From: Apostichopus japonicus
Taxonomy: Eukaryota; Echinodermata; Holothuroidea; Aspidochirotida; Stichopodidae
NCBI RefSeq assembly: GCF_037975245.1
Contig: NC_092566.1
Location: 18,137,001-18,201,000, forward strand
Length of the DNA stretch: 64,000 bases
Direction of reading: 5' to 3'
The position numbers and the translations under genes are program-made. Below, piece by piece: positions 1 through 64,000 of this stretch (its first letter is position 1; each line of letters opens with the position of its first letter). A model generated the notes under the pieces. The model made no database searches and had not been told where the DNA came from. It saw only the letters and a program-made list of their open reading frames with translations.

Positions 1-1083
1 TCCCACATCTTCTATATACATGTTAAAGGCATTGAAGACTCGCCCCAAACCGTGTGCGGCCATCTGAAAAAGTTAACTTTCCGTTGCATGCAAGTGACGT
101 TTTGTTCGTGTCGCTACAAAATGCAGACAGTACAGTATAATGAAACGTGATAACTTGTTATCTTTAGCTGGACCTGAGATGTCCATCGCTGTATTGTTTG
201 TACACTGTGCTGTGGGTATTGACCGCAGCTGTATGTACTGAATGTACACTAGTGTCTAATTACCGATGGTAGCAAGCTGTGTGTGTGTATTTTCTGGGAT
301 CGATGGTGGTGTCTAACACTTCTGTTACACCTCATTCGAAACTAGGTCAGATTACCGGCACTAGACGTTTCTTTTTGCGCCAGTCTTCACACCCTTTAAT
401 CTTAGTTGCTAATGTTATACGAAAGTATATGTCTATGTTTCCATATATGGCTGGCCATGCGCAAAGGACTTTAACGTATCCACATAGTTAAGATACACAT
501 GTAATTAATTCGAATATTACGTATGTATGTCTATACGTTAAGTAATCATTAACTTCAACTGGTGCCAACTACGTCCGTCCCGAACACAAATACAAAGTTA
601 CGAACGTTATCACAACTGTCACCTTGGCGTAGAGGATCACATGACATGATATGAAACATGCAACTAGTAAATTACAATATGAGTGTGTAGGGAGTGGAAA
701 GAAACAGGAAGCTTTCCACGATCAGCCACACTTTACACAGTAAAAACACAATACAGCAATAACACACTATGCGGGAAAACCAACACAACAAGAACAACAA
801 CAACTAGGAAGAACAAATGTGAAGTACCATTACACATAAAAGTAAATAATTATGAACATTCAAGTTTACTTTCTAGTCAATTTGTGAATAGTTTGTTATT
901 GTCGTTTTATTCTAATCATTTACCAAACATTAGGGACAGTGTGTATAGAAATGTATTTCATCCGAGACAAAGCTGAAACATTCAACAGAGAAAAAATGAT
1001 AACCATTATGTTAAATAAATATAGCATTATGCCGTAATAATATATGTCTTCTCTACTTCCAAACTTTATTTTGTCTTCTTCAG
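1..1083. other. Intron sequence upstream of the first visible CLCA exon
   Basis: No exon could be supported here. The upstream N-terminal CLCA exons expected before the HExxH exon (the GDAPYT-like and preceding segments of the family) were looked for and not seen, so this is most likely intron and the 5' part of the gene lies outside the window. The small open frames at 279-491 and 683-976 have no family resemblance and low-complexity composition. The acceptor CAG at 1081-1083 follows a pyrimidine-rich tract. Confidence 0.6.
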
Positions 1084-4000
1084 GTAGAGTATTTGTCCAT
1101 GAATGGGGTCATTATCGCTGGGGTTTGTTCAATGAATATGCAGATGAAATCGCTGACGTGGACAATGCTCAAAATTTTTACTTTTCTTTAGACGAAGAAA
1201 TCTGGAAGCCTACTAGGTAATTATTTATTCATAAATACATAGTTTTACTTTCTTCTGACTCGTGCAGCTTCCTCTAAAACACGTAAACAGTTCCACCCCA
1301 ATGGACTGCAGGTGTACAGAGTATAGGGTCCGCATTTTGACCTGTAATTCTGGTACACACATGTGCTTCTAACTTGCACTCCAACAAAATAATATACTCT
1401 CTAAGGATTGCCATGGAATATTTTGATATTTTCAAGTTTGCTTAAAAGTCAGTTTTCAATTGTTTATCTAAACTATAACATATAAAGAGCTTTATAAAGT
1501 AATCCTCATAATCTTTCTATCACGTGTTAAATCAATGTAAATACAAACATTTAGAATTTTCTCTTGTTATGATTTTACGATGCTGTACATTGCAATCCCA
1601 TATGATAACAATAGTGTATTTAGTTTATACCCATATACCGTAGTCACTTAAAATGGGAAAATAAAAGTTGGAAAATCTTGATATTTTGAGTTTTACAATT
1701 TTAATGTGAGTAATGCTATATAAGGGTCAGAGGGACGAAATGTTGAACGGTTAATTAGTGCTAACAAATAGCTGTGTTGCAATATATACGTACATGCATG
1801 TTACAACGTTATAGGGATAGGTTTTAGTTCAAGGTATTATTAGTTGTCTCATTTGCAGTTACTTCCTTGAGATTTTCATCGGAATTCGTGGTTGGATTCT
1901 GGCTTTTGCCAACTTGTTAATGTCCAGTTGTGAGAGACTATATGCAGATAGGCCTATACGTTTGGATTTAACTGTTTTGACTTTGACTTTGACTTTGTTT
2001 GATTTATGAGTTTGGAGTAATCACTACAAATAAACAATATGTACACTGGCATGTTGGTTTATTTGTGTGTGTTTTTTGTTCTTTTATAGATGTTCTGATG
2101 GCTTCGTTGCGTATAACCTTGTCTTCGACAACGGTAGGTATCGTTATTGCAACGGAGATCAATACATTGGCTACGAAGATGGTTGTGTCAGTATTCCAGC
2201 TTCTTCGCAGCCTAACGTCACTGCTTCGATTATGTCGGGCTATACCAGTATCCCAGAGGTAAGGCTATACTGCAATGACAACTCTATACTGAGTGCTCAA
2301 CTTCCCCATCTCCCCTCAATCTAATCCAATAATTAATAGCGCTCTTTAGTCACTTTATACCCTCCAAATTTGTTTGCTAAGGAAAGGTGGCTTTTTTCGC
2401 CATGTTCCTATAAACCATATACTGGCTGCTTGTTAATCGCACCAAATATGTGATGCGACCGGACCCCTCCCATGAAAGAGCGCTGCGTATAAAGTCACAT
2501 TCTCCGTTTGAATGGTATTTGCTAATATTGGCTAAATCTTAACCCTACAATTCCACAAACAGTTTGCAAATCAATAAACAGATCACGAGAACTTATTGAT
2601 GACTTATACGAAAAGTCAAGTTTTTTATTTGTCTTTTATATGGTATTTGTTTGCTTATAGTTTTACAGCTGGTGAGTATCTACGTTAAACCGCATCTCTT
2701 ATCATATTATCTTTGACTTCCTTGTATCTTTGACTTCCTTATATCTTTGACTTCCTTATACTATATATAGCCAATGATAAAACTCCATACATAATGGCAC
2801 CAGAACAGTGTATTCACCAGTAAGTTTCAATTTAACTATAATGAAAAAATGTCAATTAAAATAAAATGAAAACTTTCAAAATGCACTATTTTCACCTGCG
2901 CTTTATAATAATTTTATAATGTTTCTGAGACACGAAGTGTCATAAGCGTATGGTCCCGAACACGATTCGCCGCTAGTTTAATGTCTGCAGTATATATAGA
3001 CCCCAACTTTAGTACGCTATCATGGAAAATTTTCTTGAGATTACGTAATCGACCTGCCTTGGTCGTAAAATGACCTCTTTTTACCAATTTGTCTGCACCG
3101 TCTACCACATATTTGTACCTGTATGAGGGTCTTTGTGTGAACGATGCATGATTAACTATACTGTAGACATGAACATATTTTCACACAGTGTTTACACAAA
3201 GAGCCTAATGGTGTTAAGAAGCTATGCAGGCTAAACGTAGAGCCTGAGGTCGATTTACGACCGTGGCAGGTCGATTACGTAATCACAAAACTTCCCTATA
3301 GTGCTATAATTGGGACAATAAAGTGTGGGACAATAAAGTGTTTTGTTTTTATTTACAGATTGTCGATTTTTGCGATGAGGACGTCGCTCCTGCTCAGAGG
3401 CATAATCAAGAAGCCCCCCACAAACACTCAAGGCTTTGTAGCTCTAAGAGCAACTGGGAAGTGATGCGAGAACATCCAGACTTTCTAGGTAGGAACGATT
3501 CTTTCGAAATCTCTCCTATCCATCCTGAATCATTATGTGTGTGTATGCGTGCGTTTGTTTTGTATTCTGACCGAGGACTTGAACTAAAGAATTCCAGGTC
3601 CTCGGTTGTGATTTCTATAAAGAATCACCGCGTCCTTGGAAGAATTCTATTGTGTGGGGTATCGTTAAAGTTAGGGTACGTGGATTTGAACAATGGAAAA
3701 TACAATGGGGTCCTCGGTCTGAATCTAATACAAACATGTGTGTGTGTGTTTCAGTTGTTAGTCGCTGATACTTGTCAACATTATAAGTAAATACCAATAC
3801 ATTACATCAGCTTGACTAGTCGAAAAGTCGAAAAATATTTCGTTTTGAATTTCTTTTATAAACACAATGCAAGGAAGTACCTATATGCATGACTATATGT
3901 TAGTCGTTTATTGGTATCGTCCATTTGTATTCTCATACTAACAATTGGTATAGGCGTTAAAATGAGTAATGATTTTACAACCCAAATTTTCAGTCATGAA

Positions 4001-7000
4001 ATTATTTCGTTTAAGTATAAAGTGTGATTTTTTTCCATCACGACTTATTCAGATTTTGAAATTCAAATGGGGAAATAGTTGCCAAAAAAGGACAAACATG
4101 TGATGTTATGGGACCTTATGTATGTACATTATTGTGTAAAGTTGATCACAAACACAATGTAATATATGATATTACTATGGATATCTTGATCCATTCAGAA
4201 AATTATAAGTTATATTGTTAAGAAAAGTGATCCATTTCCGATCTCGATGACTGGAAAGACAATTTATTGAGCAGATAATCATACATTCACGATTTGTGGT
4301 CCGATATAATTTCGATAACTAACATATATTAAAGGGACAATTTGTAAAGTGAATCGAAGAGACGTATCCCCTTATGGGTACTATTGTTCATTGAACGACT
4401 GCCCCCGCTCAATTATTATCATCATTAATAAAACTTTAACGGACCACAATGGTTACCACCAAATTTTGAAAAACATGCATCTGATGTTCAAAAACTGTAA
4501 CCCTGCATTGCATCAAGATGTTAGATATTGATTCGGAAGTTTAACAAAAATAAACCGGTCACACTAATTTTCGTGACAGTAAACTAAATTCCGACTTTGG
4601 GAAGACGGGTTTAATAATAAATTTTGATATATTTTTCATGTTCACAGATACCAGTAACCTTCCACGTGATATAGCAGACATAAGACCCAACATCACTGTT
4701 GCTAGAGCGAGACCAATTCGTGTAGTTATGGTTCTTGATACATCAGGAAGTATGAGTGTAAGCAACCAAAATACATTTGAAGAGAACAATTTCAAAATAT
4801 TATTCTTCTTACCTCTCAACACTGGTATATGAAATCCAGCTCCTCCTGATAACAATTTTAAATTCGACAGATATGGATTTTGCTGATTATGAATTAGGAG
4901 TATTAATAAGGCACCTGGCAACAGCAGATAATATTACATCATCGTGGCTAATGAGTTCAAATCTGAAATTTATGAATCATTGAGTAACAGCTGTAGTAAA
5001 TCTTTTTAGTATAGTCAATAGTTCTATATTCTACTCGAACCTTTTGTTCATCAGATTCATTCAATTATTGTGTAACTTGTGAGCTTCTCAGTTGGTTAAA
5101 TGCTGAGTATATATATATACACGTCTGACTGACTGAATGAAGTAATTTGCTTAATTAGACAAGAATATCACATAGAAATCAACATAAATTCAGAAAAAAA
5201 ACCTTTCTCATTTGTTTTCACGCAGACAAGCGATAGATATCTCAAACTTGCGTCGTCTGCTAGAAACTTTATCACCTCTATTGCTGTTGACGGAAGTTAT
5301 GTAGGAATCGTTGATTTTGACTCGATTGGAAAACGTATAAGTGGTTTAACTCTAATCGACTCGGAAAACACAAGGCGTCAACTGGCAGAGCTAGTTCCGG
5401 TTGATGCCAGCGGTGGTACTTGCATTGGCTGTGGCCTTGAGGTTGCACTAGGGGTACGTATATTCACCTCATTCTTTTCCGGGCTTTGCCTCCCCTTCCC
5501 CCTCCCCCTCCCAACAAAACCCTAAACGTTTAGGGTGTTGTAACTTGGCGACTGCTGTTCCGTCAATGAATTGTCCATCATGTTTAACAAAGAAGTGTAG
5601 TTTATTATTTTTATTTTACTGAAAGCACTCTGACTAGTGTAAACGTACGATGATGTGGGTGGGCCCTCAGTTTATGGAGGACCGTAACAGTATAGTTCTT
5701 GATCCTGCACTGAACAATCTATTCAGTTAACGTATTACAAAAATGGCTGAGCATAAATAATGTAGGTATTAAAACATTTACTAAAGAGACCTGGTTGTTA
5801 AAATACATATCTACCAGTTCCACGTTTGGTAGACATAATGGGCAGACCATGAAGTAAGGCTCTAAATGTAGGCTGCATTTGAGCTTTATCGGTTCTCTGT
5901 ATTGTCTTTCCTTAATTAGTCCCCCCACCCACCCCCACCCCCCAATAAGCATGTATACGTACTATAGGAGTTTCATACTAACATAATTTCGTTTTCGAAT
6001 CATGTTTTCAAATCTTTAGATTTTATCTGAGGATGGGGCATCCCCAGCTGGTGGTCTAGTACTGTTGATTACAGATGGACAGGACGGCAACCCTGCTCTA
6101 ACTACTTCTTGGAAATATAGATACGTCGAGGAAAATGTCGTAATTGATGCCGTGGCCTTCAGCAACACCGCAGAGGAGAATTTAATCGACCTACAAGAAG
6201 CAACTGGTAACTTGCTAATATACTATTATATACTAATATACAAACAAATATGCAAACAATACTAATATACTCATGCACAACTAATATACAAACAGATATT
6301 AATATATCTGTAAACATACATATATATTTATTGTTATTATAAATATAGTTATAATTAATTATAATTATATAATTAAAATTACATATCATATATAATTATA
6401 TATTATATTTGTTAAATGTAATAATATATCTGCTAATATACAAACAGAGAATACTGATTTACACTAGTATCAAGACATGTATATGAAGCAAACGAACGTT
6501 ATGAAAAGTGCCGAATAGCAAACTTTCTTGTCTGGTATCTTACATGTCTATCCCGAATTGGATATCGGACTACTCGGGCTTGCATGCACCGCTAAAGTGT
6601 CGCCGAGGCTTTTGTGAATATTGGTGCTCATATGCCACGAGCGACATTTGACTCACATATCTAGGGTGTCGGCAGTCATGCAGTATATACAAGTATTTCA
6701 ACAATGTACACATTGTCTTTTTCAGGTGGTAAATTCTACCTCCAGACCGATGACCCTGGTTCTACCGGTCTTTACGATGCATTTCTCGCTACCATGGTTT
6801 CAGGTGTGCAGGAGTCGGATCGACGAATCACGGTAAGTTTTACCGATACCTTAATTGTTAACTTGCACAACAATTGTTAACTTGACAAAGGGATGGTTAG
6901 TTTGACTATAGACTCGCTCAAGGGCGTAGGAACCGGGGGGCTGGGGCGCCAGCCCCCCAGTGAAAAATATGGGGGGGCGGAAGTATCATTCCGCCCCCCG

Positions 7001-7789
7001 CTCCGCAAGTCAGAAAACCCCTTTTTCATTTCCAAATGAGAAAAATCTCATTTGGAGCACCAAATTGCATCTAAGTATTTACAAAAGTATTTACAAAATG
7101 GAGTTGGTGTTGAAGTGTGCTATATTGCACCAAATTGCATCTGAGGCCACCTGGAAATGCATAAAAAACAAAGGGGAGGGGGACACCCCCTTCCCTTAGA
7201 CCCCTCCCCCATGCCGGCCATCAGTCTTCAGCCCCCCCCCCCCCACTCAAAAGTACCTTTCTACGCCACTGGACTCGCCGCTGGGGAGCAAATATGAGAT
7301 AGCAATATACCTCGCAAGGAGTTAGTGAGGAAATTATACATCATACTAAAACTATATGCGGTACCCTTTGAGAATAGCAAATCTCGCATAACTTTACACG
7401 GGGCGGCAATAACTCGCAATAGGCTAGTTACAGACCTCGCAACAGAAACTTGCCGCTGATCACAGTTCATCTTAAGTCATAGTATTAAAAGCCAAATTTC
7501 ATTTTGTTTGATAGTCCATTTTGTTGTTTGTAAAAATAGCACATTTTATTTCATAATAGCTCTACACTGGCTCAACTATTTACCAAGCTGGAGAAACCAG
7601 AGGTCACGGGGTTTACATTGATCCAACCGTTGGAAATAGAACAGCCTTCGATTTCTCTTACATCGTTCAGTCGTCATTTCCAGGTAAGTGATTTTTGTCT
7701 CTTACGATGGCTACATTTTCAAGTTTCATTCGTAATGAATTCATTAGAATATCACACAAAGAGTTTTATTCTTATTGTGTTATTTCATT

Positions 7790-7837
<48 letters not shown>

Positions 7838-10800
7838 CTAACCACTATTAGAATACAGTATAACAAGTCTTTAACATAAGCCTATATTCGCACGATGAAT
7901 TTATTCTGAACCGCTTTTCTTTGTGTCTATTTTGGACTTTAAGTTTAAGACAATTCTGGTAATTAACAGCTATCGGAATTGTAAGACGAAGTTAGAATTA
8001 TGTAAATGAACATGTCACGTATTTCAAAATAACTACGATATCATATAGAGAGCATTGTATAGATATGTGAGTTCTCGCATATAAGAGCATTGTATATATA
8101 TATATAGTTTTCGCATATAAGACAAGGTCAATACTCTCTGTATATCGAGCTACCGATCAGATCTGAAATCGACTTAAAAGAGCTGTTCATCGCTTAAAAT
8201 CGTTTCTTCTTCAGCTGTCGAGGTAATTGTTACGTCACCATCTGGCAACGTTTATAATAACACATATGAAGGCTACGGTGTGGATTTGACCTTTAAGGTG
8301 ATATCGGTTAAACTGCCATTTGCAGAGGTAAGAGCTAAATACGAATGGGTTTTTCCTTAAGTCGAGCAAGAAACCACAGTTTTGATTTAACTTTGCCAGA
8401 CTAGTATATCATAATGCATATCGCATGACAAGAACTTCTTATCACCAACTAACCACGTGGTATAACGAAAAATTGTGACGTAATACTTCTCTGGTTTAAC
8501 TGTCTGTCAGCAGTGAAAAAAAGAGAGACAAAATAAAATGCTGTATCTGTCTTCACTTTCTAACATATTTATCAAGTATTTCATAAGCCAATGTGGTTTG
8601 ATTTTTTCAGACAGTTAATCAGGTGGTTACGTATAGTTTTACTTCTTATTACAATAATTAGTGAGGCCCTATTGGAGGATTCGTGTTATAATTTATTGAA
8701 ATCACTCAAACAGCTAAGTCAATCTATAATGACAATCACTGAAGTAAATATTGCTTATTGAACTCATTTTTATCAATCAACTTCTTGGTGACAATGTGCA
8801 AAATTATATTCTATATTTCATAAATTGTTTTCATCTTCAGCCCGGTCTGTGGTCTTATTCAGTTTACAATGCTTATCCCGCCTCCCACGAGATTTTCACT
8901 TCAATATCTACATATGCGTTAGAAGGCGTTAATCCGATCATAGCAACGTCTGAATTGAGTGGGTCCACTACAGACTTTGCCAATGGTCAACCATTAGTAG
9001 CATTTGCCGAAGTCCGCCAAGGATTGCATCCCATTATTAGAGCCAACGTGATCGCCACCATCGAAAGACCTCCTGATGCCAATGGTGTCATCTACCAGCC
9101 AATTGAGTTAGTGTTATTAGATAACGGTGCAGGTAAGAACCACAAGATTCACAAATGATCGCTGTCCTAAATGATGGCTGTCCTAAATGATCGCTGTCCT
9201 AAATGATGGCTGTCCTAAATGATCGCTTTAATAAATGATCGGTGTCCTAAATGATCGGTGTCCTAATTGATCGTTGTCCTAAATGATGGCTGTCCTAAAT
9301 GACCCCTGTCCTAAGTGATCGTTGTCCTAAATGATCGGTGTCCTTAAAAGATCGGTGTCCTAAAAGATCGCTGTCCTAAATGATCGCTGTCCTAAGTCAC
9401 ATATATTGTCCTATAGTACTCGAGAACTAATAAAGCAGCTTCGTAAGTCTATCATGTTAAAATTGTAAATATTTCATGTTATTATCATCTTTACTCCAAA
9501 CTGTTCCCAGACATCACAGAGTGTCCGTCAGTGAAACTGCTTGAATAGGTGGCAGTAAAATGACTTTTTGAATTCTGAACATAATGCCCCATAATTTCAC
9601 TTTCTAGCACATTTTGAGGTAATAATGATAATATTTGACCCTTGAATTGATTAAATCAATAGGTGCCGATGTAACCAGAGATGACGGTATATATTCTCGT
9701 TACTTTACGGCATTCACCGGTGTCGGATACTACGGTATCAAAATTAATATCAACAACGACAACGGAACTGCGATTATTCTGAACGATGCAGTGGCACTAC
9801 CCTTTTCGAGAACTTTAAGTTTCGTCGAACCGGAAGAGCTATTGAAAGGGAATATTCCAAAGATTGGTAAGGATTTAGATAAAATGTCACTTTGTACACA
9901 TGGTCGCCTGAAGCAGTGGGCGGCGTATATAATCAATTTCTCTTCGGACCAAACGCAGTTAGATGTCAAAGGTCATGTTGTGAAGGGAAACAGATTGTCA
10001 ATCTTAAACGGTTAAACACCCTAGAACTTCAGTCCAACGTAATAATGCAATACAGCAAACAATTGTGTGCCTTAATATTTCATTCGTTGTAAAATATCAG
10101 CCATCATTATAATCGAGGAATAATAGTGACTTAGCCCGATAACGAAATTTGTCTCCATATATATATATATACAGGTAATACAACCCTCCTTCTGCCTGGA
10201 ATGCCGGTTCCTAAGCCAGAGGGTGAACCCGCCCCTCAGTTTACCCGCGGGATATCAGGTGGTTCCAGTCGAGTACCGGAAACACCACAGAACTGGCAGC
10301 CAACTGATGACATCATCCCTCCGAGTAAAATAGTTGATCTGGCTGTGACGTCATCATCGTATGACAATGGAACCGCTACGTTAGAGTTCTCAGCTCCCGG
10401 AGACGATCTAGACAACGGCAACGGTGAGCTTACCACCACATACATTGTTACTCTACACCTATAGAGTTCTATTGTAGAGCAACGAATTAGACCACAAACA
10501 TGTATTGATGCAATACTCTAGCTTGATCTTTGAATCGGAGAGAAGCAGATTTTTGTAAGCAATTGCGCAAACATAATATTATTGTTCATATACCGCTGCC
10601 AAACATATATGATAAATTTTCGTGTGAGAGATGGGAATGGGCTATTTCGCAAGATAATATGTTTTTACTCTGAAAGTTGTCTCGTCATCCGCAACGTTTT
10701 TTATTCTTCATTCTTGTTCCAGCTTCATATTATATCATTCGGATGTCGACATCAGCCAATGAGCTTCGTACAAACTACAGTTCAATTCCCGCCCTTAACG

Positions 10801-11246
10801 AGACTGAATTCATTGTCGGTGATATATTTTCCCCTGGTAACTTTGGTGATCCAGAACGATTCGTTGTCATGGTTGACGTACCACAAAACCAATCTGTTGT
10901 GTCGTACATTTTTGCGATGCACGCCGTCGACGATTTCGGTAATGAAGGGGACATGTCGAACGTAGTACAGGCGACCCTTCGGCAGTACATACCGCCCCCA
11001 CTTACAACAACTCCACCACCACCTCTAACCACTGAAGAAGTTGACAAACCAAACCTTCTACCTTTGTGGATTACGTTAGGAGTAGTAGGTGGCGCTGTTG
11101 TCCTCGTTTTACTTGCTATCATTTTGGTGAAAGTGTTCTCAAAGGATACGAAGGGTGTAAAAAGTGTTAGTCCAGACACAAGCAAACAACACCATGACAT
11201 CGAACAAAGCAGTGCATATAACAACAACGCTTACACTATATCCTAA
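1084..11246 (+). CDS. CLCA-family secreted/membrane metalloprotease (calcium-activated chloride channel regulator), 5'-partial
   Basis: Thirteen exons join in one frame (855 codons plus stop): 1084-1216, 2090-2258, 3359-3488, 4648-4757, 5226-5453, 6020-6206, 6726-6832, 7560-7683, 8215-8327, 8841-9132, 9663-9866, 10175-10423, 10723-11246. All have AG/GT borders and matching phases. The first exon carries the zinc protease signature HEWGHYRWGLFNEY (HExxH plus downstream Glu), as in CLCA N-terminal domains. Exons 2-3 give the Cys-rich segment with EDGC and HNQEAP. Exons 4-6 form a von Willebrand A domain with intact MIDAS residues: DTSGS, the Thr of GGTCIG, and ITDGQD. A beta-rich region follows, then an FnIII-like domain (PSKIVDLAV onward), a Pro/Thr linker, one membrane helix (WITLGVVGGAVVLVLLAIIL) and a short tail rich in Ser and Asn. 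Vertebrate CLCA proteins cleave themselves and modulate TMEM16A chloride channels or mucus; that role here is inferred. Upstream exons are outside the window. It is the left neighbour of the peptide cluster. Confidence 0.93.
3039..3284. repeat. 39-bp inverted repeat in CLCA intron 2
   Basis: Arms 3039-3077 and 3246-3284 are reverse complements except for about four positions; the core is GATTACGTAATCGACCTGCC. The 168-bp loop is AT-rich. It looks like a MITE or the end of a palindromic element; target duplications were not recognised. Confidence 0.6.
6919..7271 (+). mobile_element. hAT-type MITE, copy 1 (in a CLCA intron)
   Basis: It begins CAAGGGCGTAGGAAC and ends TTCTACGCCACTG, imperfect inverted ends of the hAT CAGTGGCGTAG type. 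Flanking 8-mers are GACTCGCT (6911-6918) and GACTCGCC (7272-7279), an 8-bp target duplication with one difference, typical of hAT. The inside is G-rich at the left and C-rich at the right (able to fold) around a repeated GCACCAAATTGCATCT motif. No transposase is encoded, so it is non-autonomous. Three more copies lie in the window. Confidence 0.8.
7793..7836. repeat. (TA)n microsatellite
   Basis: An uninterrupted AT/TA dinucleotide run of about 44 bp, in a CLCA intron just after the exon ending at 7683. Confidence 0.9.
9153..9397. repeat. 16-bp minisatellite in CLCA intron
   Basis: About fifteen degenerate copies of a unit close to GATCGCTGTCCTAAAT. Variation is mainly GATCGCT/GATGGCT/GATCGGT. 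It starts about 20 bp after the splice donor of the exon ending at 9132. Confidence 0.9.
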
Positions 11247-11410
11247 ACACTGGTATATACCAAACTGAGATTGACGTTAATGAATCATATACTTAGTTCT
11301 CAACTAAAGGTCCAATTGTTCTCATACCGAGTTATCGGTATTTTCAGTCCCTTTGTATAAATTGATAGGATTAACATATTTACATCGATAGTACTGTATG
11401 CTATGAATCC

Positions 11411-11802
11411 CAAGGGCGTAGGAACCGGGGGCTGGGGCGCCAGCCCCCAGTGAAAAATATGGGGGGAAGTATCATTCCGCCCCCCCCCCCGCCTCGCAAG
11501 TCAGAAAACCCCTTTTCATTTCTCAATAAATGATAACAACATTCGTCATTTTAGCAGAAAACATTTTGGCAGAAAAAAAATCTCATTTGGAGCACCAAAT
11601 TGCATCTCAGGCCAGGTGAAAATGCAAAATTATTTACAAAATGGAGTGGGTGTTGAAGTGTGCTATATTGCACCAAATTGCATCTGAGTCCACCTGGAAA
11701 TGCAAACAATTTCCAAAGGGTAGGGGGACACCCTTAGACCCCTCCCCCAGGCCGGCCATCAGTCTTCAGCCCCCGACTCAAAAGTACCTTCCTACGCCAC
11801 TG
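11411..11802 (+). mobile_element. hAT-type MITE, copy 2
   Basis: Same ends as the copy at 6919 (CAAGGGCGTAGGAAC to CCTACGCCACTG) and the same repeated GCACCAAATTGCATCT core, longer by a segment around 11521-11575. Flanks share only a partial TGAAT-like match. It lies about 165 bp after the CLCA stop and was carried into block 2 (copy at 29987). Confidence 0.75.
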
Positions 11803-14800
11803 AATTGAAATCATTTGTTCGCCGCTGTTTGACCTAGTAAAGTTTTAACAGTGTGTTTCTTCAGACCCAACGAATGCAAACACAGGTTATTTACTTCATT
11901 TTGATCTAAAAATCTCGTCGGACAGATATCTAAGGATAACAAAATCTTCCTGATCAAGTAAGTTATGTGGCAAAGACAAACAGAAATTGAAATTCGTTTT
12001 TAAAATCAAAGAAATACGCAATAAGTAAAATTCCTTAACAAGAACCTCATAATTTATATTAATTTTGGAGAAACAAAAATTATCTGGCATTATTCGAGTA
12101 AATTGCCACATGATACAATAAGAAACTGAAATACCTATTGTGTAATGCAAGGATCGAAAATCTCATTTCCTAGATGGCTATTTTTCGGTTTGAAGTTATT
12201 AATAATCATATTAAATCACAAATATTCTTAAAATCGTGTATATGTATAAATTCACCTCGGACATTCATGGTCATTTCATAATTTGCTTTTTATTTTCCCT
12301 GTGTGTTTTCGGTGTTTAATTCGAAATCGTTAGGCACGTTTCTCACACTGCGTTAGTTATAGATAGGCCAACTACCTTCATTGTAGACCATTTCTCAACT
12401 AAAGATACTTACAATGTTTTGATTGAATCTTATAAGAGAATGGCACAACTGTTGGTAAGTATAACCTTCAAGTAAACAATAATTCTAATTTCTACGTAAA
12501 ACATATTCTGACTGAAAACGGTAAATGGTTGCGAAATTGTTTCAATTGAAATTGTTTTAATGTTTAATTTAACCCTCAACATTTCATATAACCCATCATG
12601 AGAAGTCTTTCCTTTCGAATTTACACTATACGTGTGTGCACAAACTATAACACTGAGAAAGCCTCTTCCATTACCGTTTTAAGATATCTAAAAGTGATAC
12701 ATGAACTGTGGAAATATAATGTAAAAAAAAAGGGGTTGATCGAATTCATACAAAAGGTAGATAGTTATTTTATTTTTGTGTATATACTCAGGTATCATGT
12801 ATTATGACATGCAGCATTATGACTATATTTAATATGTATTTATTCATAGGAGAAACAACGCTAATGCATTAATTGATTTGGGTATTACTTCAATATGTTT
12901 AATACTAGATGTAAACACATGATTGTCCTGTAAAAAGGTTTTATATAATTTGCCTTAGTTTGTATTCTGACGAATAAAAGGATAACTGAAAAACACATTC
13001 CTCTCTAGTTATTGTTTAAGTAGCGATACATGGTCCATCAAATGTCCATGCGCTTTTGCTCTGCCCCCCCCCACCCCATCCCCCGCTCCTTTCTCCTCAT
13101 TTCTTACAAAAATGTTATAAGCTTTGCTTATATATTTGGGGAACCTTCCACAAACAAGACCATGTCTTATACACAAACTTTAGATAATGCTTCATTTTGG
13201 TTCCCTATAATGGCCCGAAAGGTCAATCATATTTTTGGCTGGGAATGACTGAACAGTGAAAACGAAGATTCATTGATGTCACTTTACAAGGTGAGAGCAT
13301 TATTATAATCATAATTACATCCTATATTTGATCTAGCAAAGAAAAGTATATTGATGTCGACAAAAATATATGCTAGTACAAGATGGGCATCCCGGAACAG
13401 AGACATCTTCACTTCAAGATTATCCAGTTGCCATCTCATTGGCAGCTTTGTTATTGGTCTCAAATACAAGGAACGTCCATGGTCTCTACTTATATTTTTA
13501 CTGAAATATGAGCAAACCCAGCTAGACCTATATTTATCTTATTGAAATCGTTGGAAGTTTAAACGAACCAATAAATTAACAGAAGGTGGCTTAAACATAA
13601 TCTTTGAGTGCACACGAGGCTGTCAAAATGAAGTAGTTAGCCGACACATTTGAAGAAGGGACTTGTCAGGCGGATTGGAATCTCAAAAATGTTAAGAAGA
13701 CTGAAGTGAGCTATTCATCTTAGAAAGCTATCTGTTTACGAAACTAATATACTAGTCACCGACTTCGTAAGTTGTGGAGACACTTGATAGTTAATTCACT
13801 GGTAGTTACGTGTTTCCTGTGAAGTAATACCACTAAAGCCTAAACTGCTATTTTAAACGTTTTTTCGTTGTTTAGAAACTGAAAAAAGTTGGTACCGTAA
13901 TCCAGGGATTGGATAAATAACATCACCATCGTTTCCTTAAACTGACTAACTGAATCATAAATTATAAATCTTAACCGAGGGTAGATTTGCAACACACACA
14001 AAAAACGGTCCTGAAATTTGGAAATGGTTGATTATCCCGGACGAGGTGTTGCAACCTTTTGAAAATTGCCACGACACAAGTCGGTTCGCCAATTAGTTAA
14101 AGTTTGATAGAACTTTGCGAAGGATCGATGCAAAAGATGATGTGTATTGGTGATTATAGTTTTACAAAGTAGACTAGCCTAAGACTTTGCGATCGTTTAG
14201 GAGACAAAGATGTTCTCAGATTCCTTAACGACTTAGTTTCTATTTCATTATAAAAGTTGATTAATTATACCCCTGGGAAGGTAAATGACAAGCAATGATT
14301 AACCTGTGTTTTAGACAGATTTAATGTTTTCTCTGAAGGAATCATCATTGTAGGGAACTGTCTGTTGTTTATCTTTATAAATCATGTAATGATCAGGAGG
14401 CAACCACGTTTTTTCTTCAATTGGGGGTGGAGGGGGGGGGGCAAGATGTTAAGTCGTCCAGGGGGAGCAGGGTCTAAAAGGAGGCGCATCCCCGCCCCAA
14501 TTGTGAAGTTGTTGGTAAAATAGAGAGTGCCTAGATGATATTGCTGTTATATGTTTTAACTTTGAAAATAATGTTGTACAGAATTTTCGACTGTTTAGCC
14601 AAATATACATGATACATATTTATGTACGGTACACTTTCTTTAAGGAATTTTGTAATATTCACTTTGCCAGTATATGTGTCGGGGGGGGGGGGGTGAGGGG
14701 TGTTGAGATCTTGCCCCTGATCTTTTTTTGGGGGAGGGGCTAACTTCAGTAACGACGAGAAGTGATTCATTCTTTCAACAATTGTATAGGTATATAAGTG

Positions 14801-15250
14801 TGTCACGGTACCCTCGATATGGAGTTACAATATTTCATTTCACCATCTTCATCATTGGTAAACAATCAAATGATTAATATACCTTCTTCGTGTCATCCAT
14901 TTATCATGCTCTAATGCTTTAAAACACGTATAGCTATAACAAACAATATTGTTGAAACTGAGAAGTGTCTAACAATTTGAAGATTTTTGTTTATTTTTTG
15001 TTTTGGGATATGATATGTAATTAATATAGCTTTGAAACACGTCTAACGCAAGTTGATGTTTCTGTATATTTAACACCTACTTGACTCTTTCCCTACATTC
15101 ACGAGTTTTTCTCTTTCATCATCTTCGACAACTATTTTATTTTTGGAAACTTTCATAGATATAGGATATAGATAAAGGTTCGTTATTAAATCATACCTTG
15201 TCTTTGATTCATTGTTTCGTCTTTGTTCCAGTGGTTTGATTTATGACTTA
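11803..15250. other. Spacer without a recognisable gene, between CLCA and locus A1
   Basis: AT-rich DNA with short open frames only (for example 12598-12807 and 13030-13248) and no family match. It contains C- and G-homopolymer runs near 13064, 14430 and 14685. It is repeated at 30393-33995, where the block 2 copy holds about 125 bp (near 32883-33010) absent here. Confidence 0.7.
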
Positions 15251-15259
15251 TGATTTCCT

Positions 15260-15265
15260 TATAAA
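15260..15265 (+). promoter_or_regulatory. Putative TATA box of locus A1
   Basis: TATAAA lies 94 bp before the ATG at 15354, with a likely start region near 15290. The whole stretch is conserved upstream of A3. A GGAAACTTTC element about 115 bp further up (near 15145) loosely resembles a Rel/NF-kB half site; this is suggestive only. Confidence 0.45.
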
Positions 15266-15353
15266 GTGTTGCATTCTTTCGCAGTAATCATCACATCAGA
15301 AACCATTAACATTCTTATACTCGGTTGTTAAGAATATTTATCGTGGAGTCAGG

Positions 15354-16585
15354 ATGTCGCTTCTCAAAGTTATCGCTCTGGTTCTGGCCTTTACCACTGT
15401 CACCACTCTGGGTGAGTTGGGTTTATGCAAAGATATCGCAATTTTAATATTATTTGTAATAATTATAGTCACTTTACGCAAAGTTCTTTCATATATGATC
15501 TCATAACAAGTCCTTTTTCCTCAATTTGGATCATTCTTAAAGTGCATTGTTCCATCCTCGTTACGACAATCGGATCCAATAGATAGTTTGCATGTCTTCT
15601 TGGTCTGTTATTGAAATCTTTACAAAAATCTCTGTTTTCAAGTTATGATATTGTAGTTGATCAGATTTAGCATACAACAGATTTAAGCTAACCTTAACGA
15701 TTTGCAAATTGATTTCTCAGTCTATAAAAGTAATGCAGGATATTTTATGAGCTAGAATTGTTAGTAAAATGAACAGGTTAAGTGAAAGCAAAAGCTTACA
15801 CCTGTTGGTGGTCAATTGCTACATACTATACAGGGTTGAATTCTAATCCGTCCACGGGATACCTCAGAGGCCTGCTTTAACTTTCTTTGTCACTGGTAGG
15901 TACACCACATAACGCTAAATACGAACGCTTGTGGATCGGATCCTGGTTTATAGAGCTCTCCACTGATCCAATATCAGCCGATTGAGCTTTCGTATTAAAT
16001 AACATAATTATTCCCAGCCATACGTTTCCATCCTAAGCCGTTTAATGTGAACGAAGTATTTAAAAATTTATACACCACGTGGCTCATAAGAATGTTCTAG
16101 AATTGCGATAAGCAATCATTTTTTCAAAAAGCTGTTTAATCGTAACTGTCACCTTTATGTGCAAAGAAAAGCAATTGAGAATGATATTCTTGTATACTTG
16201 TGGCAATTTGATAATATTACGATGTCTTCCTTGACTTTCAGCGTCCCCATCAAACTTGAAAGATGCCTCAGAGGCAGACTTTCTCTCGGAACTGTTTAAA
16301 CGAGATGATGGATTTGACGAGAAAGCTCTAATCCCCGAAGATCGCGGATATTGGAAGGACCTTGACAACTATGTCAAGGCACACAAGACTCGGGGTATCT
16401 CTGACGATCAAGGACTTCCGGATGCTTTAAGTGAGAGACTCGCAGAGTTGAGCTTGGATGACGACTTTGGCAGTAAAGTATTTGATATGGTTGCCAGAGA
16501 TTTAAAGATGAAGGGGCTGCAATACGAAGGCGAAGACCTACCTGACCGTTTTGAAGATTTAACTCCTTTGCAACGTCGACGTTGA
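15354..16585 (+). pseudogene. Locus A1: secreted cationic-peptide precursor, type A, apparently broken copy
   Basis: Exon 1 (15354-15411) encodes a signal peptide, MSLLKVIALVLAFTTVTTL, and ends in phase 1 at GTGAGT. Exon 2 (16242-16585) encodes the acidic propeptide, nearly identical to that of A3 (34099-35410), including RGYWKDLDNYVKAHK and EGEDLPDRFEDL. As read, the 133-residue frame closes right after the basic processing site, so no cationic tail is made. The promoter, signal exon and splice sites look intact, so it may still be transcribed. It is probably a recently inactivated copy; alternatively it makes a propeptide-only product. It shares its family with the B and C genes through IPE.R..W.DL and the EDLP..QRR region. 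Confidence 0.75.
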
Positions 16586-19328
16586 CGCTTTTCCTATAAG
16601 ATGGCGTTCCGTGTTGTCGGTAAAATTCTGCGTGCTCTCCTGCCTCTAATCATCCGTGTACTTGGTTGATATCTTTTGGCAGCTCGTCATTGATTCTCCT
16701 GATAAGAGTCGAATGGGTAGGCTAATAATCATATAATTGGTGATGGTATTATAGCTTGTAGAACTACATATCAGCATAGTAGTTGTCATGCACAATGAAA
16801 TGAAATATACTGACAAAAATTACTTGTTAATTTCTTGATTTAATTAATCTTTCGATCTCTTTACTTGAGTGTACTACAAAAACAATATTTTCAATAATTC
16901 TTTTCTGTCATTTCTTCATTCTGTAGTTTGCCGATGTAAGGAACTAATATTATAATGTCCCACCACACAACGTTAACAGTAAGACCACATAAAAATCAAA
17001 TCAGTTAATATAGGCATTTTCGCATTTTATATAACACCAGTCTTGCATTTACCTTTCCTCGCAGTCAAAACTTCAACTTCGGCTAGACGCTTTCTTTTCT
17101 TTTGTTGAACGTCCGAAACATATCATACACTAACAGTTATAAAACGTTCAAAAAACTAAAGGCGAAAACTCAACTGACTGGCTGACGTTGTAGCCAACAC
17201 AGTTGTCATATGTGTATCGATCATCTCCCTTCCTCATTATCCTCCCTTCCACCCTCCTCCCTCTGGAAATGCTCCATTCTCCCTTCGTTACATCCTTTCC
17301 AAGTCTGGTATCAAGATCAACAGATCCAATTTCGTTTTCTATTAAATATTGACCATGCATATTTTTTCTACGAACGGTCCCCACTAAGGTCGTTACCGTG
17401 TTGAGAAACATATGGAAACGATGTTTGAAAACACAAACAGGAAGGAATTGGAACCACCGCAGTTTTAAAACAGTTTATTACACACGTACCCTCCACTGAG
17501 ACAAGAAAATTCAGTCTCGGAATTTTGAAACACAGTTTAAGAATCCATACCAATGTATACTTCCAACAAGCGTAATCTGTTTACTTCATTGCTGTTTCTT
17601 GAAACCATCCAGGGACTACTTGAGAGGCACCGTTTCCACATTAATACCCTTGACACACAAATAAGCATAGGCGTGTAAACCGGGTAACTAGAGGGGAATG
17701 TTACCATACAACACCTTCGCAATGGTAGGGGGTGGTAGAATATTTTGCCCAGTCACTTCTCCACCTTTAGGGGATGTACTCTATATGGCAGTGCTAAATA
17801 ATTCAATTGGATCACTTTAGGTGGCAAAAAGGAGTGCCAGGGGATCATTTTGCTTCTCAAAAGTTCAACATGAAGTCGGAATTATGACATGAAAAAATCT
17901 ACACATTTCGATAAAACAGCGAAATGTGCACAGTTTATACACTCTACAAAATCAAAAATCTGTTCGGGACGACCCCAAACCTTATCCCTCCCCCTTCCGC
18001 CTCCCCTCACCCTCTTGTTTGATAGCCTCCAACCTACTGATTCATATGAAGAGTACCAATCACACTTCATTTGTGGTAAAGTTGTGAGAAACAATCCACA
18101 CTAGTATTATTTATAGGAATTCTGATGAGAATCTAATGATTCGTAATGCATTACTGTATCGGGTAGCTGGAAGCATATGAAGATGATCCCTGCAATTTTC
18201 TATCAGCTTATGTTCTTATATTTCTGTATACATGATAAAAGTCGTGGTTCAATGTTTCTATGTGCATGCGCGTATCCAGGAGGCGATGTAGAGTTAAACT
18301 CTCCCCCTCCCTCCTGCCCTGCGCCTTCCTCCTTCTCCCCATCTCTTTCCAATCTCAAGCAACATGTTGAAGTATCGTTATAAAACTGAGACATGGCACC
18401 ATCATGATCACATTGTCACATCAGTACCAATGTGAGGGACATGGAATTGTATATTCAACAAAAGCTAGTTAAACGTTTTCAGGTTTCTTTCATGATATAA
18501 CGATTGAATGGTGATCTTGCAGAAGGCTTATCTGTGGTACCAAATTACCAAAAACTATAAGTCTTTAGCTCTACGTCTTCATCGAAATCATTTTGACATC
18601 AGGAGTCGAGGAGCTCAAGCATGTTTCCCCTAAGCTGGCAACCGGTAGTGCTAGGTGTTAGGAAAATGTAATATAATGCATGGACGGAAGAGGTGTGGGG
18701 AGGAATGGGTGGTAGGTGAGAGTGTATGTACTTAAAGTGTACGCTCTTTTCTATCTAATATGTACAGCGTGTTCATGCTTGGAATGTATAAGTTTCCAAC
18801 GTTTTCAGTGAGAACAAAGGATTAGAAATGTCATGTATTATATCAAGAAATAATATTTCAATGTCTTTGTTTGTTTATGGATCAATAAATTGTACCGTGA
18901 TCTCATTTTGTCACTTAGCCTGTACGCAATTAAATATGTCTCTCGTTGACAGCGAAATATGATCTAAGCAGATATCCGGACAGATGGTAAAGATCAATTG
19001 ATTATTGTTCATAGAGAGGACTTCAAGGTGTAAATTATCTAGAAGGAAATGCAACGAGTTTTAGATCCACCTCTTGATAGCCAAAATCTTTATAATTACA
19101 TATTTTTGATGTACTTCAAAATCCCGGATGGATTGTGATACTACCAGTCAGTCTTCACCGGGTGTAAGTTCAAGTAGTTACCAAATTTCATCTCCTGCAA
19201 AATCATAGAAGAACTTCTTTGTATCAATTCCAGATTGGTTGTACATAAATGGAAGTTGATTTTATTTCCGAGCAAACAGTCTGGTGCAAGTCTTCCAGCA
19301 ATAAGAAATTCTGAAAGCTCCATGCAAC
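16586..19328. other. Cassette spacer 1 (A to B), no gene seen
   Basis: Non-coding spacer of about 2.7 kb, present four times (also 22982-25561, 35411-38079 and 41813-44413). Shared landmarks are a C/T-rich stretch near 17220-17290, GGTGGCAAAAAGGAGTGCCA near 17820, and CATGCGCGTATCCAGGAGGC near 18265. The upstream end of B exon 1 includes a conserved GTACATAAATGGAAGTTGAT about 85 bp before the ATG, which could be a weak TATA-like element. Open frames here are short and not conserved between copies. Confidence 0.7.
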
Positions 19329-21314
19329 ATGTTTCGATTATATTCACCGTGTATAGTCCTTCTCCTTGGTGTGTTTTGTGGTGAGTATAATCTTTCCTTT
19401 CTTTCTCTTTCCAGATTTACATGATATTTAGATTTTCCCACGAACTCATTACTGAATTAAACATTACTCACTCAACTTAATAGATCTCCTTTTCCTTTTA
19501 ACTGTTGTGAAAACAGTTGTGTTCTAACCTACTTTACGTCATTATTAATCTAGATGTTAAAGTTAAGAGCGATATCCAAGTCTAGCATCGGTGCCTTACA
19601 AGGAATAGTATACCTTACCTACTTAATTGAAGGCTAGGCTATATAATTTGTGCCTATCCTATACTACAGGTGCTTTACCTGGGATATGCGGTGTCTAACC
19701 AATAGAATATGTGCATTTACAATAGGGGTCTAATATAGGAATTGTGCCTAACCTATGTGATAACTATAGGGGTCTAACCTAAGTTATGTGGCTAACCTAT
19801 ACGATCACTAGGTACCTATAAACTAGGATATGTCCCTAAAAATGTTTCTCGTTTTAAGTAACGTCAAGGACATAGACGCAGGCTTGTCCAATTGTTCTTT
19901 TCGCGTGATTATCTCTCCGGTTGATGGTTGATCTAAGACATTTATCGCAAGTCAGAACAAGTCATAAGTCACATGATATTCAGCATTAAGACAGCGGCTC
20001 ACGGATCACAATACCAAAATAAAGTTTGTCAATTGAAGCTATGAAAGAAGTTACTGACTACGACTAGTTTATTGCCAGTGTTATCTTTTGCCTTACTCTT
20101 TAATAATATCGGGCTCTATCAAGTTTGTAAGTAAAAAGTTGTAAACTGTCTATAAATGCCACAAACTTGCAAACATGCACAATAAGTTTAAATTTCGAAA
20201 AAATCGGGAAAACGATGGTATTATTTTGCTCACCATTATTCTTTTAACTCAAGGTATGTATTTATAAACTTATTATAACTTATATATATTATATTATATA
20301 TAATATAAGTTATAGGGTATTAAAAACTAATACAATCGCTCAAAACGAATGATTGTCAAAGGATTCTCACATCATCGCAAGAGAAATAAGTGAAAAGATG
20401 CAACCAAGAATTTCATTGAAATATCTGTTATTGTTTCCTTATGTTTTGCTACATCGCCTATAACATGGTAACTAATAAATTATCAACATTACTTTGTGTA
20501 GAAATAAAATGCAGGAAGAAACGGCCTTGTAAGACAAAATGGCGCCATGTCATTATAAAATGTTACCTGTTCTCAAAGTTGGTTATTTTTGATATAGATA
20601 TAGAATTCTCAAACAGGGAGTCACTCACTAACGCGAAAAATTATATTTAGCCAGTAATAGGTAAATCGGTACATTGTTAATATGGAGTTTTGTAACACGC
20701 TAATTTTGCTTTTGGTTTAACAATGTGGATGTAGGTGAAGATAATGTTTCGTCATGTGTTTTTTTTTTTTCTTCTCTATTTTTTCCCTTCTAGTTTTAGT
20801 GTCTTCGACTTCGACAACTGTTCAACGTGATACTAAAGATGCTAGATTGGACGTCATTCCTCCAAATGGCCTAATTGAGAAATATTTCAATGAAAGAGAG
20901 AAACTGGACCAACATGAAGATCATCTTAGTCAGAGAATGAATGAACTGATCCCGGAAGAGCGTAACGTATGGAGAGACCTTTCAAAGTTAGAGAAGTACC
21001 ACAAGCTCCATTACGTCAAACGACTCCGTCCTAACGAGGAAGACTCAACAAAAGAACTTGAAGGAGCAGAGAGGTTGGCTGAACCGATTCCCGAGAAAAG
21101 CAGTCCATTACGTAACATCGATAACGAGTTAGATCTTCGAGTTGCTAACTACATCACGAATTATCTAAGATCGGAAGGACTGTCAGCAGGGGCAGAGGAC
21201 GTATTGGACAGAGATGAAGATTTGCCTGAACCACAGAGGCGATTTCTCTTTACGTTAGGGCTCCACTTACTCGGCCATGTCGTGCACCATGTTGTCCATC
21301 ACTTATTTGGATAG
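19329..21314 (+). CDS. Locus B1: precursor of a histidine-rich amphipathic peptide
   Basis: Exon 1 (19329-19380) encodes MFRLYSPCIVLLLGVFC, a short signal peptide; the donor is GTGAGT in phase 1. Exon 2 (20800-21314) starts after TTTTAG and completes Val. The 188-residue precursor has an acidic propeptide (YFNEREKLDQHEDH, IPEERNVWRDLSKLEKYHK, LDLRVANYITNYLRSEGL, EDVLDRDEDLPEPQ), then RR, then a 23-residue tail beginning FLFTLG and ending HHLFG. The tail has six His, no Lys or Arg, and His-His pairs spaced along an amphipathic helix. The last Gly directly precedes the stop, so a Phe-amide end is expected. Composition recalls tunicate clavanins, but I see no sequence proof of homology. An extra out-of-frame ATG lies 7 bases upstream. 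The role, a pH-dependent membrane-active defence peptide, is inferred. Confidence 0.82.
19600..19850. repeat. Degenerate minisatellite in B1 intron
   Basis: Loose repeats of TGCCTAACCTA / GTGTCTAACCAATAGAATATG type words. The same intron tract occurs in C1 (25830-26080) and C2 (44670-44930), and is expanded in B2 (38340-38720). Confidence 0.7.
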
Positions 21315-22684
21315 TTTCGTTCAGGCTCACAGCATTTCTAATAGTTTCCCTTTTTTCAAAGTAGCTTTATTTAATAAGTTGTAGAGCAAAATCAGATTTT
21401 CGAGTCGGTTATTTATGGTTTGTCAATCGAAGTAGGTAATATTACCGTTTATTTAAAGTTCATCACAAGTTTTCCAACCGTTTGTATTTGATCGACAATG
21501 ATATCTTAACTAGATCTGTGAAGAGCTATAACGTAACATAAGGAGCATATAATCATCATCACTATGGTGATTACAATGCATGAGTAACTGACGATGGTTT
21601 TGTTACACAGCATTGTATTCGCCTGGTTTTAGAGCACTAAATTTCTAGTATCGAGAGAAAAACAATGGAAAATGTAATTAATACTTTACCTTGTAAATTA
21701 AATATATTACAGTACACATTAGCTATATACGCCTTACCTGTTGTTCCTTGTGGTTTTAAATATAAATGGATTTCTGAGAAGACATGAACCGAAAGTTAAA
21801 TATACTCAAATTAGACAGTACTTTCCAAATGTAGCTTCAGGAGTCATTTTTGTGTTAATTGCAAACTTTCACTGTACGACACGAGTTATTACGAAATTTA
21901 AGTAATTATTTACCTTCGGATAATAACGCTTGAGTTGCCAGGACTTCCAATCTAATAAGTTTCAAGCTTGAGGGTTTCCAGAGAAGAGGTTGTAACACCT
22001 CAACACCTAGCCGCTTCGCGCCCCACCTCCGCGCCATGCCCGTACTCAAAATTCCCTATTGAGGGGACTCAAATATTAACTTATGGCCATCTCGAATGGG
22101 GGGGGGGGGTGGGAGATCTAAGGTGACTCCGGTGTCCCCTCTCGTATGCGAATTTTTTATTTAAGTAAGAGGGCTTAGATGCAAAATGATAGTGTCATTT
22201 ACATCACTTTATTTCGACTACAGTTGTATAGTACATGTTTCCAATATTATTGTGTATTAATATATTATCAGCCATCGTTTGCACCCGCAATGGTGGGAGG
22301 GCATGCCTTTTACAACACATTACTTCTGTCAACAGTATGGTTCGCAGCATACCGAACAGTCCCAATTGGCGTTCAACAAATGCAATACATAACTTTGTCT
22401 GCACATCTACCCCCAGTGTGTGGAATAACATCCCCTTTCGATTTCCACCAGTCCCATTAACTTATTAGCTTACACTTTAATGCTCATGTGCTGTTCACGT
22501 TTTGTCGATACATATAGATTTATGTCTTTCGAATGCAGAGACATTAGGCTCCGAACTTACCCCGTGTATCTCTCTCTTCTTTCAACCCGTATCGCTTCCT
22601 TCTTCTACAGTAGTCATTAACACGTTAATGTTATCAACTACTTACCTGAAAATCAAATCTGATAATATAGTAACCTCCGTGTAA
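21315..22684. other. B/C gene 3' flank, copy 1
   Basis: A non-coding flank repeated four times (also 27470-28800, 40153-41515 and 46303-47630). The shared core near 22261-22400 contains GGGAGGGCATGCCTTTTACA. A half hairpin (CCTGGTTTTAGAGCACTAAA near 21622) corresponds to one arm of the full hairpin found after the C genes. The open frames at 22179-22468 on both strands are frame shadows of this repeat and differ between copies. Confidence 0.7.
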
Positions 22685-22981
22685 AGGCACACAAAACTCG
22701 GGGTCAGTATTTCTGACGATCGGAGACCTTTGGTTGCTTTAAGTGAGAGACTCGTAGAGTTGAGCTTGGATGAAGAATTTGGTAGTAAAGTATTTGATAT
22801 GGTTGCCAGAGATTTAAAGATGAAGGGGCTGCAATACGAAGGAGAAGACCCACCTGGCCGTTTTGAAGATTTAACTCCTTTGCAACGTCGACGTTGCCAC
22901 TTTTCCTGGAGGATGGCGTTCCATATTGTCGGTAAAATTCTGCGTGCTCTCCTGCCTCTAATCATCCGTGTACTTGGTTGA
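22685..22981 (+). pseudogene. Locus A2: 5'-truncated type A precursor
   Basis: Similarity to A1/A3 begins inside exon 2 at the AHKTRG region and runs through LSLDEEFGSKVFDMVARDLK, the EGED propeptide end, RRR and a 28-residue cationic tail ending LPLIIRVLG, with Gly before the stop. The signal exon and the first 60 or so residues of the precursor are missing. Upstream DNA is instead the B/C 3' flank, so the locus begins at a recombination joint near 22680. No ATG in frame and no acceptor that would restore a secreted product were found; it is probably not functional although the peptide part is well preserved. Confidence 0.78.
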
Positions 22982-25561
22982 TATCTTTGGCAGCTCGTCA
23001 TTGATTTCTCCTGATAAGAGTCGAATGGGTAATAATCATATAGTTGGTAATGGTATTATAGGTTGTAGAACTACATATCAGTATAGTAGTTGCCATGCAC
23101 AAGGAAATGAAAGATACTGACAAAAATTACTTACTAATTTCCAAGGGGGGAGTACAAAAACAATATTTCAATAATTATTTTCTGCCATATCTTCATTCTG
23201 TGGTTTGCCACAGTAATGAACATATACTAATATATTAATGTCCCATCAACCAACGTTAACAGTAAGATAACATAACAATCAAATCAATTAATATAGGCAT
23301 TTTCACGTTTTCTTTTATTTTGTTGAACATCCGAAATATATCATAAACTTACAGTTAAAAAAATATATAAAAAAACAAAAGTCCAAAATTCAACTAAGTG
23401 ACTGGCTGACAGTGGTACGTGGTAATCAACATACAGTAGTTCTCAATTCTTTGTCGATCATCACCCTTCCTCCCTCCTCCCTCCTCCCTCCGGAAATACT
23501 TCATCTTCCATTTGTTACATCCTTTCCGAGTCTGGTATCAAGATCAACCGAAACCGATTACGTTTTCTATAGATATTGACCATATTTTTATACGAACGTC
23601 CCTACTTAAGTCGTTACCGTGTTGAAAAACATATGGAAACGATGTTTGAAAAAACAAGCAGAAAGGAATTGGAACCACCGCAGTTTTAAAACAGTTTATT
23701 ACACACGTACCCTCCACTGAGACAAGAAAATTCAGTCAGTCTCGGAATTTTGAAACACAGTTTAAGAATCCATATACAATGTATACTTCCAACAAGCGTA
23801 ATCTGTTTACTTCATTGATATTTCTTGAAACTATCCAGGGACTACTTGAGAGGCACCTTTTCCACATTAATACCCTTGACACATAAATAAGCATAGGCGT
23901 GTAACCCGGGTAACTAGAGGGGAATCTTACCATACAACACCTTCGACAGTGGTAGGGGGTGGAAAAATATTTTTGCCGCAGTCACTTCTTCACCTTTAGG
24001 GGATGTACTCTATATAGCAGTGCTAAATTATTCAGTTGGATCACTTTAGGTGGCAAAAAGGAGTGCCAGGGAATCATTTTTGATTCTCAAAAGTTCAACA
24101 TGAAGTCGGAATTATGACATGATAAAATCTACACATTTCGATAAAACAGCGAAATGTGCACAGTTTATACACTCTACAAAATCAAAAATCTGTTCGGGAC
24201 GACCACAAACCTGATCCCTCCCCCTTCCGCCTCCCCTCACCCTCTTGTTTGATAGCCTCCAACCTACTGATTCATATGGAGAGTACCAATCACACTTCCT
24301 TTGTGGTAAAGTTGTGAGAAACAATCCACACTAGTATTATTTATAGGAATTCTGATGAGAATCTGATGTTTCGTAATGCATTACTGTATCGGGTAGCTGG
24401 AAGCATATGAAGATGATCCCTGCAATTTTCTATTAGCTTATGTTCTTATATTTCTGTATACATGTTGAAAGTCGTGGTTCAATGTTTCTATGTGCATGCG
24501 CGTATCCAGGAGGCGATGTAGAGTTACAGTCTCCCCCTCCCCCTGCCCTGCGCCTCCCTCCTTCTCCCCATCTCTTTCCAATCTCAAGCAACATGTTGAA
24601 GTATCGTTATAAAACTGAGACATGGCACCATCATGATCACATTGTCACATCAGTCTCAATGATAGGGAAATGGAATGGGGATTGTATATTCAACAAAAGC
24701 TTGTTGCGGTTAAACGTTTTCATGTTTCTTTCATGATATAACGATTGAATGGCGATCTTGCAGAAGGCTTATCTGTGGTACCAAATTACCAAAGATTATA
24801 TGTCTTTAGCTCTACGTCTTAATCGAAAACAATTTTTGATATCAGGAGTGGTGGAGCTCAAGCATGTGTCCCATGAGCTGGCAATCGGTAGTGCTATGCA
24901 AGATGTAATATGACGCATGGACGGAAGGGGGGGGGGGGAAAAACGGGTGGTAGGTGAGAGTGTATGTACTTAAAGTTTACGCTATTTTCCCTCTAATATG
25001 TACAGCGTGTTCATGCTCGGATGTATAAGTTTCCAACGTTTTCAGTGAGAACAAAGGATTAGAAATTTGTATGATCAAGAAATAATATTTCACTTTCTTT
25101 GTTTGTTTATGGATCAATAAATTGTACCGTGATCTCATTTTTGCACTTAGCCTGCCACGTAATTAAATATGTCTTTCGTTGACAGTGAAACCTACTTAAG
25201 CAGACATCCGGACATATGGCAAAGATCAATTGATTATTGTTGGTAGAGAGGACTTCAAGGTGTAAATTACCTAGAAGGAAATGCAACGAGTTTAAGATAC
25301 ACCTCTTGAAAGAATAATCTTTTTAATTACATATTTTTTATATACTTCAAAATCCCGGATTGATTGTGATACGACCAGTCAGTCTTCACCGGGTGTAAGT
25401 TTAAGTTGTTACCAAATATTTCATCTCCTGCAACATAATAAATAAACTTCTTCGTATCAATTCCAGATTGTTTGTACATAAATAGAAGTTGATTCAATAT
25501 CCGAGCAAACAGTCGGGTGCAAGTCTTCCAGCAATAAGGCATTCTGAAAGCTCCTTGCAAC
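22982..25561. other. Cassette spacer 2 (A2 to C1), no gene seen
   Basis: Second copy of the A-to-B/C spacer, with a CCTCCCTCCTCCC tract near 23470 and a G run near 24927. The short minus-strand frames here (for example 23736-23933 and 24112-24324) recur with changes in other copies but show no codon-level conservation that I can see. Confidence 0.65.
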
Positions 25562-27469
25562 ATGTTTCGATTATATTCACCGTGCATAGTCCTTCTCCTT
25601 GGTGCGATTTGTGGTGAGTTCATACTTTTCCTTTCTTTCTCTTTCCAGATTTACATGATATTTAGATTTTCCCACGAACTCATTACCTGAATTAAACATT
25701 ACTCACTCAACTTAATAAATCTCATTTTCCTTCTAAATGTTGTGAAAACAGTTTTATTCTAACCTATTTTACGTCTTTATTAATCTAGATGTTAAAGTTA
25801 AGAGCGATATCCAAGTCTAGCATCAGGGCTTTACATGGAATAATGTACATTACCTACTTAATTGCAGGCTAGGTTATATAATTTGTGCCTAACCCATACT
25901 ATAGGTTCTTTACCTAGGATATGCGGTGTCTAACCAATAGAGTATGTGCATTTATAATAGGTGCCTAATCCAGGAAATGTGCCTAACCTATGTGATAACT
26001 ATAGGGGTCTAACCTAAGTTATGTGGCTAACCTATACGATCACTAGGTATCTAACAACCAAGGATATGTCACAAAAATGTTTCTCGTTTTAAGTAACGTC
26101 ATGGACATAGCCACAGGCTTATCCAATTGTTTTTGTTCGAGTGATTATCTCTCTGGTTGATGGTTGATTAAATACTTTTTTCGCAAGTCAGAACAAGTCA
26201 TAAGTCAAGTCACATGCTATTCAGCATGAAGACAGTGGCTCACGGATCACAATACCAAAATAAAGTTTGTCAATTGAAGCTATGAAAGAAGTTACTGACT
26301 ATGACTAGTTTATTGCCAGTGTTATCTCTTGCCTTACTCATTAGTAATATCGGGCTCATTTAAGTTGTTAGTAAAAACTTGTAAACTGTCTATAAAATGC
26401 CACAAATTTGCAAACGTGCACAATTATTTTACACTTCGAAAAATTTGTGAAAACAATGGTATTGTTTTTCTCACCTTTATTCATTTAACTCAAATAGAAA
26501 ACATTACCTATTGTGTATGCCATCGCATTATACGAGGCATACATGTATTAAAAACTAAGGATCGCTGAAAAACGATAGATTGTCAAAGGATTCCTAAATC
26601 ATTGCAAGGAAAATAAGTAAAAAGATGCAACCAAGAATTTCATTGAAATATCAGTTATTGTTTCCTTATGTTTCGCTACATCGCTTATAACATGACAAAT
26701 AATTAATAATCAATACCTAAAGTAAAATGAAGCCCCCATGGCCTAGTTGGTTAGGAGATCGGCATATAAATAGGAGGCAGGAACACGAATTAGGTAAAAA
26801 ATTGAATATGGAGTTTTGTTACACGCTGGGTTTGCTCTTGCATGCTCGGCTCTTGGTTCTACCAATGTGGACTTAAGTGAAGATACTGGTTCGACATAGG
26901 GTTTTTTCCTCTTCTTTCTATTTTTGTTCCTTCTATTTTTAGTGTCCTCGTCTCCAACAACTCTTCAACGTGATGCTAAAGATGTTAGATTGGACGACAT
27001 TCCTCCAAATGGCCTGATTGAGAAATATTTCAATAAAAGAGAGAATCTGGACCAATATGAAGATCATCCTAGTCAGAGAATGAATGAACTGATCCCGGAA
27101 GAGCGTAACGTATGGAGAGACCTTTCAAAGTTAGAGAAATACCACAAGCTCCATTACGTCAAACGACTCCGTCCTAACGAGGAAGACTCAACAAAAGAAC
27201 TTGTAGGAGCAGAGAGGTTGGCTGAACCGATTCCTGAAAACAGCAGTCCATTACGTAACATCGATAACGAGTTAGATCTTCGAGTTGCTAACTACATCAC
27301 GAATTATCTGAGATCGGAAGGACTGTCAGCAGGAGCAGAGGACGTATTGGACAGAAATGAAGATTTGCCTGAACCACAGAGGCGATTTATCGGCAGGTTA
27401 GCGTTTCGCATACTCAGTCGAGTCCTCCGCCATCTTTTGCCATATTTGCTAAGAGTCGTATTTGGATAG
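25562..27469 (+). CDS. Locus C1: precursor of an arginine-rich amphipathic peptide
   Basis: Exon 1 (25562-25613) encodes signal peptide MFRLYSPCIVLLLGAIC; the donor GTGAGT is in phase 1. Exon 2 (26943-27469) follows TTTTTAG. The 192-residue precursor has nearly the same acidic propeptide as B1 and B2, ending EDVLDRNEDLPEPQ, then RR. The tail differs: 27 residues starting FIGRLAFRILSRVLRHLL and ending RVVFG, with five Arg and one His, then the stop. A C-terminal Phe-amide is predicted. Heptad-like spacing of Arg (4, 8, 12, 15, 23) puts charge on one face of a helix. It is probably a membrane-active host-defence peptide; function is inferred. No named family is recognised. Confidence 0.84.
26732..26794 (+). 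other. tRNA-like relic in C1 intron
   Basis: Box A-like TGGCCTAGTTGG is followed about 40 bp on by a degraded box B-like GAACACGAATTAGG. The cloverleaf is poor and there is no proper anticodon arm, so it is probably a decayed tRNA or the head of a SINE. Versions sit at the same place in B2 and C2 but not in B1. Confidence 0.45.
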
Positions 27470-28800
27470 TTTCCTTCAGGCTCACAGCAATTTCAAATAG
27501 TTTGCTTATTTTTCAAAGCAGCTTAATAAGTTGTATAGAGACAAATGAGCTTTTCGAGTCGGTTATTAACGTTTTGTCAATCAAAGTAGGTAATGTTACC
27601 GTTTATTTAAAGTTGATTACAAGTTTTTATTTTTTGCGGGTATAGGTTACCAAAACTAGACCTGGATAGAGTAGTCAGGTCACATATGGAGCAAGATGCA
27701 TGCTTGTTTTCTTTTCTTATTATTATCATTATAATGATGATTACATTGCATGAGTAGCCTAACTGACGCTGGGCTTGTTCTTTTTAGAAAATTTAGAGCT
27801 CTGAAACCTGGCGACTACACTGTATTGTACTCCCCAGGTTTCAGAGCACTAAATTTTCTACAAAGAAACAATGGAGTATGAAGATACCTTACCATGTTAA
27901 TTAAATGTATTATATTACACATTAGCTATATGCGCCATACATGTTGTTCCTTGTGGTTTTAATAAATGGATTTCTGGGAAGACATGCACCGAAAGTTAAA
28001 GATACTCAATTTAGACAGTACTTTTCAATGTAGGAGTAATTTTTGTGTTGACTGCAAGTAAGTAAGAAATTTGCGTCTATATTAACCTTCAGATAGTAAC
28101 GCTTAAGTTGCCAGGACTTCCAAACAATTTAGTTTCTCGCTTGCAGGTAATCGAGTTGCCAGATGAACGGGTTGAATCCACTCACCACCCAGCCGCTCCG
28201 CGCCCCACCTGTGCGCCATGCCCGCACTCACATTTCCAATACTGAGGGGACACAAATAATAACTGATGTCCATCCCAAGGGGGGGGGGGTCTAAGGGGAA
28301 TCCGGTGTCCCTTTCCTATGCGCATTTTACATTGAAGTAAGAAGTTGAAGTTCCAATATTCGTGTGTATTATTAAATGTAAGCCATCGTTGGCACCCCGC
28401 AATAGCGACAGTGCATGCCTGTTACAATATATTATTTGTGTCAACAATATGGTGAGCAGCATACCCCCAACTCTCCCAATTGGCGTTCCATAAATTCCAT
28501 ACATGACGTTATCTGCTCACATCTATACCCACAGGGAGTGGAATAACATCCCCTTTCCATTTCCACCAGTCCCATTAACTTACTAGCTTACACTTTAATG
28601 ATCATGTTGCTACAGATTGGCTGTTCACGTTTGCAGATACATGTAAATCTGCCTCCATTATCCAGAGACATACGAATCTGACCTTACCCCAGTCCATCTC
28701 TCCCTCTTTCAACCCGTATCACTTCCTTCTTCTGCAGCTTCTGCAGTCTTATACACGTTAATGTAATAACCTAATTGCCTGAACAGCAGATAGTTACTGA
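27470..28800. other. B/C gene 3' flank, copy 2
   Basis: Homologous to 21315-22684, but here it continues past the point (near CCTACGTG, about 28810) where copy 1 is joined to truncated A2. It holds the complete hairpin at 27785-27860. No coding potential was recognised. Confidence 0.65.
27785..27860. repeat. Hairpin with 34-bp arms downstream of C1
   Basis: Arms 27785-27818 and 27827-27860 are near-perfect reverse complements (core AGCTCTGAAACCTGG), with an 8-base loop. It lies about 315 bp after the C1 stop and is repeated after C2; only one arm survives after B1 and B2. Confidence 0.8.
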
Positions 28801-29597
28801 CCTAGTACCCTACGTGTTATTTATCACTACCCAAGCCTTCACATTTTAATACAAACACAAATAAGCAGATGACCATGTCCATACCCATCTCAATCATTTT
28901 CATAGCAATGTTTTTCGCGCGGTCGTAGTGCCGTTAAAAGTGGCAATTTCAACATCATCTGAATATTGATCTGACCGCTTTCCCTTCCGCCCAACTCAAG
29001 TCTCTGTCAGCAACCCTGCACTCCATTACAAGTTGTGCCAGTTCCCACCAGAATCACTTGAGTATACCATGAAAAACTCCCCATGGAAAACACCAACAAT
29101 TATTACATCTCGCATACAAATGTAGGAATTACTGCCCGATTAGCACCCCTTGAAGCAAAAATGAACCTTAATTTTTGTAGGTACAACCCGAAAATCGCAA
29201 GTGGGTATGTCCAGCCTGTTACTCACGGAGACCGCTGGAGATTGAAGAGGGGGCTGGGAGGGATGCATCAACTTTGGGGGCCCTAGACTAATTGCACACT
29301 GCCCCCACTGGATAATTCGGTGCAATTAGCTGATATTTGCTTTAAACATTGTGTTAACGGTGTTATATAAGCCTAGCTGAAGTCTCTTTTCTCCAACGCT
29401 TGTTTTGAGAACTGACCAACTTTTATTACTAAACATAACATTACTGGCTTATAGTAAATAGGGAATATATTTAATGAACTCTATATGAACTCATATAATG
29501 GTAAGGTATAAATTTGATGTACTCTGTTAATCATAGTTACATATAACAATAGGGAATATATACTCTGTTAATTCCTTGTGACTCATTTGAAGTCCCA
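28801..29597. other. End of block 1, no gene seen
   Basis: This stretch matches 47631-48394. The open frames at 29083-29286 (plus) and 29140-29325 (minus) are conserved only because the duplication is recent; no motif, signal peptide or family match was seen. Confidence 0.6.
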
Positions 29598-29618
29598 ATG
29601 ATCATTTCATGATCAATG

Positions 29619-29826
29619 ATACAACCCTCCTTCTGCCTGGCATGCCGGTTCCTAAGCCAGAGGGTGAACCCGCCCCGCTGTTTTCCTCATTTTACTTGCT
29701 ATCATTTTGGTGAAAGTGATCTCAAAGGATACGAAGAAGGCAAAAGGTGTTAGTCCAGACACAAGGAAACAACATGATATCGAACAAAGCACTGCATACA
29801 ACAACAACGCTTACTCCATATCCTAA
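29619..29826 (+). pseudogene. CLCA exon 12/13 fused remnant
   Basis: The first 58 bp match the start of CLCA exon 12 (10178 onward) and then jump directly to the membrane-helix part of exon 13 (matching 11094 onward), through the cytoplasmic tail to the TAA. About 858 bp, including the intron, is missing. It cannot make a CLCA protein. It is a passenger of the block duplication and fixes the order of events. Confidence 0.9.
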
Positions 29827-29986
29827 ACACTGGTACCAAACTGAGATTGACGTTAATGAATCATATACTTAGTCCTCAACTAAAGGTCCAATTGTTCTCA
29901 TACCGAGTTATCGGTATTTTCAGTCCCTTTGTATAAATTGATAGGATTAACACATTTACATCGATAGTACTGTATACTATGAATCC

Positions 29987-30392
29987 CAAGGGCGTAGGAA
30001 CCGGGGGCTGGGGGCGCCAGCCCCCCAGTGAAAAATATGGGGGTGGAAGTATTATTCCGCCCCCCCCCCGCTTCGCTAGTCAGAAAACCCCTATTTCATT
30101 TCTCAATAAATGATAACAACATTCGTCATTTTAGCAGAAAACATTTTGGCAGAAAAAAATCTCATTTGGAGCACCAAATTGCATCTAAGGCCAGGTGAAA
30201 ATGCAAAATTATTTACAAAATGGAGTGGGTGTTGAAGTGCAGGTGCTATATTGCACCAAATTGCATCTGAGGCCACCTGGAAATGCAAAAAAAAATCCAA
30301 AGGGGAGGGGGACACCCTTAGACCCCTCCCCCAGGCCGGCCATCAGTCTTCAGCCCCCCCCCCCCACTCAAAAGTACCTTCCTACGCCACTG
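29987..30392 (+). mobile_element. hAT-type MITE, copy 3
   Basis: Block 2 counterpart of the element at 11411, with the same ends and core. It was duplicated with the block rather than inserted independently. Confidence 0.75.
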
Positions 30393-33300
30393 AATTGAAT
30401 CCATTTGTTCGCCGCTGTTTGACCTAGTTTTAACAGTGTGTTTCTTCAGACCCAACGAATGCAAAGACAGGTTATATACTTCAAAATCTACAAAATCTTC
30501 CTGATCAAGTAAGTTATGAGGCAAAGACAAACAGAAATTGATGTTCGTTTTTAAAATCAAAGAAATACGCAATAAGTAAAATTCCTAAAACAAGAGCTTC
30601 ATCATTTATATGAATTTCTGAGAAACAAAAATTATCTGGCATCATTCGAGTGAATTGTATATGATACAATAAGAAACTGTAATACCTATTGTGTAATGCA
30701 AGGATCGAAAATCTCTTTTCCTAGATGACTATTTTCGGTTTGAAGTTATTGATAATCATATTATATCATAGATATTCTTAGAATCGTGTACATGTATAAT
30801 TTCACCTCGGACATTCATGGTAATTTCATCATTTTTGTTTACTTTCAGTGTGTGATTTTGGTGTTTAATTCGAAATCGTTAGGCACGTTTCTCACACTGT
30901 GTTGGTTATATAGAGAGGTCAAATACCTTCGTTGTACACCATTTCCCAACTATAGTAAATTACAATGTTTTGATGAAATCTTATAAGCGAATGGCACAAT
31001 TGTTGGTAAGTGAAACCTTCAAGTTAACAATAAATATAATTTCTACGTAGAACATATTCTGACTAAACACGGTAAATGGTTGCGAAATTGTTTCAATTAA
31101 ATTGTTTTTATGTTTAATTAACCCTCAACGTTTCATATAACACATATACGTCTTTCCTTTCGAATTTACACTAAACGTGTGTGCACAAACTATAACACTG
31201 AGAAAGCTTCTTTCATTACCCTTTTAAGATATCTTAAAGTGATATATGAACTGTGGAAATATAATGTAAGGTAGATAGTTCTTTATTTTTTTTTTTGTAT
31301 ATACTCAGGTATCATATATTACGACATGCAGAATTATGACTATATTTAATATGTATTTATTCATAGAAGAAACAACGCTAATTCATTAATTGATTTGGGT
31401 ATTACTTTAATCTTTTAAATACTAGATGTAAACACATGATTGTCCTGTGAATATGTTTTCATATAATTTGGCTTAGTGTGTATTCTGACAGTGACGAATA
31501 AAAGGATAACTGAAAAACAGTTCTCTCTAGTTATTATTTAATAAGCGATACATGATCCATCAAATGGCCATGCGCTTTTGCTCTGCCCCCCCCCCCCACT
31601 CCCCTCTCCTCATCTCTTACAAAAGGTTATAAGCTTTGCTTATATATTTGGGGAACCTTCCACATGACACAAGACCATGTCCTATACACAAACTTTAGAT
31701 AATGCTTAAATTTGGTTCCCTTTATTGGCCCGAAAGGTCAATGATCATATTTTTTTGGCTGGGAATGACTGAACAGTGAAAAAGAAGATTCATTGAATGT
31801 CACTTAACAAGCGTTCGTTTTATCCATTAATAGTGAGCAATGTAGTGAAAACATTATTATAATCATAATTACATCCTATATTTGATCTAGCAAAGAGAAA
31901 AGTATATTGATGTCGACAAAGATATATACTAGTGCAAGAGGGGCATCCGGGAAGAGAGACATCTTCACTTCAAGAGTATTCAGTTGCCATCCCATTGGCA
32001 GCTTCGTTATTGGTCTTAAATACAAGGAACGTCCATGGTCTCTACTTATATTTTTTTACTGAAATATGAGCAAACCCAGCTAGACCTATATTTAATTTAT
32101 TGAAATCGTTGGAAGTTCAAACGAACCAATAAATTAACATAAGGTGGCGTAAACATAATCTTTGAGTACACACGAGGCTGTCAAAATAAAGTAGTTAGCC
32201 GACACATTTGAAGCAGGGACTTGTCAGGCGGATTGGAATCTCGAAAATGTTAAGAAGACTGAAGTGAGCTATTCAACTTAGAAAGATATCTGTTTACGAA
32301 ACTAATATACTAGTCACCGACTTCATAAGTTGTGGAGACACTTGATAGTCAATTTACTGGTAGTAACGTGTTTCTTGTAAAGTAATATACCACTAAAGCC
32401 TTAACTGCTAATTTAAAACGTTTTTTTGTTGTTCAGAAACTGAAGAAGGTTTGTACCGTAATACAGGGATTGGATAATTAACATCACCATCTTTTCCCTA
32501 AACATCCTTACTGAATCATAAATTATAAATCCTAACCGAGGGTAGATTTGCAACACACAAAAAACGGTCCTGAAAGTTGGAAATGGTTGATCCTCCCAGA
32601 CGAAGTGTTGCAACCATGTTGGCATAAGTCGACTTACAGTTTAGTCTTTGAAAAATTGCCACAAAAAAGTCGGATAACCAATAAGCATGAGATTAGTTAA
32701 AGTTTGATAAAACTTTGCGAAGAATCGATGGAAAAGATGATGTGTATTAGTGATTACAGTTTTACTTTTTAAGTAGACTAGGCTAAGACTTTGCGATCGT
32801 TTAGGAGACAATGATGTTCTCAGATGCCTTAACGTCTTAGTTTCTGTTTCATTATAAAAGTTGCTTAATTATACCACTGGAAAGGAAAAAAGACGGTTAA
32901 TGATGGTTTAAGCAAGTAACATGAGAGACTTGTTGTAATGTACTCAGTATTCGTTTTGACGAAGTGACTTAGTATCCTTCCACTTGTTTGATGGTAAGTT
33001 GCTTACGTAATGACAAGCAATGATTAACCTGAGTTTTAGACAGATTTAATGTTTTCTTTCAAGGAATCATCATTGTAGGGAACTGTCTGTTGTTTATCTT
33101 TATGAATCATGTAACGATCAGGAGGCAACCACGTTTTTTCTTCAAAGGGGGGGGGGCAAGATGTTAAGTCGTCCAGGGGGAGAAGGGTCTAAACGGAGGC
33201 GCATCCCCTCCTCAATTGTGTCCTCAAAGTTTTGGTAAAATAGAGAGTACCTAGATGATAGTGCTGTTATATGTTTTAACTTTTAAAAATAATTTTAAAC

Positions 33301-33995
33301 AGAATTGTCGACTGTTTAGCTAAATATACATGATATATATTTATGTACGGTACACTTTCTTTCAGGAATTATTTGTAATATTCACTTTGCCAGTAAGTGT
33401 GTCGGGGGGGGGGGGCGGGGAGGGGTGTTGAGATCTTGCCCCTGATCTTTTTTGGGGGGAGGGGCTTACTTCAGTAACGACGAGAAGTGATTCATTCTTT
33501 CAACAATTGTATAGGTATATAAGTGTGTCAGTGCCCTCGATATGGAGTTACAATATTTCATTTCACCATCTTCATCATCAAATTCCAATATCATGGTAAA
33601 CAATCAAATGATTAATATGCCTTCTTCGTGTCATCTATTTATCATGCTCTAATGCTATAATGCTTTAAAACACGTATAGCTATAAGAAACAATATTGTTG
33701 AAACTGAGAAGTGTCTAACAATTGAAGATTTTTGTTTATTTTTTGTTTTGGGATATGATATGTAATTAATATAGCTTTGAAACACGTCTAACGCAAGTTG
33801 ATGTTTCTGTATATTTAACACCTACTTGACTCTTTCCCTACATTCACGAGTTTTTCTCTTTCATCATCTTCGACAACTATTTTATTTTTGGAAACTTTCA
33901 TAGATATAGGATATAGATAAAGGTTCGTTATTAAATCATACCTTTTCTTTGATTCATTGTTTCGTCTTTGTTCCAGTGGTTTGATTTATGAGTTA
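30393..33995. other. Spacer of block 2, no gene seen
   Basis: Colinear with 11803-15250. No exon or family match. It includes homopolymer C and G runs near 31586, 33146 and 33404. A 125-bp stretch near 32883-33010 is not in block 1. Confidence 0.65.
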
Positions 33996-34004
33996 TGATT
34001 TCCT

Positions 34005-34010
34005 TATAAA
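34005..34010 (+). promoter_or_regulatory. Putative TATA box of locus A3
   Basis: TATAAA lies 94 bp before the ATG at 34099, in the same context as upstream of A1 (CTTATAAAGTGTTGCATTCT). A likely start region is near 34035. Confidence 0.5.
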
Positions 34011-34098
34011 GTGTTGCATTCTTTCGCAGTAATCATCACATCAGAAACCACCAACATTCTTATACTCGGTTGTTAAGAATATTTATCGTGGAGTCAGG

Positions 34099-35410
34099 AT
34101 GTCGCTTCTCAAAGTTATCGCTCTGGTTCTGGCCTTTACCACTGTCACCACTCTGGGTGAGTTGGGTTTGTGCAAAGATATCGCAATTTTATTATTATTT
34201 GTAATAATTATAGTCACTTTGCGCAACGTTCTTTCATATATGATCTCATAACAAGTCCTTTTTCCTCAATTTGAATTATTCTTAAAGTGCATTGTTCCAT
34301 CCTCGTTACGACAATCGGATCAATAGATAGTTTGCATGTCTTCTTGGTCTGTTATTGAAATCTTTACAAATATCTCTGTTTTCAAGTTATGATATTGTAG
34401 TTGATCAGATTTAGCATACAACAGATTAAGCTAACCTTAACGATTTGCAAATTGATTTCTCAGTCTATAAAAGTAATGCAGGATATTTTATGAGCTAGAA
34501 TTGTTAGTAAAATGAACAGGTTAAGTGAAAGCAAAAGCTTACACCTGCTGGTGGTCAATTGCTACATACTATACAGGGTTGAATTCTAATCCGTCCACGG
34601 GATACCTCAGAGGCCTGCTTTCACTTTCTTTGTCACTGGTAGGTACACCACATAACGCTATATACGAACGCTTGTGGATCGGATCCTGGTTTATAGAGCT
34701 CTCTACTGATCCAATATCTGCCGATTGAGCTTTCGTATAAATAACATAATTATTCCCAGCCATACGTTTCCATCCTAAGCCGTTTAATGTGAACGAAGTA
34801 TTTAAAAATTTATACACCACGTGGCTCATAAGAATGTTCTAGAATTGCGATAAGCAATCATTTCTTCAAAAAGCTGTTTAATCGTAACTGTCATCTTTAC
34901 GTGCAAAGAAAAGCAATTGAGAATGATATTCTTGTATACTTGTGGCAATTTGATATATTATGATGTCTTCCTTGACTTTCAGCGTCCCCATCAAACTTGA
35001 AAGATGCCTCAGAGGCAGACTTTCTCTCGGAACTGTTTAAACGAGATGATGGATTTGACGAGAAAGCTCTAATCCCCGAAGATCGCGGATATTGGAAGGA
35101 CCTTGACAACTATGTCAAGGCACACAAGACTCGGGGTATCTCTGACGATCAAGGACTTCCGGATGCTTTAAGTGAGAGACTCGCAGAGTTGAGCTTGGAT
35201 GACGACTTTGGCAGTAAAGTATTTGATATGGTTGCCAGAGACTTAAAGATGAAGGGGCTGCAATACGAAGGCGAAGACCTACCTGACCGTTTTGAAGATT
35301 TAACTCCTTTGCAACGTCGACGTTGGCGCTTTTCCTATAGGATGGCGTTCCGTATTGTCGGTAAAATTCTGCGTGCTCTCCTGCCTCTAATCATCCGTGT
35401 ACTTGGTTGA
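34099..35410 (+). CDS. Locus A3: precursor of an Arg/Lys-rich amphipathic peptide (intact type A)
   Basis: Exon 1 (34099-34156) gives signal peptide MSLLKVIALVLAFTTVTTL with donor GTGAGT in phase 1. Exon 2 (34983-35410) follows CTTTCAG. The 161-residue precursor has an acidic propeptide (LKDASEADFLSELFKRDDGF, IPEDRGYWKDLDNYVKAHK, LSLDDDFGSKVFDMVARDLK, EGEDLPDRFEDLTPLQ), a tribasic RRR, then a 28-residue tail starting WRFSYRMAFRIVGKILRALL and ending IIRVLG. The tail has five Arg and one Lys, no acidic residue, and Gly before the stop (Leu-amide predicted). It is homologous to the B and C precursors by shared intron phase, IPE.R..W.DL and QRR. A role as a host-defence peptide is inferred. This is the only type A copy that looks whole. 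Confidence 0.85.
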
Positions 35411-38079
35411 TATCTTTTGGCAGCTCGTCATTGATTCTCCTGATAAGAGTCGAATGGGTAGGCTAATAATCATATAATTGGTGATGGTATTATAGCTTGT
35501 AGAACTACATATCAGCATAGTAGTTGTCATGCACAATGAAATGAAATATACTGACAAAAATTATTCGATCTTTCGATCTCTTTACTTGAGTGTACTACAA
35601 AAACAATATTTTCAATAATTCTTTTCTGTCATTTCTTCATTCTGTGGTTTGCCGATGTAAGGAACTAATATTATAATGTCCCACCACACAACGTTAACAG
35701 TAAGACCACATAAAAATCAAATCAGTTAATATAGGCATTTTCGCATTTTTATATAACACCGGTCTTGCATTTACCTTTCCTCGCAGTCAAAACTTCAACT
35801 TCGGCTAGACGCTTTCTTTTCTTTTGTTGAACGTCCGAAACATATCATACACTAACAGTTATAAAACGTTCAAAAAACTAAAGCGAAAACTCAACTGACT
35901 GGCTGACGTTGTAGCCAACACAGTTGTCATATGTGTATCGATCATCTCCCTTCCTCGGTATCCTCCCTTCCACCCTCCTCCCTCTGGAAATACTCCATTC
36001 TACCTTCGTTACATCCTTTCCAAGTCTGGTATCAAGATCAACAGGTCCAATTTCGTTTTCTATTAAATATTGACCATGCATATTTTTCTACGAACGGTCC
36101 TTACTAAGGTCGTTACCGTGTTGAGAAACATAGGGAAACGATGTTTGAAAACACAAGCAGAAAGGAATTGGAACCACCGCAGTTTTAAAACAGTTTATTA
36201 CACACGTACCCTGCACTGAACAGGGAAATTCAGTCTCGGTATTTTGAAACACAGTTTAAGAATCCATACCAATGTATACTTTCAACAAGCGTAATCTGTT
36301 TACTTCATTGCTGTTTCTTGAAACCATCCAGGGACTACTTGAGAGGCACCTTTTCCACATTAATACCCTTGACACATAAATAAGCATAGGCGTGTAACCC
36401 GGGTAACTAGAGGGGAATCTTACCATACAACATCTTCGACAGTGGTAGGGGGTGGTAGAATATGTTGCCGCAGTCACTTCTCCACCTTTAGGGGATGTAC
36501 TCTATATGGCAGTGCTAAATAATTCAGTTGGATCACTTTAGTGGCAAAAAGGAGTGCCAGGGGATCATTTTGCTTCTCAAAAGTTCAACATAAAATCGGA
36601 ATTATGACATGAAAAAATCCACACATTTCGATAAAACAGCGAAATGTGCACAGTTTATACCCTCTACAAAATCAAAAATCTGTTGGGGACGACCCCAAAC
36701 CTTATCCCTCCCCCCCCCTTCCGCCTCCCCTCACCCTCTTGTTTGATAGCCTCCAACCTAATGATTCATATGGAGAGTACCAATCACACTTCATTTGTGG
36801 TAAAGTTGTGAGAAACAATCCACACTAGTATTATTTATAGGAATTCTGATGAGAATCTGATGATTCGTAATGTATTACTGTATCGGGTAGCTGGAAGCAT
36901 ATGAAGATGATCCCTGCAATTTTCTATCAGCTTATGTTCTTATATTTCTGTATACATGATAAAAGTCGTGGTTCAATGTTTCTATGTGCATGCGCGTAGC
37001 CAGGAGGCGATGTAGAGTTAAACTTTCCCCCAACCCCCAACCCCCTGCCCTGCGCCTACCTCCTTCTCCCCATCTCCTTCCAACCTCAAGCAACATGCTG
37101 AAGAATCGTTATAAAACTGAGACATAGCACCATCATGATCACATTGTCACATCAGTCTCAATGTAAGGGAAATGGAATGGAGATTGTATATTCAACAAAA
37201 GCTTGTTGCGGTTAAACGTTTTCATGTTTCATGCATGACATAACGGTTGAATGGCGATCTTGCAGAAGGCTTATCTGTGGTACCAAATTACCAAAGACTA
37301 TATGTCTTTAGCTCTACGTCTTAATCGAAAACAATTTTTGACATCAGGAGTGGTGGAGCTCAAGCATGTTTCCTCTAAGCTGGCAATCGGTAGTGCTTTG
37401 TGTTAGGAAGATGTAATATAACGCATGTACGGAGATGGGGAGGGAAGGCGGGGGGGGGACGGGTGGAAGGTGAGAGTGTATGTACTTAAAGTTTACGCTC
37501 TAACCCTCTAATATATACAGCATGTTCATGCTTGGATGTATAAGTTTCCAACGTTTTCAGTGACAACAAAGGATTAGAAATGTGTATTATAAAGAAATAA
37601 TATTTCACTGTCTTTGTTTGTTTATGGATCAATAAATTGTACCGTGATCTCATTTTGTCACTTAGCCTGTACGTAATTAAATGTGTCTCTCGTTGACAGT
37701 GAAAGATTAGCTAAGCAGACATCCGGACATATGGTTAAGATCAATTGATTATTGTTGGTAGAGAGGGTTTCAATGTGTAAATTATCAGTAGAAGGAAATG
37801 CAACGAGTTTAAGATCCACCGCTTGAAAGAAAAACTCTTTATAGTTACATATTTTTGATATACTTCAAAATCCCGGATTGATTGTGATACGACCAGTCAT
37901 TCTTCACCGGGTGTAAGTTCAAGTTGTTACCAAATATTTCATCTCTTGCAAAATAATGAAGGAACTTCTTCGTATCAATTCCAGATTGTTTGTACATAAA
38001 TAGAAGTTGATTTTATCTCCGAGCAAACAGTCGGGTGCAAGTCTTCCAGCATCAAGAAATTCTGAAAGCTCCATGCAAC
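35411..38079. other. Cassette spacer 3 (A3 to B2), no gene seen
   Basis: Third copy of the spacer, closest to 16586-19328. It contains the CATGCGCGTAGCCAGGAGGC and GGAGTGCCAGGGGATCATTT landmarks. No coding potential was recognised. Confidence 0.65.
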
Positions 38080-40152
38080 ATGTTTCGATTATATTCACCG
38101 TGCATAGTCCTTCTCCTTGGTGTGATTTGTGGTGAGTACACTTTTTCCTTTCTTTCTCTTTTCAGATTTACATGATATTTAGATTTTCCCACGAACTCTT
38201 TACTGATTTAACCATTACTCACTCAACTTAATAAATCTCATTTTCCTTTTAACTGTTGTGAAAGCAGTTGTGTTCTAACCTATTTTACGTCATTATTAAT
38301 CTAGATGTTAAAGTTAAGAGCGATTTCCAAATCAAGCATCGGTGCCTTACCTACCTTACCTACTGAATTGTCAACCTAGGCTATAGAATTTGTGCCTAAC
38401 ATACTATACAGGTGCCTTATCTAGGCTATATGGTGTTCATAATCAATAGAATATGTGCATTTATAACAGGTGTATAACCAATAGAATAGGTGCTTTTATG
38501 AAAGGTGTCTAACCAATAGATTAGGTGCATTTATAATAGGTGTCTAACCAATAGAATATAGGTGCATTTATAATAGGTGTCTAACCTAGGATATGTGCCT
38601 AACATATATGTGATAACTATAGGGGTCTAACCTAGGATATGTGCCTAACCTATGTGGTAACTATAGGGGTCTAACCTAAGATATGTGGCTAACCTATGCG
38701 ATCGCAAGGTACCTAAAAACCTAGGATATGTCCCTAAAATGTTTCTCGTTTCAAGTAACGTCATGGACATAGACACAGGTTTGTCCCTTTGTTCTTGTTT
38801 GCGTCATTATCTCTCTCTCTGGTTGATGGTTGATGGTTGATCAGAGCCATTTTTCACAAGTCAAATAAAGTCATATAAATCAAGTCACATTCCAGTCACA
38901 TGACATTCAGCATTAAGACAGCGGCTCACGGATCACAATACCAAAATAAAGTTTGTCAATTGAAGCTATGAAAGAAGTTACTGACTATGACTAGTTTATT
39001 GCCAGTGTTATCTCTTGCCTTACTCATTAGTAATATCGGGCTCTATTAAGTTTTTTAGTCACAAGTTGTAAACTGTATATAAATGCCACAAACTTGCAAA
39101 CGTGCACAATTAGTTTACACTTCGAAAAATTTGTGAAAACGATGGTATTTTTTTCTCTCCTTTTTTCTTTCAACTCAATAGAAAACATTACCCATTGTGT
39201 ATGCCATCGCACTATATGAGGCATGTATGTATTAAACACTAAAGCGATCGCTCAAAAACGAACGAGTGTCAAAGGATTCTCAAATCATTGCAACGAAAAT
39301 AAGTAAGAAGATGCAACCAAGAATTTCATTGAAATATCTGCTATTGTTTCCTTATGTTTCGCTACATCGCCTAAAGCTTGATAACTAATTAATAATCAAT
39401 ACCTAAAGTCACATGAAGCGCCCATGGCCTAGTTGGTTAGGGTGTCCGCATATAAAGGGGGAGGGCACGAGTACGAAATTAGGTAAATCGATACATTTTT
39501 TAATATGGAGTTTTGTGACACGCTGATTTTGCTCTTGCTCGGCTCTTGGTTCTACCAATGTGGATCCAAGTGAAGATAATGGTTCGACATATGTTTTTTT
39601 TCTCTTTCTTTTCTATTTTTTTTTAACCTTCTATTTTTAGTGTCTTCGTCTCCGACAACTGTTCAACGTGATACTAAAGATGTAAGATTGGACATTTCTC
39701 CAAATGGCCTGATTGGGAAATATTTCAATAAAAGAGAGAAACTGGACCAACATAAAGATCATCCTAGTCAGAGAATGAATGAACTGAGCCCGGAAGAGCG
39801 AAACGTATGGAGAGACCTTTCAAAGTTGGAGAAGTACCACAAGCTCCATTACGTCAAGCGACTCCGTCCTAACGAGGAAGACTCAACAAAAGAGATTGTA
39901 GGAGCAGAGAGGTTTGCTGAACCGATTCCTGAGAAAAGCAGTCCATTACGTAACATCGATAACGAGTTAGATCTTCGAGTTGCTAACTACATCACGAATT
40001 ATCTGAGATCGGAAGGACTGTCAGCAGGGGCAGAGGACGTATTGGACAGAGATGAAGATTTGCCTGAACCACAGAGGCGATTCCTCTTTAAGTTAGGGCT
40101 CCACTTACTCGGCCATGTCGTGCACCATGTTGTCCATCACTTATTTGGATAG
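38080..40152 (+). CDS. Locus B2: precursor of a histidine-rich amphipathic peptide
   Basis: Exon 1 (38080-38131) encodes MFRLYSPCIVLLLGVIC; the donor is GTGAGT in phase 1. Exon 2 (39641-40152) follows TTTTTAG. The 187-residue precursor is one residue shorter than B1 in the early propeptide (LDISPNG instead of LDVIPPNG). After EDLPEPQRR the 23-residue tail begins FLFKLG and ends HHLFG; it differs from B1 only by Lys for Thr at position 4, adding one constant positive charge to six His. Gly before the stop predicts a Phe-amide. As in B1, an out-of-frame ATG precedes the start by 7 bases. Intact signal peptide, splice sites and frame suggest function. Confidence 0.83.
38340..38720. repeat. Expanded minisatellite in B2 intron
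   Basis: Tandem copies of about 37 bp built on GTGTCTAACCAATAGAATA and GTGCATTTATAATAG, followed by shorter GTGCCTAACCTA-type units. The other three B/C introns carry shorter versions, so the expansion is specific to this copy. Confidence 0.8.
39418..39483 (+). other. tRNA-like relic in B2 intron
   Basis: The best of three versions: TGGCCTAGTTGGTTAGGG (box A), TCCGCATATAAAGGGGGA in the anticodon-arm position, and GGGCACGAGTACGAAAT (box B-like). No convincing acceptor stem. Probably a SINE head or a dead tRNA. Confidence 0.5.
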
Positions 40153-41515
40153 TTTCGTTCAGGCTCACAGCATTTCTAATAGTTTCCCTTTTTTTCAAAG
40201 TAGCTTTATTTAATAAGTTGTAGAGCAAAATCAGATTTTCGAGTCGGTTATTTATGTTTTGTCAATCGAAGTAGGTAATATTACCGTTTATTTAAAGTTC
40301 ATCACAAGTTTTCCAACCGTTTGTATTTGATCGACAATGATATCTTAACTAGATCTGTGAAGAGCTATAACGTAACATAAGGAGCATATAATCATCATCA
40401 CTATGGTGATTACAATGCATGAGTAACTGACGATGATTTTGTTACACTGCATTGTATTCGCCTGGTTTTAGAGCACTAAATTTCTAGTATCGAGAGAGAA
40501 ACAATGGAAAATGAAATTAATACTTTACCTTGTAAATTAAATATATTACAGTACACATTAGCTATATACGCCTTAAATGTTGTTCCTTGTGGTTTTAATA
40601 TAAATGGATTTCTGGGAAGACATGAACCGAAAGTTAAATATACTCAAATTAGACAGTACTTTCCAAATGTAGCTTCAGGAGTCATTTTTGTGTTAATTGC
40701 AAACTTTCAGTGTACGACACGAGTAAGTACGAAATTTAAGTCATTTTTAACCTTCGGATAATAACGCTTAAGTTGCCAGGACTTCCAATCTAATAAGTTT
40801 CAAGCTTGAGGGTTTCCAGAGAAGAGGTTTTAACATCTCAACACCTAGCCGCTCCGCGCTCCACCTCTGCGCCATGCCCGTACTCAAAATTCCATATTGA
40901 GGGGACTCAAATATTAACTTATGGCCATCTCGAATGGGGGGTGGGGGAGATCTAAGCCGACTCCGGTGTCCCCTCTCGTATGCGATTTTTTTATTTAAGT
41001 AAGAGGGCTTAGATGCAAAATGATAATGTCATTTACATCACTTTATTTCGACTACAGTTGTGTAGTACAAGTTTCCAATATTATTGTGTATTATATTATC
41101 AGCCATCGTTGGCACCCGCAATGGTGGGAGGGCATGCCTTTTACAACACATTACTTCTGTCAACAGTATGGTTCGCAGCATACCGAACAGTCCCAATTGG
41201 CGTTCCACAAATGCAATACATGACGTTGTCTGCACGTCTACCCCCAGTGTGTGGAATAACATCCCCTTTCGATTTCCACCAGTCCCATTAACTTATTAGC
41301 TTACACTTCAATGCTCATGGGTTGTTCACGTTTTGTCGATACATATAGATTGATGCCTTCCTTATCCAGAGACATAAGGCTCCGACCTTACCCCGTGCAT
41401 CTCTCTCTTCTTTCAACCCGTATTGCTTCCTTCTTCTACAGTAGTCATTAACACGTTAATGTTATCAACTACTTACCTGAAAATCAAATCTGATAATATA
41501 GTAACCTCCGTGTAA
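40153..41515. other. B/C gene 3' flank, copy 3
   Basis: Near-identical to 21315-22684, including the half hairpin, the GGGAGGGCATGCCTTTTACA core and the joint to a truncated type A locus. The open frames at 40504-40761 and 41013-41299 are not supported as genes. Confidence 0.65.
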
Positions 41516-41812
41516 AGGCACACAAAACTCGCGGTCAGTATTTCTGACGATCGGAGACCTTCGGTTGCTTTAAGAGAGAGACTCTCAGAGTTGAGCTTGG
41601 ATGACGACTTTGGTAGCAAAGTATTTGATATGGTTGCCAGAGATTTAAAGATGAAGGGGCTGCAATACGAAGGAGAAGACCTACCTGACCGTTTTGAAGA
41701 TTTAACTCCTTTGCAACGTCGACGTTGGGGCTTTTCCTGGAGGATGGCGTTCCATATTGTCGGTAAAATTCTACGTGCTCTCCTGCCTCTAACCATCCGT
41801 GTACTTGGTTGA
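41516..41812 (+). pseudogene. Locus A4: 5'-truncated type A precursor
   Basis: Block 2 counterpart of A2, with the same joint to the B/C flank near 41515 and the same missing signal exon and N-terminal propeptide. The kept part runs from LSLDDDFGSKVFDMVARDLK through RRR to a cationic tail with FSWRMAFHIVGKILRALL, ending TIRVLG. No usable start or acceptor giving a secreted product was found. A2 and A4 share the joint, so the truncation is older than the block duplication. Confidence 0.78.
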
Positions 41813-44413
41813 TATCTTTGGCAGCTCGTCATTGATTTCTCCTGATAAGAGTCGAATGGGTAATAATCATATAATTGGTGATGGTATTATAGGTTGTAGA
41901 ACTACATATCAGCATAGTAGTTGCCATGCACAATGAAATGAAAGATACTGACAAAAATTACTTACTAATTTCCAAGGGGGGAGTACAAAAACAGTATTTC
42001 AATAACTATTTTCTGCCATATCTTCATTCTGTGTTTTGCCACAGTAATGAACATGTACTAATATATTAATGTCCCATCACCCAACGTTAACAGTAAGATA
42101 ACATAACAATCAAATCAATTAATATAGGCATTTTCACGTTTTCTTTTCTTTTGTTGAACATCCGAAATATATCATAAACTTACAGTTAAAAAAAATATAA
42201 AAAAACAAAAGTCCAAAATTCAACTAAGTGACTGGCTGACAGTGGTACGTGGTAATCAACATACAGTAGTTCTCAATTGTTTGTCGATCATCTCCCTTCC
42301 TCCCTCCTCCCTCCTCCCTCCGGAAATACTTCATCCTCCCTTTGTTACATCCTTTCCGAGTCTGGTATCAAGATCAACCGAAACCGATTACGTTTTCTAT
42401 AGATATTGACCATATTTTTATACGAACGTCCCTACTTAAGTCGTTACCGTGTTGAAAAACATATGGAAACGATGTTTGAAAAAACAAGCAGAAAGGAATT
42501 GGAACCACCGCAGTTTTTAAACAGTTTATTACACACGTACCCTCCACTGAGACAAGAAAATTCAGTCAGTCTCGGAATTTTGAAACACAGTTTAAGAATC
42601 CATATACAATGTATACTTCCAACAAGCGTAATCTGTTTACTTCATTGCTGTTTCTTGAAACTATCCAGGGACTACTTGAGAGGCACCTTTTCCACATTAA
42701 TACCATTGACACATAAATAAGCATAGGCGTGTAACCCGGGTAACTAGAGGGGAATCTTCCCATACAACACCTTCGACAGTGGTAGGGGGTGGAAAAATAT
42801 TTTTGCCGCAGTCACTTATTCACCTTTAGGGGATGTACTCTATATGGCAGTGCTAAATTATTCAGTTGGATCACTTTAGGTGGCAAAAAGGAGTGCCAGG
42901 GAATCATTTTTGATTCTCAAAAGTTCAACATGAAGTCGGAATTATGACATGAAAAAATCTACACATTTCGATAAAACAGCGAAATGTGCACAGTTTATAC
43001 ACTCTACAAAATCAAAAATCTGTTGGGGACGACCCCAAACCTGATCCCTCCCCCTTCCGCCTCCCCTCACCCTCTTGTTTGATAGCCTCCAACCTACTGA
43101 TTCATATGGAGAGTACCAATCACACTTCCTTTGTGGTAAAGTTGTGAGAAACAATCCACACTAGTATTATTTATAGGAATTCTGATGAGAATCTGATGTT
43201 TCGTAATGCATTACTGTATCGGGTAGCTGGAAGCATATGAAGATGATCCCTGCAATTTTCTATCAGCTTTTGTTCTTATATTTCTGTATACATGATAAAA
43301 GTCGTGGTTCAATGTTTCTATGTGCATGCGCGTATCCAGGAGGCGATGTAGAGTTAAAGTTTCCACAACCCCCCTGCCCTGCGCCTACCTCTTTCTCCCC
43401 ACCTCTTTCCAACCTCAAGCAACATGCTGAAGTATCGTTATAAAACTGAGACAAAGCACCATCATGATCACATTGTCACATCAGTACCCATGTAAGGGAC
43501 ATGGAATTGAGATTGTTTATTCAACAAAAGCTTGTTGCGGTTGAACGGTTTCATGTTTCATGCATGACATAACGGTTGAATGGCGATCTTGCAGAAGGCT
43601 TATCTGTGGTACCAAATTACCAAAGATTATATGTCTTTAGCTCTACGTCTAAATCGAAACATTTTTGACATCAGGAGTGGTGGAGCTCAAGCATGTTTCC
43701 CCTAAACTGGCAATCGGTAGTGCTATGTTTTAGGAAGATGTAATATGACGCATGTACGAAGATGGGGCGGGGTAGGGGAGGGGGGAGGGTGCGGGTGGAA
43801 GGTAAGAGTGTATGTACTTAAAGTTTACGCTCTAACCCTCTAATATGTACAGCATGTTCATGCTTGGATGTATAAGTTTCCAACGTTTTCAGTATGAACA
43901 AAGGATTAGAAATTTATATGACCAAGAAATAATATTTCACTTTCTTTGTTTGTTTATGGATCAATAAATTGTACCGTGATCTCATTTTGTCACTTAGCCT
44001 GTCACGTAATCGAATATGTCTCTCGTTGACAGTGAAACCTTACCTAAGCAGACATCCGGACATATGGCAAAGATAAATTGATTATTGTTCATAGAGAGGA
44101 CTTCAATGTGTAAATTATGTAGAAGGAAATGCAACGAGTTTTAGATCCCTCTCTTGAAAGAAAAAATCTTTATAATTTCATATATTTGACAAACTTCAAA
44201 ATCCCGAATTGATTGTGATACGACCAGTCAGACTTCACCGGGTGTAAGTTCAAGTTGTTACTAAATATTTCATCTCCTGCAAAATAATCAAGTAACTTCT
44301 TCGTATCAATTCCAGATTATTTGTACATAAATGGAAGTTGATTTTATCTCCGGGCAAACCGTAGTCGGGTGCAAGTCTTCCAGCAAAAATAAATTCTGAA
44401 AGCTCCTTGCAAC
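41813..44413. other. Cassette spacer 4 (A4 to C2), no gene seen
   Basis: Fourth copy of the spacer, closest to 22982-25561 (same TCCCTCCTCCCTCCTCCCTC tract near 42299). No coding potential was recognised. Confidence 0.65.
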
Positions 44414-46302
44414 ATGTTTCGATTATATTCACCGTGCAGAGTCCTTCTCCTTGGTGTGATTTGTGGTGAGTTCATACTTTTTCTTTCTTTCTCTTTCCAG
44501 ATTAAAATGATACTTAGATTTTCCCACGAACTCATTAATGAGTTAAACATTACTCACTCAACTTAATAATTCTCATATTCCTTTTAACTGTTGTGAAAAC
44601 AGTTAGTTTTTCACCTATTTAACGTCATTATTAATCTAGATGTTAAAGTTAAGAGCGATATCCAAGTCTAGCATCGGTGCCTTACATGAAATAGTATACC
44701 TTACCTACTTAATTGCAGGCTAGGCTATATAATTTGTGCCTATCACATACTACAGGTGCCTTACCTAGGAGATACGGTGTCTAACCAATAGAATATGTGC
44801 ATTTAAAATAGGTGTCTAATCTAGGAATTGTGCCTAACCATATATGTGATAACTATAGGGGTCTAACCTAAGATATGTGGCTAACCTATGCGATCACTAG
44901 GTACCTAAAAACCAAGGATATGTCCCTCATATGTTTCTCGTTTCAAGTAACGTCATGGACATAGACACAGGCTTGTCCCTTTGTTCTTATTTGCGTGATT
45001 ATCTCTCTGGTTGATGGTTGATCAAAATCATTTCACAAGTCAGAACAAGTCATAAGCGGCACACGGCAGCGGCTCACGGATCACAATACCAAAAAAAAAT
45101 TTGTCAAATGAAGCTATGAAAGAAGTTACTGACGACAAGTATATTGCCAGTGTTACCTCTTGCCTTACTCATAAGTAATATCGGGCTCTTTTAAGTTTGT
45201 TAGTAAAAAGTTGTAAACTGTCTATAGATGCCAAACACTTGCAAACGTGCACAATATGTTAACACTTCGAATAATTCGTGAAAACGATGGTTTATATTAT
45301 TATTCTCACCTTTATTCTTTTAAAACAATAGAAAGCAATACCCATTGTGTATGCCATCGCAATATATGAAGCATGTATGTATTAAAAACTAAGGATCGCT
45401 GTTAAACGATAGATTGTCAAAGGAATCCAAAATCATTGCAACGAAAATAAGTAAAAAGATGCAACCAAGAATTTCATTGAAATATCCGTTATTTTTCCTT
45501 ATATTTCGCTACATCGCCTATAACATCTTAACTAATTAATAATCACTATCTATATTAAAATGAAGCCCCATGGCCTAGTTGGTAAGGGTGTCCGCTTAAA
45601 GAGGGAGGGCACGAGTACGAATTACGTAAATCGGTACATTTTTGAATATGGAGTTTTGTTACACGCTGAGTTTGCTCTTGTTCGGCTCTTGGTTCTACTA
45701 ATGTGGACTTAAGTGAAGATACTGGTTCAACGTGTGTTTTTCCTTCTTTTCTGATTTTTACCTTCTATTTTTTAGTGTCCTCGTCTCCGACAACTGTTCA
45801 ACGTGATACTAAAGATGTGAGATTGGACGAAATTCCTCCAAATGGCCTGATTGAGAAATATTTCAATAAAAGAGAGAATCTGGACCAATATGAAGATCAT
45901 CCTAGTCAGAGAATGAATGAACTGATCCCGGAAGAGCGTAACGTATGGAGAGACCTTTCAAAGTTAGAGAAATACCACAAGCTCCATTACGTCAAACGAC
46001 TCCGTCCTAACGAAGAAGACTCAACAAAAGAACTTGTAGGAGCAGAGAGGTTGGTTGAACCGATTCCTGAAAACAGCAGTCCATTACGTAACATAGATAA
46101 CGAGTTAGATCTTCGAGTTGCTAACTACATCACGAATTATCTAAGATCGGAAGGACTGTCAGCAGGAGCAGAGGACGTATTGGACAGAGATGAAGATTTG
46201 CCTGAACCACAGAGGCGATTTATCGGCAGGTTAGCGTTTCGCATACTCAGTCGAGTCCTCCGCCATCTTTTGCCATATTTGCTAAGAGTCGTATTTGGAT
46301 AG
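44414..46302 (+). CDS. Locus C2: precursor of an arginine-rich amphipathic peptide
   Basis: Exon 1 (44414-44465) encodes MFRLYSPCRVLLLGVIC; the donor is GTGAGT in phase 1. Exon 2 (45776-46302) follows TTTTTTAG. The 192-residue precursor has the C1 propeptide with few changes (LDEIPPNG, ERLVEPIPE, LDRDEDLPEPQ), RR, and a tail identical to that of C1 (27 residues, from FIGRLAFRIL to RVVFG). Signal peptide residue 9 is Arg where B1, B2 and C1 have Ile, which breaks the hydrophobic core and may weaken secretion. Otherwise it looks intact. Same inferred role as C1. Confidence 0.82.
45565..45626 (+). other. tRNA-like relic in C2 intron
   Basis: ATGGCCTAGTTGGTAAGGGT followed by GGGCACGAGTACGAATTACG; more decayed than in B2. 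Same position relative to exon 2. Confidence 0.4.
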
Positions 46303-47630
46303 TTTCCTTCAGGCTCACAGCAAATTCAAATAGTTTGCTTATTTTTCAAAGCAGCTTAATAAGTTGTATAGAGACAAATGAGCTTTTCGAGTCGGTTGTT
46401 AACGTTTTGTCAATCAAAGTAGGTAATATTACCGTTTATTTAAAGTTGATTACAAGTTTTTATTTTTTGCGGGTATAGGTTACCAAAACTAGACCTGGAT
46501 AGAGTAGTAAGGTCACATATGGAGCAAGATGCATGCTTGTTTTCTTTTCTTATTATTATCATTATAATGATGATTACATTGCATGAGTAGCCTAACTGAC
46601 GCTGGGCTTGTTCTTTTTAGAAAATTTAGAGCTCTGAAACCTGGCGACTACAATGTATTGTACTCGCCAGGTTTCAGAGCACTAAATTTTCTAAAAAGAA
46701 ACAATGGATTATGAAGATACCTTACCATGTTAATTAAATGTATTATATTACACATTAGCTATATACGCCATACATGTTATTCCTTGTGGTTTTAATAAAT
46801 GGATTTCTGGGAAGACATGCACCGAAAGTTAAAGATACTCAGTAATTTTTGTGTTGACTGCAAGTAAGTAAGAAATTTGCGTCTATATTAACCTTCAGAT
46901 AGTAACGCTTAAGTTGCCAGGACTTCCAAACAATTTAGTTTCTCGCTTGCAGGTAATCGAGTTGCCAGATGAACGGGTTGAATCCACTCACCACCCAGCC
47001 GCTCCGCGCCCCACCTCTGCGCCATGCCCGCACTCACATTTCCAATACTGAGGGGACACAAATAATAACTGATGTCCATCCCAAGGGGAAGGGGAATCCG
47101 GTGTCCCTCTCCTATGCGCATTTTACATTGAAGTAAGAAGTTGAAGTTCCAATATTAGTGTGTATTATTAAATGTAAGCCATCGTTGGCTTCCCGCAATA
47201 GCGACAGTGCATGCCTGTTACAATATATTATTTGTGTCAACAATATGGTGAGCAGCATACCCCCAACTCTCCCAATTGGCGTTCCATAAATTCCATACAT
47301 GACGTTATCTGCTCACATCTATACCCACAGGGAGTGGAATAACATCCCCTTTCCATTTCCACCAGTCCCATTAACTTATTAGCTTACACTTTAATGACCA
47401 TGTTGCTACAGATTGGCTGTTCACGTTTGCAGATACATGTAAATCTGCCTCCATTATCCAGAGACATACGAATCTGACCTTACCCCAGTCCATCTCTCCC
47501 CCTCTTTCAACCCGTATCACTTCCTTCTTCTGCAGCTTCTGCAGTCTTATACACGTTAATGTAATAACCTAATTGCCTGAACAGCAGATAGTAACTGACC
47601 TAGTACCCTACGTGTTATTTATCACTACCC
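46303..47630. other. B/C gene 3' flank, copy 4
   Basis: Counterpart of 27470-28800 including the hairpin. No coding potential was recognised. Confidence 0.65.
46618..46693. repeat. Hairpin with 34-bp arms downstream of C2
   Basis: Same inverted repeat as after C1, with arms 46618-46651 and about 46660-46693; the inner pairing CTGGCGA/TCGCCAG is slightly better than in C1. It lies about 315 bp after the stop. Confidence 0.8.
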
Positions 47631-48840
47631 AAGCCTTCACATTTTAGTACAAACACAAATAAGCAGATGACTATGTCCATACCCATCTCAATCATTTTCA
47701 AAGCAATGTTTTTCGCGCGGTCGTAGTGCCGTTAAAAGAGGCAATTTCAACATCACTGAATATTGATCTGACCGCTTTCCCTTCCGCCCAACTCAAGCCT
47801 CTGTCAGCAACCCTGCACTACATTACAAGTTGTGCCAGTTCCCACCAGAATCACTTGAGTATACCATGAAAAACTCCCCATGGAAAACACCAACAATTAT
47901 TACATCTCGCATACAAATGTAGGAATTACTGCCCGATTAGCACCCCTTGAAGCAAAAATGAACCTTAATTTTTGTAGGTACAACCCGAAAATCGCAAGTG
48001 GGTATGTCCAGCCTGTTACTCACGGAGACCGCTGGAGATTGAAGAGGGGGCTGGGAGGGATGCATCAACTTTGGGAGCCCTAGACTAATTGCACACTGCC
48101 CCCACTGGATAATTCGGTGCAATTTGCTGATATTTGCTTTAAACATTGTGTTAACGGTGTTATATAAGCCTAGCTGAAGTCTCTTTTCTCCAACGCTTGT
48201 TTTGAGAACTGACCAACTTTTATTACTAAACATAACATTAATGGCTTATAGTAAATAGGGAATATATTTAATGAACTCTATATGAACTCATATAATGGTA
48301 AGGTATAAATTTGATGTACTCTGTTAATCATAGTTACATATAACAATAGGGAATATATACTCTGTTAATTCCTTGTGACTCATTTGAAGTCCCATATCGC
48401 TACCCTGGAGATATTGCCAGAGTTTAAGCCATCCCTGGGAGATGTTAATTCCCATTTCTCACACTCCATGATAAAGAACATTTCACTAAATTGTGTTTTA
48501 ATATAGTCTTAACTTAATCCATCCAGAACGAACATATTTCAGATGCCAGGTATTATTTTAAAGAAGCAAGTATGAAGGAGGAGTTTAATTTGGAAAGTAA
48601 TCATCTTCGCCTGTGATTCAATCATTGGAACAATTCATTAATTAGTAGTATTATTTATAGATATGTGCTTAATTCTATCAATCACCACTTTGTTAACAAT
48701 GTCCCGTAACATTAGTCCCTCTCAAACTTGCAAGGTGAGAGTTTCAACAATTGAAGATTGTTTAGCAGATTTGAATTATCACTAGAATCAGAGAGGTTTA
48801 CCTATCATTGTTTTCAAGTTCTTCATGTGATTATACTTAT
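47631..48840. other. End of block 2 and unique junction DNA, no gene seen
   Basis: Block 2 stops at 48394 (ATTTGAAGTCCCA). From 48395 the DNA is unique and AT-rich, leading into the satellite. No exon was recognised. Confidence 0.6.
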
Positions 48841-50190
48841 TATTCACCAATTATTTCACAATAAATAATGAGAAGGAAATTAAAAGTCAAACACAAAATC
48901 GAATTTCAACTTTCAACTGTTTATTTTTGTTGTCACCAATTTGTAATTTCTATTCTATAAATTTGATGAACCCCTAGGGCAAGGACCGTATTTGGTTCCT
49001 ACTACCCTATGTACGGTGGGTCCCATTGTGTAACATTACAACAACAATATCTTGGCATTGCTTGTATTACTTCAACGATTATTTCACATTAAAATAAAAG
49101 TCAACACAAAACGACTTCAACTTTCAACTGTTTATATTTTTTGTCACCAATTTGTAATTTCTATTCTATGAATTTGATGAACCCATAGGGCAAGGACCGT
49201 ATTCGGTTCCCACTACCCTAGAGGTACGGTGGGTCCCATCATGTGACATTACATTAACAATATCTTGGCATTACTTGTATTATTTCAACGATTAATTCAC
49301 ATTAAATAATGAGAAGGAAAATAAAAGTCAACACAAAATCGATTTCAACTTTCAACTGTATATTTTTGGTGTCACCAATTTGTAATTTCTATTTTATGAT
49401 TTTGATGAACCCCTAGGGCAATTACCGTATTAGGTACCTACTACCCTAGATGTACGGTGGGTCCCATCATGTAACATTACAACAACAATATCTTGGCATT
49501 ACTTGTATTACTTCAACGATTATTTCACATTAAATAATGAGAAGGAAAATAAAAGTCAACACAAAATCGATTTCAACTTTCAACTGTATATTTTTGGTGT
49601 CACCAATTTGTAATTTCTATTCTATGATTTTGATGAACCCCTAGGGCAATTACCGTATTAGGTACCCACTACCCTAGATGTACAGTGGGTCCCATCATTT
49701 AACATTACAACAACAATATCTTGGCATTACTTGTATAACTTCAACGATTATTTCACATTAAATAATGAGAAGGAAAATAAAAGTCAACACAAAACGACTT
49801 CAACTTTCAACTGTTTACATTTTTTGTCACCAATTTGTAATTTCTATTCTATGATTTTGATGAACCCCTAGGGCAAGGACCGTACTCGGTTCCCACTACC
49901 CTAGATGTACGGTGGGTCCCATCATGTAACATTACAACAACAATATCTTGGCATTATTTGTATTATTTCGACGATCATTTCGCATTAAATGAGAAGGCAA
50001 TTAAAAGTCAAACACAAAATCGACTTCAACTTTCAACTGTTTGTTGTTGTTGTCACCAATTTGTAATTTCTATTCTATGAATTTGATGAACCCCTAGGGC
50101 AAGGACCGTACTCAGTTCCCACTACCCTAGATGTACGGTGGGTCCCATCATGTAACATTACAACAACAATATCTTGGCATTACTTGTATG
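48841..50190. repeat. Satellite, ~225-bp period, six units
   Basis: Six tandem units are marked by ATATCTTGGCATTACTTGTA (near 49049, 49259, 49489, 49718, 49944 and 50168), GTCACCAATTTGTAATTTCT, and a short inverted pair GGGCAAGGACCGTA / TACGGTGGGTCCC. Spacing is about 211-230 bp. Neighbouring central units are the most alike, as expected for unequal exchange. It sits between the peptide cluster and LRMDA. Confidence 0.9.
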
Positions 50191-51738
50191 ATTGATGATT
50201 GATATCAACTGTAAACAATAGCATTCCACAGCTATGAATTGATGAAATATTTAAAGTTGTCACTAAAAAATAAATAAATTCTGAGCCCTGCACTGATGGG
50301 CTTCCATAAAATTGTGTTCAAGAAAGTTGAGAAAAAATTTGGTTTTTAAAATTGGCAACTACAATGTCGGTGATTTCAGCTAAAAATGAATAACAGGGAA
50401 TAGGAAGTTAGACAGCCAATCCTCTTCACTACTTTTTCTGAGACATCGTCAAATGTAGTATTTAGGAATGTGATGTACAATTAGACCTTACCCAATATTA
50501 AATATACACCGAATAATACTGTAAAATCGACTTCATATATGAGCACTTTAAAGGTATCTCCAAAAACAATTATCATAAATAAACAGAGCATGAAAATAAT
50601 TTAAAATATAGCATGAAGATTGGACAATTCAGACCCATATATGAAAACTTAAATTTTTGAACATGCAAAAGCATATCTAATATTCAATCCATATTATTGC
50701 TTAAGGGATTATGAACATATTAAAAAAAAAAATGTGTACATTTAATTTCAGAAGTTACAGTGAGTTACTATATATTGCTCAATGAAACAAAATGCATTGA
50801 AATGTTACCAATGGAGAACAAAAATCATTAAATATTGTAACAGTAGGAATTTAACTTATATTCATTACATAATATAGTAGAAAAGTGAGTGGAATTTTCT
50901 TGTGGACATGTATATAGTGATTTCCCAGAATGGATATGTAAAGTTGTAACTGAAGATGTGACCCTAACTGGATTCAGAAGTCTTTAAGTTGTGATAGGGT
51001 TCTCAACTTCTCATCTCAACAAAAGGTGCTTGCAAATAGTCAATTACCTTGAGGGAAGTTTTAACAATACATTGATGAACTGTTCTGAAATTCATTGGCA
51101 AATTAATTGTTTTGCTTTGTAAAGGAATTCAAACGTAACATGTGCCACCCTGATGTAAGAAATCGTCTAAACCATTTTTGAGATATGTTCATTTAAAATT
51201 TAAAAGTTTATAACAAACCTGAACTTGAAGCAAACAATTGGTGTCATTCTATATATACACATCTGCAATTTTTTTTTTTTTTTTTTTTTGGGGGGGGGGG
51301 GGTAGCTGGTTTAATATTTTATTATATTTCTGCTTCAAAAGTGGATACATCAGAATATGTTATTCATTGGTAGTGAAAGTTGGAACTATAGTGAATCCCA
51401 AGTCAAAGACAATGTTGTGAAAGAAAACAACATTTTCTTTGTCCACGTGCATCTATGACATCACTACTGCTTGCTAAAAATCACTCAAGGTTCAAAATGT
51501 TTAAAATTCAAATGAAAATATGTGAAATGAATAGTGAAAATGTCAAGTAGCAATTGCATGGTAATTTCACATGGATGAAATTCTTCTGTTTACAGGCCAG
51601 AAAATAATTTTTTTTCTATAACCCTCTCTTTCTGGTTCAAAGTAAAGCATCAGTAAATAACAGTCTTTTTTTGGTCCTGATAAGCCTTTTTTTCCAGCTG
51701 GGATCAGCTGATAAGGTCTCAGTATTTCAGCAGTAAGG
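50191..51738. other. Downstream region and probable 3' UTR of LRMDA
   Basis: No coding sequence was found. A minus-strand AATAAA (plus-strand TTTATT near 51318) could end the LRMDA transcript about 420 bp after its stop. A T-run followed by a G-run at about 51269-51302 is low-complexity. The open frame at 51567-51812 is a shadow of the last LRMDA exon. Confidence 0.45.
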
Positions 51739-54700
51739 TCAAAGGTCATTATTTCTGATAAACCTGTTACCCTCAGAGTGTCTGCCGTAATAAACATATC
51801 TGCACTTTCCAAAAGATCCTGGGAAAGGAAAAAAATAGAGAAGGGTTGGGAAAGAATATTTGAAAGAAATTAAATATTATCTTTCACTAAATAGCATCAC
51901 TAAAAACTTTCTCTTGAAGTACAGCCATCTTCATGTCACAAACAACACATCATCATCCTTGGAGGACGAGCAACTCAAAATAGGGTTGCTTTGCTTGTTA
52001 ACTTTTGCATTGTGTTCGTGATTGACATGAATATGGCAACAAAATTTTGGGCCAAAAAAAATCTTTTCAAACAGTAATCACAGATTGCTCGCTGAATAAC
52101 ACTTCTCAAAAATTGCAATTGAGTAATACCTGTTTGGTTTCTAGAAAGTTATCACAGATTGCTAATGGCTGGTTACAGAAGCAGGGTTTCGATTTTCTAA
52201 GAAGATACAAGTTCTGGAATGCTGTACTTAAAATTTTAAAATGGACTGTTGTCAACAAATTTCATAACAACTTAAAGCAATGCAACAAACAGTCATCTAC
52301 TGTACTTCTACCACACTGAATGCTCCCAAAAGTGAAGCTCCCATATGAAAGCTCCAATTAAGGCTTCAAAACCACTACTCAGCTACTCCCAAAAGTGAAG
52401 TTCCTATGTGAAAGCTCCAATATGAGGCTTCCATACCACTACTCCCCAAAGTGAAGTTCCCATATGAAAGCTCCCATATGAGGCTTCCATACTACTCCTC
52501 AGCTACTCCTAAAAGTGAAGTTCCCATATGAAAGCTTTCATAGGAGTCTCCCATACCCCTCCTAAGCTACTCTCAAAAGTGAAGTTCCTATATGAAAGCT
52601 CCCACATGACGCTTCCACACTGCTCCACGACTACTCCTAAAATTACTACCTACTGTAAGTGAAAGGCAATGGTTTATAAAGCACTAAAGCTGGTTTAGAC
52701 TAGTTCTGAAGTATGTCAACATACAACAAAGTTAATCAGTGTATAACAGAAAGTGAAAATGTAATACTATTAACCAAAACTGCTCTCGCACTATATGGAT
52801 GAAAGGCACTGTATAGTTAGATAGATTGGTTACTAACAACATGCCACATCTGTTTATATACACAAGCAGTTCTTAATAAGTTGTAATCATCTCATTTCCT
52901 GCTAACTTGAAACAAAAACTATGTCAATAGTACTGAAACTGCAATGTCAATACTGAAACTGTCAAGTACCCTTGTGAACGTCCGTAAACAGTACTTACAG
53001 CTATTTATTAGACTTGTCATTTTGAGCTCAAATATAGAACATTCACTTCAAGACACATTGTGTGCTCTTGAAGAAGTCCCAAGGTTAATTATGCTGACCT
53101 ACAACTGCAGAACTTGACCTCCAAATTGGTAACAACAATTGACTGTATACAAATCCTTGTTATCAGGGTCACTGAACTTAACGTCACAAGTTCACTTGAC
53201 TTCAGGGAACAATGGAATTAATTAGAACACATAAATATCCCCCACTCATCATCTGTTTTTGTTTTCTCAGAATATATCTCCCACAATGCTAGGTATCAAA
53301 ACACATGACTAATCAGGTGATGGGTTAACGGAACTCTTGATTCTACTTGTTTTTCCAGGACCTTGAACTTACAGCGATGGATCAACACTAGATAATTTAA
53401 GATAAGCCATATTTAAGTGCTTTGACACTGACGGTCTTTCAATCTGCATGCCATTCTCTATGAGTGCTTGCTTTATTCATTAACAGTAGCAGATGCTGAG
53501 ATAATTCGTCACTGACAGAGACCGGCTTGAACTACAGTAGCCTCTGAGAGTAACACAGTTGTTTAAAGTAACATACGAAACTAAACTATACTGTTCATAC
53601 TCATTGTTTGTTAGTTTTGCTTGTCGTTTTAACCATATTTAAAGGGCATCGGAACTACACCAAACTATGTATAAAGTGTTAAAAGTTGCCCCAAATTTTC
53701 AAGAAGTAACTTCCTTGATGCAGTGATCTCCCTAGTTGTTCCCACAAGTTGAAGAGTGTTCCCTTAAATATACCGTAAGATCTCTCTGTGAAGATATGGC
53801 AGTTGAAAGCTTCTTGTAATTTCAGAATGTGTGACCAATATTTCATTTTCTGGTACATTTTGGCCGCAATACGGACATTCTTCAAAACACAGCACAAAAT
53901 TAGTCTAATGTATGATATATTTCTCTCAATTACAAATAATAGGTCTTTCTTTGCACTCATTGGTCATTTTAGTTTATACCAACATACTTTAAAGTAAAAC
54001 GTTAGATGCAAAGTATTTTCACAGTCGCACTTGCTAGTTATTTCCAGAGCCAGAAACCCTTACGATCAAACAACAAGCTAATTCTTGTCTGAGAACCCAC
54101 CCCACAACATTTCTGCAGACTTCCAAAAATTATTTTACATATTTACATAAATACCACTACTGTTTAAGGATGAATAAGTCAGTGTTCATTAATCGCTCAA
54201 GTTTTCGACACTGAATTAAGTATGTCAGCTTTAAAGAATACAGTTCATTGGACAAACCGTTTCTAATGCTATTCTGTTTACAATGGAGATATCCCACCCT
54301 TTGAACCCTATTTCAAAGCATGTCCAATCATGTTTAAGTACTGGTTAATAATCTGTTAAAGTTCCCCAAAGCTTAAAAAGTAAATTGTGCTGACTTCCAA
54401 TAATCATCACGAATTTCTTTCATTTTTGCATGAAAGGCTGCTCCCATTTAAGAGCACTGCACCATATGTTGTGCAAATAGAACGTTCAGCATCAGTAACC
54501 AATTAATCTTTAATAATCAAAGAGTGTAATAGGCAGTCTAAGAGCAATTCATGTATCAAATTGTTACATGGTTTTCAGAGGGTCAGGCAACAAGGTTCCA
54601 TTTTTCTATTTGAGGGTTATGGAAAGACTGTGTTCATAACTGCTGCACTGCAACCTTTGTTGGGACTATTTCAAGAAGTATGATTTAGTTTACAAGTACA

Positions 54701-57700
54701 TTTTGCACGGGATGATGATGATGTCGTTGTCCTGTTTGAAACAATGAAAGCATAATTTTGGGCATAATGAAGGAAAAGTGGATTCAGTATCAAAAATACT
54801 AGGATATACAATAAAAGTATAATGATCAGAGTATAATCACGAATGAAGCAAGACCATACCTTTATGGAGGCCCTCTCGGGAGCTATCTGGCAAAGGTGTG
54901 TAGGGCGTTGACAGGACTTTTACTTCATCACTCTCCTCCTAAAACGATAAGACAGATTAATACAAAACTTGAAAGATTAATTAGAGAAACAAAATGTGTG
55001 GAATGGGAGATCATTGCTTTGCTAATGTTGGAGGTAGCATAATTCACTGTTCCCTACAATAGAAGGATTTGTAATAAGACCAGCATCCAACACGGAAGTG
55101 ATACTCATTCCTCTGTGGACATAAAATCGGCATCCAGAATACAAGTGATACCCATTCCTCTGATGAAATAAAATCTTTGTTCACCATAAATCTATGCCAC
55201 TGTTAATTACATTAATGTCACACATTCACAATAGAGCTGTGACAGTTAGACTTAATACACAAGAATATCAAGCACAGTTAGGGACAAGCAATTGAAGATT
55301 TAAAATTTTGACCAATAGTATTGTGCAATACTGCCATCTTTCCTGTAAATATGACATTGTGCACCTTCCTTCAACTCTCTTCACCTAGAAATTAAAAAAC
55401 TCACCAGATTCGAGTCAGGTTTAGCTACTCTCATGTAAGAACCCCGTCTTTGTGCCTCTTTCTTTTCGTGGACACTGACAGGTCTGGAATCTAAGAACTT
55501 GAGTTGTGGAAGTTTAAAAATAACATAATACCTGAAAGGGCAAAAACAAAAAAAATTAGATTCGGGTTGCCAATGATTCTGGTGCTATATTAAATGAACT
55601 GCTTGCATTTTGACAGAAGTCATGCTAAAATCTTGTATAGGGTTGTGCGGGATCCCGGTAGTCAAGTGAATCCCGGTATCCCGATCCCGGTATTGACTAA
55701 TCCCGATCACAGTGCAATGTGTAACTACTACCGGTATTGGGAAAACAACCGGTTATTACATTCGTTTCGGTATCATTCCCGGGAATCCCGGACATAATTA
55801 AAATATCTACGTGTTACTATTTGAAATAAAGAAAACAAACACGATTTTTTTCTGGTTTCTGTGTTCTTAGTTTGAATAATATCTGATCAACGTACTGGCC
55901 TAGACCTATATATTAACAAATCAACTTTTCACGTAGTAATTTGGACCTAGGCTACACAAAATATCGAACGTTACTTGCGCTCAACATGTTACGGGACCTC
56001 AAAGTTATTCTGAATTTTCGTTAGTTATTCTTCCTTCAAACGATGATTGTCAAGGTTCCCATGTACAAAATCTTACCCTTATGCATTTCACCTCATTTTG
56101 TTATAATAATTTTAACGATTTTATAAATTTTGAGCCAAAACCGCAGGGAGTATATCCAGTTTAAATCCATCTTCGCACAGGACTGTATACAGTATTATTA
56201 TAGCCTAGGGTACGGTACTGGTACACAGCAGTGCAGTACTTGAGATTTGATGCTGTAATGAAATGGATTCGTTTATTAATGCGGGGGGTTCCACGATGTC
56301 ATTTATATTTATCTTTCGCTACTTTTTTTTAATTTTTAGAACTTTTGTACGAAAGATTGATATTGCACGTATTCAAAGTATATTTCCTGGAGTAAACAAC
56401 AGCCGATTAACGATATAAATAAATCTATACTATTCTTATGTATGTAGTTTATAATCCAGTATTTACGTAGCCCCTATGTTATATTCTTATTGTCTGAAGT
56501 TCCAAACACGTGGTTACTTGTTGATCGTTAAAAACTTTTCATTGTGAACTTTTGAACTTGAAGGGGTTGCCCTATTCCAATATCATGGAATAGTGGGGAA
56601 CTCCCAATTTATGTTTGTGTACGGATTACAAGTTTAATCCACGTGCGAACGTGTTAATCTAATAGCGTACGTCGAGTATGAATGAAGGATGGTGTGGGTT
56701 GCTTTTTTCCAAGGTTTGTGCTTTTCTTTTTGGAAGTGTATGTTAAAAAACAAAGGCCCTAATATAGCGTGTTATTTTTTTTATTTTATTTTTTTATAAT
56801 CGTGCGTGTAAGAGTATGTACATAGCCTAGGCTATGCATATTGAATGAATGACATTGACAGTCTCGTAACTAAGTGCGTTGAACCGTAGATGAAAGTTGA
56901 GGAAAATACCGGTTGTAGTTACGATACCGGTATTCATGTTGCAACACTACCGGTTGTGTGAAATCCGACTACCGCACAACGCTAATCTTGTAAAAATAGT
57001 CTTGCATACTTGTAGGTTCACGTCACAGAAATCAGCGAAAGATGATTGCTTAAAAAAGTTTAAATATAGAGATGTGTTAATTTACATTCCTTTTACAACA
57101 ATACCCATATTTGGAAGAATACTGTCAGTTACAACTGGTTAGATCTGTCTCCATCTTGTTTTCAAAGGCTCTATGAAAATTTTTGTTTCTGGTAGGAAGT
57201 TCTTCCATCTGTTTTTTGGCAGCATTTTCTTGCCACTCAGAAAAGTTGTCCATGTACTGTATGAACAGCTCTTGTAGGTTCACATATTGACCATCAATGC
57301 ATACCCTGGATATACAGACTATTGGACCACAAACTGAATTATGAAACTAAACCAAGCTGAAGTATTCAAGGTTTAACTCACAGATTTGAATAATTATAAA
57401 TATGACAGTTACTTTCTTATTTTATTGGCGTTATTCTTTGAAGGTTATTCGGTCACCTTTAAACTGAAACAGAAAATTATCTATTTTTAATACTTAGGTC
57501 TACATCTTTCATGAGGTTTATACATCAAGTGTGAAGGACAGTACTGATGACCATAACCATATTTCAAATTCTTCACTTAAATTGGCAAAATTGGCATCAT
57601 ACATGGCTTCAATTACCTATCTGGCAAAACATATAATCAATAATCTTTTATTGCTACTAACTTAAAAGGAGTGAGAAACTGTTTGCTCTGGCCATGACCA

Positions 57701-60700
57701 TAATTTTGGTAAAAAAACAAAAAAGGAAAACTGACAAAATGTTTGCCATAACCCTGACCAAATAACCAGTCCTCGCTTGGTTTATTTTGACTGTTTCACA
57801 TTTACAGACTTAGGGTATCAGTGGGAGAGAACTTGGCATAGTTAATGCTTTGGATAGGTGTAAGGTACCTATCTTAATTCAACTTGTGAATTATAATCTG
57901 CACGTAACACTCAGCAAGTTATGTACTAGTGTCTGTATACTGTTCCCTTGAGGTATGAAATGGGATTTTAGGTTTATAGTCATCAAAGAGTGAAGTTCAT
58001 TTCTCCCTGTGCTATTAGAAATGTTTTATTGGTTGGACATGTTTTAATCTTTGTACCACATACTACATAGGTCAATATTAGTACTGGTAAGTGCTAGCAA
58101 TAGGAAACTTACAGTCTATAGTATCTTCATAACCATAGCAGCAATAGTCATGCATATATTCCTATGTAATTGCTTACACAAAATGTGGGTAAATCACCAT
58201 CTGTGCTGATTATAGAAATCTGGGAAAATTCATGGGACCATAACTGGAGGTTACTTTGTGGGACATTATTCCCTTACCCTTGAAATAACTACCGAAACAA
58301 TGATAACACTATAAAGCTACATACCTATATCTTTGACATTATTCCCTTACCACTGAAATAACTACCGAAACAATGATATCACTATAAAGCTACATACCTA
58401 TATCTTTGACATTATTCCCTTACCATTGAAATAACTACCGAAACAATGATATGACTATAAGGCCACGTACCTATATCTTTGATAATCCTCTTCATCCTTC
58501 TGAGAGTCTGATAACTCATTCGGACACGCTATATTACCCAGCAGGCTTATGTATGTGACATTCGGAAGATGACCTTTGACCTTGGATATTAAAATATCGA
58601 CATCTTTAATGTACCATATGAGTCAAGGAATGTATCAATAAAACAAACCTGTAAATGCTACATAGTGCAATGTTATAACAGTTAACAATAATCAGCAGCA
58701 AATATTGAACCGATTACAAAAGTGTAGAAATTGAAGAAATATAAACGTACAGTAAAGTACCATACGTCACAATGACATTTAAAAACCACACACAACGTCA
58801 TGGTACTGTACACAACCAACCACTTTTCCATAGACCTACAGAGCTATTGTACCTAATGTAAAACCTATTACGATTTATTTTTTGTACCATTCATGCACAA
58901 TAGGTAGTTAAGATACTGTACAGCAAAATTTGGTACTAATGACTTTACACAAACCAAACCTATTGCTAGTCATTGGGCTACTTTTTTTGCTGACTATTTG
59001 GTTGTAACATCAACAAATTTGCTGTTTGAATTATGACATTGGCAGAAATTGTATCTTAAACAGGATGTCATAAAAAAAATATTGTCTTCCTGATGTGACT
59101 AAACTTTATGGTACTGTTCATCTCCTGTCTATACCAGGAAGATGATCTTACAATAAATTGATAAGTCTGCAACATCATCAGTGTGTGCCTGTGCAATAGA
59201 CTGTGGATTATACCCTGGGCTACCTCTCGGTTTATGTACAGAGCTGTATATGTAACAGAGGAGACAACCTGAACAATAATATCATATCATACTTTACACA
59301 CCTACAACCTATGATACTGATCTTGTCAACTATGGTAGGATACTAGCATTGACTGCAATGGAAGCATTGCAAAGGGTAATAGGAGGTGTGGGTTGGAACC
59401 ATCACTTGCTCTTGTTTAACAACATCCACTCAGATTTAACCCCTGCCCCCCCCCCCACCACACCCCTTAAATTTAAAAAAAGAGAAAGGTAGAGCAAGAA
59501 AATAAAACAGACAGTGTACATGTCATGCCTTACAACACACCCAAGAATATCTTCCTCTCTCCTCCACAAATCTGAACCTGCAAACCAGTGAAAGTTTGTT
59601 TCAAGCACTGTACAAATAATTCATTTTTATTGACTTTATTTTTTTTAGGGGGTGTGTGGGCAGTGGGGATACAAGGGGAGGATGAGGGTGAGAGGTAAGT
59701 TATTTTAAGTTATAGAATGAGAATATACTGGTCTCAATGCATCACTTTCAGTTATGAAATACTTTACAGTGCACCCATCTACTCTCTTTAAGATTATGCT
59801 TGTAGTTCATTCCTCCTTTCTCTGTTCAATTAAAAGGATATTTGATTCTTGTTGAGAATGAGTGTGTGGAGGCTGTTTAACACAGGAAACGAGATGGAAT
59901 CGTCCAGTTGGTTGCTGTCTAAGATGAGTTCTTCAAGGTCTTTAAAATACTCTAATCCATCCAAAGATCTACATAGGAGAAAATCAAATCAAATAAAAAA
60001 CAAACCCTTCGGTTCATTCAAGAGACACATTCATAAAGTGAATACAAAATATATTATCAGGTTATAACCTAGTGTATGCCTACCATACACTACACTATAG
60101 GTGACATTCCTTTTGTGTCTTTGGCAGCTATGAAAGCTTTCTGACCGATAGTTTGGCGAAATGGCCTTAGCCTATCTTGACTGCCAGGGCTCTATGTTAC
60201 ATTTAGTATGAAAGCATCAATAAAGAGGATCCATGTCATACACATCAAGTAGTACAGTATATGACCTTGATTTTCTAAAATTCCTCTAGAAACGGTGAAT
60301 CTGTGCTCAGTTACAGCATAATAGTTACTTAAATTAAGTTGGAATTCAACTAAACAAGAGATCAATAAACAGTAAATAAACCATATAAATCATAACTTAC
60401 TACTCGGAAGATTTGTACGTGTATGGATACTGTAATTTATGCAAATTCATTAATTCTAGATGGTGAATGACATCACTACTGTATGCAACTATAAAACACT
60501 GAGGTACACACCTGAGTTATATACACCACAGTAAATGTTCTGTTACAAGTACAATGTAGTAATGTACTGAACAAAATGACAATTACCGTTGAACGTGTGT
60601 ATGTACTTGTATTATAATGGCATACTCAGATACATTTAAACTGTGTAATCATGTGACTTTGTAATATTTCAGTGTTTATAACCAAGGGCGTAGGAACCAG

Positions 60701-63244
60701 GGGGGCTGGGGGGGGGGGCGCCAGCCCCCCCAGTGAAAAATATGGGGGGGCGGAAGTATCATTCCGCCCCCCGCTCCGCAAGTCAGAAAACCCCTTTTTC
60801 ATTTCCAAATGAGAAAAAAATCTCATTTGGAGCATCAAATTGCATTTAAGGCCAGGTGAAAATGCAAAATTCTTTACAAAATGGAGTGGGAGTTGAAGTG
60901 TGCTATATTGCACCAAATTGCATCTGAGGCCACCTGGAAATGCAAAAAAATTCCAAAGGGGAGGGGGACACCCCCTCCCCTTAGACCCCTCCCCCAGCCC
61001 GGCCATCAGTCTTCAGCCCCCCCACTCAAAAGTACCTTCCTACGCCACTGTTTATAACTATGTCAACCCCATCAGGACAGTTTCTGAGTCCTGTACTGTA
61101 GGTCAAAACTTACATGTGACAAGAGAATTTCATCACCAGGGGAAGTACAGTACATATACTATAGATATGTAATATTCTCAGCTGAGCACACTGCTGTCAG
61201 TTGTTATGGTACCTGTATCATTAACAATACACTGAAAAACAGAACTTCCTCTTTCAGCCGAGGCGGCAACAAAATTAAAATTACCTTATGTGGTTAAAGC
61301 TCAGATCAAGCCTTCTGATTTGGTTCCCGTACCATTTTCCAAGTTCGTCTGGTATTTTGATACATTTTTGTTCGATATATGATAGCTGAAAGAAAAGAGG
61401 AAGTGATGTCACATGTTATATACAAAACTGGATTTAGTACAAGTTTGAATCATGATCATTGAAAGTAAGCAGTTTAAAGTGGGAAACTGGGAAATAACTG
61501 TATCCTTATTGTTACTTCCTGTTCTATGTTTGAGATGTAAGTCCAACCAGATTTCCTTTGAATTGAAATTTTAATTTCAGTTACGATAAACATTTGACAG
61601 AACATACATTATACAAAGTTCAACTTTTAAACTGCCATTAGCATAAAGTCTACTGGTTTTACAGGGAGCCTCCTGATTTTATGTGTTAATCTCCTGGCAA
61701 ACTTGCATTTCTAAAACTTTTACTTGGGTTAGGAGCATGGAAAATTGGCAGATAGTTGTATAAAATGCTTATATTTAGTCTTGAAGAAGCAAGTGTGTTT
61801 TTTCCCCCCCTCTAAGCAAAGGACCGATTCCTCTGTCCTTTTACTTGTAAAAAGTGTGAACTTCAAGGCCTTGCATAGCACACTCTTTTTGTAGGAATAA
61901 AGTACTGTTAAATGATGTTATCTGTGGCTAATGTTGGGTTTGCTTAAAAGCCCAATACGTGTTACTGTATGGCTGGGTTTTTCCCAGTTCTTCCCAAGAT
62001 TGGCCATAATCTATTTTGGGGGATGGAAATTTTTAATTCTCCCAATTTTTTGTGAAAGACAGATTTGCAGGTCTGCACTGAAGACCCTATAGTTGCCTAA
62101 TATGACTGTGGAGTGAGGGGAGGGGTGCCTACCTACTGTATTAAACATACTGAACTGACAGTTTACTGACTGTATAAAAATCTCAGCTTTGCAACAAATG
62201 GGAGTACTTGAGATAGGGTGAAAGAAATGCCTGCAGTGAAAATGTATTGCCTGTTACTGTTAAACTATAGATTAAGAAGAACATAAGTTTTGGTCATCAA
62301 TGGCAACAGTTATATCTTGTTAACATAAACATTAATTTCAACTGTTTTGATAATTAATGGTTAGGATAGCTAAGCTAAGGATGAATTTTGGGGATACCTA
62401 TTTCCTTTATGGAGCACCAAGGCAGAAGTGTCTGGCCTACACTAAATTTCCACCATGATTTGCCATGTATGAGAAGAACAACAACAAAGCAAGCATGAAT
62501 GAACATGTAACTAGCCTATATGCATAAGTTTACATATTCTTTTACCTGCATGATCTCTTTCAATCAAGGCCGTGGCTATTCTTACGACTAGTCGTAACAT
62601 TTATTTATAAACTATTCTTACGACAAAGGCGAATTCAAGCGCAGTAAAGTAAATAAAGCAACTGCGCATGTAGTAGGGGTAACCCTACTCCTAAACATAA
62701 CCCTAAACCTTAATCCTAACCCTAACTCTAACCCTAACCGGAAATTATTGTTACTCCTCGTCGTAAAAATAGTACTCCTGGTCATAAAATAGCAACTGCG
62801 CATGCGTAGTCGGAAATTATTCTTACGACTGGTCGTAAGAATAGCCACTTTGTTCAATCAAAGTCATAAGTTGTTATTTCCAATTTAAGTCAGTTTTGTG
62901 CTAAGATAATAAAAAACTTCTGGTAATGTTTTGTCACATCAATTGCTAGCGCTTAGTGCTTACTGTAGTGCTAGTGCAACTTTCAGAACTTCTATAATCT
63001 TTATTTATTTCATTATTTTTGTGTTATCTCTATTTGTTAATGTATTTTTGTCTCTGATAGTTATACCTCCTTGGAGAATACATAGAGAAATAAACTGAAA
63101 GTGAAACTGTAACCTCCTTCAGTGTATATTGACCTACTGTATAGCCTAACTGTACAAACTTACCGTTGTTCCATCAATAACAGGACCAAATACTTCACTA
63201 CTCTCTGTAAGAGTGCTTTCGTCCTTTGTACTTTCTTCACCCAT
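51739..63244 (-). CDS. LRMDA: LRMDA orthologue (C10orf11), leucine-rich repeat protein
   Basis: Seven coding exons in transcript order: 63164-63244, 61285-61385, 59842-59968, 58471-58610, 55405-55531, 54860-54938, 51739-51818. All phases match; the protein is 244 residues. Exon 2 gives [20 protein letters not shown] then [11 protein letters not shown]. Exon 3 gives [20 protein letters not shown] and [10 protein letters not shown]. Exon 4 has [12 protein letters not shown] and KDEEDYQRY. Exon 5 has [14 protein letters not shown]. Exon 7 ends [24 protein letters not shown]. These match human LRMDA blocks and order, including the conserved C-terminal tail. Intron 3 is U12-type AT-AC; the others are GT-AG. 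In mammals LRMDA is needed for melanocyte differentiation (albinism OCA7) and has been linked to Rab32/38 and the Commander complex; that knowledge is from the family. The start ATG is the first in frame after an upstream GC-richer stretch. Confidence 0.94.
52318..52640. repeat. ~62-bp minisatellite in LRMDA last intron
   Basis: Five degenerate units containing CCAAAAGTGAAGTTCC, ATATGAAAGCTCCCATATGA and GGCTTCCATACCACTACTC. Confidence 0.85.
55638..56984. mobile_element. Non-autonomous hAT transposon, 1.35 kb
   Basis: Ends TAGGGTTGTGCGG and CCGCACAACGCTA are inverted repeats with one mismatch, flanked by a perfect 8-bp target duplication ATCTTGTA (55630-55637 and 56985-56992). Both ends also carry clusters of CCCGGTA / TACCGGT words as subterminal repeats. 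No transposase reading frame is present. It lies in an LRMDA intron. Confidence 0.88.
57125..57305 (-). CDS. Candidate alternative terminal exon of LRMDA
   Basis: On the minus strand an acceptor (TATATCCAG, ending at 57306) opens an exon that joins exon 4 (phase 2) in frame, making AGG (Arg) and then [36 protein letters not shown], and so on to a TGA at 57125-57127: 60 codons with no other stop. Composition is normal and helix-like with charged residues. The human LRMDA tail I know has no such segment, and no family was recognised. It could be an alternative last exon giving a short LRMDA isoform, an exon of a nested gene, or chance. The polypyrimidine tract is weak. Confidence 0.4.
58264..58482. 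repeat. 73-bp tandem triplication covering the LRMDA exon 4 splice donor
   Basis: Three 73-bp units begin CATTATTCCCTTACC at 58264, 58337 and 58410. Each contains, on the minus strand, AAAGATATAG followed by GTAYGTRG, the 3' end of exon 4 with its donor. The true exon end is 58471; copies lie at 58398 and 58325. Confidence 0.9.
58611..59841 (-). other. U12-type (AT-AC) intron of LRMDA
   Basis: The intron begins ATATCCTTTT at 59841 and ends AC at 58612-58611. The branch element TTCCTTGACTC (58630-58620) matches the minor-spliceosome consensus TTCCTTRACYY, with the branch A 12 nt from the acceptor. Using these borders gives the expected family sequence [12 protein letters not shown]; no GT-AG alternative does. 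Confidence 0.9.
60683..61050 (+). mobile_element. hAT-type MITE, copy 4 (in LRMDA intron 2)
   Basis: Ends CAAGGGCGTAGGAACC and TTCCTACGCCACTG, with a perfect 8-bp target duplication TTTATAAC at 60675-60682 and 61051-61058. Same core as the copies at 6919 and 11411. The minus-strand open frame at 60626-61006 is this element read through and not a gene. Confidence 0.88.
62572..62848. mobile_element. Palindromic-ended MITE with telomere-like core
   Basis: Ends GTGGCTATTCTTACGACTAG and its reverse complement at the right edge (GGTCGTAAGAATAGCCAC). Each end is itself a small palindrome (TTACGACTAGTCGTAA). Inside, 62676-62740 holds degenerate CCCTAA repeats (AACCCTAACTCTAACCCTAA) and two ACTGCGCATG words. 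TTCAATCAA occurs just outside both sides and may be the target duplication. It lies in LRMDA intron 1. Confidence 0.75.
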
Positions 63245-64000
63245 GACGTTCTTCGAAACGTGCCGCAAAATGGATTCGGGAAATCGTTCAAATAATCGAG
63301 AAGAAAACTGGACGGCAGCCAGTTATTTGTCGCACGGTCAAAGCAATTTCAGTCGCAGTTCGTTCTGAAAGTGTGTACAGTTGCAATGTGTGTGGGTTGT
63401 TCTTCAACTTCTTTCAGTGTAATATTGCAATTGCGCTACTGCAAGTGTTATTGACAAAGGTCATATGATGACTTTAATTTCCACTGACTATAATTTAAGT
63501 CACTGAGGATGCTAGCTTATAAATTAGCTAGAAAATTACAACATCAGCTAGATTTGTGGAGTCGGGCAGGCAATAATTTCAAGTTAGTTTTTAGGAAATA
63601 TGATTGATCCTTGTGTAATATATAGAAAATGAGTAATTCAATGAGTCTGTTTCATGCACCTCTTCAAGTCAGATAGCACTAAATTCAGTAACATTAGTGA
63701 AGTTAAATACAAAATTTGGATGGAACACTGCTTCGAATTAAGACACGTCGTGGCCAAAGGATTATTTTTTTGCCAAGTTTTTTTTAATTATTTTTAAATT
63801 TGAAATGGTAAGAGAGAGGGGTGAGGAAGGACTGAGGAGCCCTCATAATGACATAACAAGGACGATTTTGATAAATATGGTAATAGGAAAGTCTAGGACA
63901 ATTGGTGGGTGGGTGCATGTGAACGCCGTGGCGCCGTGTTAATGTCATATGATAACAATCACGCATGCAAGTTCAATATTGCCCTATATATATATACATC
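63245..64000. other. Region upstream of LRMDA, 5' UTR and probable promoter
   Basis: Minus-strand sequence upstream of the LRMDA ATG has no TATA box that I can recognise; the first 150 bp are richer in CpG than their surroundings, as in housekeeping-type promoters. Beyond about 63450 the DNA is AT-rich and no gene was found; the window ends in a short TA repeat. Confidence 0.4.

Follow-up and report, generated by a model that had tools for sequence, protein, structure and literature searches.

A tandem gene cluster for probable neuropeptide-type precursors in the sea cucumber Apostichopus japonicus, with a predicted amphipathic C-terminal product

The closest described system comes from the same species. 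The peptide GYWKDLDNYVKAHKT (the GYWK peptide) is a body-wall peptide of A. japonicus which inhibits muscle contraction (PMC6586643 section 45, Table 2; PMC3432112). Its precursor, published in 2019 from an adult nerve-ring transcriptome (GenBank MF422088), has 161 residues including a 20-residue signal peptide and is encoded by two coding exons (PMC6586643). The section of that paper on the precursor names the mid-precursor peptide alone and mentions neither the paralogues that we call types B and C, nor clustering, nor a C-terminal tail. The precursor is missing from embryo and larval transcriptomes, for which their authors give assembly quality as one possible cause.

A number of antimicrobial systems also invite comparison. 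A 2025 review recognises no characterised antimicrobial peptides of sea cucumbers other than the holothuroidins (PMC11767717); PMC3702452 adds an antibacterial peptide activity in the eggs of Cucumaria frondosa and, for C. echinata, a peptide derived from a lectin, and a resequencing study gives an antimicrobial enrichment without a gene name (PMC9843871). The centrocins and strongylocins of sea urchins share with the family described here the succession of signal, pro-region and cationic product, and in centrocin the mature chains vary more than the pre-pro part. However, their pro-regions have 30 and 16 residues and their products are a disulphide-linked dimer or cysteine-rich (PMC4805251), while the pro-regions found here span 114-148 residues and are cysteine-free. 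In the BRICHOS precursors of nicomicins and arenicins a cationic peptide likewise lies C-terminal to a long acidic pro-region (PMC6265681). Hydra NDA-1, Hym-357 and Hym-370, two of which came from a screen for myoactive peptides, provide a precedent for neuropeptides with antibacterial action; NDA-1 is a cysteine-rich molecule of 71 residues, and for the Hydra set that source does not describe a precursor that combines a mid peptide with a distinct helical tail (PMC5614986).

The window, i.e. the whole stretch of 64,000 nucleotides analysed, contains eight related loci within positions 15354-46302. When it was searched by tblastn with A3, B1 and C2 (E up to 1), second-exon matches were obtained at all eight loci and first-exon matches at two A-type and four B/C-type places; the only others were two minus-strand matches with E values of 0.44 and 0.78. 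The features are as follows.

15354..15411, plus strand: A1 exon 1 (putative signal peptide, phase-1 donor; splice context checked)
16242..16585, plus strand: A1 exon 2, 133-aa product, TGA replacing the first tail codon; identical to deposited P0005
16346..16390, plus strand: A1 GYWKDLDNYVKAHKT with R on either side, the published peptide (PMC6586643)
16583..16585, plus strand: A1 in-frame TGA at the tail start (TGG in A3)
19329..19380, plus strand: B1 exon 1
20800..21314, plus strand: B1 exon 2, precursor of 188 aa
20964..21017, plus strand: B1 predicted mid peptide NVWRDLSKLEKYHKLHYV, EER before and KR after
21243..21311, plus strand: B1 predicted tail FLFTLGLHLLGHVVHHVVHHLF-G, histidine type
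22685..22981, plus strand: A2 putative pseudogene, remnant of the 3' part of a type A gene, tail present, signal exon absent
25562..25613, plus strand: C1 exon 1
26943..27469, plus strand: C1 exon 2, precursor of 192 aa
27107..27160, plus strand: C1 predicted mid peptide
27386..27466, plus strand: C1 predicted tail FIGRLAFRILSRVLRHLLPYLLRVVF-G, arginine type
34099..34156, plus strand: A3 exon 1
34983..35410, plus strand: A3 exon 2, precursor of 161 aa, intact type A gene; 2 of 161 residues differ from P0004
35087..35131, plus strand: A3 GYWKDLDNYVKAHKT
35324..35407, plus strand: A3 predicted tail WRFSYRMAFRIVGKILRALLPLIIRVL-G
38080..38131, plus strand: B2 exon 1
39641..40152, plus strand: B2 exon 2, precursor of 187 aa; identical to deposited P0003
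39802..39855, plus strand: B2 predicted mid peptide
40081..40149, plus strand: B2 predicted tail FLFKLGLHLLGHVVHHVVHHLF-G, histidine type
41516..41812, plus strand: A4 putative pseudogene, remnant of the 3' part of a type A gene
44414..44465, plus strand: C2 exon 1
45776..46302, plus strand: C2 exon 2, precursor of 192 aa
45940..45993, plus strand: C2 predicted mid peptide
46219..46299, plus strand: C2 predicted tail, same sequence as the C1 tail

A first-pass annotation of this DNA had described eight loci with the anatomy of peptide precursors. The eight loci are there, but only five (B1, C1, A3, B2 and C2) are intact, A1 being tail-less and A2 and A4 remnants. That two loci lack the signal exon was borne out for A2 and A4 by the tblastn search of the window. 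The phase-1 intron is confirmed in the other six, where the signal exon ends at a phase-1 donor and is followed by a second exon. The acidic pro-region of about 120-150 residues needs some adjustment: the region from signal exon to tail has 114 residues in A and 147-148 in B and C, is free of cysteine and carries a computed net charge at pH 7 ranging from -9.8 (A) to only -2.1 (B2), so that the label acidic is weak for B2. An RR or RRR site followed by an amphipathic tail of 23-28 residues, also proposed, is present in all five intact genes but not in A1, and the amphipathicity is weakest in B. The grouping of A, B and C into one family of secreted precursors stands, as does its description by a basic cleavage site and an amphipathic tail.

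The type A gene is the published GYWKDLDNYVKAHKT precursor, as matched by the exact peptide, the length and the exon number. All 15 residues are present in A1 and A3, in both cases between arginines, and A3 encodes 161 residues in two coding exons with a putative signal of about 20 residues (exon 1 ends inside codon 20), in agreement with the published precursor. P0004 (BSL78_05216) presumably represents the same gene as MF422088/PIK57833. Type A is thus not undescribed, and neither this label nor the attribution to host defence survives in the form given: the type A pro-region holds a myoinhibitory body-wall peptide (PMC6586643, PMC3432112), and with the precursor of GYWKDLDNYVKAHKT (PMC6586643) the match is to a secreted family of non-defence type, an outcome which the annotation had itself named as speaking against its proposal. 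Host defence as the sole function was dropped as the main reading after this match. The motif IPE.R..W.DL which links A to B and C corresponds to the cleavage site and the start of GYWKDLDNYVKAHKT, a point that the annotation had overlooked.

The exact GYWKDLDNYVKAHKT is absent from B and C, which carry a homologous segment instead and are therefore paralogues encoding a different precursor. Their mid peptide is predicted to be NVWRDLSKLEKYHKLHYV and would be released at the flanking basic residues. Between A3 and C2, the LIPE.R..W.DL mid segment aligns with a score of 62 that was reached in 0 of 5000 shuffles; the N-terminal pro part is unaligned (0.48 of shuffles) and the linker barely aligns (0.04). 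Among B1, B2, C1 and C2, the 19 mid-peptide codons comprise three silent variable codons and none that changes an amino acid, compared to 12 changing and two silent variable codons among the 48 of the N-terminal pro part (Fisher p 0.015). The constraint on the mid peptide is not unique within B and C: among the 54 codons of the linker, five variable ones change an amino acid and seven are silent, and of the 17 codons just ahead of the tail one is changing.

The second conserved island is the tail itself, with 26-27 residues in A and C and 22 in B, preceded by RR or RRR and followed by a glycine and the stop codon. The A3 and C2 tails align with a score of 68 (0 of 5000 shuffles); B aligns weakly with A (0.045) and at 0.006 with C, so that the island can be called firm for the A-C pair only. 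At 100 degrees, a hydrophobic moment at least as high as observed occurred in 0.014 (A3), 0.016 (C), 0.038 (B1) and 0.052 (B2) of 20000 shuffles per tail, and the A2 and A4 remnants (0.012 and 0.020) behave like intact tails. Amphipathicity thus provides evidence of moderate strength, with B at the weak end, and fails to tell intact from broken copies. At three helix positions A and C have R or K where B has H. The computed charge of the B1/B2 tails rises from +0.7/+1.7 at pH 8 to +6.5/+7.5 at pH 5.5; that of A3 and C is +5.5 to +7.0. B and C diverge most strongly in the tail (dN 0.44, dS 0.69-0.89), but positive selection is unsupported because dN does not exceed dS and silent divergence is raised as well. 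The terminal glycine, present before the stop in every intact tail and not remarked upon in the annotation, is a predicted amidation signal, and its combination with a dibasic or tribasic site in five of five intact genes suggests a released amide. Release and amidation of the tail are probable on this reading of the sequence.

The B tails resemble the clavanins, helical tunicate antimicrobials that are short and histidine-rich and whose action is enhanced at low pH (PMC5198042); the computed charge of the B tails increases upon acidification, and we make no claim of homology. Like the B tails, the holothuroidins of Holothuria tubulosa are short, histidine-containing and from a sea cucumber, but they have 12-14 residues and the sequences given show no amide (PMC3702452, PMC6471310). 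The likeness of the B1 tail to holothuroidin H2 is weak (0.025 of shuffles, in one of four tail comparisons). Membership among the centrocins or strongylocins calls for a disulphide-linked or six-cysteine mature peptide, and the intact tails have no cysteine. The BRICHOS domain has two conserved cysteines (PMC6265681); Pfam gave no BRICHOS match for A3, B1 or C2, and the pro-regions are devoid of cysteine. The same Pfam searches returned nothing above the cut-off and a single sub-threshold row, for B1. Cathelicidins are defined by a cathelin-like domain with conserved cysteines, and the absence of a Pfam match above cut-off for these three precursors, along with their cysteine-free pro-regions, led us to reject this assignment as well.

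No match to B1 was found by sequence search of the PDB, and NCBIfam, a prokaryote library, gave no family for P0004, P0003 and P0002. The AlphaFold models have a mean pLDDT of 49 (P0004) and 44 (P0003) and hence lend no structural support to a two-product reading. Three protein searches covering about 5.8 billion sequences (E values of 10 or less, a six-sequence profile serving as query in one of them, and without a positive control for other sea-cucumber proteomes) found five different proteins, each carrying the label A. japonicus. Literature queries found no paper for any of three fragments of the tails or of three older locus tags. As far as we have found, the B and C paralogues, whose proteins are deposited as uncharacterised, are unreported, and so are the arrangement in a tandem cluster and the conserved C-terminal island.

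The loci lie in two tandem units spaced by about 18.8 kb:

10178..29597, no strand assigned: tandem unit, first copy, whose start lies inside the upstream gene
29619..48394, no strand assigned: tandem unit, second copy

The units diverge unevenly: the stretch before A differs by 3-10%, A itself and the stretches after B and C by no more than 5%, and B and C in their 5' parts by 8-15%. At its start the second unit carries a piece of the upstream gene in rearranged form: 29619-29683 matches 10178-10242 before the match jumps to 11093. Informative sites grouping B1 with B2 and C1 with C2 make up 167 of 168 in the pro-region, tail and 3' flank, and 29 of 79 in the 5' flank and intron. The tail type has been kept while upstream parts were mixed.

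We are confident that these genes encode neuropeptide-type precursors, and the likely arrangement is a secreted precursor with two products, a myoactive peptide and a membrane-active, possibly antimicrobial tail. Led by its signal peptide, the precursor would enter the regulated secretory pathway, where cuts at basic residues would free the mid-precursor peptide, known in A as the isolated myoinhibitory peptide and predicted in B and C. A cut after RR or RRR and conversion of the glycine to an amide would yield a C-terminal cationic amphipathic helix of 22-27 residues, most likely membrane-acting and perhaps a local antimicrobial; the histidine-type B tail would become more charged in acid. 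On composition, amphipathicity and analogy, an antimicrobial action of the tail in vivo is possible, though somewhat less likely than not. We consider it rather unlikely that one family joins a contraction-damping neuropeptide to an amidated membrane-killing helix, such that a motor signal and a local antibiotic would be released together from nerves or body wall, with the array maintaining an arginine tail active at sea-water pH and a histidine tail switched on in acid while recombination mixes the upstream and signal-exon parts.

The precursor might instead serve signalling only, the helix being a sorting or solubility part or a second hormone without killing activity. This is a possibility of some weight, though we doubt it: the known bioactivity sits in the mid peptide (PMC6586643, PMC3432112), the A transcript occurs in the nerve ring (PMC6586643), the published nerve-ring MS table of A. 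japonicus has no tail among its 13 peptides, and A1 keeps the mid peptide intact although the TGA at 16583-16585, in place of the TGG of A3, means that it encodes no tail. On the other hand, A and C have kept two islands in well conserved form, one of them the tail, although the pro-region has mostly drifted, and the basic site and terminal glycine of all intact genes point to a released amide, both being arguments about conservation and release of the tail rather than antimicrobial action. That the GYWK peptide was an extraction product of a defence-type precursor, its muscle action incidental, seems quite unlikely in view of its basic flanks in A and the conserved basic-flanked counterpart in B and C, even though its source was whole body-wall extracts, PMC3432112 suggests a collagen or enzyme origin for other peptides of the screen, and the GYWK peptide is not in the later MS table either. 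The same counterpart, without any amino-acid difference among four genes, and the isolated myoactive peptide lying between basic sites in the pro-region make a pure host-defence family, with the tail as sole product and the pro-region as an acidic mask, decidedly improbable despite the layout and composition of tail and pro-region, the concentration of B-C differences in the tail and the resemblance of the histidine tails to the clavanin mode of action (PMC5198042). An assembly artefact from uncollapsed haplotypes, or a decaying cluster, would fit two units about 18.8 kb apart that differ by 5% or less over A and after B and C, and the three defective copies among eight; with five intact copies, other stretches up to 15% apart and a rearranged upstream-gene piece of the kind expected of real tandem duplication, we regard this as very unlikely.

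In a farmed animal, what was an orphan peptide precursor becomes a clustered family with five intact genes, for which a mid peptide not known before and tails of three kinds are predicted. The tempting defence-family label is corrected, as the motif common to the types is that of a myoactive peptide already known. The cluster offers a cheap test case for antimicrobial cargo in neuropeptide precursors and, if the tail is confirmed, would add a gene-encoded family to the sea-cucumber antimicrobial peptides.

A further observation concerns the headless copies A2 and A4. In both, a stop codon lies just upstream of the remnant, and pN/pS relative to A3 is 0.077/0.076 for A2 and 0.060/0.100 for A4, values without clear constraint, so that we read the two as probable pseudogenes.

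The genes of the cluster, which has eight related loci in three types (A1 to A4, B1 and B2, C1 and C2), are well supported as encoding secreted precursors of the neuropeptide type, because type A has been published as such a precursor. It reads ALIPEDR, then GYWKDLDNYVKAHKT, then RGI, and GYWKDLDNYVKAHKT, the myoinhibitory body-wall peptide GYWK, is listed in an excerpt of PMC3432112 as one of twenty peptides isolated from A. japonicus. According to excerpts of PMC6586643, a transcriptome of the circumoral nerve ring yielded the precursor, which is 161 residues long with a signal of 20 residues and monobasic sites on either side of the peptide (records MF422088 and PIK57833), and its gene has two coding exons; the excerpted text of PMC9598280 reports that embryo and larval transcriptomes lacked it, while cautioning about assembly quality. 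Type A is thus known, and the first-pass annotation, which had called the whole cluster a likely undescribed host-defence family, was mistaken for this type (PMC6586643). The motif IPE.R..W.DL on which it had united the types is indeed shared, but it represents the cleavage site and start of the known peptide, since type A carries GYWKDLDNYVKAHKT at that place. Among the matches listed from the open-licence PMC literature we found no report of types B and C, of the cluster, or of the C-terminal tail as a conserved second product, while figure 6 of PMC6586643 may mark the tail; three tail fragments had no match in the same literature. The deposited relatives of B and C are labelled hypothetical or uncharacterised. 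A protein search found none outside A. japonicus (five of five matches came from this species) in a database from which other sea-cucumber proteomes are perhaps absent.

The frame from signal to Gly-stop is open in A3, B1, B2, C1 and C2. When A3 and C2 are aligned, two islands stand out, one at LIPE.R..W.DL (score 62) and one in the tail (score 68), neither reached in 5000 shuffles, while the N-terminal pro part is unaligned (shuffle fraction 0.48) and the linker barely aligned (0.04). The B1 tail gave 0.006 against C2 and only 0.045 against A3, and the tail island is therefore firm between A and C; the B tail looks like a fast-changed derivative. The predicted B/C mid peptide, NVWRDLSKLEKYHKLHYV, is flanked by EER and KR and is the same in all four genes. 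Among 19 codons (those of this peptide plus one), three vary silently and none with an amino-acid change; among 48 codons of the N-terminal pro part, 2 vary silently and 12 with a change (Fisher p 0.015, on small numbers and non-independent gene copies), the linker being intermediate (7 silent, 5 changing of 54). Since there are two conserved islands, each adjoining basic cleavage residues, the simplest reading is a precursor that would yield two products.

The RR or RRR site noted at first pass ahead of the tail is present in all five intact genes, and Gly-stop follows the tail in each. The tails are probably released as amides, and for such forms without the Gly the computed net charge at pH 7 is +6.9 in A3, +6.1 in C, +2.4 in B1 and +3.4 in B2, the B values rising to +6.5 and +7.5 at pH 5.5. 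Three aligned basic positions are R, K, R in A3, R, R, R in C and H, H, H in B. Of 69 aligned tail bases, 25 are mismatched between B1 and C1; the corresponding counts are 24 of 157 for the 160 bases that follow (p 0.0008 for the contrast with the tail) and 198 of 1301 for the intron. Both dN (0.44) and dS (0.69-0.89, a crude estimate from only 16-17 silent sites) are elevated between B and C tails, which therefore form an island of divergence; positive selection was considered and is unproven, since dS is raised as well as dN.

A host-defence role, as originally proposed, is not favoured as the sole role, type A being a published neuropeptide-type precursor, and we regard a defence-only function as a minor alternative. 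As an activity of the predicted tails within the animal, antimicrobial action is possible, if somewhat doubtful; antibacterial neuropeptides have precedent in Hydra, as excerpted from PMC5614986. Neither the tail nor GYWK is among the 13 peptides of the nerve-ring mass spectrometry table as excerpted from PMC6586643, and since GYWK is missing too, the absence of the tail is weak counter-evidence.

On the forward strand the loci follow in the order A1, B1, A2, C1, A3, B2, A4, C2, the last four repeating the first four about 18.8 kb downstream. Six genes have two coding exons and a GT-AG intron of 826-1509 bases, which is in phase 1 as first annotated. The second unit opens on a fragment of the upstream gene that has no counterpart of 10243-11092, as seen by comparison within the window:

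29619-29683, equivalent to 10178-10242
29676 onwards, equivalent to 11093 onwards

Each unit also contains an older duplication, with 89% identity between 17087-20486 (from after A to B) and 23305-26713 (from after A2 to C). Searching the whole genome (671.6 Mb) with an A exon-2 probe gave seven matches, all inside the window; B2 was missed, so the search is not exhaustive.

The A copies differ in their state. A1 (15354-16585) shows one silent and no amino-acid difference from A3 over 133 codons, and its frame is open to RRR, where a TGA replaces the TGG of A3, so that the mid peptide is encoded and the tail is not; it may serve as a signalling precursor that has no tail, or it may just be a recently formed pseudogene. 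The mid peptide is missing from A2 and A4, as is the signal exon (a loss from two loci that had been correctly noted), and these copies show no clear constraint (pN 0.077 and pS 0.076 for A2, 0.060 and 0.100 for A4, each against A3 over 87 codons; 0.060 and 0.033 between them). The B2 protein (187 residues) and the A1 product (133 residues) are identical throughout to the deposited A. japonicus proteins P0003 and P0005, respectively; between A3 and P0004 (BSL78_05216) there are 2 differences in 161 residues. Shortly 5′ of exon 2, each B and C gene has a second signal-like ATG, MEFC.TL.LLL (20682, 26808, 39505 and 45648), at which the older model P0002 (BSL78_18686) starts; in the window these frames hit a stop within about 25 codons. 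This start is possibly a relic or an alternative first exon.

No pairing of the four B and C genes is favoured upstream: informative sites supporting B1B2/C1C2, B1C1/B2C2 and B1C2/B2C1 number 13, 16 and 8 in 1500 bases of 5′ flank and 16, 17 and 9 in the intron. Near the start of exon 2 there is a switch to B1B2/C1C2, with 7, 0 and 1 sites in the pro-region, 23 of 23 in the tail and 137 of 137 in 1000 bases of 3′ flank; pooled, this grouping has 29 of 79 sites in 5′ flank and intron and 167 of 168 beyond. Compared in 500-base bins, the two units diverge by no more than 5% across A and downstream of B and C, and by 8-15% between a point some 800-1100 bases 5′ of B/C exon 1 and roughly the beginning of exon 2 (18500-21000 and 24500-27000 in unit 1). 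They are 3-10% apart at 11.0-15.0 kb, before A, and uneven divergence therefore extends beyond the B and C genes. Together, the switch and the uneven divergence indicate that the history of the pro-region and tail is not shared by the signal exon, the intron or the region upstream of them. The two tail types are kept separate in both units. Our explanation for the mixed 5′ histories is that they would have arisen by exchange between copies.

Upstream of the cluster lies a multi-exon gene (2034-11246). It is presumably similar to regulators of calcium-activated chloride channels (CLCA); those of its exons that were searched singly had no Pfam hit over the threshold. The 3′ part of the gene is repeated at 29619-30483 with a gap inside it. 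A tandem array of a 228-base unit (alternatively three copies of a 456-base unit) occupies 48838-50193. A dispersed repeat occurs at 6905-7271, 29976-30392 and 60683-61050, with about 87-89% identity to the 6905-7271 copy, and its copy at 29976-30392 sits between the two gene groups.
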